Below are positions 1 through 64,000 of a DNA stretch of 64,000 nucleotides, piece after piece. Each line of letters begins with the position of its first letter. Positions within the stretch are counted from its first letter, which is position 1. Location: the NCBI RefSeq assembly GCF_000745185.1, contig NZ_JQNJ01000001.1:496001-560000 (forward strand), written 5' to 3'. Origin of the DNA: Muricauda sp. MAR_2010_75. Its GTDB lineage: Bacteria > Bacteroidota > Bacteroidia > Flavobacteriales > Flavobacteriaceae. The translations under genes and the position numbers were made by a program. The notes beneath the pieces were generated by a model. The model did not search any database. It was not told the origin of the DNA and saw only the letters and a list, made by a program, of their open reading frames with translations.

Positions 1-64
1 TGACAAAATAATATTGATAGTTGGATGGCGTATCCCATAATTTTACCTGAATTATTGGCCAACC

Positions 65-2554
65 ATGAAGTTTTTCCCACTTGTTTTTCTATTTTTCACC
101 ATTGCAATGGTGCATGCCCAGAAATCCAATGACCTCCAAAACCAAGATTTTATCATCAACGATTTGGAATACCTGGAGCGTAGGGGCGCCAATGTGATGC
201 TTGCCCATGATTTTTACCCAGAAAGCCATCAAGGGGGTGTTGGCATCATCCAAAATGGCATTCGGGTGGCCACCAATGGTGACCTTAGACTTGAAGCCGC
301 ACCTGGACAATGGCAACCCGTTCCTAAAGTGGGTGAGCGGAACGTAGATCGTGAAAAACAGGAAATCAGCGTTAGGATGGCATATCCCGACGAATCCAAG
401 GACAAAAAAGGGTTTAACCCCATTGATTACCCTGACCTGAATTTCGCATACACCTTAAAAGTGGTGCCATCCGGTAAATCCTTTAAAATAATTGTTGATC
501 TTGAAGAACCCCTGCCCGAAGAATGGATTGGAAGGGTAGGGATGAATCTGGAACTGTTTCCCGGGGTCCTCTTCGGTAAGTCGTATTATATGGACCGATC
601 TTTTGGATTGTTCAATCGCCAGGCCAATGGTCCAGGATCAAAAAATGCACATGGCATTTATGAACTCGAACCCATGGCCATGGGCAAGAAATTGGTCATC
701 GCACCTGAAGAACCGGGTCAGACCCTGGTCATTAAAAACATGAACGGATCTCCGCTCCAACTTTTGGATGGGCGTGCCCAACACAGCAATGGATGGTTCA
801 TTGTACGTTCACTGATCGCTCCCGGAGCCACAAAAAATGCCGTGCAGTGGTTGGTTACACCCAAAACATTGGAAAATTTCACTTATAGTCCTGTTGTACA
901 GGTATCCCAAGTGGGGTACCATCCTTCACAGCAAAAAATTGCCGTGATCGAAACGGACAAAAACGATGAAACCGTTGAGAAAGCCCATTTGTTCCAGGTT
1001 GGAGAAAATGGGGAGCTCAACGAGGTCCTGTCCAAGACCCCAAAGTCTTGGGGCGGTTTTTTAAGATATCGGTATTACCAATTTGATTTTTCGGAGATCA
1101 AAGAACCCGGAATGTACCAAATTGGTTACGGACAATATACTAGTCATCCGTTTCAAATAAGCAGCACCGTTTATCAGCGCCATGTTTGGCAGCCCACCTT
1201 GGAGTACTTTTTACCGGTACAGATGTGCCACATGCGGGTAAATGACCGATATAAGGTTTGGCATGGACTCTGTCACATGGACGATGCCCGGATGGCCCCC
1301 ATCAATACCAATCATTTCGATGGGTATCTCCAAGGGCCTGAGACCCTGACCCAATACCTATCGGGAGAGCATGTCCCTGGGATCAATATAGGGGGTTGGC
1401 ATGATGCGGGGGATTATGACCTCCGGGTAGAATCCCAGGCCTCCACCATCCATGGGCTTTCCCAGATTTACGAGATCTTTGCCGTCGATTATGACAACAC
1501 TGCCATAAATCAGTCCAATAGGACCGTGGATTTATTGACCCCTGATGGGAAGCCGGATATTTTGCAGCAAATTGAACACGGGGCATTGTCCATCGTTGGG
1601 GGATACAAGAGCATGGGCCGATTCTACCGAGGTATCATCGTACCCACCTTGGGTCAATATGTACTGCTTGGGGACCCCGTGAACCACAGTGACAACAAAA
1701 TATTTTCAAATGAGGAGGAAGACAATAAAATTGCCCTGGGTCAGTCCGGAGCTCCCGATGATCGATGGGTGTTCACGGAAAAGAACCCGTTCAGGGAGTT
1801 GGGAACCGCTGCAGCCTTGGCCGCGACTGCAAGGGCCCTAAAGGGGTACAACGATACTTTGGCAGAGGATTGTTCATCCATAGCACTTGAGGTATGGAAT
1901 TTGACCAAAGTGGAAAACCCCCTTTTGAAAGTCGGACTGGCCGCCGAACTTTTACAGACCACAGAGGATAAAAAATATGCTGATTATTTGGTGGAACACG
2001 GTGATGCGATCGCCAATGCCATTTCAAGGATGGGATGGATAGTGGGCCCTGTGCTGCCCCTTGTGGACGACTCGGCCTTCCATAAGAAAATCACGGATTC
2101 CGTACATGGTTACTTTAAGGAAGTGGAGAATTTGGGCAACAAAACGCCTTATGGAATACCTTATGAGCCCAATATTTGGGGTGCGGGATGGGGCATCCAA
2201 AACTTTGGAGTGAGACAGTATTTTCTACATACCAGTTTTCCCCAAATATTCCCAAAAACCTATATGCTCAATGCCATGAATTTCATCCTGGGGGTACACC
2301 CTGGTATCAATACCTCCTCATTTGCCTCCGGTGTCGGGTCTCGTTCCCTGACTCAAGCCTATGGGGTAAATAGAGGTGATTTTTCCTTTATCCCTGGTGG
2401 CATCGGCTCTGGTACCGCCTTGATTCGCCCTGATTTTCCCGAACTGTTGGAATGGCCATTTCTTTGGCAACAGACCGAATATGTGCTGGGTGGGGGTACC
2501 ACTGATTATTTATTTCTGATTTTGGCCGCGGACGAACTGCTAAATAAACCTTGA
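65..2554 (+). CDS. Secreted glycoside hydrolase family 9 (endoglucanase-like) with an extra N-terminal domain
   Basis: The 829-residue product starts with a signal peptide (about residues 1-18, ending at HAQ). Residues 20-285 form a region I do not recognise. A cellulase N-terminal Ig-like domain follows from about residue 290 (VSQVGYHP), then a GH9 (alpha/alpha)6 catalytic domain. The GH9 motif GGWHDAGDYD is present, with the catalytic Asp pair at about D447 and D450. The general acid is probably E805 in the TEYVLGG segment near the C-terminus. GH9 enzymes are inverting beta-1,4-glucanases, and some act on glucomannan. The gene lies 18 bp before a GH26 mannanase and is probably co-transcribed with it, so a mixed beta-glucan/mannan backbone is a reasonable substrate. 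Exact specificity cannot be read from sequence. The ATG has no good upstream alternative. Confidence 0.88.
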   Translation: MKFFPLVFLFFTIAMVHAQKSNDLQNQDFIINDLEYLERRGANVMLAHDFYPESHQGGVGIIQNGIRVATNGDLRLEAAPGQWQPVPKVGERNVDREKQEISVRMAYPDESKDKKGFNPIDYPDLNFAYTLKVVPSGKSFKIIVDLEEPLPEEWIGRVGMNLELFPGVLFGKSYYMDRSFGLFNRQANGPGSKNAHGIYELEPMAMGKKLVIAPEEPGQTLVIKNMNGSPLQLLDGRAQHSNGWFIVRSLIAPGATKNAVQWLVTPKTLENFTYSPVVQVSQVGYHPSQQKIAVIETDKNDETVEKAHLFQVGENGELNEVLSKTPKSWGGFLRYRYYQFDFSEIKEPGMYQIGYGQYTSHPFQISSTVYQRHVWQPTLEYFLPVQMCHMRVNDRYKVWHGLCHMDDARMAPINTNHFDGYLQGPETLTQYLSGEHVPGINIGGWHDAGDYDLRVESQASTIHGLSQIYEIFAVDYDNTAINQSNRTVDLLTPDGKPDILQQIEHGALSIVGGYKSMGRFYRGIIVPTLGQYVLLGDPVNHSDNKIFSNEEEDNKIALGQSGAPDDRWVFTEKNPFRELGTAAALAATARALKGYNDTLAEDCSSIALEVWNLTKVENPLLKVGLAAELLQTTEDKKYADYLVEHGDAIANAISRMGWIVGPVLPLVDDSAFHKKITDSVHGYFKEVENLGNKTPYGIPYEPNIWGAGWGIQNFGVRQYFLHTSFPQIFPKTYMLNAMNFILGVHPGINTSSFASGVGSRSLTQAYGVNRGDFSFIPGGIGSGTALIRPDFPELLEWPFLWQQTEYVLGGGTTDYLFLILAADELLNKP

Positions 2555-2572
2555 AATTAAACGACATAAAAA

Positions 2573-3574
2573 ATGACAAAAATTATATGTTCTTCCATGT
2601 TTCTTTTGGCATTGTCCACAGTAAAGGCCCAATACGGCCCGGTCAATGGGAATGCCACGGAAGAGGTCAAAGTGCTTTTGGATTACATCCATTCCTTGGA
2701 TGGGAAAATCCTGGCCGGACAGCACAGTTATAATGAAAACCCAAGCTCCTTTTACAACAAGGCCAAGGAAATCTCTGGAAAGGCCCCTGCGGTCTGGGGA
2801 ACGGATTTTTACTGGAATGGAAAGGATAATCCTGGAGAGCGGATCGTAAAAGAGGCCATTGATAAATATCACGAAGGGGCCATTGTAACCCTGATGTGGC
2901 ACGTAGGGCAACCAAAACATGACCCACCCTTTTCTTGGAGAGAAAGCGTACAAGGGGAAATCAGTAAGAAGGAGTGGGACGATATGCTGACCCCTGGTAC
3001 CGAGTTGTTCCAAAGGTGGACGCAGCAGGTGGACCAAGTGGCCGTACACCTTAAAAAATTACAGGAGGCCAAGGTCCCCATTCTTTGGAGGCCTTATCAT
3101 GAGATGAACGGCGTTTGGTTTTGGTGGGGCAATAAAAAGGGGAAAGATGGTTTTGTCAAGCTCTGGAAACAGCTCTATGACAGATTGGTGAACCATCACC
3201 GATTGAACAATTTGATCTGGGTTTGGAATGCCAACGGACCAAGGGACATACCTGGGGACCAAGCCTATGATTACAAGGATTTTTATCCAGGACACAAGTA
3301 TGTGGATATATTGGCCACCGATGTCTACCATGGCGATTATGAACAAAAAGATTATGATCAATTGGTAAAACTCGCCAAGGGAAAGCCCATTGCCTTGGGT
3401 GAGGTTGGCCAATTACCGAGACCATTGGTTTTGGAAGCGCAACCCAAATGGTCCTGGTTCATGGTTTGGTCCAATTGGATCGAAACCGCCAACTCCCCGG
3501 AACGGGTCAAAGAGGTCTATGGTTATGATAAAACAATTACAAAAGATGAGATACAGTTTACCAACGAGCGCTAA
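2573..3574 (+). CDS. Secreted GH26 beta-mannanase
   Basis: This 333-residue protein has a short signal peptide (cleavage after about residue 19, VKA-Q) and a single GH26 TIM-barrel domain. The acid/base motif WRPYHEMNG places the acid/base at E177, followed by the aromatic segment WFWWG. The nucleophile is E277 in ALGEVG. GH26 enzymes are mostly endo-beta-1,4-mannanases with a retaining mechanism. It has no lipobox, unlike the second GH26 of the window (6841-7977), so this one is probably periplasmic or released. It sits between the GH9 gene (18 bp gap) and the GH30-like gene, whose start overlaps its 3' end by about 29 bp, so the three are probably one transcript. Confidence 0.92.
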   Translation: MTKIICSSMFLLALSTVKAQYGPVNGNATEEVKVLLDYIHSLDGKILAGQHSYNENPSSFYNKAKEISGKAPAVWGTDFYWNGKDNPGERIVKEAIDKYHEGAIVTLMWHVGQPKHDPPFSWRESVQGEISKKEWDDMLTPGTELFQRWTQQVDQVAVHLKKLQEAKVPILWRPYHEMNGVWFWWGNKKGKDGFVKLWKQLYDRLVNHHRLNNLIWVWNANGPRDIPGDQAYDYKDFYPGHKYVDILATDVYHGDYEQKDYDQLVKLAKGKPIALGEVGQLPRPLVLEAQPKWSWFMVWSNWIETANSPERVKEVYGYDKTITKDEIQFTNER

Positions 3575-5510
3575 ACAATACTGTTTTAGACTACTTATTG
3601 TCGCATTGATTCCATTATCAGGATTCTCCCAGACCGAATTTACGACTTGGGGAAACATCACGGGCATTCGAATTGACCACCAATTGATGGAGTTCAGGTC
3701 CAGTTTGGTCCTGGTCGATCGGAATTCTGAAGAAAGGGCTACCCGAAAGGAGCGTCAACGCATTGACTTTCAAAGAGAGCAGGGTAAAAAGATTTTTTCA
3801 TATGCCATGGACAGCATCCTATGGAAGGAAACCCTGCATTCCGATCAAAAGGAATCGACTGTGGTACAGATTGATTTTTCCTCAACCGTTGACACTTTGA
3901 TCAATGGCGCTTACTTTAGAATTGAATTGCCCGAGGAATTTGGGTCGGATACCGAATTTGCCATCAAAACCCCATCCCAATTCCATTTAGCCGATATCAA
4001 TAAATCATTTGATGGTGCTGATTATAAGGCCCCATCCACGTCAGTGAAGGTAACTTCCCCAACACGGGAATTGAACATTTTGTTTGAAAAACCAACTGAG
4101 GTGAGCATTCGTGCCCTGGATTCCATTCACCCAAAAATAGAGCTCAACTTTGGGTTGGCCAGTGGACAAATACCTGCCCATACCCAGTATAGCAATACCT
4201 TCACGATAAGCGCATCGGGTGTGATAGATACATCCCCCATTGAGCTCGAAGTATTTCCTGATCAATTAGGGGAGAAATTTGATGGGATTGGAGGCAATTT
4301 TAGGTTACAGAACCCTAGAATGGACCCTCAGGTCATCGACTATAGCCTGGATAATCTAAGGGTTTCATGGTCTAGGGTTGAGATGCCTTGGAGACAATGG
4401 CACCCTGATCATTCCAAAAATCCCATTGAGGAGGCCAAAAATGGAAACCTTCATCCAAAAGTAAGGGAAGCCATGGAAATGGCACAACGCTTGGACAAAA
4501 TGGGAATCCCGGTAATATTGGCAGCATGGTTCCCCCCCGATTGGGCCATCATCGGAGAAAGGGTACGCGGGGCCAACCCGGATGGAACACGGGGCAATGC
4601 GTTGGACCAAAGCAAAAAAATGATCATTTATAAATCCATAACGGACTATATAGCATATTTGGAAGAAGTCTATGGTGTGGAAACGGTGATGTTTTCTTTT
4701 AATGAGTCAGATTTGGGAATAGATGTCCGCCAAACAGCGGAAGAACACAATATATTGATAAAGGAGTTGGGGACCTACTTCAGGTCACGGGGAGTGGACA
4801 CCAAGTTTCTTTTGGGGGATACGGCCGATGCCAATGGATGGGAATTTACCACCATCGCATCCACAGATCCGGAGACAAGACCCTACATCGGAGGGGTTTC
4901 TTTCCACTCTTGGAGAGGATGGACCGATGAAAATCTCTTGAAATGGTCGGACATTTCCAAGCGGGTGGATGTGCCGTTATTTGTCGGAGAGGGGAGCATA
5001 GATGCCGGGGCTTGGCGCTATCCGCAAATTTTTGAAGAACCGACCTATGCACTGGATGAAATTGATGTGTATCTGAAAATATTGAACATATCACAACCAT
5101 TGACCATTCTACAATGGCAATTGACCTCGGATTACTCCCCCATGTCAGGGGGAGGAATCTTTGGCAACGATTCCCAGGACCTCTACCCCACTCAGAGATT
5201 CTTCAATTTAAAACAGTTGGGAAGCACCCCCAAGGGGCTCCATGCGATTCCAATAACCTCCTGTGAAGACCTTGTAACCCCTGCCGCTTTTATAAGTACA
5301 AGGAAGAACAAATTGGCCGTTCATCTTGTCAATAAAGGGGCCACAAGAAATGCCACCATTACCGGAATTCCTAATCGTATCAAACGGTTAAAGGTCTTTA
5401 CAACGAACCAAGAGAAATCCTATGAAACTACCAAGACGATATCTGTTCGAAACGGCTCGGCCATGTTGGAATTGGAAGGGGCAAGTTTTATCTCCCTGAT
5501 CGACGACTAG
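3546..5510 (+). CDS. Secreted clan GH-A glycosidase, GH30-like
   Basis: The product is about 654 residues from the ATG at 3546, which gives a signal peptide ending at GFSQ. ATGs at 3519 and 3525 are alternatives; the one at 3519 has AGAGG just upstream. All starts lie inside the 3' end of the GH26 gene. About 220 N-terminal residues form a beta-rich domain. A TIM barrel follows, beginning near FDGIGGNF, a motif seen in GH30 enzymes. The acid/base candidate is E387 in FNESDLG and the nucleophile candidate is E482 in FVGEGS, both placed as in clan GH-A. A C-terminal beta-sandwich completes the GH30-like layout. GH30 holds beta-glucosidases, xylanases and other retaining enzymes, so the substrate cannot be assigned. 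Context suggests beta-mannan or glucomannan side chains or backbone. Membership of GH39 or an unclassified clan-A family is possible. Confidence 0.75.
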   Translation: MRYSLPTSAKQYCFRLLIVALIPLSGFSQTEFTTWGNITGIRIDHQLMEFRSSLVLVDRNSEERATRKERQRIDFQREQGKKIFSYAMDSILWKETLHSDQKESTVVQIDFSSTVDTLINGAYFRIELPEEFGSDTEFAIKTPSQFHLADINKSFDGADYKAPSTSVKVTSPTRELNILFEKPTEVSIRALDSIHPKIELNFGLASGQIPAHTQYSNTFTISASGVIDTSPIELEVFPDQLGEKFDGIGGNFRLQNPRMDPQVIDYSLDNLRVSWSRVEMPWRQWHPDHSKNPIEEAKNGNLHPKVREAMEMAQRLDKMGIPVILAAWFPPDWAIIGERVRGANPDGTRGNALDQSKKMIIYKSITDYIAYLEEVYGVETVMFSFNESDLGIDVRQTAEEHNILIKELGTYFRSRGVDTKFLLGDTADANGWEFTTIASTDPETRPYIGGVSFHSWRGWTDENLLKWSDISKRVDVPLFVGEGSIDAGAWRYPQIFEEPTYALDEIDVYLKILNISQPLTILQWQLTSDYSPMSGGGIFGNDSQDLYPTQRFFNLKQLGSTPKGLHAIPITSCEDLVTPAAFISTRKNKLAVHLVNKGATRNATITGIPNRIKRLKVFTTNQEKSYETTKTISVRNGSAMLELEGASFISLIDD

Positions 5511-5550
5511 AACAACTACTGATTTTTCCTAAACACTGACCCTTAAAAAG

Positions 5551-5576
5551 CCCCAAAATGGGATTCCATTTTGGGG
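5551..5576. terminator. Bidirectional rho-independent terminator
   Basis: Perfect 11-bp stem CCCCAAAATGG / CCATTTTGGGG around a GATT loop. It lies between the convergent GH30-like and GH130 genes, with an A-rich run on the left and a T run at 5588-5597 on the right, so it can serve both strands. Confidence 0.85.
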
Positions 5577-5613
5577 TCTTTGCTACCTTTTTTTTTTGGA
5601 TATGTCCTTCTAA

Positions 5614-6804
5614 CTAGTACAATCCTTCGTTTCGATCGATCAAATCAATAATGGCCTCGACCGATTTATTGGAATGCAATTTGTCCTCGGGGGTGTTCTT
5701 GCAATAATCCACCAAAATATCGATTGTCGTAGTCGCCACGTGCATCCGGGTATCGGACGAAGCATAATAGATAAAGACCTTTCCATCGTCTTCAACAACC
5801 CATCCGTTGCAGAAAAGTACATTCCCGACATCGCCTATAATTTCTTGATCATTGGGGGCCATTAAATATCCACCGGGTCTATGGACTATCCTAGTAATGT
5901 CTTCAAGTTCCGTCATGAACATATATAGCACATAACGTAATCCGGCAGCGGTATTGCGAACTCCATGGGCCAAATGGAGCCATCCATCAGGGGTTTTGAT
6001 GGGCGATGGTCCTTGTCCGTTCTTTAATTCATAGACAGTATGGTATTCCTTGTTACTGATAATGACTTCGTCCTTGACCACAGGGTCGGTCATGTCATTA
6101 ACATAGCCAAGTCCTATGCCCCCACCTGACCCAGTAAGGATAAATCCATCTTGCGGTCGTGTGTATACCACATATTTTCCATTTACAAACTCTGGATGCA
6201 GTGTCACGTTGCGCTGTTGCTTCGCCGTTGAGATGAGGTCTGGCAACCGCTCCCAGTTTTTTAGGTCCTTTGACCGTATGATACCTGCATTGGCCACTGC
6301 TGCGGATGTATCACCTGCGGAAGCCTTTGGATCTTTTCTTTCCGTACAAAAAATGCCATAGACATAACCGTCCTCATGTTTCACCAAACGCATATCATAG
6401 ACATTGACATCAGGTTCCTCGTTCTGGGGAAGTATCATGGGCTTGTCCCAAAATGTAAAACCATCGACACCGTTATCACTTTCGGCAAATGCAAAAAAGG
6501 ATTTTCTGTCAGCCCCTTCCACTCTTATGGCCAAAACGTATTTTCCGTTCCATTTAATGGCCCCCGCGTTAAAGGCGGCATTGACACCGATCCTTTCCAG
6601 ACCATACGGATTGGTCTCCATGTTCAGATCATAACGCCAGTGGATGGGAATGTGTTCAGCTGTGATGATCGGATATTTGTACCTATTATAAATTCCATTG
6701 GTCTTTACGTCCATCACATTTTTTCTATCCACCAACTTTTGATGTTCTTTAAAGAGTTTATGATATTTTGTCGGGAAATTTGGGATGATCACATTATTTC
6801 TCAT
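5614..6804 (-). CDS. GH130 beta-mannoside phosphorylase (mannosylglucose phosphorylase-like)
   Basis: This 396-residue protein has no signal peptide and should be cytoplasmic. It shows the GH130 five-bladed propeller signature: GVNAAFNAGAIKWNGKY, then RVEGADRKSFFA (residues 94-105), and the proton-donor Asp as D137 in VYDMRL. These blocks closely resemble subfamily 1, the 4-O-beta-D-mannosyl-D-glucose phosphorylases, which use inorganic phosphate to release mannose 1-phosphate and glucose. It is the last gene of the minus-strand operon, 36 bp after the GH26 lipoprotein gene. Its job would be the intracellular end of mannan or glucomannan breakdown. Activity on manno-oligosaccharides (subfamily 2) is the main alternative. 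Confidence 0.9.
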   Translation of the reverse strand: MRNNVIIPNFPTKYHKLFKEHQKLVDRKNVMDVKTNGIYNRYKYPIITAEHIPIHWRYDLNMETNPYGLERIGVNAAFNAGAIKWNGKYVLAIRVEGADRKSFFAFAESDNGVDGFTFWDKPMILPQNEEPDVNVYDMRLVKHEDGYVYGIFCTERKDPKASAGDTSAAVANAGIIRSKDLKNWERLPDLISTAKQQRNVTLHPEFVNGKYVVYTRPQDGFILTGSGGGIGLGYVNDMTDPVVKDEVIISNKEYHTVYELKNGQGPSPIKTPDGWLHLAHGVRNTAAGLRYVLYMFMTELEDITRIVHRPGGYLMAPNDQEIIGDVGNVLFCNGWVVEDDGKVFIYYASSDTRMHVATTTIDILVDYCKNTPEDKLHSNKSVEAIIDLIDRNEGLY

Positions 6805-6840
6805 AGTCGGGATTTATGATAGATATTCAGAAATTAACCT

Positions 6841-7977
6841 TCATTTAATTTTTTTGATATCCTTTAAAAACAATACATGGGGAAGCTCTTTGAATTTCAC
6901 AAAATCGGAGCTGCTTGTTGCTCCTGTGTAGGGGACAAAATAGTGGCTTGGCCATGCATTCCGCCAAAACAGGGCCCAAGAAATATCATATTGGGCAATG
7001 TTTTTATCCAAAATCCGTGTCCACCAATCCTCAATAGGAACCTTGTTCAACCCGGCCTCCGTAAGTGCGAAGGGTTTATTTTTGTCATTTCCTATTTTCT
7101 TCAATATCGCAAGATCTGTATTTAGGGCCTCAACAAAGTCCTCAACGGTACCATGCTGATATATATCCACTCCCAAAATATCCACATAGGCATCCCCAGG
7201 ATAATATTTCAAGTATTCCTCCACTGTCCGAAAAGTATTTACCGAGTAGGCATACAACACATTATGTACATCAAATTCGTTGCTTAAGATGTTAACAGTT
7301 TCGCGCCAAAGCTGCCGATATTCCGCTGAAGTACAATTGCCCTCCCCCCACCAGAACCAACTGCCGTTCATTTCATGATAGGGTCTGAATATCACTGGTA
7401 TCAGGTTCCCTTTTTTATCCCTTAGGTCATTTAAAAAATCCGCTACCCGGGAAAGCCACCCTCTATATTTTGGATGCAATGGCCCGTCCTTGAGCACATA
7501 CTTTACAGCTTCGGTGGTATCCCACGCGCTCTTCTGGGAAACAGGGTTATCGGGGTGCCAACTAATGGTCACAATTCCCTTTTCTTGATGGGCCTTTCGA
7601 ATGAGGCTTTTCATCAGGTCAAAATTGACCGTGTCCAAATTTTGGACCCTGCCTTTTTCTATATGCCCAATTTCAAAACCATGAATGGCGGGATGGTCAC
7701 CGGTAACTTCATGGACATCACTTTTGAAGACATTTCCCTTGTTTTTCCATCCAATCCCGTAGGCCAAGGCATCTTGATGGCCAAAAGCATACCCTACTTT
7801 CTTTATGTTGTTGACTTTATGATATAACAACTTAGCATCTAAAGTAAGGGCCTTGTCGGTGAGGGAGGTATTTTGATCGACAAACTTTTTATAGGAACTG
7901 CAGGATTGCATAACCAGCACAAGAAAACATAGTAAGCCATAAAAAACCTTATTTGAACCGGAACACATGTTTTTCAT
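6841..7977 (-). CDS. GH26 beta-mannanase lipoprotein
   Basis: I place the start at the ATG at 7977 (378 residues), since it directly gives a lipoprotein signal with lipobox VMQSC; an upstream ATG at 8001 adds eight residues. The GH26 catalytic motifs are complete: acid/base Glu in RPYHEMNG followed by WFWWG, and nucleophile Glu in ALTEAG (E210 and E315 when counted from the 8001 start). It is membrane anchored, unlike the soluble GH26 at 2573-3574, which suggests division of labour: one enzyme on long chains, one on oligosaccharides near the SusCD transporter. Exo- versus endo-action cannot be decided here. It lies between the ASPIC/FG-GAP lipoprotein gene (about 200 bp upstream) and the GH130 gene. 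Confidence 0.9.
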   Translation of the reverse strand: MKNMCSGSNKVFYGLLCFLVLVMQSCSSYKKFVDQNTSLTDKALTLDAKLLYHKVNNIKKVGYAFGHQDALAYGIGWKNKGNVFKSDVHEVTGDHPAIHGFEIGHIEKGRVQNLDTVNFDLMKSLIRKAHQEKGIVTISWHPDNPVSQKSAWDTTEAVKYVLKDGPLHPKYRGWLSRVADFLNDLRDKKGNLIPVIFRPYHEMNGSWFWWGEGNCTSAEYRQLWRETVNILSNEFDVHNVLYAYSVNTFRTVEEYLKYYPGDAYVDILGVDIYQHGTVEDFVEALNTDLAILKKIGNDKNKPFALTEAGLNKVPIEDWWTRILDKNIAQYDISWALFWRNAWPSHYFVPYTGATSSSDFVKFKELPHVLFLKDIKKIK

Positions 7978-8064
7978 TCTTTTTCCTCCTAGCCTATTCA
8001 CCGTATTTTAAAGAGAATATCAAAGTATCAAGTACAAAAAAAATTCACTTTAACAATTCAATTA

Positions 8065-8072
8065 CAAATATA
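8065..8072 (-). promoter_or_regulatory. Candidate Bacteroidota -7 promoter element
   Basis: On the minus strand the octamer reads TATATTTG, matching the Bacteroidota -7 consensus TAnnTTTG, about 88 bp before the GH26 lipoprotein start. No clear -33 TTG partner is seen at the expected distance. It may give the GH26-GH130 pair a promoter of its own in the 8002-8181 gap. Confidence 0.25.
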
Positions 8073-8181
8073 AATTTTAACATTTGTAGGTTTTGATACT
8101 TTTTAATCATTTTGCGATAAAAAAAACCAGTATTTCTACCCCACTTGTTTGTTCAATCCCATTTTAAAGTATAAATGAGCT

Positions 8182-11100
8182 TCATTTGCCTTTGACCAAC
8201 CTCACAAATTGCGGAAAGTCATTGTTTTTTGCTGCGATTATGAATTTTTTCCCATCCACTTCCATAAAGGCCAAGTCCTTCACATCTCCACCGATAAAAA
8301 GTCCACTTTCCATGTTTGGCAACGCATGGAACTTTCCGGTGCCATCACCCCTGAGGTATGTGCCATAGGATGCGTCATTCCTTGGGGTCTCTATCTCAGA
8401 GACATAAAGGTTTCCCGCCAAGACCAAATCCTTGAAACCATCGTCATCAATATCCATTGCCAAAATACCGTTCACGGATGAGAATTGCGCCTCATTGGGC
8501 AACTTGTGCAAGGAAAACCTTCCATTGCCCAAATTTTCGATATAACTACTTGCAAAGGTTTTCGCGGCATAATGGATTTCCGCCGAATCAAGGTCTTCCT
8601 TCCCATATATATCAACCAAATCAGCTGAGGCGAAGGAATTATAGTCCTCAAATTTTTGGGTTATCGAAGGAATCTGTTGCGAAGAACAGGATCTTCCCCG
8701 AACCGGAAAAACCTCACCGAAATTGTAGTAGCTCAATACAATATCCTTACTTCCATTATTGTCAAAATCATCCGCAAAGACCTCAAACGGCTCATCTGGG
8801 GATGCCTGATACTTATAATTCAAACCTAGGTTCCCGGCCACATAATCCATGTCACCATCATTATCAAAATCCTCTTGTGCCAAACTGAACCACCATCCTT
8901 CAGTATTTTCCAAGCCCGTACTTTCGGTCACATTAATGAAACCCTTCGTGGTGTTGGAGTAAAACAGGATGGGTGTCCATTCCCCAACAATAATGATATC
9001 CATGGTCCCATTGGCATCAAAGTCGGTCCATACGGCGTCGGTGATCATACCCAAATTCCCAAAATCCGGAGCCAGGTTTTCCGTTTGATCTTCAAAAAAG
9101 GTTCCCTTGTTTTCAAGCAGATAACTTTTGGCGGGCCATGGATATTTTCCGGGGGTCAATCGCCCACCCACGAACAAATCCAAATCACCATCCCCATCGT
9201 AATCAGCGGGTTTCACCCTTGACCCACTGGTGTACATTTGAGGCAAACCATTTTTTGATTTTGTGAAATTCCCCTTTCCATCATTTATATAGAGCCTGTC
9301 TTGGAGCTCCATTGCACCGTCTGCGAACTCATTTCCACCGCTCACCACATAAAGGTCAAGGTCTTGGTCACCGTCCGAATCAAAAAAGACCGCATCCATA
9401 TCTTCCGCTTCTTTATCCAAAGCCCATGTTTTATCACTTGCTTTTATAAATGTGCCCTCATCAGTCTGCAGGAGCATGGCTCCCGCCTGTTTCGATGCTC
9501 CTCCGATATAAAAATCCTGTAGCCCATCGCCATTAACATCTCCAACGGCCATACCAGGTCCGAGCATTGACGTCTGATGCGGTAACAACGGTTCTTTGTC
9601 ATAGTCATCATATGCGTTTTCTGTATGCTTGAAGTCAATGGCCAATTTGTCTAAAGTAAGGGTACTAAAGAGTTTTTTTCTAGGCTCAGCCCTACCCTCA
9701 TCCATTTGTGCATCCCTATAGTCAAAGGTCAGGACTTGATTCGCCTTCTGTGCCTGCATACGGGACACTTTTCCGTCCGGCCAAATCACTTTCACCATTT
9801 CCACCAACTCTTGGTCGGCCAAGCCAAAAACCAACTCGGGTGCCACTGAAGATTGAAAGCCCCTTGTAAGGGTCAATTCCTGCATTTGATCCCCAAAATT
9901 GGACTTTACGAACACCCGTGAACCCAATCCATTCCTATTTTCTGAAGTTCCTTCGAGTTTAACCTTCAAAAAATTATGGTCGCGTGGGTTATTGTTTCTG
10001 TAGATGGATACAGGTTCATCAACGTTGTTGATGACCATATCCATATCACCATCACTGTCCAAATCGGCATACAATGCCCCATTGGAAAAGGTCTTATTGT
10101 CCATGCCCCATTCCCCTGTAACATTTTCAAATGTATAATTGCCATTGTTGGCAAAAACATAGTTGCTTATTTTTTCAGAGGGGATATTTTCAATTTCGTC
10201 GGATGTGAGTGCTTTATTGAACCTCAATTTCTTATCCAACTTTTTAAAGTAGTCCTTATTGTTGATATCCCTTCGAGTTCCATTTGAAACAAAGACATCC
10301 TTCCAACCGTCATTGTCCAAATCTGAAAAAAGGATGGCCCAACTCCAATCCGTTGTGGCCAATCCCGAAATACGAGAAACCTCACTGAACCTTAACTCTC
10401 CGTTGCCATCCACACCACGATTGAGTTGAAGGCTGTTCTGCATGTACTGGTGGTGCAATCCATACCTCACCATCCTGTTGAAAAGGGCTGGGTTCATACT
10501 GCCCATATTGGCTTTTGATCTTTTATTGTCCTCAGGGGTCATATCCATCTGTCCAATGTCCAAAAGGTTATCATTATTGTAATCTGCAACATCGGTTCCC
10601 ATACCATATTGGGATGTATGGTTCAGGGCATTTCGGGAAACCTCCCTAAAAGTTCCATCCTGTTGGTTCACATAGAAATAATCGGGTGAATCAAAATCGT
10701 TTGAAACATAGATGTCCTGCCAACCATCGTTGTTGAAATCACCGGTTGTCGCACTCAGGGAAAGTCCAAAATTCAATATACCGGCCTCCTCGGTCACATC
10801 CGTAAAGGAACCATCTCCATCATTTCTGAACAAGATATCGGATGCCTCTATCCTTGGGTTCTTCATTCTAAAGGCATAAAGTTCCGAAGGGCTGTTGAAC
10901 TGTGTTGGCGGATAGTTGGCCAGGTACAGGTCCAAATCCCCATCATTGTCATAGTCAAAAAATGTGCCTTGGGTCGTATGGCCATTATGGTCAATGTTGT
11001 ACTCAGCTGCTTTTTCAGAAAAGGTCAAATCCCCATTATTGATATATAGTGCATTTTGACGGTTTTTTCCCTTTCCCGATACACTTACATAGATATCCAA

Positions 11101-11481
11101 ATAGCCATCATTGTTGATATCCACCATGGTACTCCCGGTATACCATCTCCCATCACCCGAAATATTGGCCTGTTCGGTAATATCCTCAAACTTGAAGTTC
11201 CCTCTGTTAAGATAGATACGGTTCGATTCCATATTGGCCGTAAAAAAAAGGTCAATCAGGCCATCATTGTTGATGTCCCCGGCTGAAACCCCTCCTCCCA
11301 TGTACATATAGGGATAAGTGAAATAGTTGAGGCTATCCGTTTCTTTGATATTATTTGAAAATGGGATTCCGGTATCCGCAGGTGAAAGTAAGGTGAACTG
11401 GAGATTGGCCTTATTTTGTTCTTTTTCCCCACAGGAAAAAAGGGTCAATGCCAAAACCAAAAGAAAAAGTATCCTTTTCAT
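8182..11481 (-). CDS. ASPIC/UnbV and FG-GAP (VCBS) repeat surface lipoprotein, copy 1
   Basis: This 1099-residue protein has a lipoprotein signal (lipobox TLFSC) and at least ten FG-GAP/VCBS blades with calcium-type loops such as DINNDGLIDLFF, DYDNDGDLDLY and DYDGDGDLDLF. An ASPIC/UnbV domain lies near residues 510-590 (GLGSRVFVKSN, TRGFQSS, VIWPDGK). The layout suggests two seven-bladed propellers joined by the ASPIC module. No catalytic motif is visible. It sits just downstream of susC/susD, as in many marine Bacteroidota loci, and an extra glycan-binding or surface-assembly role is a guess from position. A paralogue of nearly equal length accompanies the second susCD pair (30693-34013); both share the N-terminal block LNYFTY-YMYMGGG. 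Confidence 0.85.
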   Translation of the reverse strand: MKRILFLLVLALTLFSCGEKEQNKANLQFTLLSPADTGIPFSNNIKETDSLNYFTYPYMYMGGGVSAGDINNDGLIDLFFTANMESNRIYLNRGNFKFEDITEQANISGDGRWYTGSTMVDINNDGYLDIYVSVSGKGKNRQNALYINNGDLTFSEKAAEYNIDHNGHTTQGTFFDYDNDGDLDLYLANYPPTQFNSPSELYAFRMKNPRIEASDILFRNDGDGSFTDVTEEAGILNFGLSLSATTGDFNNDGWQDIYVSNDFDSPDYFYVNQQDGTFREVSRNALNHTSQYGMGTDVADYNNDNLLDIGQMDMTPEDNKRSKANMGSMNPALFNRMVRYGLHHQYMQNSLQLNRGVDGNGELRFSEVSRISGLATTDWSWAILFSDLDNDGWKDVFVSNGTRRDINNKDYFKKLDKKLRFNKALTSDEIENIPSEKISNYVFANNGNYTFENVTGEWGMDNKTFSNGALYADLDSDGDMDMVINNVDEPVSIYRNNNPRDHNFLKVKLEGTSENRNGLGSRVFVKSNFGDQMQELTLTRGFQSSVAPELVFGLADQELVEMVKVIWPDGKVSRMQAQKANQVLTFDYRDAQMDEGRAEPRKKLFSTLTLDKLAIDFKHTENAYDDYDKEPLLPHQTSMLGPGMAVGDVNGDGLQDFYIGGASKQAGAMLLQTDEGTFIKASDKTWALDKEAEDMDAVFFDSDGDQDLDLYVVSGGNEFADGAMELQDRLYINDGKGNFTKSKNGLPQMYTSGSRVKPADYDGDGDLDLFVGGRLTPGKYPWPAKSYLLENKGTFFEDQTENLAPDFGNLGMITDAVWTDFDANGTMDIIIVGEWTPILFYSNTTKGFINVTESTGLENTEGWWFSLAQEDFDNDGDMDYVAGNLGLNYKYQASPDEPFEVFADDFDNNGSKDIVLSYYNFGEVFPVRGRSCSSQQIPSITQKFEDYNSFASADLVDIYGKEDLDSAEIHYAAKTFASSYIENLGNGRFSLHKLPNEAQFSSVNGILAMDIDDDGFKDLVLAGNLYVSEIETPRNDASYGTYLRGDGTGKFHALPNMESGLFIGGDVKDLAFMEVDGKKFIIAAKNNDFPQFVRLVKGK

Positions 11482-11516
11482 AAAATAGGGTTTAACCGAA
11501 CGGCTTTTCCAAAGCT

Positions 11517-11551
11517 AACAAGGACTTTGAATTCTATCCAAAGTCCTTGTT
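11517..11551 (-). terminator. Intercistronic hairpin between susD and the ASPIC/FG-GAP gene
   Basis: A 13-bp perfect stem AACAAGGACTTTG / CAAAGTCCTTGTT with a 9-nt loop follows the susD stop by about 20 bp. In the minus-strand direction the U tract is weak, so it may be a leaky terminator or mRNA 3'-end stabiliser that keeps susCD transcript above that of the downstream genes. Confidence 0.6.
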
Positions 11552-11573
11552 GAATTTTTAATAAAAATCAGGT

Positions 11574-13133
11574 TTAATACCCAGGATTTTGTTCCAAATT
11601 TGGGTTAACATCAATCTGTGTCCTGGGAATCGGTAAAAGATCACGCCCAGGGGGAATGGTAATACCGAACACATCTTGCATATATGAATCCACTTCTCCA
11701 GTCCTTCTTAGACAGAGCCAAAGGGAGAATTCCCCTCCAATCTCATGACGGTATTCCTGCAAAATAATATCCATCATATCTCCTGTTGGAGTTGGGGCAG
11801 AGCCTCCCCAAGCACGATTTCTTACCCGCATCAATGTTTGCATTGCCATGGCATCGTTGCCACTTTTATGGTATGCTTCGGCTAGACTTATCAAAACCTC
11901 TCCATAGCGTAACCAGATGTGGTTTTGACCACCAAAGATGTTTGGACCATTCCAACCACTTATGAGTGGATTGCGCCAAGTTTTTACGCCATAATAGCCT
12001 GTTCTTCCCACAGAGCCATCGGTGCCCAACCAAGGTTCATCCACAGTTCCACAGGTATTGATTCCACCATAATTGGCCTGAACATTTGGATAATCCGAAA
12101 TGTTGATTAACGGATCTGGGTGTTCCCCTCCTGGGGGAATGATGGTATAATCCCTCCTTAAATCACCCGGTTCGAATGATTCATACAATGCTTCAGTTGG
12201 AATTCCCCCATAACAGCCCCCATTGATCTCATTGGGCATATTAAAGGATTGAAGAAACGTTTTTTCCTCATTTCTTTCCCACCCCAGATTTCCTTCATCA
12301 TTGAATTGGATTTCAAACAGCGACTCAACGCCATTCTTATTGGCAAGAGCATGTATATCAAGATAGTTTGGTTCAAGGGAATAGTGTCCCTCCAATTGTT
12401 CAAATGCGTCAACGGCGTCATCATAACGGCCCAACCACATGTAAACACTTCCCAACATGGCATATGCCGTACCTCGAGTAACCCTTCCTTTTTCCATATC
12501 ATAGCTCCATGGCAATCTTGGAGCTGCATCCTCCAAATCCAAAGCCAGTTGATTCCATACTTCCTCCTCGGTGTTTCGAGGGGCAAAAAAATCGGAATTA
12601 CCGGTATTGGGTTCCAATATGAGTGGTACTCCTCCCATGGAAGCAGTCAAGTAATAATAAAATATGCTTCGCAAGACCAAGGCCTCGCCGATCAACCTGC
12701 TTCCAAGGTCCTCATTGATAAAACCCGCGTCTATTGCCGGCGGAAGATTGTACAAAACCACATTGGCCCGACCAATTCCATAGTAGTGCACCGGCCACAT
12801 TTTATTGGATATTTCATTGTCAGGGTTCAATTCAAAATCCCTGTATTCCTCATCCGTAGCGTTACCCTTCCAATCTTGGGTCAATCTATCAATGGTATGG
12901 ATGGCTTTGGTATTGTATTCATTTGGTATTCCATCAGGACCACCATATGCACCTTGAAAAGCATCATAAACGCCCGTAACGGTTGCAATGGCTGTTGATT
13001 CTGATGTAAAAACAGTTGCGTCACTGACCCCATCTGTCTTCGGGTCTTGCAACATTTCATCGTCGCAGCTATAAATCATGGTTCCAATGGCCATGATCAG
13101 AGCTAAAATTCCTAAAAACTTATTTTTCTTCAT
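11574..13133 (-). CDS. susD: SusD/RagB-family glycan-binding lipoprotein, copy 1
   Basis: The 519-residue product has a lipoprotein signal with lipobox IYSC. The acidic residues right after the cysteine (DDE) fit the Bacteroidota surface-export signal. The helical TPR-like SusD scaffold shows in segments such as EALVLRSIFYYYLTASMGGVPLI and the C-terminal RRTGEVDSYM...PIPRTQIDVNPNLEQNPGY, which ends with the usual SusD tail. SusD caps the SusC barrel and captures oligosaccharides. It starts 14 bp after susC. The substrate is inferred as beta-mannan or glucomannan from the flanking GH26 and GH130 genes. Confidence 0.95.
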   Translation of the reverse strand: MKKNKFLGILALIMAIGTMIYSCDDEMLQDPKTDGVSDATVFTSESTAIATVTGVYDAFQGAYGGPDGIPNEYNTKAIHTIDRLTQDWKGNATDEEYRDFELNPDNEISNKMWPVHYYGIGRANVVLYNLPPAIDAGFINEDLGSRLIGEALVLRSIFYYYLTASMGGVPLILEPNTGNSDFFAPRNTEEEVWNQLALDLEDAAPRLPWSYDMEKGRVTRGTAYAMLGSVYMWLGRYDDAVDAFEQLEGHYSLEPNYLDIHALANKNGVESLFEIQFNDEGNLGWERNEEKTFLQSFNMPNEINGGCYGGIPTEALYESFEPGDLRRDYTIIPPGGEHPDPLINISDYPNVQANYGGINTCGTVDEPWLGTDGSVGRTGYYGVKTWRNPLISGWNGPNIFGGQNHIWLRYGEVLISLAEAYHKSGNDAMAMQTLMRVRNRAWGGSAPTPTGDMMDIILQEYRHEIGGEFSLWLCLRRTGEVDSYMQDVFGITIPPGRDLLPIPRTQIDVNPNLEQNPGY

Positions 13134-13147
13134 AACTCAATTTTTTT

Positions 13148-16100
13148 TTAGAATTGTACATTAACACCTACGGTGAAAGAAGGTGAAATAGGATATTGCC
13201 CGGCATCGATACCTCTGGTCTGGACATTATTTACGCCATTTATATCGGCATTTTGTCCCACCTCTGGATCATAGCCTGAATAACCCGTCAGTGTAATAAG
13301 ATTTTGACCACTCAGATACACCCTGGCACTACTCATGCCCAAAGTTTCAATCAAAGTAGTTGGCAGATTATAACCCACCCTTAAATTTCGCAACCTTAGA
13401 AATGAGCCGTCTTCCATAAAATAATCAGACGCTCTACCGTTCTGTATTTGACTATCGTTTCCTATTGCCCTGGCATAGGTATTTGTGGTACCCGGGCCGG
13501 TCCATCTTTTTTCATAGTACTCCCTTCCAATATTGGTAAAGGCATCACCCAATCCATAGCCACCTGCCGTTTCCAGCTCCAACCTCACAAAATTCATGAT
13601 CTCACTACCATAGGAACCATAGAGATCGATACCTATATCCCAGTTCTTATAGCTGAAATTCATGTTCAGACCCCCAAAGAAATCAGGGATGGGACTACCA
13701 ATGATTTCCCTATCATCACCGTCAACACGCCCATCACCATTCAAATCCTTGAATCTACGGTCTCCAGGCGATGTATCTTCAGATTGGTAAAAATCAAATC
13801 CTGCGGCTTGGGCGCTGGCATTGGCCGCATCCACTTCCTCTTGGGTCTGGAAGAGGCCATCAGCTCTAAAAGCATAGTATGATCCAACCTCTCCACCCAC
13901 TTCAGATCGGGTCAGACCGAACCAAAAGTTGGCGGTACTGAAACTGGGGACGAATTCTGAGTTGAGCACCACAAAATCCTGTTGGGAAGTCAACTCTGTT
14001 ATTTCATTGTCCAAAAAGGTCACATTTGCTGAAATATCCCATGTGAAGTCCCCTTGACTTTTTCGATGACCCACCAAAAGTTCAACCCCTTTGTTGACCA
14101 CACTTCCTGAGTTTACGGCCCTAAAGCCAAAACCATTTTGTATGGGGATGGGTTCCCTGAAAAGGAAATCGGACGCTTCACGCTTGAACCAATCCGCAGT
14201 AAGGTAAAGACTTCGGTTGAAAAGTTCAGCTTCCAGTCCAACATTGGTCTGTATCTGCGCCTCCCATTTTAAGTCTGGGTTAGGCAATACCAAGGGATAA
14301 AGCCCTGGGGATGTTGTCCCACCAAAATCGTAGTTGGCATCATTATTGGCATTTCCGGCTGAATAGAATACAGCAAATTGAAATGGATCTATTCCAAAGA
14401 AACTACCCGTTTCACCCCAACTACCTCTCAGTTTCAAAACATCAAATACACTATTGTCCATAAAGCCTTCCTCGTCAATGTTCCATCCAGCGGCAAAAGA
14501 GGGGAAAACACCCCAAAGGTTGTTCGGCCCAAACGTATCTCCAACACCATCCCTTCTGATGGTCGCCGTGGCATAGTACTTACTGTTAAAATTATAGTTC
14601 AGCCGACCAAACTGACTGGCCAATGTCCTTCGGGTTCTATATCCTTCCAAAGCCTGCACATCAGAGGCCTGGGAAATATCACGTATCTCATTATTCAAGA
14701 AACCGGCAGCCCGGGTTCGTACACGTTTAAAATAGTTTCTTTGCGCGGAAATACCTCCCAAAATACTAACGGAATGTTTTCCAAATTCTTTTTTATACTC
14801 CAAAAGGGCCTCTCCCAAGAATTCATTGCTGTAGTTGGTCTGGACATCAAAAATGGCATCCCCACGAAGGTCGACGGCCACCGAGCTACGATAATACTCT
14901 GGGAAAAAGTCCTGGGCATAGAATGTATTTGAATTGCCACCAAGATTGAGTTTTGCCATCAATCCATCAACAATGTCATACTCGAGTCCAAGGTTGACAA
15001 AGACATTTGTATTGCCGTTCTCTTGGTCATTTTGAAGGGCCCTTCCAATAACATTTTCACTTCCACGGAAGGTTTGCAGCGCGATATCTGGATACCCACC
15101 GTAATTGCCATTGCCATCATACGGCAGATTTGTACCGTTGGTACCTCCCTGCATGTTAACCGCATCGGCATCGGCCAAATGGGGCACATTACCCAACAAT
15201 TTTACGATATTATAGTAACCTTGGTTCAATTTTGTAACACTTTCAGTGTACGCATATTTGATATCCCCTTTGACCCTAAATTTATCGGTCACATCGAACT
15301 GACCGTTCAAACCTGCATTGTATCTGCGGTACGATGAGCCGACTACAACACCATCCTCGTCAATTAGACCTGCGGTAAAGGAAAAGCGTGAATTCTCGCC
15401 ACCTCCCCTTGCGGTTATATTCGTGGAGGTTCTAAAGCCACTGTTAAAGGCAAAATCCTGCCAATTCACATTGGTAAGACTGCTTGGGTCACTCCATCCG
15501 GGGTAGGGCGTCAATTGTTCATTGGGCTCATCTGGGCCATTATTCTCCTGTGAGAGTCCTACTGCAAAGTCAGCAAAGGTCTGCACATCCAATACATCCA
15601 AAAATTTGGGCTCAAACCTAAAACCTGACCAAGTATCCACTTCGAAGGTCACCCTGCCCGATGTACCCTTTTTGGTTTCGATGATCACAACCCCATTACT
15701 CGCCCTTACACCATAAATGGCTCCAGCCGAAGCATCCTTTAGAACTGATATGGATTGTATGTTGTTTGGGTTTAAAAAGGATATGTCCTGGGTAGGATAT
15801 CCATCGACCACATATAAAGGCGTAGAGGTCGTAAACGTTCCCGTACCCCGTATGTTAATCGCAACAGAAGCACCGGGTGCACCCGAGTTGGATACAATCT
15901 GTACCCCTGCTGTCCTACCTTGAAGGGCCTGATCGATAGTGGATGTAGGAAACTTTGCCAAATCCTCCCCACTGACGACACCGACGGCCCCGGTAAGATC
16001 TTTTTTGGTAGTTGTTCCATAGGCCACCACTATAACTTCATCCAAGTTTTCAAGGTCTTCCTGTAGGCTTGCATTGACAATACTTTGTCCATTGACCGGA

Positions 16101-16351
16101 ATCTCACGTGTAGTGTAGCCAATGTAGGAAAACACCAATGTGGCCCCAGATTGTACATCGTCAATGGCATAATTTCCATCAAAATCCGCTGTCGTGCCAT
16201 TCGTGGTCCCCTTGATTACAACATTGGCGCCTGGCAATGGCACTCCATCTGCATCGGAGACCGTACCTGTAATACGTTGTTGGGAGTACCCCGAAGCACA
16301 TACCACTAAAGCCAGCAGAAAAATAAACTTTTTAGAAAAAGGTTCTTTCAT
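13148..16351 (-). CDS. susC: SusC/RagA-family TonB-dependent transporter, copy 1
   Basis: This 1067-residue protein has a signal peptide (ending GYSQ), a carboxypeptidase-D-like regulatory domain at about residues 25-100 (ITGTVSDADGVPLPGANVVIKG), a TonB plug domain (DLTGAVGVVSGEDL, ALQGRTAGVQI, VLKDASAGAIYG) and a 22-strand barrel ending in phenylalanine (GVNVQF). It imports oligosaccharides through the outer membrane with SusD. It is the first gene of the minus-strand operon and is divergent from the hybrid two-component regulator, its probable activator. Confidence 0.95.
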   Translation of the reverse strand: MKEPFSKKFIFLLALVVCASGYSQQRITGTVSDADGVPLPGANVVIKGTTNGTTADFDGNYAIDDVQSGATLVFSYIGYTTREIPVNGQSIVNASLQEDLENLDEVIVVAYGTTTKKDLTGAVGVVSGEDLAKFPTSTIDQALQGRTAGVQIVSNSGAPGASVAINIRGTGTFTTSTPLYVVDGYPTQDISFLNPNNIQSISVLKDASAGAIYGVRASNGVVIIETKKGTSGRVTFEVDTWSGFRFEPKFLDVLDVQTFADFAVGLSQENNGPDEPNEQLTPYPGWSDPSSLTNVNWQDFAFNSGFRTSTNITARGGGENSRFSFTAGLIDEDGVVVGSSYRRYNAGLNGQFDVTDKFRVKGDIKYAYTESVTKLNQGYYNIVKLLGNVPHLADADAVNMQGGTNGTNLPYDGNGNYGGYPDIALQTFRGSENVIGRALQNDQENGNTNVFVNLGLEYDIVDGLMAKLNLGGNSNTFYAQDFFPEYYRSSVAVDLRGDAIFDVQTNYSNEFLGEALLEYKKEFGKHSVSILGGISAQRNYFKRVRTRAAGFLNNEIRDISQASDVQALEGYRTRRTLASQFGRLNYNFNSKYYATATIRRDGVGDTFGPNNLWGVFPSFAAGWNIDEEGFMDNSVFDVLKLRGSWGETGSFFGIDPFQFAVFYSAGNANNDANYDFGGTTSPGLYPLVLPNPDLKWEAQIQTNVGLEAELFNRSLYLTADWFKREASDFLFREPIPIQNGFGFRAVNSGSVVNKGVELLVGHRKSQGDFTWDISANVTFLDNEITELTSQQDFVVLNSEFVPSFSTANFWFGLTRSEVGGEVGSYYAFRADGLFQTQEEVDAANASAQAAGFDFYQSEDTSPGDRRFKDLNGDGRVDGDDREIIGSPIPDFFGGLNMNFSYKNWDIGIDLYGSYGSEIMNFVRLELETAGGYGLGDAFTNIGREYYEKRWTGPGTTNTYARAIGNDSQIQNGRASDYFMEDGSFLRLRNLRVGYNLPTTLIETLGMSSARVYLSGQNLITLTGYSGYDPEVGQNADINGVNNVQTRGIDAGQYPISPSFTVGVNVQF

Positions 16352-16470
16352 AATCTTTTTGAGTTATCAGGTTAGCTATTAAATTAATCACTCTATGACC
16401 AAAAAAAGTGCCTGAAGTTTTCATGAAAACATCATATTCGCATTTTTTGGAACATTTTTTTTAGATATCC

Positions 16471-16478
16471 CAAATGTA
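16471..16478 (-). promoter_or_regulatory. Candidate -7 element of the susC promoter
   Basis: On the minus strand it reads TACATTTG, matching the Bacteroidota consensus TAnnTTTG, about 120 bp before the susC start. A TTG that could act as -33 element lies at 16503-16505, giving a 24-bp spacer, a little longer than usual. Confidence 0.35.
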
Positions 16479-16636
16479 TAACATGTATTATCAGAAGATT
16501 AACAAAATTTAATCATTTGTTAATACGATTTTTACTTGCCTAACCTAATTTTTGCATGACATCCATGTTTGTTAAACAACAAGGAATCCAACATGGATAT
16601 GGGGATGTAGCTTACAAGTCATCGTCCAAAGCGTTT

Positions 16637-16670
16637 GATTTTGGTGTGTTAAAGACACACCAATAAAATC
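16637..16670. repeat. Inverted repeat in the susC/regulator intergenic region
   Basis: TTGGTGTGT and ACACACCAA form a perfect 9-bp inverted repeat around a TAAAG loop. The arms extend to GATTTT on the left and AAAATC on the right with a small TA bulge. It could be an operator or an attenuating hairpin. A rho-independent terminator is less likely because no gene ends nearby. Confidence 0.55.
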
Positions 16671-17126
16671 AACACGAACCGCTCAGTCCTAATAACCTTA
16701 ATAAAACAAAATGTCCACTTAAATAGTGGATATTGGTACAAATTTGTCTCGATCATCATTATTTTACGGTTCTATGATTTTGTAAGGATCCATCTTCCCT
16801 CGAATTGAACAACGCTTCTTGTCAATTCAAGGTCTTGAGGTAAAAAAGGATGTCCCGTTTTTAGAAAACAGCGACAGGAAAAATCAAGGGCAAAGAATCA
16901 CACAATGATTGGTTTTATCGCATATTTCCACCCTTGGTCACCTTTGAGATAGTCAATGCCAAAACAGATGACCTTCTTGATTTTCAATTTAATATATATC
17001 TTTAACATTGCCTTATACCGTGGAAAAATGGCTTTTTGGTCGTAGGGAAAGGTTTGCAAAAAGTCTCCGGTACGTTTATTTTTCAGAAGTTCAAAAAGAT
17101 TTCAAATCCATTATGCATCAATAATT

Positions 17127-20100
17127 ATGTTCAGTATCAATGCAACCTCAATATATGGGAAGAGAGCTTTACTCTTCTTAAAGTTAACATTGTTTTCTAC
17201 CCTAACCCCATTGTTGTACTCCCAAAATATAGAGAATATCACTTTTCAAAAATTCGGAGTAAGTGAAGGGCTGAGCAGCAATGCAGTTTTTTCATCGGTT
17301 GAAGACAATGAAGGGTTTATCTGGATTGCCACCGAAGAAGGGGTAGACCGTTTCAACGGGAAGGATTTTAAGCATTACAATCTGCCCAAACTATATGAAT
17401 ATCGGACCGCCAACTATGTGGAATACCATATCAACATAGATTTAAACAATCGGATCTGGCTCATTACCCTGGGTGGACTGTTATATCGATATGAATCCCA
17501 ACAGGATGAATTTGTCCTATATCACACCATAAGGGAAGGCCCAGAGCAAGAGGTAAATGATTTTTACATCGACCACATGAACAAATTATGGATCGGCACC
17601 TATAAAGGTGTTTATATTTTTGATCCTGACTCAAAGCTTACCAATAAAATAAAGGGGGTGGAATCCAGGACTTCTTCAATCATACAGGATGATACGAACA
17701 ACTATTATCTTGGAACGGAAAACGGAATTTATGTACTGGATCCAAACAAGAACATTTTGTTCAACCTCTTGGATGAGACCCAAAATAAAAATACCGGCCT
17801 AAGGGGTTCGCAGATAGCCTCATTGTTTTTTGACAAAGAGAACAATCGATTATGGGTAGGGTCGAACAAGTTGGGGCTGTGCTCTTTCAACCTGATCAAC
17901 TTTGAGTTCTCCATGCCCACTGGACTCACCGAATATAAAGGGCTTAAAGTTCGGAGCATTGTGCGTTTTTCCCCCCATGAAATTATTGTGGGAATCGATG
18001 GCGAGGGCCTATTGATATGGGACATAATCGAAGGAAGGGAGGTTGGAAAGATCACCCCGCATCAAAACGACACCGAGTCCCTGAGTTCGGCATCCGTACA
18101 CGATGTTTACCGTAGCAGTTCGAATGTGTTTTTTGTAGCCACATTCAGGGGAGGATTGAATGTATACAGTCCTGGCAACCTAAATTTCAAGACCATACGG
18201 CATTATCTGTACAAAAAAAATTCCCTTAGGAATGATGTTGTGCTTCAACTCTTCAACGTGGCTCCCGATATTATTGGATTCGGAACCGACAAGGGCATCA
18301 GTATATGGGATAAGACATTGGATAAGTGGAGCCATTTGGAAATTGATCTGAACGGGGAAAACCATATTTCAAACTCGAGATCCATTTCAGTGGATCGGTA
18401 CGGTAATATTTGGGCCGCTTCATATACGGATTCCACAGTCGTTTTCAAGGAAACCCAAAAATTGAACTACAAGAGTACAAAAAATTATAATGCTGACCTC
18501 ACCGCTGTGAACGCAAACAAAATATACATTAACTCCGGTAACAGTATTTGGTTCAGTGAAGATGAAACTAAGCGCATTTACCATTATTCCCTTAAAACAG
18601 GACTATTGGACCATTATCCCACAGAAATTGGCAATATACAGACCCTCATGAGTGTTGGAGAGGGCTTATTGGCCATTGGCACATCCACGGGGCTTAAATT
18701 TTTGGATACAAATACGGGTCAATTAAAAAACCTTCCCTTCGTCAACACATCCCAATTAAAATCCGCAATGATCTCAAGTTTGGCGATGGATGAGAACAAA
18801 CTCCTATGGGTGGGCACCCGTTATGAAGGCCTTTTCACCATCAATTTGTTCAAGGAAAGTATTCGAAGGCTTACCACGGGGGACGGACTTCTCTCCAATC
18901 GCATATTTGCCTTGACCAATAGCATGAATGGCATATGGGCCAGTACATCAAAGGGGTTGTCACAAATCGACAAATCCTTCAATGTCAACAATTTCACAAA
19001 ATCCGATGGATTGACATCGGTGGATTTTAATTATGATGCCGCGCTGACCGATGCTGATGGAAACGTCTATTTTGGGACCAGCGAAGGGGTCATTACCTTC
19101 AATCCTCTGAAAATCAGACCCATTGAATCCAAGAAAACCATTTTATTCACGGACTTCTATCTCAACCATAGGCAAGTGCTTCCAGGAACCAACTCACCCC
19201 TAGATACGCTTTTGAACCATACAGAGGCCATTGAGCTCGATTACGCCCAAAACTCCTTTTCATTTGGATTTACCAGCATTGATTTCATGCATTTTGATAA
19301 AGGCACCTTCCACTGGAAGTTGGAAAATTTCGACGAGCATTGGATAAGTAACCCCGAATCCACAGTTGCAAGTTATACCAATCTAAATCCAGGGGAGTAT
19401 ACGTTCAAACTTAAGATCACTGGACAAAAGGATGAACTCCTTGCACCGGTAAAGCAAATTGCTTTGACTGTCAATCCCCCTTTTTGGATGACTCCTTGGG
19501 CCTACGGATTATACACCATACTTTTCCTCTTTTTGCTGGGATTGATCATGTATTCCTACCGATTGTGGATATTGACCAAACATTCCAGAAGCAAGCTAAA
19601 GTATTTGGCAAATATGGCCCATGAGATCAAGACGCCCTTGATCCTTATAAAGGCCCCTCTCAAAGATCTAATCAAAAATATGTCAATAGGTGCCCCAATA
19701 CGGCAAAATCTGGACATTGCCCTCAAAAATGCCGAGAAGGTACATATGCAACTGATCCAGTTTCTGGACTTCAGAAAGTTAGAGACCAATAAAAATACCG
19801 TTAACCCACAACCCATGGATTTGATATGGTTGGTAAAGGACAAAATCTTTGCCTTTACGATCTTAGCGGAAAAGAAGAATATTTCCTTGGAACTAAAGAC
19901 CGAGCTGACCTCTTTACTTATCGAATCGGATGAGGGCATTTTGGATAAGATTGTTGGCAACCTTCTTTCCAATGCGATAAAATATACTTTGGAAGGTGGT
20001 CGAGTGGTTGTTGAACTCAGGGTCAAGGACAAAAAATGTGAAATATTTGTCAAGGATACGGGCATCGGGATTCCAATGGCGGAACGAAAGAAAATATTCA

Positions 20101-21146
20101 GACTGTTTTACCGGGCACATAATGTCGAAACATCGGGAAGTATCGGTACAGGAGTGGGATTGGTTCTGGCCCGCGATTTAGCCCGATTGATAAACGGTAA
20201 TGTCACTTTGGTCAAATCATCTTCCGAGGGTTCCATTTTCGCTGTGAAATTCCCGCTTAAACCATTGACCGATGCAGATGACCATAAAGGCGCATTCCTT
20301 GAAATGATGCTGCCAGATCAAGAGCAATCCACTTCGATCAACAAGGAAACCGTATTGGTTGTGGAGGACAACCAAGATTTAATGGAATACAGTAGGAACA
20401 GGTTGATGGATGATTATCATGTCATTACGGCCAGCAATGGCCTTGCTGCCCAAAAAATGATAAAGAACAACCTGCCCGACATTATTCTCTGTGATGTACT
20501 AATGCCAAAAATGAACGGATTTCAATTCTGTACGGCCCTCAAAAAAAATATTGAGACCTGTCATGTGCCCATTATCCTTTTCTCTGGACTGGGATCAAAG
20601 GAAAACATTATGCAAGGTTTGGAGTGTGGGGCCGATGACTATATAGTAAAGCCCTATGACTATGAACTTTTATTGAGCAAGATACAAGGGTTCTTGCACA
20701 ACAGGCAGGTTTTAAAACGTAAATTCCTGCTCTTCACTGAAGCAGAGGAGGAGATTCAATTTTCCAATGAATTGGATGATAAATTTATAGCCAATCTAAC
20801 CCAATTGGTGGAGGATAACCTCAGCGACCCCAATTTTACGATCAAGGACATGTGCGAGGCGATGGGGATGAGCAGAACATCATTTTATCATAAATTGAAG
20901 GCCCTAATGGATGTTTCCCCAAATGAGTTTCTGCGGACAATCCGATTAAAAAAAGGGAGAAGAATGTTGCTGGAACATGATTACAATGTCAGTGAGGTAG
21001 CCTATAATGTCGGCTTTTCCGACGCCAAGTATTTCGGAACCCTGTTCAAAAAATATTATGGTGAAAATCCATCTTCCTTTGTTGCCAACAAAAGAAAAAA
21101 CCAATCAAAAGATCAAACTATTCCTTCCGGAGAAGATAAGGAATAA
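17127..21146 (+). CDS. Hybrid two-component system regulator (HTCS) for polysaccharide utilization
   Basis: This 1339-residue single-chain sensor-regulator has an N-terminal signal segment and a periplasmic sensor made of two reg_prop beta-propellers (about residues 35-720; repeats such as GFIWIATEEGVDRF, KLWIGTYKGVYIF, NRIWLITLGG). A Y_Y_Y domain follows (about 725-785), a transmembrane helix near 791-812, and HisKA with the phospho-accepting H832 in MAHEIKTPL. Next are the HATPase domain (N-box LLSNAIKYT, G-box DTGIGIP), a receiver domain (about 1074-1190, phospho-acceptor D1123 in CDVLMPKMNG) and an AraC-type HTH (about 1230-1325). All catalytic residues are present. HTCS proteins bind an oligosaccharide and switch on the adjacent SusCD operon, so this one probably controls the divergent operon and perhaps the second locus. 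Confidence 0.95.
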   Translation: MFSINATSIYGKRALLFLKLTLFSTLTPLLYSQNIENITFQKFGVSEGLSSNAVFSSVEDNEGFIWIATEEGVDRFNGKDFKHYNLPKLYEYRTANYVEYHINIDLNNRIWLITLGGLLYRYESQQDEFVLYHTIREGPEQEVNDFYIDHMNKLWIGTYKGVYIFDPDSKLTNKIKGVESRTSSIIQDDTNNYYLGTENGIYVLDPNKNILFNLLDETQNKNTGLRGSQIASLFFDKENNRLWVGSNKLGLCSFNLINFEFSMPTGLTEYKGLKVRSIVRFSPHEIIVGIDGEGLLIWDIIEGREVGKITPHQNDTESLSSASVHDVYRSSSNVFFVATFRGGLNVYSPGNLNFKTIRHYLYKKNSLRNDVVLQLFNVAPDIIGFGTDKGISIWDKTLDKWSHLEIDLNGENHISNSRSISVDRYGNIWAASYTDSTVVFKETQKLNYKSTKNYNADLTAVNANKIYINSGNSIWFSEDETKRIYHYSLKTGLLDHYPTEIGNIQTLMSVGEGLLAIGTSTGLKFLDTNTGQLKNLPFVNTSQLKSAMISSLAMDENKLLWVGTRYEGLFTINLFKESIRRLTTGDGLLSNRIFALTNSMNGIWASTSKGLSQIDKSFNVNNFTKSDGLTSVDFNYDAALTDADGNVYFGTSEGVITFNPLKIRPIESKKTILFTDFYLNHRQVLPGTNSPLDTLLNHTEAIELDYAQNSFSFGFTSIDFMHFDKGTFHWKLENFDEHWISNPESTVASYTNLNPGEYTFKLKITGQKDELLAPVKQIALTVNPPFWMTPWAYGLYTILFLFLLGLIMYSYRLWILTKHSRSKLKYLANMAHEIKTPLILIKAPLKDLIKNMSIGAPIRQNLDIALKNAEKVHMQLIQFLDFRKLETNKNTVNPQPMDLIWLVKDKIFAFTILAEKKNISLELKTELTSLLIESDEGILDKIVGNLLSNAIKYTLEGGRVVVELRVKDKKCEIFVKDTGIGIPMAERKKIFRLFYRAHNVETSGSIGTGVGLVLARDLARLINGNVTLVKSSSEGSIFAVKFPLKPLTDADDHKGAFLEMMLPDQEQSTSINKETVLVVEDNQDLMEYSRNRLMDDYHVITASNGLAAQKMIKNNLPDIILCDVLMPKMNGFQFCTALKKNIETCHVPIILFSGLGSKENIMQGLECGADDYIVKPYDYELLLSKIQGFLHNRQVLKRKFLLFTEAEEEIQFSNELDDKFIANLTQLVEDNLSDPNFTIKDMCEAMGMSRTSFYHKLKALMDVSPNEFLRTIRLKKGRRMLLEHDYNVSEVAYNVGFSDAKYFGTLFKKYYGENPSSFVANKRKNQSKDQTIPSGEDKE

Positions 21147-21768
21147 CTATCGGAAACAACTTTTGAAAATCGCTGCGATTATGTAGGCGTTTTCAATAGA
21201 ACAGGTCCTCAAAACATAGAAATACCTGAAGTTGTGAAATCTGATTTCCTTGGAATGATGGCTTTTACTTGTTCTTTGGCTTGGGGTATAAATATCAAAG
21301 ATAGTGCCTTAATTGCCCTCAGACCCGTTGATCCCGGACCATAAATACCGCTCCCAGATAGTTATTCGACCACTTAAAACAAATTTTCAACCTGTCTTGA
21401 CAAAAGCCGACCTACTTTCATGCAATCAAATTCCAATGGGAACTGCTAGCAACCTGAACCAATTGCTCAGTACTCGCCAGACAATGTTGTGTTTGGGCCC
21501 ACGGGCAAAAGAATCAAAATTCTTTACCAAATGGACGGTCCAGATGTGATTTGGCTGGATTTATCAACCAATGCTTAAAAATTATGCCTTACCCTGCCAA
21601 GTCCATTAGTGTCGATCGTGAATCATAGACCAACTAAACATGGGATGAATATATCCATTATCATACAGTCAACAGAACGGATTTCGAATTATTCCCCTTT
21701 GGTAGTTTCCATTTGCTACGATCCGAAAATGCAAGGTTGCTTGGTATAGACAATAAATAAACAAAAAA
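21147..21768 (+). other. 622-bp gap with possible gene relics
   Basis: No intact gene is seen. Two stretches read like plus-strand protein fragments: about 21160-21342 (about 60 codons, ending in ALRPVDPGP before a stop) and about 21440-21578 (containing NVVFGPTGKRIK and ILYQMDGPDVIWLDLS). They lie in different frames and lack starts. They could be a decayed gene, or chance open frames. The family is not recognised. Confidence 0.3.
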
Positions 21769-23385
21769 ATGAAGGACAAACCTATTTTGAAAAACAGAAA
21801 GGACTTTATTATTCTAATTTTACTTATAATTATTGCTTTTTTGGCTGTCGGAAAGTGGCTTAAAGGTTCCCCTACGGAAAGTGTCCAAGCCTTGGCCGAA
21901 ACCTCCGACCTACATATGCTCCAGAGTCGGGCCGCTTTGATCGATACGGAAACAGAAGGACAGCGTACATCTGTCACAAGCTCCAATTTTAGGGAACACC
22001 TGCCTTATACGGAAACAAAAGGCCAACGCACATCTGTCACAAGCTCCGATTCCAAGGAACTCCTACCCTATCCGGATGTTAAAAAGGGGGAACGTACACC
22101 CTTTGACCTTTGGAATTACGGGGGAAAGGGCAAAACATCCTTTGGCTCCCCCCAATTGCCCATGTCGTGGAATGAATGGATTTCCTTTCACAAGGAACAA
22201 AAGCCAGAATTGATGCGTGATGTTAAAAAGTATATGGCCTCGCGTTACAATTTTAGTGGAAAGGCAATACATGGTGCCTATATGTCAAGCGGAAGAAAAA
22301 AAATTATGGATGGACCCGTGGCCCGTTTGGCTAAGGGCGTTTCCTCATGGGAAGAACTTGGAGCAATGACACCGGAAGAAATAAAGGACCAAGATCTATT
22401 TCCCTATAAACCACTGGCCCATCCATTGCAATCAGTGGCTCATATGGTGTTTCCCGATATGTGGAACAAGGCCCACCCAGAACATTTGAGAATTGATGTC
22501 GATCACGATTTTCCGGATTCATATCTGCCTGAATTTCCGCCCCCAATGTATCTTACCACCCATAAAGAGCTTGGTGATGTTACGGAGGGCAGGGAAATTA
22601 CATTGGCCAATTATTATGAAGTTTTCAACGGTTTGCTCACACCGGAACAAATGGAGGGCCTAAAGGAATTGTTGAGGCCCACTGCCACCACATGGTTCAA
22701 CCATACGACCCACCGGGTTACCCCAGAGCCCAGTGTTGGGGTTTCCTGTTTTTCCTGCCATGTGAATGGACATACCAACGGGGCCTTTGAATTGGCCCCT
22801 GATTCACGACCCAATATGGCTAGGTTGCGCACGGACACCCCTACCATGAGGGGCAACTACCAACTGATGCAACTATCTTCAAAGCGATCCATACGCAGTA
22901 TGGACCATTTTGCGGAAGTTGAGGAATACTTTGACGGAGATCCTGGAATGCAGCAAAATATTGGTCCACGTTCCCAACAAAGACAGGTTACCAACCGCAT
23001 GGGCGACTTTAACAGCATCCTTGATTTTTCACCAGCGCCCAAACTAAACCCGATGGGCAGGCTAATTCCAGAAAAAGCAACAGAACAGGAACTGAAGGGT
23101 GAGATGATATTCTATGGAAAAGGCAAATGTATCAATTGCCATTCCGGCCCCGCTTTCGTTGATGATTACATGCATGACCTTCAAGTGGAACGCTTTTACC
23201 ACGGAAGGCCCGAAGGCCCCATCAAAACCTTTCCCCTAAGAGGAATCAAGGATTCCCCTCCATATCTCCACGATGGACGTTGTCCCACACTGGGAGACAC
23301 CGTGGAATTCTTCAACCTTGTACTTGAACTGGACCTTGAAAAGGAAGAAAAAGAGGCGTTGGTGGCCTATATGTTATGTCTTTAG
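21769..23385 (+). CDS. Membrane-anchored di-heme cytochrome c peroxidase-like protein
   Basis: The 538-residue protein has an uncleaved-looking N-terminal membrane segment (about residues 13-28), then a periplasmic part with two c-type heme motifs: CFSCH at 327-331 and CINCH at 454-458. The second lies in YGKGKCINCHSGPAF and is followed by TFPLRGIKDSPPYLHDGR, typical of the C-terminal domain of the bacterial cytochrome c peroxidase/MauG superfamily. Residues 60-101 are two 21-residue tandem repeats. The role could be peroxide removal or oxidation of a partner. Its position between a regulator and a susCD pair, in a window with other c-type cytochromes and a GMC oxidase, hints at service to periplasmic sugar oxidation (inference). 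Confidence 0.8.
   Translation: MKDKPILKNRKDFIILILLIIIAFLAVGKWLKGSPTESVQALAETSDLHMLQSRAALIDTETEGQRTSVTSSNFREHLPYTETKGQRTSVTSSDSKELLPYPDVKKGERTPFDLWNYGGKGKTSFGSPQLPMSWNEWISFHKEQKPELMRDVKKYMASRYNFSGKAIHGAYMSSGRKKIMDGPVARLAKGVSSWEELGAMTPEEIKDQDLFPYKPLAHPLQSVAHMVFPDMWNKAHPEHLRIDVDHDFPDSYLPEFPPPMYLTTHKELGDVTEGREITLANYYEVFNGLLTPEQMEGLKELLRPTATTWFNHTTHRVTPEPSVGVSCFSCHVNGHTNGAFELAPDSRPNMARLRTDTPTMRGNYQLMQLSSKRSIRSMDHFAEVEEYFDGDPGMQQNIGPRSQQRQVTNRMGDFNSILDFSPAPKLNPMGRLIPEKATEQELKGEMIFYGKGKCINCHSGPAFVDDYMHDLQVERFYHGRPEGPIKTFPLRGIKDSPPYLHDGRCPTLGDTVEFFNLVLELDLEKEEKEALVAYMLCL
21946..22071 (+). repeat. 63-bp in-frame tandem duplication in the peroxidase-like gene
   Basis: Two copies of a 63-bp unit encode residues 60-80 and 81-101; both contain GQRTSVTSS and end in LPY. 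They lie in the linker between the membrane segment and the heme domain, so copy number would change only linker length. Confidence 0.85.
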
Positions 23386-24103
23386 TCTACCAATCGATAT
23401 TGGATCAAACCTAGACTTTGGGCCATAAGAATAACCCCATCCATCAATCCACAATAAAACTATAGATCCCTTTTGAAAAGGGACCTATCTAGTTTAATTG
23501 AGGTGAACAGCATTCTCCTTTATGGCTACCTCGTTCCGCTTTGTAGAAATACAACGTCTTGGACGACCGGGTATAATTGTATTTTCCTTTACAGAAATTT
23601 CCATTTAGTCAGGAACACTATCAGCGTTAATGGCAAGAACCCGATCAATGAATATCGCTCTATGGGATACATTTCTTGAATGCGTCCTTAAAACGTTCAA
23701 TGATAATCCAAGAACAATCCTCACAAATACCCCTCACTCCATACATAATTTTCTAAGGGGAGCAAGAAATGGGGAACGAAAAACGTATGGGAAATTTCCT
23801 TCAAAAATTCCTCCTGTATAGAAATTTTCTTATGGATATTGACCTTACCACACCACAAACACCTATTCAGGAATTCCAAATATTTACTTCATGCACCTCA
23901 TTATCAATGTTTTAAATACTTAAAATGAATCATGATAATAATTCGACTTCTTAAAACTGTTATTCGACCTAATCCGAATTAAGTAAGGTTACTTTCACAT
24001 TATCTAACGCTATGAAAGTCCTCCAACCCTCTGGAACCCTATCTGGTGGATTGGCAACGGAACTTCATTTTTAACCTTAATTAACTAACAAACTGAAATC
24101 ATT
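23386..24103 (+). other. 718-bp gap before the second susC
   Basis: I see no supportable gene. Short open frames here have no recognisable content. A 17-bp palindrome, TCCCTTTTGAAAAGGGA, lies at 23467-23483, about 80 bp after the peroxidase-like gene; it may be an operator or weak terminator. The last 200 bp before susC are AT-rich and should hold its promoter, but no clear TAnnTTTG was found. Confidence 0.5.
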
Positions 24104-27100
24104 ATGGATCAAAGAAAAGTCTATCATCGGATAGGGCCCAAAGAAAAAAGGTTGCCCAGAACCATTTGGCTCCTATCAATGATTATTTGTCTATGTACGC
24201 AGATCACATGGGCCAATTTTGAAAATCGGGTCGAAAGTCCCAAAAATTCTGTTCTTCAGCTGACCATTACCGGAACCGTGACCGATGCCAGTGGAATGCC
24301 CTTACCTGGCGCCAATGTGATTGTCAAGGGCACCACCAATGGCACCACAGCGGATTTTGATGGTAACTATTCCATTGAGGCCGGCAGCGATGCTGTTTTG
24401 GTCTTTTCATACATTGGGTTTACCACCCAAGAAATCGCCATTAATGGAAATTCGACCATTGATGTCACATTACAGGAAGATGCCAGGCAATTGGATGAGG
24501 TTGTCATTACAGGTTATACCACACAATCCAAGGCCACGGTCACAGGAGCAATGGTGCAAGTCGATACGGAGGAAGCCTTGGATGTCCCGATCCAAAATGC
24601 GGGACAGGCACTCCAAGGTAGAGCATCGGGTGTACATGTCGTTGGCGGAGGACAACCGGGCAGTACCCCATTGATCCGCATCAGGGGTTTTGGTACCACC
24701 AATGAGAATGGCCCTCTATTGGTCATTGATGGCATGCAGACCACGGATGCCAATATCTTGAGTCAGATAAACCCCAACGATATACAGTCCATTAACGTCC
24801 TCAAGGATGCTTCTGCTGCCATATATGGGGCAAGAGCTTCCAATGGTGTTGTCATTGTTACCACAAAATCGGGATCCAGGGATGAAAAGCCCTCCATCAG
24901 CTTTAGCTCCTATGTAGGCTTTCAAACTGTAGCCAAAACACAGGATGTTCTCAATGCACAACAATTGGGTGACGTTCTTTGGGAAAGTTTCAACAATGAC
25001 GGTGTCACCCCGACCCATCCCCAATATGGCAATGGCCCTACCGCCACAATCCCAGAATTCATACGGGGAACGGATACCATGCCCTATGACGTGAATGACA
25101 ATAAAATTACCCGGAGTGGTGATACCCGTTGGTTGGACGAGATATTTCAGACAGGTATTATCCAAAACTATGACCTATCCGTCAGTGGTGGCAATCAAAA
25201 AAGCCGTTATCTGATGTCCGTGGGATATCAAAATACGGAGGGGATACAATTGCATACCGGTTTTGAGCGAATCGTTACCCGGATCAATACAGAATTCGAC
25301 ATTCTGGACAATGTTCGTGTTGGGGAACATTTAAGCGCCTCTTTCACCGATCAGCTTGCCCAGAACCAAGTGGGAAATGCCCAACGCATGCCCCCATTGG
25401 TCCCCATATATGACGAAGCTGGGAACTTTGCCGGTGGAGGACCTTCAACCGCAGCGGGTCTGAGCAACGTGTCCAATCCTGTAGCGGAATTGATTCGTGG
25501 GAAGGATAATTTCGATCGGGCATTACGCCTTATTGGGGATGTTTATACCGAAGTGAAGTTCTTGGATGGGTTTACCGCCAAATCGACTTTTGGATTCAAC
25601 GTGGTGGACAATTTGTCAAATGATATTGCAAGGGCCAATCCAGAAGCTCCTGAACCAAAGACCAATGCACTCACAGAGACCCAGAGCCGTTCCATTTCCT
25701 GGATATGGAGCAACACCTTACGTTGGGATAAAGATTTTGGTGAACACAACATCCAGCTATTGGGCGGTGTTGAGGCCGTTAAGGAAGATTTTAGGATAAC
25801 CTCGACCCGAGTGCAGAATTTCCTTTTGGAGGACACTGATTTCTTCATTTTGGGAGCTGGAACGGGAACGCCTTCCATAATAGACAGTCGTTGGGAGGCC
25901 AGTACATTGTTCTCTTTCCTGTTCAATGCCAATTATTCCTACAAGAACAAATACTTGGCTTCAATTTCATTGAGGCATGATAAAACCTCTCGTTTCGCCG
26001 AAGGAAACAATACCGGTCTCTTTCCGTCAACCAGCGTTGGTTGGGTCGTCAGTGAGGAAAACTTTATGCCCGATGATTCTTGGCTGTCTTACTTAAAACT
26101 AAGGGCATCCTATGGCCAACTTGGAAATCAAGATATTCCAGTGCCTAACCCCGATGTCAACATTTTAGAGGCACAACAGGAGGTAGGGTTTTATCCCATA
26201 AGTGGTGCTTCCGTGGCAACGGGTGCCATTCTATCCTCCTTGGGGAACCAGGATTTAAAATGGGAACGTTCCAATCAGTTCAACATTGGTTTGGACACTA
26301 GGTTCTTTGATGACAACCTGAGCATATCTGTGGATTACTTCAACAACACCACAAAGGATATGATCATAGCGAGCCCATTGCCAACAACATCCATTGATGC
26401 CAATCCAGCATTCATTAATGCGGGCGAAGTGAACAACAAAGGGGTTGATTTCTCCATCAACTATTTCAACCCTGACCAAACATCCCAACTAAAATGGGAT
26501 ATTGGATTGAACGTATCAGCCTATAAGAATGAGCTTGTAAAGGTCAACAGTAACAACCCCGATGCATTTTTGAATGGATCTGTATTTAGATCTGGAACCA
26601 TTACCAGAAGTAGTAGTGGACAGCCTATTTCCTACTATTTTGGACGTGACGTTATTGGAATTTTCCAAAACACCAATGAAGTGTCCAATGCTCCTGATCA
26701 GGGATTTGCCACTGCTGAGGACGGTGTTGGTAGGTTTAGGTACCGCGATATTGATGGAAACGGCGTGATCAATGATGATGACCGGACCATTCTAGGAAAT
26801 CCACATCCAGATTTCACCTATGGGATAAATGCCAATTTGAGCTACAAGGATTTCTTCATGACCCTATTCCTCCAAGGGGTTCATGGAAACGAACTGTACC
26901 ATTTCGCAAAAATCGAGAGCGATTTCCCAACATTCCTTAATAGCAATAGAAGTGTAAGGGTTTTGGATTCTTGGACACCTAACAATACTGATGCCAGCCT
27001 TCCGGCTCTCAGCACCAGTATCCGAAACAATGAATCCCAACCAAACTCCTACTTTGTAGAGGATGGATCCTACCTACGTCTACGGAACATTCAAATCGGG

Positions 27101-27325
27101 TACAATTTTGAAATTCCCAGTTTGAGCATCACCAATGCCAGGGTCTATGTGCAAGGAACAAATCTTTTCACAATAACGGATTACAACGGATCCGAACCTG
27201 AAATTGGTCAAACTGCCGCTGGAGATGATCCAAATCCCCCTGCAGGTGATCTAACCATAGGAGTTGATGATGGACGATTTCCACAACCTAGAACATATAT
27301 TTTAGGCTTGAACTTCAACTTCTGA
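24104..27325 (+). CDS. susC: SusC/RagA-family TonB-dependent transporter, copy 2
   Basis: The 1073-residue protein has a rather long N-terminal signal (hydrophobic core LLSMIICLCTQITWA), a carboxypeptidase-D-like domain (ITGTVTDASGMPLPGANVIVKG), a TonB plug (ATVTGAMVQVDTEEAL, ALQGRASGVHV, VLKDASAAIYGARASNGV) and a barrel ending in phenylalanine (GLNFNF). It is followed by susD after 24 bp. The two SusC proteins share the N-terminal domain closely (GTTNGTTADFDGNY) but differ in the plug and barrel, so they probably take up different glycans. No CAZyme lies in its own operon. The downstream genes point to sugar oxidation or isomerisation. Confidence 0.95.
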   Translation: MDQRKVYHRIGPKEKRLPRTIWLLSMIICLCTQITWANFENRVESPKNSVLQLTITGTVTDASGMPLPGANVIVKGTTNGTTADFDGNYSIEAGSDAVLVFSYIGFTTQEIAINGNSTIDVTLQEDARQLDEVVITGYTTQSKATVTGAMVQVDTEEALDVPIQNAGQALQGRASGVHVVGGGQPGSTPLIRIRGFGTTNENGPLLVIDGMQTTDANILSQINPNDIQSINVLKDASAAIYGARASNGVVIVTTKSGSRDEKPSISFSSYVGFQTVAKTQDVLNAQQLGDVLWESFNNDGVTPTHPQYGNGPTATIPEFIRGTDTMPYDVNDNKITRSGDTRWLDEIFQTGIIQNYDLSVSGGNQKSRYLMSVGYQNTEGIQLHTGFERIVTRINTEFDILDNVRVGEHLSASFTDQLAQNQVGNAQRMPPLVPIYDEAGNFAGGGPSTAAGLSNVSNPVAELIRGKDNFDRALRLIGDVYTEVKFLDGFTAKSTFGFNVVDNLSNDIARANPEAPEPKTNALTETQSRSISWIWSNTLRWDKDFGEHNIQLLGGVEAVKEDFRITSTRVQNFLLEDTDFFILGAGTGTPSIIDSRWEASTLFSFLFNANYSYKNKYLASISLRHDKTSRFAEGNNTGLFPSTSVGWVVSEENFMPDDSWLSYLKLRASYGQLGNQDIPVPNPDVNILEAQQEVGFYPISGASVATGAILSSLGNQDLKWERSNQFNIGLDTRFFDDNLSISVDYFNNTTKDMIIASPLPTTSIDANPAFINAGEVNNKGVDFSINYFNPDQTSQLKWDIGLNVSAYKNELVKVNSNNPDAFLNGSVFRSGTITRSSSGQPISYYFGRDVIGIFQNTNEVSNAPDQGFATAEDGVGRFRYRDIDGNGVINDDDRTILGNPHPDFTYGINANLSYKDFFMTLFLQGVHGNELYHFAKIESDFPTFLNSNRSVRVLDSWTPNNTDASLPALSTSIRNNESQPNSYFVEDGSYLRLRNIQIGYNFEIPSLSITNARVYVQGTNLFTITDYNGSEPEIGQTAAGDDPNPPAGDLTIGVDDGRFPQPRTYILGLNFNF

Positions 27326-27349
27326 ACATAACTTTAAAAACTCACTAAA

Positions 27350-29023
27350 ATGAAAAAAACAATAGTCAAAACACTTTGCGTTTTCTTAATACTTCTTTCA
27401 TGTTCTGAGAATTTCACGGACATTGCACCCAAGGGAAGTCTTAATTCCGATGCATTGGCAAACGAACAGGGGGTCGATCTTCTTTTGATCGGGGCCTATT
27501 CCATGCTCGATGGATTTCGGTTCGGTCTTACCCAGGATTACAGATCAAGTGGTGATAACTGGTGGTTTGATGTAGTGTCGGACGATGCCCACAAAGGAGC
27601 CACCAATGGGGACCAAAATGAACTTTATTTGTTGGAACACTTCGACTGGGCCACCAACAATCCCTACATCAGGGACGAATGGGTCGGACCGTTTGCTGGG
27701 GTCAACCGCGCCAATGCCGTCCTTGCCCAAGCCGCAGCCATCGAAGGTGTGGATCTTACCCAACAGATAGCCGAGGCAAGGTTTCTAAGGGGACATTTTA
27801 ATTTTGAACTGCAACGTACCTTTCGGAACATTCCATTTTTGAGCGAAGAGGACCTCAATGACCCCAATAAACCGAACCCCGGCCCAATATGGGATAAAAT
27901 CGAAGAGGATTTCCAGGCAGCCATAGACGACCTACCAGAGGTAAGTGGCGAAGTGGGAAGGGCCAATAGTTGGGCCGCCAAAGCGTATTTGGGCAAAGTT
28001 TATCTCTATCAAGAAAAATTCACCGAAGCATTAGCCGTGTTCCAGGATGTCATTAACAATGGGCCTTACGGGCTCCATACTGAATATGTGGACAATTTCA
28101 ACCTCCGTGGGGAAAATGGAGTGGAGGCCGTCTTTAGCATCCAATTTTTCAACGATAGTGGAGATTCCTTCAATGGAAACCGGGGAGGTGCCCTAAACCA
28201 TCCGGGAGGTGGACCCTTGAATACCTGCTGCGGCTTTTATCAGCCCTCGCAAGACCTTGTAAACTCCTTTCAAACAGATCCATCCGGTCTGCCTCTATTG
28301 GATACATGGAACCAAACGGATGTCACCAATGACCAGGGCATTGCTTCCGATGAGCCCTTTACGGTGCATAGTGGACCTTTAGATCCCAGATTGGACTATA
28401 CCGTTGGGAGACGGGACATTGATTTCAACGGATTTGGAAGAAATCCAGGTTTCGATTGGGTAAGGGTGCAATCCGCAGGGGGGCCTTATTTAGCGGCCAA
28501 AAACACTTACAGGGCCTCGGAGCCAGAAGCACGGTCCACGGGAGGGCCATGGGGCCAAGATCGCTCTGGAATAAATTACAATATCATACGTTTTGCGGAT
28601 GTATTGTTGATGGCCGCCGAGGCAGCAGTGGAAACCGGTGATCTGGATACTGCACTTGACTATGTGAACCAAGTCCGGACCAGGGCCAAAAACATGACCT
28701 ATGTCCCCACCGTGGAAGGCGTGAACCCAACAAATTATCAAGTGGAACCCTATGTTTCATTTCCCGATCAAGCGTTTGCAAGGAAAGCCGTTCGTTTTGA
28801 AAGAAGACTTGAATTGGGCATGGAGGGCCACAGGTACTTTGATTTGGCACGTTGGGGAGTACTGGAATCCACCATGAACACTTACTTCCCCAATGAAGAA
28901 CGAACCATTCCGGGTATAGACCTTGGCATTCCTGTATTGCCGAAGCACAGTGTTTTTCCAATACCCATAGAAGCCATAGATTTGAGCAATGGTGTATTGG
29001 AGCAAAATCCAGAATGGCAATAA
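27350..29023 (+). CDS. susD: SusD/RagB-family glycan-binding lipoprotein, copy 2
   Basis: This 557-residue lipoprotein (lipobox LLSC, followed by SENFTD) shows the SusD fold: FTDIAPKGSL near the N-terminus, EARFLRGHFNFELQRTFRNIPFL, DVLLMAAEAAVETGDLDTALDYVNQVR, and the C-terminal RRLELGMEGHRYFDLARWG and IP--VLEQNPEW tail. It partners the SusC just upstream. Sequence and length differ clearly from the first SusD, which supports a different ligand. Confidence 0.95.
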   Translation: MKKTIVKTLCVFLILLSCSENFTDIAPKGSLNSDALANEQGVDLLLIGAYSMLDGFRFGLTQDYRSSGDNWWFDVVSDDAHKGATNGDQNELYLLEHFDWATNNPYIRDEWVGPFAGVNRANAVLAQAAAIEGVDLTQQIAEARFLRGHFNFELQRTFRNIPFLSEEDLNDPNKPNPGPIWDKIEEDFQAAIDDLPEVSGEVGRANSWAAKAYLGKVYLYQEKFTEALAVFQDVINNGPYGLHTEYVDNFNLRGENGVEAVFSIQFFNDSGDSFNGNRGGALNHPGGGPLNTCCGFYQPSQDLVNSFQTDPSGLPLLDTWNQTDVTNDQGIASDEPFTVHSGPLDPRLDYTVGRRDIDFNGFGRNPGFDWVRVQSAGGPYLAAKNTYRASEPEARSTGGPWGQDRSGINYNIIRFADVLLMAAEAAVETGDLDTALDYVNQVRTRAKNMTYVPTVEGVNPTNYQVEPYVSFPDQAFARKAVRFERRLELGMEGHRYFDLARWGVLESTMNTYFPNEERTIPGIDLGIPVLPKHSVFPIPIEAIDLSNGVLEQNPEWQ

Positions 29024-29051
29024 AAACAAGTATCACTACCTTCATTTTTAT

Positions 29052-29087
29052 ACCAAAGGGTGCTCGTCGGGAATTGCACCCTTTGGT
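29052..29087 (+). terminator. Rho-independent terminator after susD copy 2
   Basis: A 12-bp perfect stem ACCAAAGGGTGC / GCACCCTTTGGT with a 12-nt loop ends in TTTT, about 30 bp after the susD stop. It separates the susCD pair from the Gfo/Idh gene, at least partly. Confidence 0.8.
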
Positions 29088-29187
29088 TTTATCGATAAAT
29101 ATTTATTGGGAATTTGAAGGGTTCTAAAAGTGGCCATTTTCATGATGAAGGGCAACTAAAATTTTGATTCCAAAAAAACAACGAACA

Positions 29188-30591
29188 ATGAAAAAAGCAA
29201 GTTCAAACCAAAGAAGGTCTTTTATAAAAAAGCTATCGGGAACCGCATTGTTGGCAGGGACAACACCCACTTTGATGTTGGGAAATTCAAAGGACAGGCC
29301 CTATTTTGCCATCAATGAGCCCCAAAGAAAATATACTCCTAACGATACCATCCAAATAGCGACCATTGGAATGGGCATCCAAGGATTCAACGATACCCGT
29401 GCAGCCTTGGCTACACCGGGAACAAAACTAGTGGCAGCTTGTGATCTCTACGAAGGGAGGCGAAAACATGCCAAAGAAGTCTTTGGCAAGGATATATTCA
29501 CCACAAATGATTATAAAGAAGTTTTAAAAAGGAGCGATATTGATGCCGTTATCATAGCCACGCCCGATCATTGGCACGATCGGATTTCCATGGATGCCAT
29601 GGACCACGGCAAAGCTGTTTATTGTGAGAAACCGATGGTACACAACATCGAGGAAGGATGGGCCGTCATTGAAAACCAAAGGAAGAACAACAAAGTGTTC
29701 CAAGTGGGCAGTCAACGGGTAAGTTCTTTGGTCTATAAAAAAGCAAAGGAACTGTACGACGATGGAGCAATAGGGGAATTGGTACTGGCCGAAACCTGGA
29801 ACGACCGTCAATCGAACCTTGGTGCCTGGAATTATTCCATACCATTGGATGCCTCACCGGAAACCATTGACTGGGACCGCTTTTTGGGAGATGCACCAAA
29901 GATTGCCTTTGACCCCATACGTTTTTTTAGGTGGCGAAACTATCAGGACTATGGCACCGGTGTGGCCGGAGACCTGTTCATCCATCTATTCTCCGGTATC
30001 CACTATGTTATCGGCTCCTCCGGCCCCTCCAAAATGTACACTACCGGAGGCCTTCGCTATTGGAAGGATGGCCGTGATGTGCCCGATGTCATGATTGGGT
30101 GTTATGATTATCCTGAGAGCAAAAACCACCCTGCGTTCAATATGCAGATCCGTGTAAACTTCATTGATGGTGGAGGTGGTGGGGGAAGAATCCGATTGGT
30201 GGGCACCGAAGGGGTCATGACCGTAGGCGGGAACTCCGTCAGGGTCACCCGGAGCAAAGTATCCGATCAACCCGGATACGATGGTTGGGACTCATTCGAT
30301 ACGTTTGACGAGGCCAATCAACGGGAATTCGAAAAATGGTACAAACAAAAATATCCCACTCCTCCGGCCAATGTTGCGGAAAGCGGCGAAATGGAGTTCA
30401 GGATCAGCAACAACTATAGTGATCATGAGGACCATTTCTCTAACTTTTTCGATTCCATGCGCACGGGCAGTACCGTAGTGGAAGATGCTGTTTTTGGGTT
30501 CCGTGCCGCTGCCGCTGCCCTAGGGGCCAACAAAAGTTATTTTGAGCAAAAAATAATACATTGGGATCCAGAGGCTATGAAATTTGTTTAG
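29188..30591 (+). CDS. Tat-exported Gfo/Idh/MocA-family oxidoreductase
   Basis: I choose the ATG at 29188 (467 residues) over 29164, because it places a Tat signal at the N-terminus (QRRSFIKK followed by a hydrophobic stretch). The Rossmann motif GMGIQG and the conserved EKPMV segment identify the family. Members bind NAD(P), often tightly, and oxidise or interconvert sugars and glycosides. A Tat signal implies export of the folded, cofactor-loaded protein to the periplasm. It is followed after about 100 bp by the second ASPIC/FG-GAP lipoprotein gene. Exported Gfo/Idh proteins next to ThuA and TIM-barrel proteins are known from 3-keto-glycoside pathways in Bacteroidota; that role here is inference. 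Confidence 0.88.
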   Translation: MKKASSNQRRSFIKKLSGTALLAGTTPTLMLGNSKDRPYFAINEPQRKYTPNDTIQIATIGMGIQGFNDTRAALATPGTKLVAACDLYEGRRKHAKEVFGKDIFTTNDYKEVLKRSDIDAVIIATPDHWHDRISMDAMDHGKAVYCEKPMVHNIEEGWAVIENQRKNNKVFQVGSQRVSSLVYKKAKELYDDGAIGELVLAETWNDRQSNLGAWNYSIPLDASPETIDWDRFLGDAPKIAFDPIRFFRWRNYQDYGTGVAGDLFIHLFSGIHYVIGSSGPSKMYTTGGLRYWKDGRDVPDVMIGCYDYPESKNHPAFNMQIRVNFIDGGGGGGRIRLVGTEGVMTVGGNSVRVTRSKVSDQPGYDGWDSFDTFDEANQREFEKWYKQKYPTPPANVAESGEMEFRISNNYSDHEDHFSNFFDSMRTGSTVVEDAVFGFRAAAAALGANKSYFEQKIIHWDPEAMKFV

Positions 30592-30692
30592 AAGCGATGG
30601 TATTGGCCAAATCATGACATTTCCAAAAACTTCCTTACAAATAACATAGATAGTTTAGAAAGTGAATCACTTAAAAACTTTTTGTCCATATT

Positions 30693-33600
30693 ATGACCAA
30701 GACCCTGATTAAAAGCCTTCTCTTTCTGGCAATATCCATTTTTCTGTCAGCTTGCACGAATCAAAATCCTGAGAGCGAAACAAAAAGGTTCACATTGCTT
30801 GACAGTGCATCCACCGGAATCACCTTCACCAACCAATTAACAGAGAGCGATTCCTTAAATTACTTCACATACCAGTACATGTACATGGGTGGTGGCACTG
30901 CTATTGGTGACATCAACAATGACGGCCTTGCCGATATTTTCCTAACCGGAAATATGGTGGACAACAAGCTTTACCTGAACAAGGGAGGAATGAAATTCGA
31001 GGATATTACCCAAACTGCAGGAATCAGCGGTGATTCCAGGTGGTATACAGGTGTGAGCCTTGTGGATATCAACAATGATGGCCACTTGGACATCTATCTT
31101 AGTGTTTCAGGGAAAAATGGGAACAAAAGCAATCAACTCTATGTCAACAATGGGGACCTGACTTTTTCGGAAAGAGCTGGAGAATATGGTATAAACGACA
31201 ATGGCCAATCCATACAATCCACATTTTTTGACTATGACAAAGACGGGGATCTGGATTTATTCGTCATCAATTATCCCATAACGGACTTTAAAACGGCCAA
31301 TACGGTATATCGAATGATGATAAACCGGGCGGATATGGCAAAGAGCGATCATTTGTACACCAACAACGGCGACGGTACATTTACCAATGTTACTGAAAAG
31401 TCCGGTTTACTGAATTTTGGTCTCTCGGTGAGTTCCTCCATTGCGGATTACAACAACGACGGATGGGACGACATCTACGTTTCCAATGATTTCAGTACCC
31501 CGGATTACCTCTATATCAATAATGGGGATGGCACTTTTACCGATAAACTGAGCGAAGCCACAAAACAGGTTTCGTTTTACGGGATGGGTACGGACGCCGA
31601 AGATGTGAACAATGATGGATTATTGGACCTCGTCCAAATGGATATGGCCCCGGAGGACAATCGGCGTTCAAAGGCCAATATGGCCAGCATGAATGTCGGT
31701 CTTTTTTGGAGCACGGTCAACCATGGGTTCCATTACCAGTACATGTACAACTCTTTTCAGCTCAACCAAGGCATGGATGCCGATGGTCTTCCTATTTTTA
31801 GCAACATTGGATGGATGGCCGGCATTTCCTCCACGGATTGGAGCTGGGGTCCCCTGATAGCCGATTTTGACAATGATGGTTGGAAAGACTTGTTCATCAC
31901 CAACGGAACCCGTAGGGAAATCAACAACAAGGACTTTTTTAAGAACCTTGAAAAAGACCATGTTGACCTCAATAAGGCCTCTTTGGTCGATTTGGTCAAT
32001 GAGATGCCCTCAGAAAAAATTGACAACTATATTTTCAAGAATACCAATGGGCTACAGTTCAAAAAAGTAAACGAGGATTGGGGCCTGACCTATAAAGGGT
32101 TTTCCAACGGGGCCGCCTATGGTGACCTGGACAATGACGGAGACTTGGATTTGGTGGTGAACAATATAGATGATACGTGTCGTGTGTTCCAGAACAATAC
32201 CTCAGAAATCAAGGATGGGCATTACCTAAGGGTTAAACTGGTATCAGATCAACCAAACCACATGGGTATTGGTACCAAGGTAACGGTCATAAGTGGCGGC
32301 CTGACCCAATTTTTCCATTTGAATCCAACCAAAGGGTTCCAATCCTTTATGGAGCCAGTGCTTCATTTCGGCTTGGGGAAGAGCAACAAGATCGATTCAT
32401 TGATGGTGGATTGGAGCGATGGTTCCCGGGAAGTTTCCGTGGACATCAATGCGGACCAGACCCTAACCTTCACCAAAGGTGAAAATCAAAAACAGGAAAG
32501 ACCTGAAGCCACGATGGAACAGATGTTCCAATTGACCCTTCAGAAATTTGACACGATTTTCTGGCACAGTGAAAACCCCTACAACGATTTTGGCAAACAA
32601 GTACTGCTTCCGCACAAATTATCAAATTTTGGTCCCGCCATGGCCGTTGCCGATATCAATGGGGACGGACTTGATGATATCTTCGTAGGAAATGGCGCCG
32701 GATTTCCAGCGGCCATGTATGTACAGCAACCTGATGAAACTTTTGTTTTGACACATGGAATCTGGGAACAGGACAAAAAATATGAGGACTTGGGTGCCCT
32801 ATTCTTTGATGCCAATAATGATGGCAACCAGGATCTGTATGTTGTCAGTGGAGGCAATGGGTTTACGGATGAGGAAATGTTCCAGGACAGGCTATACTTG
32901 AACTTCAATGGTACTTTTCAGAAATCGGAAGGGATCCTGCCAAAGATCACGGGAAGCGGTTCCCGTGTAATTCCATCGGACATTGATCATGATGGGGATA
33001 TCGATCTCTTTGTGGGGGGAAGGATCTCACCACAAAATTATCCAAATCCAGGTCGAAGCTACTTGCTGGTCAACCAAATGGACCAAGGTGTTCCAAAATT
33101 TGTGGATGCCACGGATGAACTGGCCCCTGGGCTGGCTGATATCGGCATGGTCACCGATGCGCTTTGGAATGATTTTGATGAAAATGGCACCACGGACCTA
33201 ATTGTGGTGGGGGAATGGTTGCCCTTGACCATTTATAGTCAGGAAAATGGAAGATTCATCGACAGGACATCGGATTTTGGTTTTGCGGATACCACAGGGT
33301 GGTGGTCCAGTATCGACGGTGCGGATTTCGATAAGGACGGTGATGTCGATATCATTGTCGGCAATCTCGGATTGAACTATAAATATCAGGCGACCCCAGA
33401 GGCCTCCTTTGAGTTATACGCCAATGATTTTGATGAGAACGGAAACACGGATATTGCCCTCGGATATCACAATGAAGGAGTTCTATACCCGGTAAGGGGA
33501 CGGCAATGCTCCTCAGAACAAATACCGGCAATCCAACTTAAGTTCAAGGATTACAATTCGTTTGCCCAAGCTTCTTTGGAAGAAGTATATGGCAAGGAAA

Positions 33601-34013
33601 ATCTCAAGGAGTCCCAACATTTTACCGTAAAGTCCTTCGCCAGTGTCTTACTGGAAAACAAGGGGAAGGGCAGCTACGAATCAAAGCAACTTCCTTTGAT
33701 GGCCCAATTATCTCCCATCAACGATATTTTGATCGAGGACTTCAACAATGATGGCCTTCTCGATGTGATCATCGGAGGCAATCTGTACGCGTCAGAAATC
33801 GAGACCCCTCGCAACGATGCCTCAATAGGCCTACTGTTACTGGGTGATGGTGAATGTGGTTTTAGCCCAATGCCCTATTCCAAAAGTGGGATAAACATGG
33901 CATATGACGTTAAGACCCTTGGCTTGATAAAGAAGGACAATGGATTCAGCGTAGTGATTGCCAACAACCAAGGACCATTGGAATTACTTTCACAGTCATT
34001 CCCTGTTCCTTGA
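30693..34013 (+). CDS. ASPIC/UnbV and FG-GAP (VCBS) repeat surface lipoprotein, copy 2
   Basis: This 1106-residue lipoprotein (lipobox LSAC) has the same architecture as the protein at 8182-11481: N-terminal FG-GAP repeats (DINNDGLADIFL, DYDKDGDLDLF, DYNNDGWDDIY), an ASPIC/UnbV domain in the middle (GIGTKVTVISGG, TKGFQSF, VDWSDGS) and a second set of repeats (DINGDGLDDIFV, DIDHDGDIDLFV, DFDKDGDVDIIV). The two are clear paralogues along their full length. One copy lies with each susCD pair, which argues for a role tied to SusCD-mediated uptake. No catalytic residues are recognised. Confidence 0.85.
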   Translation: MTKTLIKSLLFLAISIFLSACTNQNPESETKRFTLLDSASTGITFTNQLTESDSLNYFTYQYMYMGGGTAIGDINNDGLADIFLTGNMVDNKLYLNKGGMKFEDITQTAGISGDSRWYTGVSLVDINNDGHLDIYLSVSGKNGNKSNQLYVNNGDLTFSERAGEYGINDNGQSIQSTFFDYDKDGDLDLFVINYPITDFKTANTVYRMMINRADMAKSDHLYTNNGDGTFTNVTEKSGLLNFGLSVSSSIADYNNDGWDDIYVSNDFSTPDYLYINNGDGTFTDKLSEATKQVSFYGMGTDAEDVNNDGLLDLVQMDMAPEDNRRSKANMASMNVGLFWSTVNHGFHYQYMYNSFQLNQGMDADGLPIFSNIGWMAGISSTDWSWGPLIADFDNDGWKDLFITNGTRREINNKDFFKNLEKDHVDLNKASLVDLVNEMPSEKIDNYIFKNTNGLQFKKVNEDWGLTYKGFSNGAAYGDLDNDGDLDLVVNNIDDTCRVFQNNTSEIKDGHYLRVKLVSDQPNHMGIGTKVTVISGGLTQFFHLNPTKGFQSFMEPVLHFGLGKSNKIDSLMVDWSDGSREVSVDINADQTLTFTKGENQKQERPEATMEQMFQLTLQKFDTIFWHSENPYNDFGKQVLLPHKLSNFGPAMAVADINGDGLDDIFVGNGAGFPAAMYVQQPDETFVLTHGIWEQDKKYEDLGALFFDANNDGNQDLYVVSGGNGFTDEEMFQDRLYLNFNGTFQKSEGILPKITGSGSRVIPSDIDHDGDIDLFVGGRISPQNYPNPGRSYLLVNQMDQGVPKFVDATDELAPGLADIGMVTDALWNDFDENGTTDLIVVGEWLPLTIYSQENGRFIDRTSDFGFADTTGWWSSIDGADFDKDGDVDIIVGNLGLNYKYQATPEASFELYANDFDENGNTDIALGYHNEGVLYPVRGRQCSSEQIPAIQLKFKDYNSFAQASLEEVYGKENLKESQHFTVKSFASVLLENKGKGSYESKQLPLMAQLSPINDILIEDFNNDGLLDVIIGGNLYASEIETPRNDASIGLLLLGDGECGFSPMPYSKSGINMAYDVKTLGLIKKDNGFSVVIANNQGPLELLSQSFPVP

Positions 34014-34249
34014 TCCAAAAAAGCAATAACATGTAAAAACCTTCACTGAAGAATACTCCGAATGGAACAGGGTTCACATGTTCCAAAATCTCGGGCATGT
34101 ATCCCGACCAATGCATTCACAAAAGATATAATTTCAACCTTTAATAACAGCTTTTCTACCTAACAAGTGACGGGGCTCCCTAATATTGTCCTATCTAAAT
34201 TTTAACTGATCAAGAATTTATCATTTCACTAAAATCCGCTCTTAAACTC

Positions 34250-35764
34250 ATGAAAAATACGATTACTTTACTTTCGTTGTTCCTATTATCCCTAATCACA
34301 ATGGCTCAAGAAAATCCAATAGGCATTTTCCAATACAACAAAGATATCGGCAATCCTAAATTGGCCGGTTCGGCCGCATATAATGATGCCACCCAAACCT
34401 ACACCATTAAAGGTGCTGGATATAACATATGGGGACAACGCGACGAGCACCGTTACCTGTACAATAAGGTCAAGGGTGATTTCATTGCCACGGGCAACTT
34501 CAAATTTGAAGGCATCAACGAGGTGCATCGAAAGATTGGTTGGATGGCCCGTGCCTCGGAAGATGACAATTCGGTCATGGTTGGGGGATTTTTACACGGT
34601 GATGGCCTGACCGCTGGTCAGTGGAGGGAACGAAAAGGAGCGGCCATGCAAAATCCCTTTGATGATGTTTGGGCCGCCAAATCCTACTACGATATCATCC
34701 AATTGGAAAGGCGGGGCAATACCTTTATTGTCAGGGCTGCCCATGAGGGAGAACCCCTTCAACTCATAAGCTCAAAAAAGTTGGAGTTCATGCCGGAAGA
34801 AGTCTTGTTGGGAATCGTTATTTGTTCCCATGTTGAGGATGTCATTGAAAGTGCCAACGTATGGAATGTGCGGATCGACCAGCCGGTTGCCGAAGATTAT
34901 GATCCAAGTGCCGAAGGGTGGATCGGGTGTAGATTGGAAACTATGAATGTTTTTGATGGCAAACGTAAGGTCATCTTTGAAAAGGACAGTCGTTTTGAGG
35001 CACCCAACTGGATGCCAAACGGCGATGAACTGTTGTTCAACATGGAAGGATCACTTTATACCATACCAGTGTCCGGAGGCGAACTGGAAAAGTTGAATAC
35101 CGGCTCGGCGGACAGATTGAACAACGACCATTGTATTTCCTTCAATGGGAAGTTGTTGGGCATTAGCCACAACGATGGCAATGGCTCCAATGTATTTTAT
35201 TTACCACTTGAGGGCGGGGAACCTGAACCTGTGACAACGACCCCCCCTTCCTACCTCCACGGATGGGCCCCAAACAACAGGGACTTGGTATATGTGGCCA
35301 GGCGCAATGGATCTGACATCTATGATATCTACAAAAAATCGATTCGGGGCGGAAATGAGGTGAAGCTCACCAATAATGGGAAGTTGGAACATGTTGACGG
35401 ATGTGAGTATTCCCCTGATGGAAAATACATTTACTACAACGGGTCCAAAAATGGCGGAACCATGCAGTTGTGGCGAATGAAACCTGATGGTAGTCAAAAA
35501 GAACAGTTGACCTTTGACCAATATAACGATTGGTTCCCCCATATTTCCCCGGATGGAAAATGGATCGCCTTTATTTCTTTTATGCCTGACATTACGTTGA
35601 ACGCACACCCATCATACAAAAGGGTAATGTTACGGTTGATGCCAACTTCGGGAGGTGCACCAAAAGTGATTGCGTATTTGTATGGAGGCCAAGGAACCAT
35701 CAATGTAAATTCTTGGTCACCTGACAGTAAGCATATAGCATTTGTTAGCAATTCGGGTAAATGA
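34250..35764 (+). CDS. Secreted ConA-like (DUF1349-type) plus TolB/PD40 propeller protein, copy 1
   Basis: The 504-residue protein has a signal peptide (ending MAQ). Residues 20-210 form a jelly-roll-like domain with KVKGDFIATGNFKFEG, HRKIGWMARAS and SVMVGGFLHGDG, resembling DUF1349 or ConA-like sugar-binding domains. Residues 220-500 carry PD40/WD40-like TolB repeats (EYSPDGKYIYYN, HISPDGKWIAFIS, SWSPDSKHIAFVS). The combination suggests a glycan-binding module on a propeller scaffold; the biochemical role is unknown. A homologue of similar layout lies on the opposite strand at 37731-38981. Confidence 0.75.
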   Translation: MKNTITLLSLFLLSLITMAQENPIGIFQYNKDIGNPKLAGSAAYNDATQTYTIKGAGYNIWGQRDEHRYLYNKVKGDFIATGNFKFEGINEVHRKIGWMARASEDDNSVMVGGFLHGDGLTAGQWRERKGAAMQNPFDDVWAAKSYYDIIQLERRGNTFIVRAAHEGEPLQLISSKKLEFMPEEVLLGIVICSHVEDVIESANVWNVRIDQPVAEDYDPSAEGWIGCRLETMNVFDGKRKVIFEKDSRFEAPNWMPNGDELLFNMEGSLYTIPVSGGELEKLNTGSADRLNNDHCISFNGKLLGISHNDGNGSNVFYLPLEGGEPEPVTTTPPSYLHGWAPNNRDLVYVARRNGSDIYDIYKKSIRGGNEVKLTNNGKLEHVDGCEYSPDGKYIYYNGSKNGGTMQLWRMKPDGSQKEQLTFDQYNDWFPHISPDGKWIAFISFMPDITLNAHPSYKRVMLRLMPTSGGAPKVIAYLYGGQGTINVNSWSPDSKHIAFVSNSGK

Positions 35765-35814
35765 GAGTTTAAGTTAGTTTTTTTTTAGTTTAGTTATTAC
35801 CAAGTTTGAATTGC

Positions 35815-35847
35815 ATGAGAAGGAAGGTCACCAGCTTTCCTTCTCAT
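35815..35847 (+). terminator. Rho-independent terminator between the ConA/TolB gene and the ThuA-like gene
   Basis: An 11-bp stem ATGAGAAGGAA / TTCCTTCTCAT with an 11-nt loop is followed by TTTTT. Confidence 0.8.
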
Positions 35848-35883
35848 TTTTCCAAGCGAATCAAAAACAAAATTTTCTAAGAC

Positions 35884-36735
35884 ATGAAGAAAAAAACAAA
35901 TTTCCCTATTGAACTCAATTGCAAAAGCAAAAAGAAATGTCTGTTCTTTCATTTTGGAACACTTCTGTTTGTATTCCTTTTTTTTACTGAAAGCACTGTG
36001 GCACAAAAACAGTTCAAGGCCCTATTGATCACAGAAACTGCCGGTTGGCACCATGAATCCATTCTCAATGGTATTCAGGCCTTGGAAGAACTTGCACTGA
36101 CCCATAATTTTGAACTCCACCGACAACAAGAGGCCAGAAATATTACGGATGAAGGCCTTAAAGAATATGACGTGGTCATTTTTTTAAGTACCACGGCCAA
36201 TATCTTCGATAACGGGGAACAGGCTGCTTTTGAAAGGTATATCAGATCAGGCGGGGGATATGTGGGCATCCATGCCGCATCCGATACAGAGTATGAGTGG
36301 GAATGGTACACCCAACTGGTAGGACGTATGTTCCACATCCATCCCGTCCAACAAACTGCCAAACTAAAAATAGTCGACCATAATTTCCCCGGCCTTGAAC
36401 ACTTTCCCGAAACCCTGTTGTGGACGGACGAGTGGTATGAATTTGGCAAAGAAAATGTGAGTGGATTGAACTATCTCATCAGTGTAGATGAAAATACCTA
36501 TGACCCAGAGGTGATTTGGGCCGATCGGGACCTGACTGCCTCCGGTGAAAAAGTCGACCGTGTTGGCAGGGGAATGGGCGATTTTCATCCCATAGCATGG
36601 TACCATGAATTTGATGGAGGTCGTGCATTTTACACGGCCCTTGGGCATATTGAAAAAACATATCAAAACCCATGGTTCTTGGCACATCTCTATGGTGGTA
36701 TTTTTTATGCCGCTACCGGCAAAGGAATTGAATAA
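35884..36735 (+). CDS. Exported ThuA-like domain protein
   Basis: This 283-residue protein has an N-terminal signal (hydrophobic core LFVFLFFTESTVAQ, preceded by an unusually long basic stretch) and one ThuA domain: ALLITETAGWHHES, DVVIFLSTTANIF, GGGYVGIHAASDTEYEW, and GRMFHIHP later on. ThuA-like proteins have a class I glutamine amidotransferase-like fold and occur in trehalose and 3-keto-glycoside use; their activity is poorly defined. Only 19 bp separate it from the TIM-barrel gene, so they are probably co-expressed. Confidence 0.85.
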   Translation: MKKKTNFPIELNCKSKKKCLFFHFGTLLFVFLFFTESTVAQKQFKALLITETAGWHHESILNGIQALEELALTHNFELHRQQEARNITDEGLKEYDVVIFLSTTANIFDNGEQAAFERYIRSGGGYVGIHAASDTEYEWEWYTQLVGRMFHIHPVQQTAKLKIVDHNFPGLEHFPETLLWTDEWYEFGKENVSGLNYLISVDENTYDPEVIWADRDLTASGEKVDRVGRGMGDFHPIAWYHEFDGGRAFYTALGHIEKTYQNPWFLAHLYGGIFYAATGKGIE

Positions 36736-36754
36736 CAACAAAAATTTAAATAGG

Positions 36755-37594
36755 ATGATTACACGAAAAGAATTTTTATGGCAATCAGGGGCCTTTACTT
36801 TGGGAGCCCTGCTCCTGCCTTCTGCCTGCGCAATGGGTGGAAATAACGTAAAACAGGAATTGGGTATCCAACTGTACACTTTTAGAGATCAAATGGTGAA
36901 AGATCCGAAAGGTACTTTGGAACAGATAGCCAAAATAGGAATCAAAAAAATTGAGACCGCAAGGAGCAATAAGGGTCATTATTATGGACTGTCCCCAAAA
37001 GATATGAAATCCACCTGCGAGGCTTTGGGGATGAAATTGGTGAGTGGACATATCCATCTGGATGACCAGTGGGAACAGACCATTGAGGAGGCCGTAGCTT
37101 CCGGACAGGAGTATCTTATCTGTTCCACCATGCCCACCAATGGACAAACATCCGACAATTACAAAAAAGTGGCCGATGCCTTCAATAAGGCGGGAGAAGA
37201 CTGCAAGGCGGCAGGACTCAAGTTTGGGTACCATAACCATGAATATGAGTTTGAATCCCACAATGGAGAGGTCCTATATGATGTACTTTTGGACAATACG
37301 GATGCCGACCTTGTGCACATGGAACTCGATCTGGGTTGGGCCGTGGTGGCGGGCAAGGACCCGTTGGATTATTTCAACCGATATGAAGGTCGTTTTCCCC
37401 TATGGCACCTCAAAGATATGAACATGGAAGAAAAGGTGAGCACCGAATTTGGAAAGGGCGGTCTGGATGTTCCCCTTATGTTAAAAAATTCAGAGAAATC
37501 CGGTGTAAAACATATTTTCATTGAGCAGGAAGAATATGCAACAACCCCTTTGGAAAGTATGCGTCACAATATGGAATATTTGGGCAATTTATAG
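36755..37594 (+). CDS. Exported sugar phosphate isomerase/epimerase-like TIM barrel
   Basis: I place the start at the ATG at 36755 (279 residues). It gives an exported N-terminus (RKEFLWQSGAFTLGALLL ending in a lipobox-like PSAC); a longer open frame from 36605 overlaps the ThuA gene and is unlikely. The xylose isomerase-like TIM barrel shows LGIQLYTFRDQM, GYHNHEYEFE, MELDLGWA, LWHLKDMN and FIEQEEY, with metal-binding His and Glu positions intact. Related exported proteins act in 3-keto-sugar pathways or as epimerases. The substrate is unknown. Confidence 0.85.
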   Translation: MITRKEFLWQSGAFTLGALLLPSACAMGGNNVKQELGIQLYTFRDQMVKDPKGTLEQIAKIGIKKIETARSNKGHYYGLSPKDMKSTCEALGMKLVSGHIHLDDQWEQTIEEAVASGQEYLICSTMPTNGQTSDNYKKVADAFNKAGEDCKAAGLKFGYHNHEYEFESHNGEVLYDVLLDNTDADLVHMELDLGWAVVAGKDPLDYFNRYEGRFPLWHLKDMNMEEKVSTEFGKGGLDVPLMLKNSEKSGVKHIFIEQEEYATTPLESMRHNMEYLGNL

Positions 37595-37634
37595 ATAGGG
37601 TCTTGCCAAGCAATAATGCAACCCATTGAATACA

Positions 37635-37666
37635 AAAAAGCAGCCTTAACCCAAAGGCTGCTTTTT
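37635..37666 (+). terminator. Rho-independent terminator after the TIM-barrel gene
   Basis: A 13-bp stem AAAAAGCAGCCTT / AAGGCTGCTTTTT around a 6-nt loop. It lies between convergent genes, with A- and T-rich ends, so it may act on both strands. Confidence 0.85.
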
Positions 37667-37730
37667 GTTGACCAAATGGCCGCCGGTTCGTTCCATAGTT
37701 TTATAAAACGTACAGCCATGCAGCATTTCA

Positions 37731-38981
37731 CTATTGTGACGTGCTCACGAAAACCAAGGATTTACTGTCAGGGGACCACGCATATTGATCAAAACTGCCC
37801 TTACCCCCATAGAAATGTGCAATGGTCTTCGGCGCCCCCGCCCCAGTTGGCATGATTTTGATACTTACGTTCTGGAACCGCACTGGTTCATCAGGTTTGG
37901 CATCATGTGGCATTGACAGAAAGGCCACCCATTTCCCATCTGGTGATAGATGTGGGTACCAAGAATGGTCCAAACCGTGTGTCAATTGAACAGGCTCATT
38001 GCCATTGGCCCGTTTTCGCCAAATTTGATTGGTCGATCTTTTCCCCTCATTATAATATACAAACTTGGCTTTGCCCTTTCTTTCTGGCCCGTCCATTCTA
38101 TCTTCCGCCACTATGGGGGCGCCCCGTCCATTGACGGGAACGGAATAACTTCTATTCCCATCAAGGAAATAAATGGCTTTTCCATCCTTTGAAAAACTTG
38201 GGGAGGCCAACCCATGATCCGATATGTGTAGAACGTTCCTTTTTCCGGTTTCTATATCAACGGTTTCCACCCTGCTTCCCCTGACCACTCCTTCATGTGA
38301 TGCTGTTTCCACCAAATGGTTTGGGTGCCAATTAGGGGCAACGGGTTTGGAAATCCGCACATTCCATATTTTGGCCGTTTGACGATCCTCAGGATCATGG
38401 GCCAACACATAGGGCCCAACCAGAACCTCATCCTTTAAATCGGGCATGGTCAGGGTCTCCATTTCTTCCAAGGGTTCACCGGGATGGGCAATCCGCATGG
38501 TAACGGAATTTCCCAAACGTTCCAATTGTATGATACTCTCCCCAAAATACTGTTTGGGGAAAAATATCTCATCCTCGGGATCTCGCATATAGGCCCCACT
38601 CATCAAACGCCATTGCAGTACCACCAATCCATCTCCGTGCAAACAGGAATTGATGCTTACGGCATCATCTTCGGTAGATTCCCGTATCATCCACCCCGTC
38701 TTTCGATGGCCGTTGCCATCTTCGTTTCCTACAAGTTCAAAATTGGCCGTTAGGATAAAATCCCCTTTTATTTTCTTAAAGAGAAAATGGAACTCATCAT
38801 GGTTGAACCAAATATTACTGCCCCCTCCTGTCAAGGTATAGGTCTGGGTGGCCTCATCATATGTGGAAGATCCCGTTACGGCCGGATCACCGATGTCCAA
38901 GGCCTGCTCGAAATCCCCAATTTGGGCAAAGCAACCCATGGTGGAAAATACAATGCAAATACTCAATCTTAATTTTTTCAC
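37731..38981 (-). CDS. Secreted ConA-like (DUF1349-type) plus TolB/PD40 propeller protein, copy 2
   Basis: The 416-residue protein has a signal peptide (ending CFAQ), an N-terminal ConA/DUF1349-like domain (KIKGDFILTANFELVG, HRKTGWMIRES, NSCLHGDGLVVLQWR) and a shorter TolB-type propeller (SFSKDGKAIYFLDG, HLSPDGKWVAFLS, AWSPDSKSLVFVS). It matches the protein at 34250-35764 in domain order, but is about 90 residues shorter, with fewer propeller repeats. The two copies converge around the ThuA and TIM-barrel genes. Confidence 0.75.
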   Translation of the reverse strand: MKKLRLSICIVFSTMGCFAQIGDFEQALDIGDPAVTGSSTYDEATQTYTLTGGGSNIWFNHDEFHFLFKKIKGDFILTANFELVGNEDGNGHRKTGWMIRESTEDDAVSINSCLHGDGLVVLQWRLMSGAYMRDPEDEIFFPKQYFGESIIQLERLGNSVTMRIAHPGEPLEEMETLTMPDLKDEVLVGPYVLAHDPEDRQTAKIWNVRISKPVAPNWHPNHLVETASHEGVVRGSRVETVDIETGKRNVLHISDHGLASPSFSKDGKAIYFLDGNRSYSVPVNGRGAPIVAEDRMDGPERKGKAKFVYYNEGKRSTNQIWRKRANGNEPVQLTHGLDHSWYPHLSPDGKWVAFLSMPHDAKPDEPVRFQNVSIKIMPTGAGAPKTIAHFYGGKGSFDQYAWSPDSKSLVFVSTSQ

Positions 38982-39348
38982 GATAGTACTGATTTTTTAA
39001 ATAAGGTTTCGATGCACACTTGTCCAGAATTTTGGAGGGGTCGCATCATTTAAAGACAAGGCTAAATGTAATTCCCGTAATCTTGGAAGAGGTTAAATAT
39101 TTACAATTTATGGTCGAAATTTTATCGGAATTGATGCGTGGGATTGCCCTGAAAAGAAATAGGCCCTGAAAACCTAGCTACTAACCAACCTTTGATAAAG
39201 GATATCCCATCCCAAATAAGGAATTAACCTGACTTCGATCCCTATCAAAAAATGGATAGTAAGTATAGGTGTCGGACTAAAAAACCTTTGAAAGAACCTA
39301 TATACCCATGACCAGCATACAATCGCCAATTGTCTTCATTATTTGATG
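38982..39348 (-). other. 367-bp gap without recognised content
   Basis: I see no gene, RNA or clear promoter here. It separates two minus-strand genes. Confidence 0.5.
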
Positions 39349-40515
39349 CTAGCCGACCTCCCTTTTTTCTTTGCTCACGGATTCAGCCAAACCTCGCATA
39401 TACCCAATGGCAAACAAGTTCCCAAGATCCATATATCCAGGTCTTTTATTCTCCTCCCCCGCCATGGTTGGAACATGGTCAGCGCGCATCGCACCTTTAA
39501 AACCAATGTCATAATAGGCCCTCATGGCCTCATACATATCGATATCTCCCTCATCATGGAAAGTTTCGGTAAATTTGGTACTGGGCAATTCTCCACTGAG
39601 TTCCCTGACATTTCTAAAATGTACAAAGTGTATTTTACCCGCATTTCCCCATCGCCTGATCAATGTTGGGATATCAGGCCCCATTAGAGAAAAATTTCCC
39701 TGGCACATGGTAATTCCATTGTAATCGCTTGCAATGATATCCAACATCCGATCGAAATTCTCCACAGTGTTCATGATCCTGGGGATTCCCTGTATGCTGT
39801 GTACTTGTGGATCATCTGGGTGTAAGGCCAACTTCATACCGATCTGCTCTGCCTCGGGGACCACTGCCCTTAAAAAATACCCTAGGTTGTCCCATAGCGT
39901 CTCTTTGGTGAATTCTCCATACTCGGTCAAAGGTTTGTCCTTTACCGCATCATAATCAAAGGCGGTCATTAGGGCTCCGCCCCTTCCCAGTCTGGCCATG
40001 TCGGTCCTCGCCCAACTAATGACCGGCATCCAATTATAGCAGATCACATCCACCCCAGCTTTTTTTACGTTCTTCATAAAGGTGATGAAGTTCTCTATTT
40101 CTTCATCCTTTCCCTCCAAGCCCAGTTTTGTCTTATTGCCCAAAGATGGGGGGCCTTCTACCACATTATACTTGAGCCCGACAGATTTCCAGGCATCCAC
40201 CACATCTTTTATGGATTCATACTCCCAGGGTTTTCCATTAGGATTCCTAAAAAGTCTTCCATCTATCCCGGCCACTGCACCATAAGCACCCATTTGTTTC
40301 GCCAATTCTATTAAATAGGCATGGGCTTCCATTCCCCAGAAGTACGCGTTGCTCATTTCTATCCCTGCATCCTTTGAAAGCCCGTTCAATTCTGCAGTTT
40401 GCTTTATATTTTTTTGTGCTTGGTGTCCTGAACGGGCATATGCAATACCCCCTAAGGAGGCCATGGCCGCCATAGAGGCACTTTTTTTTATGAAACTTCT
40501 CCTATTTTTCTTCAT
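39349..40515 (-). CDS. Tat-exported mannonate dehydratase-like (UxuA-type) TIM-barrel protein
   Basis: I choose the ATG at 40515 (388 residues), which begins MKKNRRSFIKK, a Tat signal. The TIM barrel shows metal-site motifs like those of UxuA-type mannonate dehydratase: H232 in LHPDDPQ, C271 in ITMCQGN, H299 in HFVHFRNV, and the acidic DEGDIDM segment. UxuA removes water from D-mannonate to give 2-keto-3-deoxygluconate, normally in the cytoplasm, so a Tat signal is odd. It may act on oxidised mannosides in the periplasm, or be a related isomerase or dehydratase. It is divergent from the GMC gene. Confidence 0.75.
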   Translation of the reverse strand: MKKNRRSFIKKSASMAAMASLGGIAYARSGHQAQKNIKQTAELNGLSKDAGIEMSNAYFWGMEAHAYLIELAKQMGAYGAVAGIDGRLFRNPNGKPWEYESIKDVVDAWKSVGLKYNVVEGPPSLGNKTKLGLEGKDEEIENFITFMKNVKKAGVDVICYNWMPVISWARTDMARLGRGGALMTAFDYDAVKDKPLTEYGEFTKETLWDNLGYFLRAVVPEAEQIGMKLALHPDDPQVHSIQGIPRIMNTVENFDRMLDIIASDYNGITMCQGNFSLMGPDIPTLIRRWGNAGKIHFVHFRNVRELSGELPSTKFTETFHDEGDIDMYEAMRAYYDIGFKGAMRADHVPTMAGEENKRPGYMDLGNLFAIGYMRGLAESVSKEKREVG

Positions 40516-41197
40516 CTGTTCGTTGATTATCAATTATTGTTCTGGCCTTGAACCAGTACCCCGCAATATCATGGAAGCACCATATGGCATTCCCATACCG
40601 AATGACCTTACCGTTCCCTGGGATTTTCCTTTAAGGCTGGCAACACGGCACCTATAAATCCGGTAACCAAAAAGCAGTGAACAGCCCCCTATAACTGTGC
40701 TTTTCCTTTTTTCCATTTCCTTATCAAATCGGAAACACCCGAACCAATTTGCTGTTGCGTCCCCAATAAAAATAACAAAGTTTTTCTGTTCATCGGTTCA
40801 TCCCAACCCCGCATCGTTGAAAGCGTCAAACCGTTTGGGAGCCTAGCTCTATTTCACATTTTGCCAGAGCCATTCCCCGTTGATCCCTGAATCGCCCACG
40901 TCCCTATCGATTAAAAACCCGGCTCCAAACTTTTGCAATAAACAGAGAATATCTAAGCCATCCCATAGTCTTGTGACCCACCAATTTTCAAACTACTGGA
41001 ACCATTGCAGACCAGTTTTTCACAAGATCGTTACCCAATACGTTGTGAACGGGAGTTGTTCCTGTGGAAAAGTATGGCTTGTCCATCAGCTCTCTTACAA
41101 CTATTTTGTCATTCTATTAACCTTTTTGTTCAGATACAAAGAAATCATCATTAGTTCCCTTCATATTTTTATACTTTGGCAAAAAAATAAACAATTA
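40516..41197. other. Divergent region between the UxuA-like and GMC genes
   Basis: These 682 bp hold no supportable gene. An open frame of about 60 codons on the minus strand (40534-40716) ends 18 bp before the UxuA-like start but has no recognisable content. An open frame upstream of the GMC gene, in frame from 40880, does not look like protein. Promoters for both genes are expected here. Confidence 0.45.
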
Positions 41198-42919
41198 GTG
41201 CAGATAATAGAATCTTCAGTTGTCTATGATGTCATCATTGTAGGCTCTGGTGCAGGAGGTGGAATGGCCACCAAAATTCTCTCTGAGGCTGGATTGAAGG
41301 TGGCCGTTGTCGAGGCCGGCCCCTTCTTTGATCCGGCAGACCCTGAACAAAGAACCCAAATGAGATGGCCCTATGAGTCTCCGAGGAGGGGCGCGAACAC
41401 AAAGAGACCATTTGGTGATTTCGACTCAGCCTATGGGGGATGGGAAATAGAGGGGGAACCTTATACGAATGCCGAGAACAGCAATTTCAGATGGTTCCGC
41501 TCCCGGATGTTGGGGGGACGTACCAACCATTGGGGACGGATTTCGCTCCGTTTTGGTCCTCGGGATTTCAAAGGAAAGGACCATGATGGTCTGGGAGAGA
41601 ATTGGCCCATTGGATATGAGGATGTAAAACCCTATTACGACAAAGTGGATAAACTGATCGGTGTCTTCGGGACCAATGAAGGTTTGCCCAACGACCCTGA
41701 TGGGTTCTTTCTTCCTCCCCCAAAACCAAGGTTACATGAACTCTTCTTTATAAAAGGTGCAAAAAAATCGAACATTCCGGTGTATCCATCCAGGATGTCC
41801 ATGCTTACCAAGAGAATCAATAACGACAGGGGGGTCTGTTTCTACTGCGGGCAATGCTCAAGGGCCTGCCAGATCTATGCTGATTTTTCCTCTGGCACTT
41901 GTTTGATATTCCCGGCCCAAAAGAATGGTGGCCAGATAGACCTTTTTGTGAACTGTATGGTACGTGAGGTAACCACGGACCAAGAGGGGAAGGCCACAGG
42001 GGTTTCCTATATCAGCAAGGAGGACAGGAAGGAATACAAATTAAGGGGAAAAATAGTGGTGTTGGCCGCATCTGCCTGCAGCACCGCAAGAATACTTTTA
42101 AATTCAAAGAGCAGGCAACATCCAAATGGTTTGGGCAACAGCAGTGACATTGTCGGGAAGTACCTCCATGATTCAACCGGGACAGGCAGAGCTAGTTTTG
42201 TACCCGATCTCATGAACAGAAAACCTACCTACAATGAGGATGGTGTTGGGGGCATGCACATCTACACACCTTGGTGGTTGGACAATAAGAACTTGGATTT
42301 TCCAAGGGGATACCATCTAGAGATATGGGGAGGCATGAAGATGCCGGCATATGGTTTTGGTTTCGATCCAAACGAATTCAATACATTCTTTGGCCTCACG
42401 GTAGGCGGGTATGGAAATAGCTTGCGAAAGGATGTCAAAAAGTATTATGGTTCCATCGTGGGCATGTCGGGAAGGGGGGAATCGATACCACAAAAAAGCA
42501 ACTACTGCGAAATTGACGACACAAAAGTTGATGAATTCGGCATACCCGTTCTCAAGTTCAACTATCAATGGACCGACAATGAAATCAGGCAAGTAAAGCA
42601 CATGCATGACACATTTGAAGAAATCTTCCACAATATAGGGGCAGAACCCTTGGGCGAAAGACCTAGTGAAGAGCAAAACTTTGGTATCGAGGCCCCCGGT
42701 ATGATAATCCATGAAGTGGGCACCACCCGTATGGGTGATGATGAAAAGACCTCCGTGGTCAACAGCCACCAACAATTGCATGATGTGGACAACGTGTTTA
42801 TTGTGGATGCGGGACCCTTTGTGTCCCAAGCGGACAAGAATCCAACATGGACCATCTTGGCGCTCTCATGGAGAACCTCAGACTATATTGTGGAACAACT
42901 CAAACAGCAGAACATCTAG
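41198..42919 (+). CDS. GMC-family FAD-dependent oxidoreductase (glycoside/gluconate dehydrogenase flavoprotein)
   Basis: The most likely start is the GTG at 41198 (573 residues), which begins MQIIESS right before the FAD dinucleotide-binding motif VIIVGSGAGGGMA; the open frame extends upstream without a plausible protein. Other features are GGRTNHWGR, a cysteine-rich FYCGQCSRAC segment, and the C-terminal HEVGTTRMG and NPTWTILALSWR blocks that carry the catalytic His and Asn. This branch of GMC proteins pairs with a small subunit and a c-type cytochrome to oxidise sugars or glycosides, for example at C3. The small subunit gene follows after 2 bp. Confidence 0.85.
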   Translation: MQIIESSVVYDVIIVGSGAGGGMATKILSEAGLKVAVVEAGPFFDPADPEQRTQMRWPYESPRRGANTKRPFGDFDSAYGGWEIEGEPYTNAENSNFRWFRSRMLGGRTNHWGRISLRFGPRDFKGKDHDGLGENWPIGYEDVKPYYDKVDKLIGVFGTNEGLPNDPDGFFLPPPKPRLHELFFIKGAKKSNIPVYPSRMSMLTKRINNDRGVCFYCGQCSRACQIYADFSSGTCLIFPAQKNGGQIDLFVNCMVREVTTDQEGKATGVSYISKEDRKEYKLRGKIVVLAASACSTARILLNSKSRQHPNGLGNSSDIVGKYLHDSTGTGRASFVPDLMNRKPTYNEDGVGGMHIYTPWWLDNKNLDFPRGYHLEIWGGMKMPAYGFGFDPNEFNTFFGLTVGGYGNSLRKDVKKYYGSIVGMSGRGESIPQKSNYCEIDDTKVDEFGIPVLKFNYQWTDNEIRQVKHMHDTFEEIFHNIGAEPLGERPSEEQNFGIEAPGMIIHEVGTTRMGDDEKTSVVNSHQQLHDVDNVFIVDAGPFVSQADKNPTWTILALSWRTSDYIVEQLKQQNI

Positions 42920-42921
42920 AA

Positions 42922-43641
42922 ATGGACAGGAGAAAAAGTTTAAAATCAATCATATTTGGTGGTGTTGCAACAGGTTTGGCGGCCCATGGGTGCAAACCCG
43001 ATATGATAAGTGTGGACAATGAGATCATTGAGTCCCCAAAATACACTTATGGAAGGACACCAGAGGAAAAAGCCCATGACGATGAACTCTTTGGGGAAAC
43101 ATTCTTCAATGCGCATGAGATGGAGACCATCGCCATACTTTGTGATCTGATTCTCCCCGCCGATCAAGACCAAGGATTGCAAAGTGCAACGGATGCAAAC
43201 GTTCCGGAATTCATAGAGTTCATGTCCAAGGATATCCCAGAAATGCAGATTCCCCTGAGAGGGGGCTTGATGTGGTTGGACCATAGGTGCAATGTTGACC
43301 ATAATACCCCATTTAAATTGGCAACATTGGAGCAACAGGAAGCCCTCTTGGATACGATTGCCTATCCGGACCCGGTGATACCAGATGAAGAGCAACCTCT
43401 CGAAAAACAGTTCTTTTCCCTGTTGCGAAATCTTACCTTGACGGGATATTACACTTCCAAAATTGGAATTGAGGAATTGGGGTATCAGGGCAACACACCC
43501 AATGTATGGGATGGAGTGCCAGACCATATCTTGGCCCAGCATGGTATTTCCTACGACGAGGAGTGGTTGGCAAAATGCGTGGACCAAAGCCAACGGAACA
43601 CCACAGCGGAATGGGATCAAGATGGAAACCTGTTGACCTGA
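42922..43641 (+). CDS. Gluconate 2-dehydrogenase subunit 3-like small subunit
   Basis: The ATG at 42922, 2 bp after the GMC stop, gives 239 residues. The N-terminus DRRKSLKSIIFGGVATGLAAHGC looks like a Tat and possible lipoprotein signal, which would carry the folded GMC partner across the membrane. The conserved core AILCDLILPADQ and the later ADQ/DPVIP and FFSLLRNLTLTGYYTS segments match the family. It has no cofactor of its own; it acts as export chaperone and structural subunit of the flavoprotein complex. Confidence 0.88.
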   Translation: MDRRKSLKSIIFGGVATGLAAHGCKPDMISVDNEIIESPKYTYGRTPEEKAHDDELFGETFFNAHEMETIAILCDLILPADQDQGLQSATDANVPEFIEFMSKDIPEMQIPLRGGLMWLDHRCNVDHNTPFKLATLEQQEALLDTIAYPDPVIPDEEQPLEKQFFSLLRNLTLTGYYTSKIGIEELGYQGNTPNVWDGVPDHILAQHGISYDEEWLAKCVDQSQRNTTAEWDQDGNLLT

Positions 43642-43671
43642 GGGAAGCATGTATTTTGGCTGTCAGTTCAA

Positions 43672-45201
43672 TTACAGCTGCTTGTGGATCGTCCTATTTT
43701 CAAGATATAAAATGTCAAAATCATTTTCTTCCCTAAATGATAGACTCTTCAACACATTAAAGTTTCCCAACATAAGGTCAACATCCCCGTCTTTATCAAA
43801 GTCTCCCTTATCCATGACAAGCCAATTCCCGGTCTTTGCCTTTTCGGTGACATAGGGTATAAAACTATAGGATATGGCATCCTGATTTTCCAGGTAAACA
43901 AATCCCTCTTCTGGATTGTTTTCAAAATCTGGGAAGAATGACATCGTGGCAAAGTCAATGTCCCCATCCAGGTCAAAATCATCCGCCAAAACCCGGGTCA
44001 CACCATTAATGGGATAGAACCACTCTTCGGTGAATTGATTTGCACCATTGTTCAAGTACAATCGAATCCCATGGTATGGTTTTAGAAAATTGGAATAATC
44101 TGCATTGTCCCCATTGGCCGTGACAATATCAAAATGACCATCTTTATTGTAATCCAACACGGAAAACCAACTAAGGCCATATTCGGGGGGAAGCCCAATC
44201 AACCGTTCGACATCAAACTGTAAGTCGTCTTTTTGGACAAAAGCGTATATTCCCTCCCTGCCTTGGGAAAACAGCGCTATGATATCTTTTTTCCCGTCAC
44301 CATCAATATCCAATATATCCACTTTTATGGCCCCTGGCAACTGCATTAATGTATTCTTGGCGAATGTTGAATCTTTTTTTACAAATAGGGAAAGTTCACC
44401 GGTAAGGTGCCCAAACTCACAAACAAGTATTTCATTTTGGCCATCCCCGTTCAAATCAACCACTTGACTGTAAACAGGTCTATGCAATTTTTCCATTCCG
44501 GGGATGGCCCCGCCACTTGCATGGTACATTTTCCCTTTTGGAATCTCACTTGGCCCCATTTTCCCCATTTCCGTGATATAAAGGGTATCCTGCCCTAGGA
44601 CAGTTAAAACCACTGGTGATTCAAAAAATTCAGCCATGGGCGATGGTTTCTGCCATTCATGAACCTGACCGAACACATCCCCGATGAACACCCTTCCACT
44701 TGCAGGATCAAATCCAATGTTGACGATGCCACCGGAAGGACCCATGTCCAATTTCCTTGGTACGGCATCAAATTGAACAAGTTTTGAAGATCTTCCCTTT
44801 CGTATTGGTAGGTTGGGAACACTATCCGGAGCCTGACTAAGAATATAATCCCGCAACCTTTCCCATGTCACACTGTCCAAAATGGGCTCTTCCGGATACG
44901 CATTGCTCAATCGAACATAATGGTTCTCTTCTATAGAATACTTGTAGGGGTTGAAATCGTCATAGCGATATCCCATCCGTGCGGCCATTTCGGGCAGCAC
45001 GTTCTTTTCCCAAATAGCTTTTGGAATATTTGACGGTTCGGGAGCGATGTGACAACTGCCGCAATACATTTGATATTCATCCGCAACACGAATCATCTCT
45101 CGGTTTCTCTTGGGGAAGAACAAAATCACATAAAAAATGCCAAAGATCAATACTGCAAGGGTCACTGGAAAGAACCGCTTTGTGTATTTCTTAACATCCA
45201 T
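43672..45201 (-). CDS. Membrane-anchored monoheme cytochrome c fused to FG-GAP repeats
   Basis: I use the ATG at 45201 (509 residues); an ATG at 45213 adds four. A transmembrane anchor lies near residues 10-29. A c-type heme motif CGSCH lies at 47-51 in the segment YCGSCHIAPEP. From about residue 110 to the end come FG-GAP/VCBS repeats (DLNGDGQNEIL, DIDGDGKKDII, DYNKDGHFDIV, DFDLDGDIDFA, DFDKDGDVDLM). The heme domain could take electrons from the GMC complex encoded convergently 30 bp away. The repeats suggest a calcium-binding propeller for substrate or partner binding. Confidence 0.8.
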   Translation of the reverse strand: MDVKKYTKRFFPVTLAVLIFGIFYVILFFPKRNREMIRVADEYQMYCGSCHIAPEPSNIPKAIWEKNVLPEMAARMGYRYDDFNPYKYSIEENHYVRLSNAYPEEPILDSVTWERLRDYILSQAPDSVPNLPIRKGRSSKLVQFDAVPRKLDMGPSGGIVNIGFDPASGRVFIGDVFGQVHEWQKPSPMAEFFESPVVLTVLGQDTLYITEMGKMGPSEIPKGKMYHASGGAIPGMEKLHRPVYSQVVDLNGDGQNEILVCEFGHLTGELSLFVKKDSTFAKNTLMQLPGAIKVDILDIDGDGKKDIIALFSQGREGIYAFVQKDDLQFDVERLIGLPPEYGLSWFSVLDYNKDGHFDIVTANGDNADYSNFLKPYHGIRLYLNNGANQFTEEWFYPINGVTRVLADDFDLDGDIDFATMSFFPDFENNPEEGFVYLENQDAISYSFIPYVTEKAKTGNWLVMDKGDFDKDGDVDLMLGNFNVLKSLSFREENDFDILYLENRTIHKQL

Positions 45202-45287
45202 TTTATGTCCCAATGTGAATCTTTACAATTTGTGGTCGCTTAATGACCGGATTATGTTCCTCTTCGTCTTTAAGCTAATAAAAGGTT

Positions 45288-46661
45288 TCACCGCAACGTG
45301 GTAAAACTTGATGCAGGCAGATTGGCCCTGTTGAAAACATTGGCCTGTAGGGTATTGCCCCATGCAAACCTGACATATTTGGGGTCTTTGACCTTTTTGG
45401 ACGAAACCACAATCGTTTCCCCTTGGACAACAAAAGTTGCTGGAAAGAATTTCTTGTCATGGCCCGCTATCTCGAACATGGATTTCTTATCCTTAACATA
45501 AAGACCTTTTGCATGCCTAAAGGAAATTATGGCCTTATTCCTATTGAAAGTAACTTGCTTGAACAAGGGACTTTCAACCAAACCATCAATAGTGGTGTAA
45601 TGTTTTTTCAAGGCCACCTTGGCAAGTCTTTCACCAACTGATTTTTTGTCCTTCGGGTGAATGTCATCTACTGGGGAAACATCACTGATCACCACCATTG
45701 CGGTATTGGAAACTTGGTCAAGCACCCGTCTTTGTGCATCCCTGATCTCCACCCCGTTATCATTGCCCTCTCCATATTGATAAGGGGCGATCTGAACGAA
45801 ATAAAAAGGAAAATTCTTTTTCCACAATGCCCTCCAAGACTCAATCAAGCTCCCAAGGGTCTTGTCATAAACCTGTGATCCAGTGTTTGCCTCACCTTGG
45901 TACCACAGTGTTCCGGCCAATCCAAATCCCACCAAAGGATGGATCATTGCATTGTATGCCCTTGCAGGTTCCACGGGACCCCATACCACTGGGGTCAATT
46001 GGTTTGCCGCCGATGCAATCACACTGTTGCTTTCAATGGTTTCTTCGGGCATCCAGACCTCCGCGGGTGTTCCTCCCCAGGCGGACACAATCAGTCCGAC
46101 AGGTACACCCCTCAACTCCTTCCCTAGTTCTTTAGCAAAAAAATACGCCACCGCACTGGAGGTTTTCATACTTTCAGGGGTACAAACCTCCCAATGGCCA
46201 GGCACATTGTCCTGGGGTGTATTCGCTGACTTTTTTGGAACATTAAAAAACCGGATCTGTGGCTGTTGGGCCTGAGCCACCGCATCATCCCCATTGTCAA
46301 TTCCCCAACTGGCGGACATTTCCATGTTGGACTGTCCAGAACACAACCAAACCTCTCCCACTAGAATATCTTCCAATAAAATCGCATTGTTGCCCACAAT
46401 TTTTAGGCTATAGGGGCCGCCATACGCAGGTGTTCTCAAAAGCAGTTCCCAATGCGCCTGATTATCGGCCTTGGTGGCATAAACTTCTTGGGTCCATGAG
46501 GGAGATATGGTGATTACCTCATTCGGGCTGGCCCATCCCCAGATTTTCACCTCTTCTTGTTGCTGGAGGACCATATGATCTGAAAATACCGAAGGTAGGG
46601 TGACATTGGCCATCGAAACCTTGACAGCGATAAGGAACAATACCGATAGTGTCCATTTCAT
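45288..46661 (-). CDS. Secreted sialate O-acetylesterase-type (SASA) carbohydrate esterase
   Basis: The start at 46661 (457 residues) directly gives a signal peptide (WTLSVLFLIAVKVSMA); an ATG at 46709 adds sixteen residues. The SGNH-hydrolase block VWLCSGQSNMEMS carries the catalytic serine, LWYQGEANT follows, and the catalytic Asp/His pair lies in DDIHPKDK. Members remove acetyl groups from sialate, xylan or mannan. In this context, deacetylation of acetylated glucomannan is the best guess. It lies about 70 bp downstream of nothing on its strand and is followed by the cytochrome/FG-GAP gene. Confidence 0.82.
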   Translation of the reverse strand: MKWTLSVLFLIAVKVSMANVTLPSVFSDHMVLQQQEEVKIWGWASPNEVITISPSWTQEVYATKADNQAHWELLLRTPAYGGPYSLKIVGNNAILLEDILVGEVWLCSGQSNMEMSASWGIDNGDDAVAQAQQPQIRFFNVPKKSANTPQDNVPGHWEVCTPESMKTSSAVAYFFAKELGKELRGVPVGLIVSAWGGTPAEVWMPEETIESNSVIASAANQLTPVVWGPVEPARAYNAMIHPLVGFGLAGTLWYQGEANTGSQVYDKTLGSLIESWRALWKKNFPFYFVQIAPYQYGEGNDNGVEIRDAQRRVLDQVSNTAMVVISDVSPVDDIHPKDKKSVGERLAKVALKKHYTTIDGLVESPLFKQVTFNRNKAIISFRHAKGLYVKDKKSMFEIAGHDKKFFPATFVVQGETIVVSSKKVKDPKYVRFAWGNTLQANVFNRANLPASSFTTLR

Positions 46662-47123
46662 CATAAAATCGAGGATTTTTAAAACGTTATATAAAAAAGC
46701 ATTCATCAATTCTAAAATCCATAGAATTGGAAAAATATCTTTAAATATAAGCCAAATCCAATTGAACTCTAGGCTAACTTTTCCTTTATATTCCTCATAT
46801 TGAGATAAACCTGCTTAAAAAATAAAATTGGAGAAATTAAATAGAAATTTTGAGCACACCGAATAAAAATCAATGGTATATGCCAACATCATGGATAGTG
46901 CCCATTTCAATATGGAACATTGTAACGAATGACTTGAAGCAGGAGCTAATTGACTATGGCTGAGTGCTCTTGATAAACAATCCAATGTTCGCCAAATTTT
47001 GTTTAACTTAAAATACCTGCAGATTTGAACCTGAACAATCAATTCACCGACCACAAACGCTTACATCCAACACACAACAATAAGCTCGTCTTTTAGGTCC
47101 CTTTTTAACATATTACAAAAAAC
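46662..47123. other. 462-bp gap with AT-rich sequence
   Basis: No supportable gene. Parts of 46870-47030 read as open on the plus strand but are broken by stops, and no family is recognised. The traN remnant starts at its right end. Confidence 0.4.
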
Positions 47124-47603
47124 CTATTGCCTCAACTCCACCCGCCTAGCACCGTGCAGTTCTTCCAGAACCAATTTCAAACGTTCTCTATCACCGAGTA
47201 CAAACTTGGGCAGGACATGGATAAACCGTACCATCTCCCCATTCTTGACCCTGTTCGGCACCCCATACTTATGGATGGGTTCCTAGGGGATTTCCTGATA
47301 GGAGGCCCTTCGTTTGGCGCTCCCATTGATGCGAAAGACTTCCAAACGGTCCACCTCAAAATCGATTCCCGAGCTATTCCGTATCCCGAGGACCAAGTAC
47401 ACTTCCCTCCCATAATAGACCATGTCCTCCAACCGAAGCCGGATACCCCTTTTATGTTTGGTAATAATGTTCTTCTGTTTTCTGTCGAGCAACAACTTGC
47501 TGAACCTATCATAATGGGCTGTCTCAGCAACCAAGGATTCCACTTTTGCCTTAAATTTCCTTGTGGGTCCAATCCGTGAAGTGTTAAAAGCAATGGAATC
47601 CTT
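47124..47603 (-). pseudogene. traN: Remnant of conjugative-transposon traN (DUF4138)
   Basis: Read on the minus strand from 47603 to 47124, one frame encodes about 158 residues matching the C-terminal part of TraN, broken by an in-frame TAG at 47283-47285 (between YQEIP and EPIHKYG). Recognised family features are the HKRGIRLRLEDMVYYG, VLGIRNSSGIDFEVDRLEVFRI and KRRASYQE blocks, then VLPKFVL and LEELHGARRVEL near the end. A stop (47604-47606) lies just upstream in the same frame, so the N-terminal half is missing. TraN is an outer-membrane-associated part of the Bacteroidota conjugation apparatus. No other tra gene is seen nearby. This is a scar of a lost integrative conjugative element. Confidence 0.7.
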
Positions 47604-47718
47604 TTATTTAATACAAGTAGAATCCAAAGTTGGGAATAGGCAGGGAATTCGATTTATCCTCACATGTGTGCATTTTTCAAGTTTGACCAAACAATGCACT
47701 TTTTCCGTGCTTGTTGCA

Positions 47719-47732
47719 TACCCGAAAAGGTA
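47719..47732. promoter_or_regulatory. HipB-type operator-like site 1
   Basis: TACC-N6-GGTA (TACCCGAAAAGGTA), the first of three related sites spaced exactly 40 bp apart upstream of hipB. Confidence 0.65.
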
Positions 47733-47758
47733 TAATATTCTTAAAACAATATTTTTTA

Positions 47759-47772
47759 TACCCTTTTAGGTG
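47759..47772. promoter_or_regulatory. HipB-type operator-like site 2
   Basis: TACC-N6-GGTG (TACCCTTTTAGGTG), 40 bp after site 1. Its half-sites keep the TACC/GGT pattern with a different spacer. Confidence 0.6.
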
Positions 47773-47798
47773 TAATTTTAAATATTATTCGTATTTTG

Positions 47799-47812
47799 CA
47801 CCCGAAAAGGTA
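47799..47812. promoter_or_regulatory. HipB-type operator-like site 3, next to the hipB start
   Basis: CACC-N6-GGTA (CACCCGAAAAGGTA), 40 bp after site 2, ending 5 bp before the hipB ATG. Binding here would block the promoter, which fits autorepression by HipB. E. coli HipB sites follow the same half-site logic (TATCC-N8-GGATA). Confidence 0.65.
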
Positions 47813-47817
47813 TAGTA

Positions 47818-48063
47818 ATGAGGAAATGGAATAGAAATAATCCCATAGCACAGTTCACTCGCAAGAGAAGGAAGGACCTTAACCTGACCCAATTCGAACT
47901 TTCCGACACCACAGGGGTGGGACTACGTTTTGTCCGTGAATTGGAGCAGGGAAAACCCAATCTGATGACGGACAAAATCAATCAGGTCCTTTTATTTTTT
48001 GGACATGAATTAACCCCTACACCAATAAGTGATGCGACAAGGAGAAATCTGGGTGAACAATAA
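47818..48063 (+). CDS. hipB: HipB-like antitoxin and transcription regulator (XRE family)
   Basis: This 81-residue protein has a Cro/C1-type helix-turn-helix: AQFTRKRRKDLNLTQFELSDTTGVGLRFVRELEQGKPNL, with the recognition helix around GVGLRFVREL. It is the usual size for HipB. Its end overlaps the next gene by about 32 bp. It should bind the three phased operator-like sites upstream and repress the operon. Confidence 0.88.
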   Translation: MRKWNRNNPIAQFTRKRRKDLNLTQFELSDTTGVGLRFVRELEQGKPNLMTDKINQVLLFFGHELTPTPISDATRRNLGEQ

Positions 48064-48346
48064 CGTAGCAGGAACCCTAAAAGAGGACGAGGAAGGATAC
48101 CACTTTACCTATTCACAGGATTATCTGGAATCAGAAAATCCCATTGCCGTGTCTTTGACGTTGCCCCTTAGGAACAAAACCTATCATTCAGATTATTTGT
48201 TTCCCTTTTTTGATGGTCTGATCCCGGAAGGATGGTTATTGGATATTGCACATAAAAATTGGAAACTGAATCCCCGTGATAGGATGGGACTTTTATTGGC
48301 CACCTGTAAGGATTGTATCGGCAACATAAGTGTATTGGAAAAATGA
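48032..48346 (+). CDS. hipS: HipS-like protein (HipA N-terminal subdomain 1)
   Basis: The ATG at 48032 gives 104 residues that match only the N-terminal subdomain of HipA: GEIWVNNNVAGTL, PIAVSLTLPL, FPFFDGLIPEGWLL and TCKDCIGNISVL. In classical hipBA this part is fused to the kinase. Here it is a separate protein, as in hipBST systems where HipS is the antitoxin that neutralises HipT. It overlaps hipB by about 32 bp and hipT by 4 bp (ATGA), so translation is coupled. Confidence 0.85.
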   Translation: MRQGEIWVNNNVAGTLKEDEEGYHFTYSQDYLESENPIAVSLTLPLRNKTYHSDYLFPFFDGLIPEGWLLDIAHKNWKLNPRDRMGLLLATCKDCIGNISVLEK

Positions 48347-49281
48347 GCAACTGTCTGGCCTGTCAAAAACCTGTTTTCCCTGAAGGGAGTTTATATCATC
48401 CAGACTGTCTAAAGGCTTTTTGGCAAAACGACACACCAGTACTTGAATTGGATTATGAGCTGTCACAGATTGAGGAACTGGCCAGAGAAAATGTGGCACA
48501 ACGTGTCATAGTTACCGGGGTACAGCCTAAGCTTTCATTGGGTTTCACAGATGAAAACAAGTCCAGGCTCACTATAGTGGGGGCCTTAAATGGAAGGTAC
48601 ATATTAAAACCACCCTTTTCCGAATACCCCCAAATGCCCGAAACGGAAGCCCTTTCAATGTTGATGGCTAAGGCTTGTGGAATTGATACAGTGCCCTTTA
48701 TATTGATTCGGTTAAAGGATGGACATCTGGCCTACCTGACCCGAAGAATAGATAGGGATTCAGAGGGTAATAAATTTGCTATGGAAGATGCATGCCAGTT
48801 CACTGAGCGCCTTACTGAACACAAATATAGAGGCTCTTATGAGCGGATTGCCAAGGCCATCATCGCTTATTCACAGAACCCTATATTTGATATCGTCCGA
48901 TTCTACGAACAGGTCATTGTTTCATTCCTGATCGGTAACAATGATATGCACCTAAAAAACTTCTCCCTCATATCAACCAATCGAGATTCTTACTCCCTTG
49001 CCCCTGCCTACGACATGATCTCGGCACAATTGGTAATCCCTGACGACCCAGAGGAACTGGCCTTGACCTTGAACGGTAAAAAAAGGAAAATCACAAAGTC
49101 AGATTTTAATGGGGCAATGGCCAAAGCACATATTCCCATAAAAGCCATCGAAAACCTTTGGGCCAGAATTTTAAGTGGTACAAAAAAATGGCCTTTCCTT
49201 ATTGATGAAAGTTTTTTAAAGGAAAAACAAAAAAGGAAATTCATTGCTTTAATTGACAAAAGGTTGCATCGAATCAAATAA
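48343..49281 (+). CDS. hipT: HipT-like serine/threonine kinase toxin (HipA C-terminal part)
   Basis: The ATG at 48343 overlaps the hipS stop (ATGA) and gives 312 residues; a longer frame from 48313 is less likely. Kinase motifs of HipA-like toxins are present: GVQPKLSLG (residues 59-67, Gly-rich loop), the ATP-binding lysine K89 in RYILKPP, the catalytic D201 in GNNDMHLKN with N206, and the metal-binding D224 in PAYDMIS. The N-terminus adds a putative zinc knuckle (C4, C7, H19, C22) typical of Bacteroidota homologues. HipT of E. coli phosphorylates tryptophanyl-tRNA synthetase and HipA glutamyl-tRNA synthetase; the target here is unknown. Confidence 0.85.
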   Translation: MSNCLACQKPVFPEGSLYHPDCLKAFWQNDTPVLELDYELSQIEELARENVAQRVIVTGVQPKLSLGFTDENKSRLTIVGALNGRYILKPPFSEYPQMPETEALSMLMAKACGIDTVPFILIRLKDGHLAYLTRRIDRDSEGNKFAMEDACQFTERLTEHKYRGSYERIAKAIIAYSQNPIFDIVRFYEQVIVSFLIGNNDMHLKNFSLISTNRDSYSLAPAYDMISAQLVIPDDPEELALTLNGKKRKITKSDFNGAMAKAHIPIKAIENLWARILSGTKKWPFLIDESFLKEKQKRKFIALIDKRLHRIK

Positions 49282-49577
49282 GCGTTGAATTTAGTACAGC
49301 CATGAATATCTATCTTTTCATATTAAAAAGTCAGCTATTCTTTGAGCACAAAATATATATGAGCACAAGCCCAAATAATATTGGACATTTAATTAGTGGG
49401 GTTGAAAGTTCATACCTCCTATTTCAAGAACAATCAAAACAAATATAATTTGGATAAGAATATTAAGGTCAAAAAGTGGTTACCGAGAACCTTACCAAAA
49501 CCAACTTTATCGTCACCATCCAAAGATTAAATCATAGTTGGACAATTTTAATATTAAGTCCAGTATAGGAACACTGA

Positions 49578-49757
49578 TTAACAGCTAATCTTGCCAGTGA
49601 CTGGATCAATCCAACAGGCCGCTGCGGCCTTTATATTTTCCAAATCCATATTTCGGTTTTTCAATAGTATTCTATCTACTTGTAACTCTTCTCTGTTAGC
49701 CTCCTTTAAAATTTCATTTATAAGTTCTACTGCTTTCTTAATTTTCTCTTGTTCCAT
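49578..49757 (-). CDS. Small hypothetical protein, 59 residues
   Basis: The ATG at 49757 lies 2 bp after the stop of the lipoprotein gene upstream (TAA-AA-ATG), which supports translational coupling. The product is charged and probably helical in its first 40 residues (EQEKIKKAVELINEILKEA), and ends AAAACWIDPVTGKISC. The final part could be a short beta-hairpin or zinc-like tail. No family is recognised. No signal peptide is visible, so it is probably cytoplasmic, unlike its two operon partners. Confidence 0.6.
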   Translation of the reverse strand: MEQEKIKKAVELINEILKEANREELQVDRILLKNRNMDLENIKAAAACWIDPVTGKISC

Positions 49758-49759
49758 TT

Positions 49760-50482
49760 TTATTCCTTTGGGTTAACAAATATTTGAACACTATCAATTA
49801 TTTCTGTTTTGTTCTTGTTCTCGTCCAAGACCGTTGCCACTATATAGATATCCTGATATGATAAGATATTGCCAACTGTATAAATCGCCGAAATCTGACT
49901 ATTAGAATTAGTATTTAATGCGGCATTTCTGAATCTTCCGTTTACCGGTTGTCCATCTTCGAGTATATCTTCCAGCAGTACTCCAACGCCTTGACTAACC
50001 ATCTTGTTCCCTGAATTTCTAACGGTACCCGTAAGGTTTATTTCATCCCCAAATTCACTTTGAACCGAAAATGCAGACGCAGATAACTCAATTTTTGAAG
50101 GAGTCGAAGGATTTGACATAATCGTAAACTCTTCCTTGAACTCGTTAATATTAAACTCAATGGTACTTTCCGAATTGTTTGTAGAAGACTTTACAATGAT
50201 CTTGCTTTCGATGGTATTGTCTGGAGTTCTCTTAGGAACAAAAGTTAACGTGGTCATATCGTTTTCAACAAAAGTCCCATTGCTAATTGTTGCCTCTGCG
50301 GAGATTTTATCAATAACTGATTCACTATTAAACGTAATTGAAAATGATAAGGTATCGGAACCATTTGCAATCCATTCCATTCGACTTTGCTCAATTTCCA
50401 CTAGATCGGAAAAAACAACTTCATCGGTACATGAATTAAAAACTATTATAAGGAGCAATCCTAAAAAAGCTAAATTTTTCAT
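49760..50482 (-). CDS. Hypothetical Ig-like lipoprotein
   Basis: The ATG at 50482 gives 240 residues with lipobox FNSC; an upstream ATG at 50494 adds four. The mature part is rich in beta structure and Ser/Thr/Asn, with two or more Ig-like segments (FSITFNSESVIDK, TPSKIELSASAFSVQSEFGDEINLTGTVRN, YIVATVLDENKNKTEI). The second block resembles bacterial Ig-like or cadherin-like sandwich domains. The gene overlaps the end of the barrel-like gene by a few bases, so they are one operon. Function unknown. Confidence 0.7.
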   Translation of the reverse strand: MKNLAFLGLLLIIVFNSCTDEVVFSDLVEIEQSRMEWIANGSDTLSFSITFNSESVIDKISAEATISNGTFVENDMTTLTFVPKRTPDNTIESKIIVKSSTNNSESTIEFNINEFKEEFTIMSNPSTPSKIELSASAFSVQSEFGDEINLTGTVRNSGNKMVSQGVGVLLEDILEDGQPVNGRFRNAALNTNSNSQISAIYTVGNILSYQDIYIVATVLDENKNKTEIIDSVQIFVNPKE

Positions 50483-50483
50483 T

Positions 50484-52274
50484 TTAAAAAACATTACCTA
50501 CCAATTTACCTGCTTGTTCGAACAACCCAAAATCTAAAGACATACTGACGTAAGGAGCAAACTGCACTCTAGACTCATCAATTATTGGATTAGCTTCATT
50601 TTCCCTCAACCAAAGCGTTCCAAGTCCAAATCGAATTTGTCTAGAAACACGCATGTTTAATCCAGTCATCGGGCTGATACCATTAAAAAGATCTGTATAT
50701 CCTTGTGCTTCAATCTTTCCAATAGTAACTCCAATTGCTATTGAAAAGCGATGACGAAACGATTTATCCATAATTTCCCCTAATCTTTGCTCTTTATTAA
50801 TCCCTCGAAAGTGAATGTTTAAACCAAAATATGGTCTCGCAAAATACCTAATCTCACCTGTTTGATTGTGTGCAAAAGCATTTACAAATCCAAAATCCGG
50901 AACTAAAACTTTGGAGTTTGCTGTTTTTAATGTTTTTCCCCTAGTACTGATACTCAATAATTCCGATACGCCAAGTGATCTGTTAAACTCTTTCTTAACT
51001 TTCTTGTCGTAACTGTCGACAGTTTCATAGTTGTCAGTAACCGCTTTATAAAAGGTTTCAAAAAAATCATTGTAAAAATCGTTAACGGTATCTGAATTGT
51101 CTAATATCAACAACTTTTCCAATTCAAATTTGAGCAAACCCAGACTGTCGCTATTCTTTTTCAAATTTTTCGAAATAGTGTGATAGTCAAATGATTTTGA
51201 TTTTGGATAGTTAGTTCCGTTAAGTACTTTTAAAATCTCTTTATCATTGTTCTCATCAGATTTCCTAAACAAAGACATCCACTTCGTATAGATCTTAAAA
51301 TCCAACTCTTCCGCCTTTATTTTAGCGCCTATTTCACTTATCAGATTGTCACTTGGATATATATGCTCATTTGGAATTATAAATTGCGGCAGTAAATCCT
51401 CATTAATTGAAGTGTATAGTTTTTTACGAACTATGGAATCAACAAAATCTTTATGCTTCTCGGGAAAAATGGTAAGATTGTGGATTCTTCTAACCAATCT
51501 ACTTTCCAAGACTACAATTCTACTATCATAAAAATCCTTTGCCTTGCAAAGGTCTACCTGTCCATTGACTTTCGGCACACTGCCTTTTCTATATAGATCA
51601 AGGTATTCATAAACCAAAGAGATTTCGTTATCCTTGAGTTTTCTGTTTACAACAATTTCATAAAGCTTGCCTGGCTTTAATGGAGAGATGATGGCTTTAA
51701 TGGATTTTCCATTTTCTCCAAATTGTTTGAACCCTAGGTTCTGTAAAGGAGCATAATAACCTGTACGAAATTCTATTTCATATTTTCCATCAGAGGTTTT
51801 TTTAATTTTTCCCTTTTGTTCGAAAGGATTTCTTTTCTTTTCCTTTATAAAGCAATTTAGTTCTTCTTCAGAATAAAATATCTTAGTCTGCCATTTATTA
51901 GACATTACCTCCTTGTATTTTGGTCTTCTTACTTTTTTTGGATCTTTATCAGAGCTATCCTCAATAATCTGTGCTTCCTCACCACAAGAATCAGTAGGGA
52001 ACGGACATACAGTATCTTTTTCTTTTTTTGATTCTTTCACGTATTCAATCTCATACAAAAAGGCCTTATCGTAAAAATCACCACCCCCTTTTTTGATTAG
52101 CAAATAGGTGAATTCATCAAAAGGTAGCGAACCTTCTAATTTCTTAGTAGCGTAATCGTATGTTAACCCCTCCAGATTTCCAGAATGGACTACTTCAGAT
52201 TGACTTATTGCGATGAAACCATATAGTAGGGAAGAGGTAGTCAGTAATAAGTTTTTTAATTGTTGTTTTTTCAA
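50484..52274 (-). CDS. Hypothetical exported protein with a barrel-like C-terminus
   Basis: The open frame starts with TTG at 52274 (596 residues), the only start that yields a signal peptide (LLLTTSSLLYGFIAISQ). Residues 90-130 are highly charged and Cys-containing; residues 130-420 are helical and lysine/glutamate-rich. The last 130 residues have alternating aromatic and glycine patterns (GEIRYFARPYFGLNIHFRG, RFSIAIGVTIGK, RFGLGTLWLRE, FAPYVSMSLDFG) that look like outer-membrane beta strands. No family is recognised. The base composition is clearly more AT-rich than the flanking core genes, suggesting horizontal origin. Confidence 0.65.
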   Translation of the reverse strand: MKKQQLKNLLLTTSSLLYGFIAISQSEVVHSGNLEGLTYDYATKKLEGSLPFDEFTYLLIKKGGGDFYDKAFLYEIEYVKESKKEKDTVCPFPTDSCGEEAQIIEDSSDKDPKKVRRPKYKEVMSNKWQTKIFYSEEELNCFIKEKKRNPFEQKGKIKKTSDGKYEIEFRTGYYAPLQNLGFKQFGENGKSIKAIISPLKPGKLYEIVVNRKLKDNEISLVYEYLDLYRKGSVPKVNGQVDLCKAKDFYDSRIVVLESRLVRRIHNLTIFPEKHKDFVDSIVRKKLYTSINEDLLPQFIIPNEHIYPSDNLISEIGAKIKAEELDFKIYTKWMSLFRKSDENNDKEILKVLNGTNYPKSKSFDYHTISKNLKKNSDSLGLLKFELEKLLILDNSDTVNDFYNDFFETFYKAVTDNYETVDSYDKKVKKEFNRSLGVSELLSISTRGKTLKTANSKVLVPDFGFVNAFAHNQTGEIRYFARPYFGLNIHFRGINKEQRLGEIMDKSFRHRFSIAIGVTIGKIEAQGYTDLFNGISPMTGLNMRVSRQIRFGLGTLWLRENEANPIIDESRVQFAPYVSMSLDFGLFEQAGKLVGNVF

Positions 52275-52553
52275 AATTACTTAGGTTTCGATTCGACTTA
52301 TACATGATTTCCAATTGCCATAGAATTTTTCTTAGATCAGATTTGCTTATTCGACGTAAACCACATTGACAAGGTAAACCACTATCTATTTTGGTTATTT
52401 TCCCTTTCAAGGGGATTTTTGTCAAAGCAATCAGAATAGTGTTAGGAGGTAATTTTGAAGCATTTGAATTTAACAAATGAAACTCAAATTAGATTACAGA
52501 TTTCCCTTAAAAAAAATAGGGTTTTTCCGCAATTTGCCCTAAATCGGTAAGAA

Positions 52554-52616
52554 AGTCACCTATTCGGTGAGCGAAAAATTTCGAAGGGCTAGAAAGTCTT
52601 TATTTACAGGGGTTTT
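52554..52616 (+). repeat. Imperfect direct repeat, copy 1
   Basis: Starts AGTCACCTATTCGGTGAGC and ends in AGGGGTTTT. Copy 2 lies at 53615-53678. The CACC-TATTC-GGTG core can form a small hairpin. Confidence 0.65.
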
Positions 52617-52648
52617 AAGAGGTGGGTTCTGGTCCCTCCGGCTCCACA
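52617..52648 (+). other. tRNA 3'-end-like segment, possible attachment-site remnant
   Basis: The segment GGGTTCTGGTCCC followed by TCCGGCTCCAC resembles a tRNA T-arm plus acceptor 3' strand, but the T-loop is degenerate and no 5' half is present. It lies between a direct repeat and a terminator, as integration scars often do. Confidence 0.3.
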
Positions 52649-52651
52649 TTG

Positions 52652-52673
52652 AAAACCACCTTCGGGTGGTTTT
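52652..52673 (+). terminator. Rho-independent terminator
   Basis: AAAACCACC-TTCG-GGTGGTTTT with a stable UUCG tetraloop and a trailing T run. Confidence 0.8.
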
Positions 52674-52980
52674 TTGTATTTCAAAAATCTATCAACTTGG
52701 ATAGCTTTACCCCCAAGGCGGTTGCAACTGGTTTTTCACTAAGGAATACACTAAGTAGTTCCACAGGTACTTCTGCCATTTTGCAAAAGGTTTTGCTTTC
52801 AGTCATGAGACTCCATCGAGTCAAGCTCTGGCCAAATCAGATTGGTTGCACTCTTTTTGAGCACTTAGCCCAAGAATGCTTCCCAATATTTTAGTAAGAA
52901 AACAAGTGTCAACTTGTTGTATGACATCTTTTTCAACATTATGCATTTCCTTTGGAAAAATAAAACCCAAATCATCTTGT

Positions 52981-53304
52981 ATGGAAAAAGTAAAAACCAT
53001 TGCTCTAGAAAACCTAGACCTCTCTTTGGAAACTTATTTTGGTTCGTTGACACCCCAGAAAAAGGATTTTAGTGCCACCCATTTACGGGTCAAAGGCTAT
53101 TGCGACCCGCTTTTTAAAGTGGAGTCACTACTTAACGTCTGTATTTTGGCCTTGGACAATCCCAATTCCGGAAACCATACTGCCATTGTGGAACCGGATG
53201 TCTATATTCTATCTGTTTTGGAAATGGCAGCGCAATTGATTCCGTTTGAAGAGGCTGAGTTTTTGGATGAGGTCCGATCAAGATGTTACAGGCCGATCTT
53301 ATGA
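52981..53304 (+). CDS. Hypothetical protein, about 107 residues, 3' end probably rearranged
   Basis: The ATG at 52981 opens a frame whose first 95 residues look like a real, soluble protein (IALENLDLSLETYFGSL, FKVESLLNVCILALDNP, VEPDVYILSVLEMAAQLIPFEEAEFLDEVR). The final residues (SRCYRPIL) coincide with the point where another frame begins to encode a glycoside hydrolase fragment, so the natural end is probably lost. No family is recognised. Confidence 0.55.
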   Translation: MEKVKTIALENLDLSLETYFGSLTPQKKDFSATHLRVKGYCDPLFKVESLLNVCILALDNPNSGNHTAIVEPDVYILSVLEMAAQLIPFEEAEFLDEVRSRCYRPIL

Positions 53305-53488
53305 TGGCGAGAATTATAATTGTGGTCTAGTCGATGTGACCGACCGCCCATATAAACACATGGTAAATGCCATTAAAGAAACGGCCAAAAGATTATACGG
53401 AGTGCATTCCCAAGAGGTTAAGGCCTATGATCAAATGCCGTTGAATCCATGTGGTTATGGCCCTATTACAGATTTATGGAACGAATGA
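53274..53488 (+). pseudogene. C-terminal relic of a glycoside hydrolase
   Basis: From about 53274 one frame encodes DQDVTGRSYDGENYNCG, VDVTDRPYKHMVNAIKET and AKRLYGVH, the kind of C-terminal block seen in clan GH-A agarase or beta-galactosidase-like enzymes. No upstream catalytic part exists: the frame runs into the preceding hypothetical gene. It is a truncated leftover of a larger enzyme, joined by recombination. The exact GH family is uncertain. Confidence 0.5.
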
Positions 53489-53614
53489 TATCCCAATAAA
53501 GGCCAATTTTTAGGGTTAGGAGTAAAGCAAACCAAATACAGGTCTCCTTTTGGCTACAAAATCATCAAATAGTAAAACCATATATTTATCCTATTTTGGG
53601 AAATAATTATAACA

Positions 53615-53678
53615 AGTCACCTATTCAGTGAGCATAAATTTACGAAGGCCAGTAACACCCCTATTTATTGGGGTTTTG
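53615..53678 (+). repeat. Imperfect direct repeat, copy 2
   Basis: Starts AGTCACCTATTCAGTGAGC and ends in a CCCC-TATTTATT-GGGGTTTT hairpin with terminator form. Roughly 70% of positions match copy 1 by eye. The two copies bracket about 1 kb containing the hypothetical gene and the glycoside hydrolase relic. Confidence 0.65.
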
Positions 53679-53754
53679 ACCAATAGAATACACCTACATA
53701 ATACTCCAACAAAAAAAGCCCAAAATTTTTTGTGCTTTAGGTTATTATTAGTTC

Positions 53755-54240
53755 CTAATCTATCATCAGTGCCCTAAACTCACCATCCGTAAGCGTTATG
53801 GTAACATCTGTTTCTGAAGTAATTGTAGCAGTAAAGGTTCCTTCAACATAATCCTCAGAAACACTGGTTACATTGATATTTCCACTTTGGGCAAAATTAA
53901 AATCAAATCCCATGGGTTCTGATGTAAATGAAATCTTGTAATCCCCACCAAATGCACCTCCCTCAATATCAAAATCTCCGGTAGTGATATCCAATGGCAA
54001 ATAAAGACTGATTCGGGTATCTCCAACATCGGTCAATCCTTCACCATTATTTCCATTGAAGGTAATGGATAGGGATTCTGCGGTAATAATGTCTAAAAAA
54101 TCATAATCAGTATCATCTATGGAAAATCGAATATAGGTATCTGAAATCTGTGTGGGAGAATCATCAGAACTACAGGACTGCAAAATAATAACACCTGTCA
54201 GTGATAAAGTCAAAAGGATAATCTTTTCAAGCTTTTTCAT
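53755..54240 (-). CDS. Hypothetical small lipoprotein
   Basis: This 161-residue protein has a lipobox (LQSC followed by SSDDS) and a mature part rich in beta strands, Asp and Thr (YIRFSIDDTDYDF, VEGTFTATITSETDVTITLTDGEF). The pattern resembles small Bacteroidota lipoproteins with a DUF-type beta-sandwich. No family is named. It is monocistronic, convergent with the repeat region and divergent from the efflux operon. Confidence 0.7.
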   Translation of the reverse strand: MKKLEKIILLTLSLTGVIILQSCSSDDSPTQISDTYIRFSIDDTDYDFLDIITAESLSITFNGNNGEGLTDVGDTRISLYLPLDITTGDFDIEGGAFGGDYKISFTSEPMGFDFNFAQSGNINVTSVSEDYVEGTFTATITSETDVTITLTDGEFRALMID

Positions 54241-54494
54241 AAAGATTAGATTTGGGGTTTATGTCTGTATGCATTAAACTTGGTTACCCCATATTTATTT
54301 GACAAGTCCTGTTAAAACTTTTGGATTCTCGCAAAAAATCAAAAAAACACATTCAAAACATGCAAATACTTACTTGATTTTCTACTCTTCCACGCCAAAA
54401 CCACTCCTACTACATAAACAATTATGTTTTTGTTAATATAGTTTCTCACCAAAAAAATTATTTTAAAGAAATAGAAACCATTCCTTAAAAACAC

Positions 54495-55913
54495 GTGTTG
54501 GTACGATTAGCCAAATACAAACCATTGCTACTTTTCGCCTCTATCTTGATTCTGATGGTGAATTGCGCGCCTAAATTCTCAAATACTGAACTTCCCATTA
54601 AAGAACCAAAGGAATTCTCCCAAACTGGTTCCGCTATTATTGAAGACAAATGGTGGCATGCTTTTCAAGATGAAAATTTGAATAAATTGATTGACAGCGC
54701 CATGCAATCTAATTTGGATTTGGCGGCAACTTGGCAACAATTTATGGCCGCCAAAGCGGTGGTAAAGGGGCAAGCTTCCAGTAAATGGCCCGAAATCAAT
54801 GCATCGGCACAATCGGCCATTAATTTACCCGAACCCGATTTTGTGGGAGGAGAAAATACGCAGTTGGGGTTTTTGGCCAACTACGAACTAGATCTCTGGG
54901 GCCGAATCGGGACCGCCGTTAGAGCTGAAAAACTTAGGGCCGAAGCCAGCCTTTTCGATTACCGAGCCGCAGCCATCTCACTCTCCGCTGAAATCACTTC
55001 AACTTGGTACCAATTGGTCGCTGCCAAGCAACAATTAAAAATCACCGAAAATCAGATTGAAACAAACGAAGCCATTATCAAACTCATCCGCTCCCGATTT
55101 ACAGGAGGACAAATACGGGCTGTGGACATTCTCAGACAAGGTCAATTACTCGAGAGCACCAAAGAACAGCAAATCATTTTTTCAACCAATGTGCAAGTCT
55201 TGGAAAATCAGTTGGCCGTACTCTTGGGAAAGCAACCACAAGATAGTTTACCTTTTCATAAAATTGACTTGCCCAAGGTCCCAGAACTGCCAGAAACAGG
55301 TCTACCGCTTGAACTTGTGCGGAGAAGACCTGACCTTCAACAGTCGTATGCCCTATTACTGGCTGCCGATCAAGATTGGGCTTCAGCGGTTCGTAGCAAA
55401 TATCCGAGAATTTCAGTAAGTGCAAGAGGGCAACTGCGTTCCAACAGTTTTGAAAATCTTTTTGATAATTGGGCCTATTCCTTGGCCGGAAACATATTGG
55501 CCCCGCTATTCAACGGTGGACAGTTAAATGCCGAAGTGGACAGGACCCTCGCCATAAAACAACAACGCCTTTACCAATACGGACAAACTACCCTAACTGC
55601 CTTTCATGAAGTAGAAAATGCTCTTGTACAGGATATCATGCAGAAGCAACGGTTGGAGAACATTCAGCGGCAATTGGAGCTTGCGGAAAAAAGCAACAAG
55701 CAATTGCGGGTGGAATTCTTAAACGGCTTCAGTCCATATTTGGACGTATTGGTAGGTCTAGACCAAGAACAGCAGCTACGCAGGGACTTTGTTTCGGCAC
55801 AACTCCAACATATTCAGATTCGGGTTGGGTTGTACCGCGCACTGGCCGGAAGTTTTGAAACAGGCAGAGGTCTTGAAAATCAAAACCGAAACGTAAAAGA
55901 ACTGTATGAGTAG
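54495..55913 (+). CDS. TolC-like outer membrane efflux lipoprotein (NodT/OprM type)
   Basis: The open frame starts with GTG at 54495 (472 residues); TTG at 54498 is an alternative. The N-terminus is a lipoprotein signal (LILMVNC). Two outer membrane efflux repeats follow with the long coiled-coil helices (WWHAFQDENLNKLIDSAMQSNLDLAATWQQF, ELDLWGRIGTAVRAEKLRAEASLFDYRAA, VRRRPDLQQSYALLLAADQDWASAVRSKYPRISVSARGQL). It overlaps the membrane fusion protein gene by 8 bp. It forms the outer channel of the tripartite pump. Confidence 0.92.
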   Translation: MLVRLAKYKPLLLFASILILMVNCAPKFSNTELPIKEPKEFSQTGSAIIEDKWWHAFQDENLNKLIDSAMQSNLDLAATWQQFMAAKAVVKGQASSKWPEINASAQSAINLPEPDFVGGENTQLGFLANYELDLWGRIGTAVRAEKLRAEASLFDYRAAAISLSAEITSTWYQLVAAKQQLKITENQIETNEAIIKLIRSRFTGGQIRAVDILRQGQLLESTKEQQIIFSTNVQVLENQLAVLLGKQPQDSLPFHKIDLPKVPELPETGLPLELVRRRPDLQQSYALLLAADQDWASAVRSKYPRISVSARGQLRSNSFENLFDNWAYSLAGNILAPLFNGGQLNAEVDRTLAIKQQRLYQYGQTTLTAFHEVENALVQDIMQKQRLENIQRQLELAEKSNKQLRVEFLNGFSPYLDVLVGLDQEQQLRRDFVSAQLQHIQIRVGLYRALAGSFETGRGLENQNRNVKELYE

Positions 55914-57114
55914 TAAAAAAATACTATGGATTTGTTTGGCCATCTTGGCAGGTGGTGCGCTGATCACAACACTTATTTTTTCCACCGAACCCGAAGCACA
56001 ACGAGAGGGTGCTTCCATCGAAACCGCCATTCTGGTTGATGTAATCCAAGTGGAGTATGGCACTTTTGAACCCACCATCGTGGCCACAGGTACCGTTCAA
56101 CCAGTTGAAGATGTCATCCTAAGTCCATTGGTGTCAGGGCAAATTATACGGAGAGATCCCGCATTTACCCCTGGTGGATTTGTCAAAAAGGATGAAGTGC
56201 TATTGCAGATTGACCCTTCGGATTACAGAAACACACTGGAGCTCAGAAAAAGTGAATTGTTGCAGTCAGAAACGACGCTGGCCACCGAAATGGGAAGACA
56301 ACAAATAGCAGAACAAGACCTTCAACTCATAGCCAACGACTCGCTTTTTGGAGGCAATCCTCTTTCTGAAGAGGAACGGCAATTGGTCCTTAGAAAACCG
56401 CAACTCAATGCTGTAAAGGCCAACATCAATGCAGCTAGAGCTTCAGTTGACCAAGCGCAACTTAATCTGGACCGAACTACCATCCGTGCCCCTTTTGATG
56501 CCCATATTTTAAGTCAAAACGTAACCAAGGGCTCCCAAGTTTCACAAGGAGACGATTTGGGGAGAATTGTAGGTACAGAACATTATTGGGTAGCCGCTGC
56601 CGTTCCCGTTTCCAAAATACAATGGCTGGATTTCCCCAATGACGATACTGAAAAAGGTTCCCATGTACGAATTGAAAATCCAACAGCTTGGCCACCCAAT
56701 ACCTATCGTGAAGGGTATTTGGACAAACAAATTGGTGCCCTTGAGGGGCAAACTCGATTGGCTCGGGTTCTAGTTAAAGTCCAAGACCCCTTATCCACCA
56801 CAAAAGCCATGGAGAATCAACCAAAACTAATGATAGGAACCTTTGTTGAAGTCCATATTCAGGCTAACCCTGTTGAAAATGTAGTACGTCTGAACCGGGA
56901 TTTTGTTCGAAGCAATGAAACCGTATGGGTCATGAAAGATGCTAAGTTGGAAATTCGTGATGTTGAAATTGTATTGACCGATGATACACATTCCTACATC
57001 AGTGAAGGTTTGAACAAAGGTGAAATGATTGTGACCACGAACCTCAGTACCGTAACGGATGGCATTGATCTCCGTACCAAAAGCAATGAACCCACCACTC
57101 AAACACAGGAATAG
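55906..57114 (+). CDS. Periplasmic membrane fusion protein of an RND efflux pump
   Basis: This 402-residue protein has an N-terminal membrane anchor ([20 protein letters not shown]), a lipoyl/barrel-sandwich domain split by a helical hairpin ([21 protein letters not shown] ... [27 protein letters not shown]) and a beta-barrel plus membrane-proximal domain. It links the inner-membrane RND transporter to TolC. The gene overlaps tolC-like by 8 bp and is 1 bp before the RND gene. Confidence 0.92.
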
Positions 57115-57115
57115 G

Positions 57116-60100
57116 ATGAAGGAGGAGAATAAAGACAACAAAAAATCGCCGAGAAAGGAAGGTGCCATAGCCTATATGGCCCGTAATTCAATTGCCACCA
57201 ATTTATTGATGCTGTTGTTGATTGGTGGTGGTCTGTTTACCATGTATACCATTCAAAAAGAGGTGTTCCCTGAATTTCAGTTGGATTTTGTGGAGGTTTC
57301 AGTGGCCTACCCTGGGGCATCTCCTGCCGAGGTGGAACAAGGAGTACTCCAACCTGTTGAAGAAGCGGTTCGTGGGGTGCAGGGCATCAAGGAAATTGTC
57401 TCTCAGGCCAATGAAGGATCCGGAGAGGTCAGCATAGAATTGGTTGCTGGCACTGAACGCATGAAAGCATTTCAGGACATTGATCAGGCCATAAACCGTA
57501 TCCGCACCTTTCCGGATGATATTGAACGGCCCGAAGTTAGCCTGCGTTCCCGGCAACGGGATGTTCTCCAAATTGGTATCTATGGGGATGCCGATATCTG
57601 GACCTTGCGCCAAATCGCGGAACGTTTACGTACCATTTTGCTTAGTAATCCCGAAATCACCCAAGTGGAACTTAACAATGTTCCCGACTTTGAGACCCGT
57701 GTTGAAATCCCAAGAAATAACCTGCAAAAATACAACCTGACACTGGGCCAAGTGGCCGACATCATCCAACAGAGCAGTAACGATGTCCCTGCCGGTGCCG
57801 TTCAGACCCAAAGTGGTGAAATTCTCCTGCGCATGCAGGAACGAAAACAATGGGCGGAAGAATTTGGAAATATCACCATAGTGTCATCGCCATCAGGGGC
57901 TAAAGTGTACTTAAAAGACATTGCCACAATTACCGATGGTTTTGAAGAAACTGGATTTCATGGTCAATTCAACCAATCCAATTATGTGGAACTTCAAATT
58001 TTCCGGATTGGTGACCAATCACCCTTGGAAATTGCCAAGGTGGTGGAAAACATTTTAAAGGATTACCAACTGCCACCGGGAATCAACTTCCGTACCGATA
58101 GCAACCGCGCAGCAGATTATCAAGAACGTTTGTCGCTACTCACTGAAAATGGAATCCTCGCCATCGTCATTGTATTGATCATTCTGACATTGTTCTTAGA
58201 ATATCGATTGGCCTTTTGGGTCATGATCGGTATGACCATTTCCTTTATTGGTGGGATGATCATTCTACCCTTAATCGGAGTAAGTGTAAACATGATTTCC
58301 ATGTTTGGGTTTTTGGTGGTACTTGGGATTGTGGTGGATGATGCCATTGTTGTGGGGGAAAATGTGTATGAATACCGTCAAAAAGGGTTGAGCCCCATGA
58401 AAGCCGCCATTGCCGGGACCAAAGATGTCTCATTACCCGTTATTTTTAGTATCATCACTACCATCATTGCCTTTGTTCCCCTGCTCTTCATGCCCGGAGA
58501 AACTGGAAAGTTCTGGCAGCCCTTGCCCGCTGTGGTCATTGTTATTTTGGCTGTTTCCCTGCTTGAAGCTTTGTTCATACTCCCTTCACACTTGGGCCAT
58601 TTAAAAGAGAAGAAAAACAAAAATAAGTGGGTGTTGAAATTGGAAGGGTGGCAACGAAATTTTGCAAAGAGCTTTGACAATTTCATAGAGAAACGATACC
58701 GTCCCTTGTTGGATATCTGCTTAAAACATCGATACATTACGCTGAGCATCGCCGTGACTTTGTTATTGATTGTAGGTGGCTACGGTTACAGTGGTCACAT
58801 GGGTATGATCATGATGCCTGAGGTTGCCGCCGATGAAATTGAAGCTGGTGTTCGATTGCCCGTTGGCACCACCCCAGACCAAGCCGCTAAGGTTGCTCAT
58901 GACATTTCGGAAGCCACGCAACGTATGTTCGAGGAGCATAATCTTTATGAAGTTGCCGAAGGCATCAAAACCAACGTTCGGGGACAGAATTTTATCGATG
59001 TTGAAATCGTGATGCTTCCCCCAGATCAAAGAAATATTACCGCCGGTGAGGTCATTGCCCTTTGGCGGGACAATATTGGGGATATTGAAGGTGTGGACCA
59101 AATCACCTTTGAAGCTGAACGAGGTCCCGGCGGAGCCCGTCAGGCCATCAGCATCGACCTTAGCCATTCTAACATTGATGTGTTGGAGGAAGCCAGTACA
59201 GCATTTGTAAACCGGATGCAGGCTTTTTCCAATACCCGTGATGTAACCGATAATTACAACAAAGGAAAAACACAATTCAATTTTAAGCTGTTGCCCCAAG
59301 GAAGGAATCTTGGGCTTACTTCGGATGAAGTTGGAAGACAGGTCAGGGATGCCTTCTTTGGTGCTCTGGCCATGCGGCAATTGCGTGGGATGGACGAAAT
59401 TGAAGTTCGGGTGAAGCTGCCCTTGCACGAACGAAAAGACATCAAAAATCTGGAAAAATTTTTACTTCGAACACCAGATGGGGTCGAAGTCCCATTATTT
59501 GATGTTGTAGAAATTGAACAACAGGAAGCGTTCACCAACATCAACCGCCGCGATGGCCGAAGAGTGGTCAATGTGGGTATGGATGTGGAACCTGCCAATT
59601 CTGTGGGAAGGGTCATAGCCAAGGTTCAAGAAGAAACGTTGCCCCAGCTTCGGGCCGATTTTCCCGGAATAACTTGGAGTTTTGAGGGTAGCCAAGCCGA
59701 CATGCGTGAAAGTACGAGTGTTCTTCGGGCTGGATTTGCCATTGCAATGCTCCTGATCTATGCACTGCTTGCCATTGCCTTCAGTAGTTATTCGCAACCC
59801 TTGATCGTTATGTTCGCCATCCCATTCGGAATTGTTGGGGCCGTTATTGGTCATATTTTGTTGGGATACGATCTATCACTGGTAAGTTTAATGGGAGTAA
59901 TCGCCTTATCCGGGGTTGTTGTCAACGACTCTCTTATTATGATAGACTATGCCAACAAACGTAGAAAAGAAGGTGACCCCATCTACAAATCCATCCACGA
60001 AGCAGGTCTGCGAAGGTTTCGACCCATTATCTTGACCACAATGACCACTTTTGGTGGACTCGCTCCCATTATCTTGGAAACATCAAGCCAGGCTTTCTAT

Positions 60101-60274
60101 CTAATTCCCATGGCCATCTCTTTGGGGTTCGGGATTGTTTTTGCCACCACCATCATATTGGTTATTGTACCCTGTCTGTATTTAATTTTGGAAGACTTGA
60201 GACTTTTAATCGCCAAAGGGCGAACCGTTAAGGAAGTCAATGTAACTGACATCCCCATTCCTTCAGATAAATAA
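57116..60274 (+). CDS. RND-family efflux transporter
   Basis: The ATG at 57116, 1 bp after the membrane fusion gene, gives 1052 residues; an upstream in-frame extension overlaps that gene. The protein has a transmembrane helix near residues 27-45 ([18 protein letters not shown]), two large periplasmic loops, and the RND proton-relay segment [17 protein letters not shown] in TM4. A second block of helices ends [24 protein letters not shown]. Such pumps expel drugs, detergents or metabolites with proton antiport; the substrate is not predictable. It is the AcrB/MexF-like part of the operon. Confidence 0.93.
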
Positions 60275-60498
60275 TTTGATGCACATTACGCAGGTATGGA
60301 GGAAGGGTAATATAATATCAATTCCATTTATTGGCAGCCTCATGGAAAAATAGGGCATTATTGGTTTTTATGAGTTCAGTTTCAAAAATCTTGAACAGTT
60401 TTACCATTTTTCCGAAAAGCCTCTAAAAATAAAGGAAGCCCGTAATTTATAGTGCCTTATTGACTATCTTATGTAGCTTTAAGTCAGAATTACCAACT

Positions 60499-63400
60499 AT
60501 GAAACCTAAATTTCCCCTGATTCCCCTTTTCTTATTTCTTTTTTTGACCTCTTTTGCCCAAACCGACCCAACCGTCTTCAATGATTTGGAATTCCGTTTT
60601 ATCGGTCCCGAAGGCAATCGCGCCATTGCCATTGCAGGTGTACCCGGTGACCCAATGATCAATTACATCGGAGCTGCCTCCGGTGGGCTCTGGAAAACTA
60701 CTGACGGAGGTATCAACTGGGAGCCCATTTTTGATGACCAAGACGTTTCTTCCATCGGGTCATTGGCCATTGCTCCCTCAAATCCAGATATTGTTTGGGC
60801 GGGAACAGGAGAAACCTTTGTCATTCGTCCTGCCCATGCTATGGGTGATGGTATTTACAAATCTGAAGATGCCGGAAAGACCTGGAAAAAAATGGGATTG
60901 GAAAAAACAGGGCGTATCGGGCGGGTAATCGTACACCCTACCAATCCTGATATTGTATATGCCGCAGCATTGGGCCATACCTATGGACCGCAGCAAGACC
61001 GTGGCGTCTTCAAAACCACTGATGGTGGAAAAACCTGGAAAAAAATATTTTTTGTGGATGAAAACACGGGTGCGGCAGAATTGGCCATCGACCCAAAAAA
61101 CCCAGACCGACTTTTAGTGGGGATGTGGTCCATACACATCAATACATGGGGATTGAACAGTGGCGGCCCCGGCGGAGGAGTTTATCGCACCACAGATGGC
61201 GGTGAAACTTGGGAATCCCTATCCAAATATGGTTTGCCCGGAGGAAAAGATAATCCTGTTGGTAAAACGGCAGTGGCGATTGCCCCGTCCCAGCCCAATG
61301 TGGTATACGCACTTTTTGAAATTGACAGCCCTGCCCTTTATCGCTCCGAGGATTTTGGAAATACATGGACACTTCAAACCCGTAACCATGACATTGCGGA
61401 ACGGGCTCCGTATTACACCCGAATGGCTGTTTCTCCTGCCAATCCTGACGAACTTTATTTTGCCAGTGTAAAATTCAGTACTTCCAAGGATGGCGGAAAA
61501 ACCATATCCGGAGGATATGCTGCCGGTGGTGACAATCATGATATTTGGTTGGACCCCATCAATGCAGACCGTATGATGGTGGCCCATGATGGATGTGCCA
61601 GTATCACCTTGAATCATGGTGAAAGTTTTCAACGAGTGGTCCTTCCCATTGCGCAAATGTATCACGCCGCAGTGGATGACCAAATACCCTATAACGTTTA
61701 TGGAAACCGTCAAGATGGGTATTCCTATAAAGGTCCCAGCAATAGTTTGCAAGGTTATATTCCTCTGGGTCTATGGGAAGGTGTAGGTGGATGTGAGAGT
61801 GGATTCGCACAACCGGACCCTTTTGATAATGATATTGTCTGGTCTGGTTGTTACGACGGTGGTTTGCAACGTTACAATGCCAGAACCGGTCATGCCCAGG
61901 ACGTTCGGGTTTGGCCTGAAGCTGGGTACGGATGGGAACCCGGTAAGCTCAAATACCGCTGGCACTGGAACTTTCCTTTGGCGTTTTCGCCCCATACCCG
62001 TCACCGTGTATATGTAGGAAGTCAATTTGTACACATAAGTGATGATAATGGACAAAGTTGGCAGGTCATTAGTCCCGATTTGACCTTAAACGTCAAATCG
62101 CATCAAAAAAGTTCTGGTGGAATTGCAACAGATAACTTAATGACCTTTGATGGAGCGACACTGTTTAGCATTGTGGAATCCAAATTGGAACCGGGCCTTA
62201 TCTGGACTGGAAGTAATGATGGGCAAGTAAATTTGACACGGGACGGCGGTGAGACCTGGACCAATGTGACCCAAAACATTACCGGTTTACCTAAATGGGG
62301 CACAGTGACCAATATTGAGGTGTCCCACTTTACAAAAGGTACAGTTTACATCGCCGTAGATCTTCATCAGATGGGTGATTTTGATCCTTATATTTATAAG
62401 ACTTCGGATTATGGCCAAAGCTGGAAATTGGTGAGCGGCAACGTTCCAAAATCCGTGCACAGTTTTGCACACGTCATTAAAGAGGACCCAAAAAGGGAGG
62501 GCATGCTCTACCTTGGGGTCGACAATGGAATCTACATCAGCACCAATGATGGAGCAAGTTGGATGCGTTTGCGAAACAACCTTCCCCCTGCCCCAGTCTA
62601 TTGGTTGGAAATCCAAGAACGTTTTGATGATTTGGTAGTGGGAACCTATGGAAGGGGCTACTACATTTTGGACAATATTGCACCGTTGCGGGAATACGAC
62701 ATGGATGCCAAGGGCAAGGACGCTCATTTGTTCAGTTTGCGCCAAGCCTACCGCTTTCAAGATAAACAGAGTATAAAAACGGATGGACCCAGTCTGAATG
62801 CTGGTACAAATCCAGCCTACGGTGCTGATATCAACTATTATTTGGCAGATGATGACCATGAGAAGGTTGAAATTCAGATTCTATCCGAAACCGATGACCT
62901 TATCAGGACGCTGGAAGGAAAGAAAGAGGCTGGCGTGAACCGCGTCATGTGGGACCTAAGATATGAACCCACCTATAAACCCAAACTGCAGTCAACACCT
63001 CCTGGAAGACCATGGGTGCAGCTCAACGGAGAAGGGTGGCGACCCTTAGTGACCTGGGACTTGGATTTGATGCGCGGACAATATGGGCCAAAAACGGTTC
63101 CCGGTGTTTACAAAGTCAAATTGATTGTAGATGACAAGGAATACATTCGAGAAGTGGAAGTATTAAAAGACCCGTCTACCGAAGGTAGTCTGGAAGATAT
63201 TGAAAAACAAGTGGCCTTTTCGTTGGAACTGCGCGATGCTATGAATCTTGCTGTGACCATGATCAATGATATTGAAACGATACGTGCCGAGTTGAACGAG
63301 GTTATCCCTCAATTAAAAAATAAGGCTGATTCAAAAAAAGCAGAAGAGCTTCGGGTTTTGGCAGAGTCGATAGCGGGCACATTGTACGACATTCATTTAA

Positions 63401-63660
63401 CAGGTGCCCGCGAAGATGCCTTTAGGTCCCCCATGAAACTTTACGGCCGATTGAGCTCATTGGCGAGTGATATTACGGGATACGGCGTAGATTTTAAACC
63501 CACGGACCAACAAGAAGATGTATATTCAATTTTCAACAAAAGGTTAAAAGATGTTGATGCCAGATTCAAGAGGTTCATGAACGTGGAAATCAAGACCTTT
63601 AACGACCAGTTGAAGAAAAGTGAGCTTCAAATCCTTTTGGATAAGAAAATAAAGTCATAA
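60499..63660 (+). CDS. Secreted BNR/Asp-box repeat protein (VPS10/sortilin-like glycosidase-type propeller)
   Basis: The ATG at 60499 (1053 residues) gives a clear signal peptide (PLFLFLFLTSFAQ); the open frame starts at 60460. At least nine Asp-box repeats of the S/T-x-D-x-G-x-T-W type are visible (TTDGGINW, SEDAGKTW, TTDGGKTW, TTDGGETW, SEDFGNTW, SDDNGQSW, TRDGGETW, TSDYGQSW, STNDGASW), forming one or two propellers. A C-terminal region of about 300 residues follows (YDDLVVGTYGRGYYILDN, then helical). Such proteins are often annotated as glycosyl hydrolases, but no active site is visible; a binding or peptidase-inhibitor role is possible. It may be unrelated to the mannan locus. Confidence 0.82.
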   Translation: MKPKFPLIPLFLFLFLTSFAQTDPTVFNDLEFRFIGPEGNRAIAIAGVPGDPMINYIGAASGGLWKTTDGGINWEPIFDDQDVSSIGSLAIAPSNPDIVWAGTGETFVIRPAHAMGDGIYKSEDAGKTWKKMGLEKTGRIGRVIVHPTNPDIVYAAALGHTYGPQQDRGVFKTTDGGKTWKKIFFVDENTGAAELAIDPKNPDRLLVGMWSIHINTWGLNSGGPGGGVYRTTDGGETWESLSKYGLPGGKDNPVGKTAVAIAPSQPNVVYALFEIDSPALYRSEDFGNTWTLQTRNHDIAERAPYYTRMAVSPANPDELYFASVKFSTSKDGGKTISGGYAAGGDNHDIWLDPINADRMMVAHDGCASITLNHGESFQRVVLPIAQMYHAAVDDQIPYNVYGNRQDGYSYKGPSNSLQGYIPLGLWEGVGGCESGFAQPDPFDNDIVWSGCYDGGLQRYNARTGHAQDVRVWPEAGYGWEPGKLKYRWHWNFPLAFSPHTRHRVYVGSQFVHISDDNGQSWQVISPDLTLNVKSHQKSSGGIATDNLMTFDGATLFSIVESKLEPGLIWTGSNDGQVNLTRDGGETWTNVTQNITGLPKWGTVTNIEVSHFTKGTVYIAVDLHQMGDFDPYIYKTSDYGQSWKLVSGNVPKSVHSFAHVIKEDPKREGMLYLGVDNGIYISTNDGASWMRLRNNLPPAPVYWLEIQERFDDLVVGTYGRGYYILDNIAPLREYDMDAKGKDAHLFSLRQAYRFQDKQSIKTDGPSLNAGTNPAYGADINYYLADDDHEKVEIQILSETDDLIRTLEGKKEAGVNRVMWDLRYEPTYKPKLQSTPPGRPWVQLNGEGWRPLVTWDLDLMRGQYGPKTVPGVYKVKLIVDDKEYIREVEVLKDPSTEGSLEDIEKQVAFSLELRDAMNLAVTMINDIETIRAELNEVIPQLKNKADSKKAEELRVLAESIAGTLYDIHLTGAREDAFRSPMKLYGRLSSLASDITGYGVDFKPTDQQEDVYSIFNKRLKDVDARFKRFMNVEIKTFNDQLKKSELQILLDKKIKS

Positions 63661-63682
63661 AATACAGTATGGGTTGAGAATA

Positions 63683-63711
63683 AAAAAGGATGGCCAAAAG
63701 CCATCCTTTTT
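63683..63711. terminator. Bidirectional rho-independent terminator
   Basis: A 12-bp stem AAAAAGGATGGC / GCCATCCTTTTT with a CAAAA loop, between the BNR-repeat gene and a convergent partial gene. Confidence 0.85.
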
Positions 63712-63752
63712 TTACTAACTCAAACAAATCAATAACAAAATCCTTTTGGATT

Positions 63753-64000
63753 TTACTCAAATTCCATAACATATTGCTTAAACTCCGAGGAATTGAACAT
63801 GCCATTGGCATCATGCGCCACATTGGGCACAATAATTTTTCTATGGTTATGGGTTGAGGTATAAAAGGTTTCCATATATGTGAACATATTTTCTCCCCGT
63901 GCAAATCGATTTGAACCCAACAAAGTTGCCTGACAATCGGTGGTGTTCAGTGTACCCGTAGTGGATATATCATCACTGCCCAGTAAATAAATTGTATTTC
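63753..64000 (-). CDS. Alpha/beta hydrolase-like protein, 3' end only
   Basis: The gene enters from the right edge; 81 residues plus stop are visible. The fragment contains YLLGSDD, RFARGENMF and VPNVAHDANGMFNS, a C-terminal pattern in which the His of AHDA would be the catalytic histidine of an alpha/beta hydrolase. The nucleophile and N-terminal part lie outside the window, so the substrate cannot be guessed. Confidence 0.6.
   Translation of the reverse strand, partial: NTIYLLGSDDISTTGTLNTTDCQATLLGSNRFARGENMFTYMETFYTSTHNHRKIIVPNVAHDANGMFNSSEFKQYVMEFE

Follow-up and report, generated by a model that had tools for sequence, protein, structure and literature searches.

We propose that positions 29188..45201 of the window (the whole stretch of DNA analyzed here, 64,000 nucleotides of Muricauda sp. 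MAR_2010_75) form an extracytoplasmic oxidative arm attached to the use of beta-mannan, which would most likely oxidize its substrate at C3 and deliver the electrons to a cytochrome. We give this reading a probability of about 0.5. We base it on observed gene content, export-type N-termini read by eye, a Cys motif, recurrence and linkage. The block is a real, recurrent oxidative module, related to known kinds, and its exported proteins probably oxidize mannan-derived sugars outside the cytoplasm, with electrons passing to a cytochrome. The oxidizing enzyme belongs to a widespread, apparently uncharacterized class of the GMC family.

Gene content of the block

The first-pass annotation had listed a Gfo/Idh oxidoreductase, ThuA-like and TIM-barrel proteins, a GMC flavoprotein with its small subunit, a membrane cytochrome c and a mannonate-dehydratase-like protein. 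All these genes are present and correctly placed, and the limits of the block, 29188 and 45201, are the start codons of the Gfo and cytochrome genes. The genes do not form a single operon, but four units of transcription direction separated by three strand changes. The same gene order is kept in a near relative (L035, genome G069) and subsets of the genes recur across genera, which makes the gene set at this place more than chance; the complete block was seen in two genomes only, the own genome (G000) and G069. All proteins of the block carry an export or membrane signal, their own or that of a partner, signal peptides being judged by eye and pattern, without a predictor.

The Gfo/Idh/MocA oxidoreductase (29188..30591, plus strand; PF01408, E 7e-20; PDB 8tdf, E 6.5e-26) has a Tat-like signal (RRSFIKK) and scores 135.9 bits against the NCBIfam glycoside 3-dehydrogenase model BT_2158_fam (NF058561), far under the cut-off of 750. 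The ThuA-domain protein (35884..36735, plus strand; PF06283, E 2e-65) has a Sec-type signal by eye. It is followed by an exported, xylose-isomerase-like TIM barrel (36755..37594, plus strand; PF01261), a candidate 3-keto-glycoside lyase/hydratase whose best PDB matches are 8tcd/8tcs, 'sugar phosphate isomerase' (E 1e-40). TIM barrels directly behind the GMC and small-subunit genes in other genomes (Flavobacteriaceae) are 28-36% identical to it. The TIM tree has long branches and was used for neighbors only; a 361-aa gene beside one orthologue (L125) has 9x86 'Amc20' as its sole PDB match. The mannonate-dehydratase-like (UxuA) protein (39349..40515, minus strand; PF03786, E 3e-84; PDB 3ban/1tz9, E 1e-46) also has a Tat-like signal (RRSFIKK). 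It scores 257 bits against NF003027 (cut-off 191) and 190.3 against TIGR00695, slightly below 199.55, and shares with 3ban the HPDDP, ITMCxG, HxRN and DH motifs, which we take to be the metal-binding motifs of UxuA. It has matches with E <= 1e-50 in 3 of 148 genomes, the own one included.

The block also holds genes beyond that list. These are an FG-GAP/UnbV_ASPIC surface lipoprotein of the SusCD module (30693..34013, plus strand; 1106 aa; PF13517, PF07593) and two proteins with a DUF1349-like domain and a TolB-type beta-propeller (PD40), one exported (34250..35764, plus strand) and the other its paralogue (37731..38981, minus strand; 42% identity); a two-heme protein lies upstream. The cytochrome gene is preceded on its own strand, at a distance of 86 bp, by the gene of a SASA-type carbohydrate esterase (45288..46709, minus strand; PF03629, E 5e-21). 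We had considered the TolB-like protein and Gfo as a conserved pair (L131, L132); this idea was dropped because the L131/L132 proteins share the propeller with the window proteins but not the DUF1349 domain.

A separate class of GMC dehydrogenases

The catalytic subunit of the GMC flavoprotein dehydrogenase (41198..42919, plus strand; PF05199/PF00732; GTG start inferred by comparison with L103) has no signal peptide of its own. It adjoins a Gluconate_2-dh3 small subunit (42922..43641, plus strand; PF13618, E 7e-34) with a twin-arginine, lipoprotein-like N-terminus, the arrangement of a Tat hitchhiker, as far as signals read by eye and pattern tell. Of 108 homologues of the small subunit, 105 have the twin Arg close to their start. 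By BLAST the subunit accompanies the GMC in 79 of the 80 named loci, and a local HMM run on selected ORFs finds it in 73 of the 80. The nearest PDB entry to the GMC is the FAD glucose dehydrogenase of Burkholderia cepacia (BcGDH; E 2.5e-40), and fructose dehydrogenase is also matched.

Alignment to BcGDH places a predicted Fe-S cluster site at the motif CFYCGQCSRAC (41837..41869, plus strand). C216, C222 and C226 (numbered from 41192) align with Cys212, Cys218 and Cys222 of BcGDH, with the spacing C-x5-C-x3-C, and an additional Cys stands opposite Asn215. The resulting CxxCxxCxxxC is found in all 117 distinct full-length sequences of the window class. The fourth Cys is missing in the L122/L123-type class (5/5 and 8/8 sequences, plus L273). 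The extra cysteine is a simple, testable mark of the window class in Bacteroidota. The two classes are 31-37% identical and are separated in the tree with a support of 100/100. By sequence, the window GMC is a class separate from the LacA-like class, a label that rests on synteny rather than on the sequence of LacA.

The class is widespread, with a match at E <= 1e-110 in 98 of the 395 Bacteroidota genomes sampled from the phylum. The plasmid records seen label it merely 'GMC family oxidoreductase', and we found no description of the class in the open-licence papers searched. According to excerpts of one study, Maribacter expressed 'gluconate dehydrogenases' and a mannonate dehydratase on arabinogalactan (PMC11036162), under locus tags not linked to the window class. 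An excerpt on GMC fold changes on xylan (PMC7409140) and one of PMC11003636 are uninformative for it.

Candidate electron acceptors

A membrane-anchored protein with a single-heme cytochrome c and an FG-GAP part (43672..45201, minus strand; one CxxCH, one hydrophobic helix, FG-GAP E 8e-19) is the candidate electron acceptor. Its cytochrome domain has a Pfam match below threshold only (DHC, E 0.0014), and all 18 sequences compared, among them the own and near-relative copies, have a single CxxCH each. A structure prediction from a 2-sequence alignment gave no usable model (pLDDT 36), and a BLAST comparison with the Catenovulum PVC-type CxxCH protein gave nothing better than E 0.6. Homologues lie beside GMC, SusCD/ASPIC or TIM genes in L217, L219, L220, L226, L229, L294 and L295; of 44 matches, 14 contexts had been picked, those of G063, G050 and G007 because their coordinates already hinted at neighbors. 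The GMC operon itself has no multi-heme membrane cytochrome. Besides the single-heme protein on the opposite strand there is, 18 kb upstream, a membrane-anchored, di-heme-peroxidase-like protein with two CxxCH (21769..23385, plus strand; PDB 1iqc, E 2e-4), a possible second electron carrier. A 7-heme cytochrome adjoins a GMC of the window class in L288, L289 and L290.

Neighborhoods of the GMC class

We compared 40 diverse Bacteroidota GMC loci with 40 control regions, which were placed at round-number coordinates of 23 genomes from the set, without one-to-one matching. Families were called by locally built HMMs with few seeds and a cut-off of 1e-12 to 1e-15; the comparison covers 17 families, with p-values left uncorrected. 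L211, which gave no GMC ORF, was retained in the denominators. PF06439, the 3-keto-disaccharide hydrolase, lies near 9 of the 40 GMC loci and near none of the controls (one-sided Fisher p 0.0012, uncorrected), and PF06439 or TIM near 12 against 2. Taken alone, the enrichment of Gfo and ThuA falls short of significance (p 0.07 and 0.22). No enrichment was seen among these loci for SusC (7 vs 7), SusD (3 vs 4), ASPIC (0 vs 1), the cytochrome (0 vs 0) or GH26 (0 vs 0). Hence, SusCD, the cytochrome and the mannan coupling are a trait of the window's relatives.

Operons of Pseudoalteromonas, known from two records within this genus that share their flanks (GMC 45% identical), read Gfo-TIM-MFS-DUF1080-GMC-small subunit-TIM, and L288 carries, on one strand, DUF1080-Gfo-Gfo-UxaC-7-heme cytochrome-GMC-small subunit-SusC-SusD-ASPIC. 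Copies of the GMC and small subunit in Flagellimonas often have no recognized sugar genes around them, their neighbors being of OmpA/Nramp/peptidase (15 loci) or carotenoid type (7 loci). PF06439 is absent from the window and from the flanks of all 80 named loci, which were taken from 187 confirmed stretches and whose controls, coming from other genomes, are a rough yardstick only. The window has a TIM barrel with 8tcd homology; the PF06439 linkage of the class is found elsewhere.

Linkage to beta-mannan loci

The neighboring beta-mannan locus (65..21146) encodes GH9, two GH26, GH130, ASPIC-type, SusD and SusC proteins and a hybrid two-component regulator, as called by Pfam and, for SusC and ASPIC, by similarity to pair 2. 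That second pair consists of a SusC-type outer-membrane transporter (24104..27325, plus strand), whose homologues in several genera are transcribed divergently from the GMC unit, and a SusD-type lipoprotein (27350..29023, plus strand; PF07980, E 2e-43). For 21 of 48 SusD2-related places, by distances entered by hand, there is a GMC at up to 15 kb or the cytochrome at up to 20 kb. SusC2/SusD2/ASPIC-type sets stand beside the window-class GMC in 8 of the 48 and beside the other class in at least 9, as if the two classes were interchangeable.

The first-pass annotation had tied the oxidative genes to a mannan locus. This holds as physical linkage in congeners, and it was not seen in the diverse set. 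In the congener G050 (L226, L293), AraC-GMC-small subunit-TIM-GntP adjoins GH26-MFS-GH130-epimerase-SusCD with a homologue of the cytochrome in the same stretch, so that the mannan coupling recurs. GMC-small subunit-TIM-GntP also lies beside GH26, GH130 and SusCD in G058 (L291, on a contig shared with L042), and L294 shows the coupling to a beta-mannan locus in a congener without the GMC. Of the 12 GH130-bearing genomes, 3 (own included) have a GMC no more than about 5 kb from the window-type GH130, for which the rough chance is 3e-5 to 2e-4 if genomes are independent; L279-L298 were selected for proximity.

Proposed pathway and alternatives

SusC2/SusD2 and the ASPIC lipoprotein would bring oligosaccharides into the periplasm, where the GMC, exported by Tat as a passenger of its small subunit, would use FAD to oxidize a hydroxyl group of the sugar, that at C3 of a glycoside being the most likely. 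Electrons may then run from the Fe-S cluster of the GMC to the membrane-anchored cytochrome c/FG-GAP protein and into respiration. Beta-elimination and hydration by the exported TIM barrel could open the 3-keto-glycoside, and the 3-keto sugar would fall to the exported Gfo/Idh, with ThuA alongside. For uptake and final reduction, a second locus of the own genome, at about 1.62 Mb, offers candidate MFS, Gfo and TIM genes.

The position of the oxidation is where readings diverge. In the relatives with a mannan link, genes of GntP, KDG-kinase-like or sugar-acid dehydratase type make C1 oxidation to an aldonate a live rival, possible if on balance rather unlikely: the GMC would act on free mannose, or on manno-oligosaccharides at their reducing end, and yield an aldonolactone, and the exported UxuA-like enzyme would turn mannonate into 2-keto-3-deoxygluconate for uptake and phosphorylation, a periplasmic mannonate/KDG branch. 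Against C3 stand the nearest solved GMC relative, a glucose (C1) dehydrogenase, and the GntP, KDG-kinase-like, MR_MLE and UxuA genes, which point to sugar acids. The UxuA-like gene is divergent to the GMC. G050 and G058 share GMC-small subunit-TIM-GntP, and in G050 the GntP belongs to the gluconate:H+ symporter family (486 bits, cut-off 293) and the PfkB has KDG kinase 2afb as best PDB match (E 1e-67), but stays below NCBIfam cut-offs. SBF and KDG-kinase-like genes occur in L100, an MR_MLE dehydratase together with GH130 and GH26 in L070, and the series SusCD-UxuA x3-MR_MLE-RraA-PQQ dehydrogenase with cytochrome c-SBF-KDG-kinase-like in G010 (L133). Close orthologues of the window TIM (63-71% identity) adjoin SMP-30/gluconolactonase genes in two of four genomes, with an MR_MLE dehydratase near one. 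However, G000 and G069 are the only genomes with UxuA near a window-class GMC, apart from a 36% match in L056, and 1 of 40 control regions has it as well; GntP, SBF, PfkB and MR_MLE are each found in 1-2 of the 80 named loci and in none of the 40 diverse loci, where PF06439 reaches 9. The acid genes may instead serve uronic-acid side chains.

Such a uronate branch, in which UxuA, UxaC, GntP, KDG kinase and sulfatases would serve glucuronate side chains of sulfated glucuronomannans and the oxidative module would shrink to GMC, small subunit, cytochrome, TIM and SusCD, we regard as unlikely. UxaC, the glucuronate isomerase, does sit within the L288 cluster, and sulfatases lie near the GMC in 12 of the 80 named loci against none of 40 control regions from other genomes; yet a cytoplasmic uronate pathway would hardly call for a mannonate dehydratase exported by Tat, and the subset of window ORFs scanned has no uronyl hydrolase or lyase. 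It is also distinctly improbable that the opposite-strand units are unrelated genes with separate roles, gathered near a mannan locus by accident. The three strand changes, the full block in G000 and G069 only, the Gfo orthologue lying far away or on another contig in the four genomes with close TIM orthologues, and the many GMC copies without sugar genes around would fit such an accident, but GMC, small subunit, TIM, SusC2/SusD2/ASPIC and cytochrome recur in varied orders and genera, and beside GH26/GH130.

C3 oxidation of a glycoside is the reading we favor from the gene families and their neighbors. The 3-keto-glycoside system proposed at first keeps its extracytoplasmic GMC/small-subunit/cytochrome set and gains from the 3-keto pathway genes around the GMC class (PF06439, Pseudoalteromonas, L288); it has to be amended for the separation of the GMC from the LacA-like class, the live C1 rival and the window's lack of PF06439. 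More tentatively, marine beta-mannan loci may have incorporated a second class of glycoside 3-dehydrogenase, periplasmic and respiratory, for which a [4Fe-4S] cluster and, as acceptor, a single-heme cytochrome/FG-GAP protein are predicted. Bacteria would then have a third route for mannan oligosaccharides beside hydrolysis and phosphorolysis, namely oxidation and elimination outside the cytoplasm. If so, part of the marine mannan sugar would be oxidized before cell entry; its energy would thus feed respiration directly, and the customary view of these loci (endo-enzyme, transporter, phosphorylase) would be incomplete.

Comparison with known systems

Excerpts of Price et al. 2022 (PMC9007349) describe a LacABC-type periplasmic glycoside 3-dehydrogenase with a DUF1080 3-keto-glycoside hydrolase in Caulobacter and Pedobacter. 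The window resembles it in the GMC large subunit, the predicted periplasmic oxidation and, for its class in other genomes, the PF06439, TIM, Gfo and transporter neighbors; G000 itself has a cluster of the LacABC kind at about 1.62 Mb (L123). The window differs, in a comparison made through the L122/L123 class and not LacA itself, by its separate GMC class, the fourth Cys, the lack of PF06439, the mannan coupling and the FG-GAP cytochrome.

Nasseri et al. reportedly described in 2024 a Bacteroides pathway of oxidation, elimination and hydration, BT2156-BT2160. It shares with the window an exported Gfo and TIM: the window TIM matches 8tcd/8tcs and the window Gfo 8tdf, which we take to be entries of this pathway. 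The oxidation in the window is probably due to a respiratory FAD enzyme, in contrast to a Gfo with bound NAD, and the window Gfo is far under the BT_2158 cut-off. BT2158 is given as the periplasmic glycoside 3-dehydrogenase of Bacteroides in an excerpt of PMC11300592, and one of PMC11501099 reports no raffinose-family growth defect upon deletion of BT2157 or BT2158.

In BcGDH (6a2u), Cys212, Cys218 and Cys222 are the 3Fe-4S ligands, according to an excerpt of PMC6719666. Both systems combine a GMC catalytic subunit with a hitchhiker small subunit and three aligned Fe-S cysteines, with electrons going, in the window putatively, to a cytochrome c. The window enzyme has the extra Cys (CxxCxxCxxxC) and a Phe replacing Cys213, which in BcGDH forms the disulfide to the small subunit, and a single-heme FG-GAP cytochrome takes the place of the three-heme subunit.

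Beta-mannan loci of Bacteroidetes combine GH26, GH130, a 2-epimerase and SusCD. Positions 65-16351 of the window are of this kind, with GH26, GH130 and SusCD, and L293 adds the epimerase and an MFS transporter; the window stands apart from them by the oxidative unit attached to it.

Gene Content and Organization of the Locus

The host carries a Flagellimonas/Allomuricauda-type genome of 4.42 Mb in a single contig. The upstream part of the window (65-21146) is a beta-mannan locus. It encodes GH9, two GH26, and GH130 enzymes, a SusCD pair accompanied by an FG-GAP/ASPIC-type protein, and a regulator of the hybrid two-component type. A 706-aa open frame there (3390-5507, +) overlaps a GH26 gene and matches nothing in Pfam, even at E 1. 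Between the mannan regulator and the second SusC lies a gene (21769-23385, +) whose 538-aa product has a membrane anchor, two CxxCH motifs, and a C-terminus resembling di-heme peroxidases; in a Pfam scan of it no family exceeded its cut-off. A one-strand run follows (24104-37594), comprising the second SusCD pair, Gfo/Idh, FG-GAP/ASPIC, DUF1349-TolB-like, ThuA, and TIM barrel genes. A second TolB-like gene and a UxuA-like gene occupy the opposite strand, followed by the GMC gene (41198..42919) and its small subunit (+), then by an esterase and a single-heme FG-GAP cytochrome (-). The gene list of the first-pass annotation for the block (29188..45201) is therefore correct, with further genes to add. 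Two exported proteins (34250-35764 and 37731-38981) combine a DUF1349-like domain with a TolB-like propeller; relatives of the two also occur near GMC at L054, L059, L065, L075, and L083, all of them named loci. Judged by eye, the N-termini point to Tat export of the Gfo, UxuA-like, and small-subunit proteins and to Sec-type or lipoprotein signals in ThuA, TIM, ASPIC, and the TolB-like proteins; that of the cytochrome suggests anchoring in the membrane. Downstream are a HipA_C-domain protein (48313-49281, +), three genes of an RND efflux system (54495-60274, +) for an outer membrane factor, an HlyD, and an AcrB-type protein, and a sortilin/BNR-repeat protein reaching 63660.

Conservation and Class of the GMC Protein

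Among the loci and genomes compared, the entire block recurs only in genome G069 (L035), where Gfo is 98%, UxuA 93%, and the cytochrome 89% identical. The GMC class is common: out of 395 genomes sampled from the phylum, 98 have a match to the window GMC at E <= 1e-110. The closest named locus among the matches listed is that of Muricauda sp. CAU 1633, with 96% over the GMC. In the 80 named loci listed out of 187 confirmed stretches, GMC is paired with the small subunit in 79 by BLAST and in 73 under a stricter ORF choice. The host itself has four small-subunit places: the window, one at 3.34 Mb beside a 79% GMC copy (L121), whose sole neighbor recognized by similarity is a SusC-like gene around 4 kb downstream, and two whose GMC belongs to another class. 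Of these two, L123 lies in a cluster with two TIM genes, Gfo, MFS, a nucleoside/sugar symporter, and two PF06439 (DUF1080) genes.

The tree separates the window class from this other class (L122/L123) with support of 100/100. Two features lead us to take the other class provisionally as LacA-like: it stands in a context of PF06439 genes, and homologues carried on plasmids of Halomonas, Xanthomonas, Paracoccus, and Catenovulum are 54-59% identical to it. By phmmer, C216, C222, and C226 of the window GMC (numbered from 41192) align with Cys212, Cys218, and Cys222 of the B. cepacia FAD-GDH, the 3Fe-4S ligands of that enzyme (PMC6719666). Unlike that enzyme, the window GMC has an extra cysteine, C219, facing Asn215. 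The resulting CxxCxxCxxxC motif is present in 117/117 distinct full-length window-class sequences compared and in 0/5 of the other class, which keep C-x5-C-x3-C (5/5). The fourth cysteine is also missing from the GMCs of eight further loci (L279-L286) and from a Pseudoalteromonas relative (45%). We infer that window-class proteins may bind a [4Fe-4S] cluster. In G012, a GMC gene adjoining GH130 (L292:8991-10938) is spread over two overlapping frames, as if frameshifted.

Linkage to Mannan Genes and Transporters

The flanks of the 80 named loci contain GH130 (13), GH26 (2), sulfatase (12), and TIM (16), versus 0, 0, 0, and 2 in 40 control regions from other genomes. Around the pair, many named loci of Flagellimonas have no recognized sugar genes; OmpA/Nramp/S9-peptidase neighbors were found in 15 such loci and carotenoid-type neighbors in 7. 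Of 148 genomes, 12, the host among them, have GH130 of the window type (E <= 1e-100), at 13 places in all. The distance from it to a window-class GMC is about 5 kb or less in three (G012, G050, G058) and around 35 kb in the host and G069; in the remaining seven the GMC is farther off, on a different contig, or absent from the matches listed. A single stretch of G050 (L226 and L293) carries SusCD, a KDG-kinase-like gene, a cytochrome homologue, a sulfatase, and then GntP-TIM-small subunit-GMC-AraC, divergent from GH26-MFS-GH130-2-epimerase-SusCD. G058 (L291, contig shared with L042) has the same core, but no cytochrome was seen there. In G042 (L294), GH26, GH130, and SusCD accompany TIM and the cytochrome, with no GMC at the place. 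GH92 genes are neighbors of GMC at L287 and also on a plasmid of Hymenobacter. Hence, coupling to mannose-containing glycans is recurrent in other species, mainly congeners.

Genomic context was retrieved for 14 of the 44 cytochrome matches listed. SusCD/ASPIC and/or GMC or TIM accompany the cytochrome in five (L217, L219, L220, L226, L229). Another six (L218, L221-L225) have a common arrangement that includes PF06439 genes, and three have neither (L227, L228, L230). Around the 48 listed places of the second SusD type, window-class GMC was found within 15 kb in 8, the other class in at least 9, and the cytochrome within 20 kb in 8. At least 21 have either GMC class or the cytochrome, and 27, among the matches listed, have none of these nearby. 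Since the classes swap beside the same transporter type, both may do the same kind of job.

Position of Oxidation

An exported oxidative module recurring with mannan loci is real. The full reading, an arm of glycan utilization that would oxidize a glycoside, most likely at C3, outside the cytoplasm, has a probability of roughly 0.5. In 40 diverse Bacteroidota GMC loci versus 40 controls, PF06439, the 3-keto-disaccharide hydrolase family, was found in 9 versus 0 (p 0.0012), TIM in 8 versus 2 (p 0.04), Gfo in 10 versus 4 (p 0.07), and ThuA in 5 versus 2 (p 0.22). GH130 and sulfatase each gave 2 versus 0, SusC 7 versus 7, SusD 3 versus 4, ASPIC 0 versus 1, and cytochrome and GH26 0 versus 0. PF06439 immediately precedes GMC in L186, L188, L207, L208, and two Pseudoalteromonas records of one arrangement (Gfo-TIM-MFS-DUF1080-GMC-small subunit-TIM). 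In the window's genus, L288:3-19000 runs DUF1080-Gfo-Gfo-UxaC-7-heme cytochrome-GMC-small subunit-SusC-SusD-ASPIC along a single strand; the 7-heme cytochrome also adjoins GMC in L289 and L290. Against a 3-keto linkage, PF06439 was found neither in the window nor in the flanks of any of the 80 named loci.

C3 oxidation is only favored, because the sugar-acid genes pull the other way, towards oxidation at C1 to an aldonate, which we consider less likely but keep as a rival. The window encodes a UxuA-like protein with an export-type N-terminus (matches in 3/148 genomes), GntP follows TIM in G050 and G058, KDG-kinase-like genes scoring below curated cut-offs occur in G050 and L100, and MR_MLE occurs in L070. 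Gluconolactonase-like genes adjoin orthologues of the window TIM in two of four genomes, and a sugar-acid-dehydratase relative lies near one such orthologue. In G010 (L133:2948-19278), what looks like a separate aldonate route comprises SusC, SusD, three UxuA paralogues, MR_MLE, RraA, a PQQ dehydrogenase with cytochrome c, SBF, and a KDG-kinase-like gene. Such genes would suit C1 oxidation yielding aldonates and KDG, or else the use of uronate side chains.

As for the function of PF06439, PMC9007349 cites 3-ketotrehalose hydrolase activity for BT2157, and it contains the proposal that LacABC works together with DUF1080 proteins in the periplasm. The general kind of module is already known; its GMC class, fourth cysteine, single-heme FG-GAP cytochrome, and mannan coupling make this variant worth testing.
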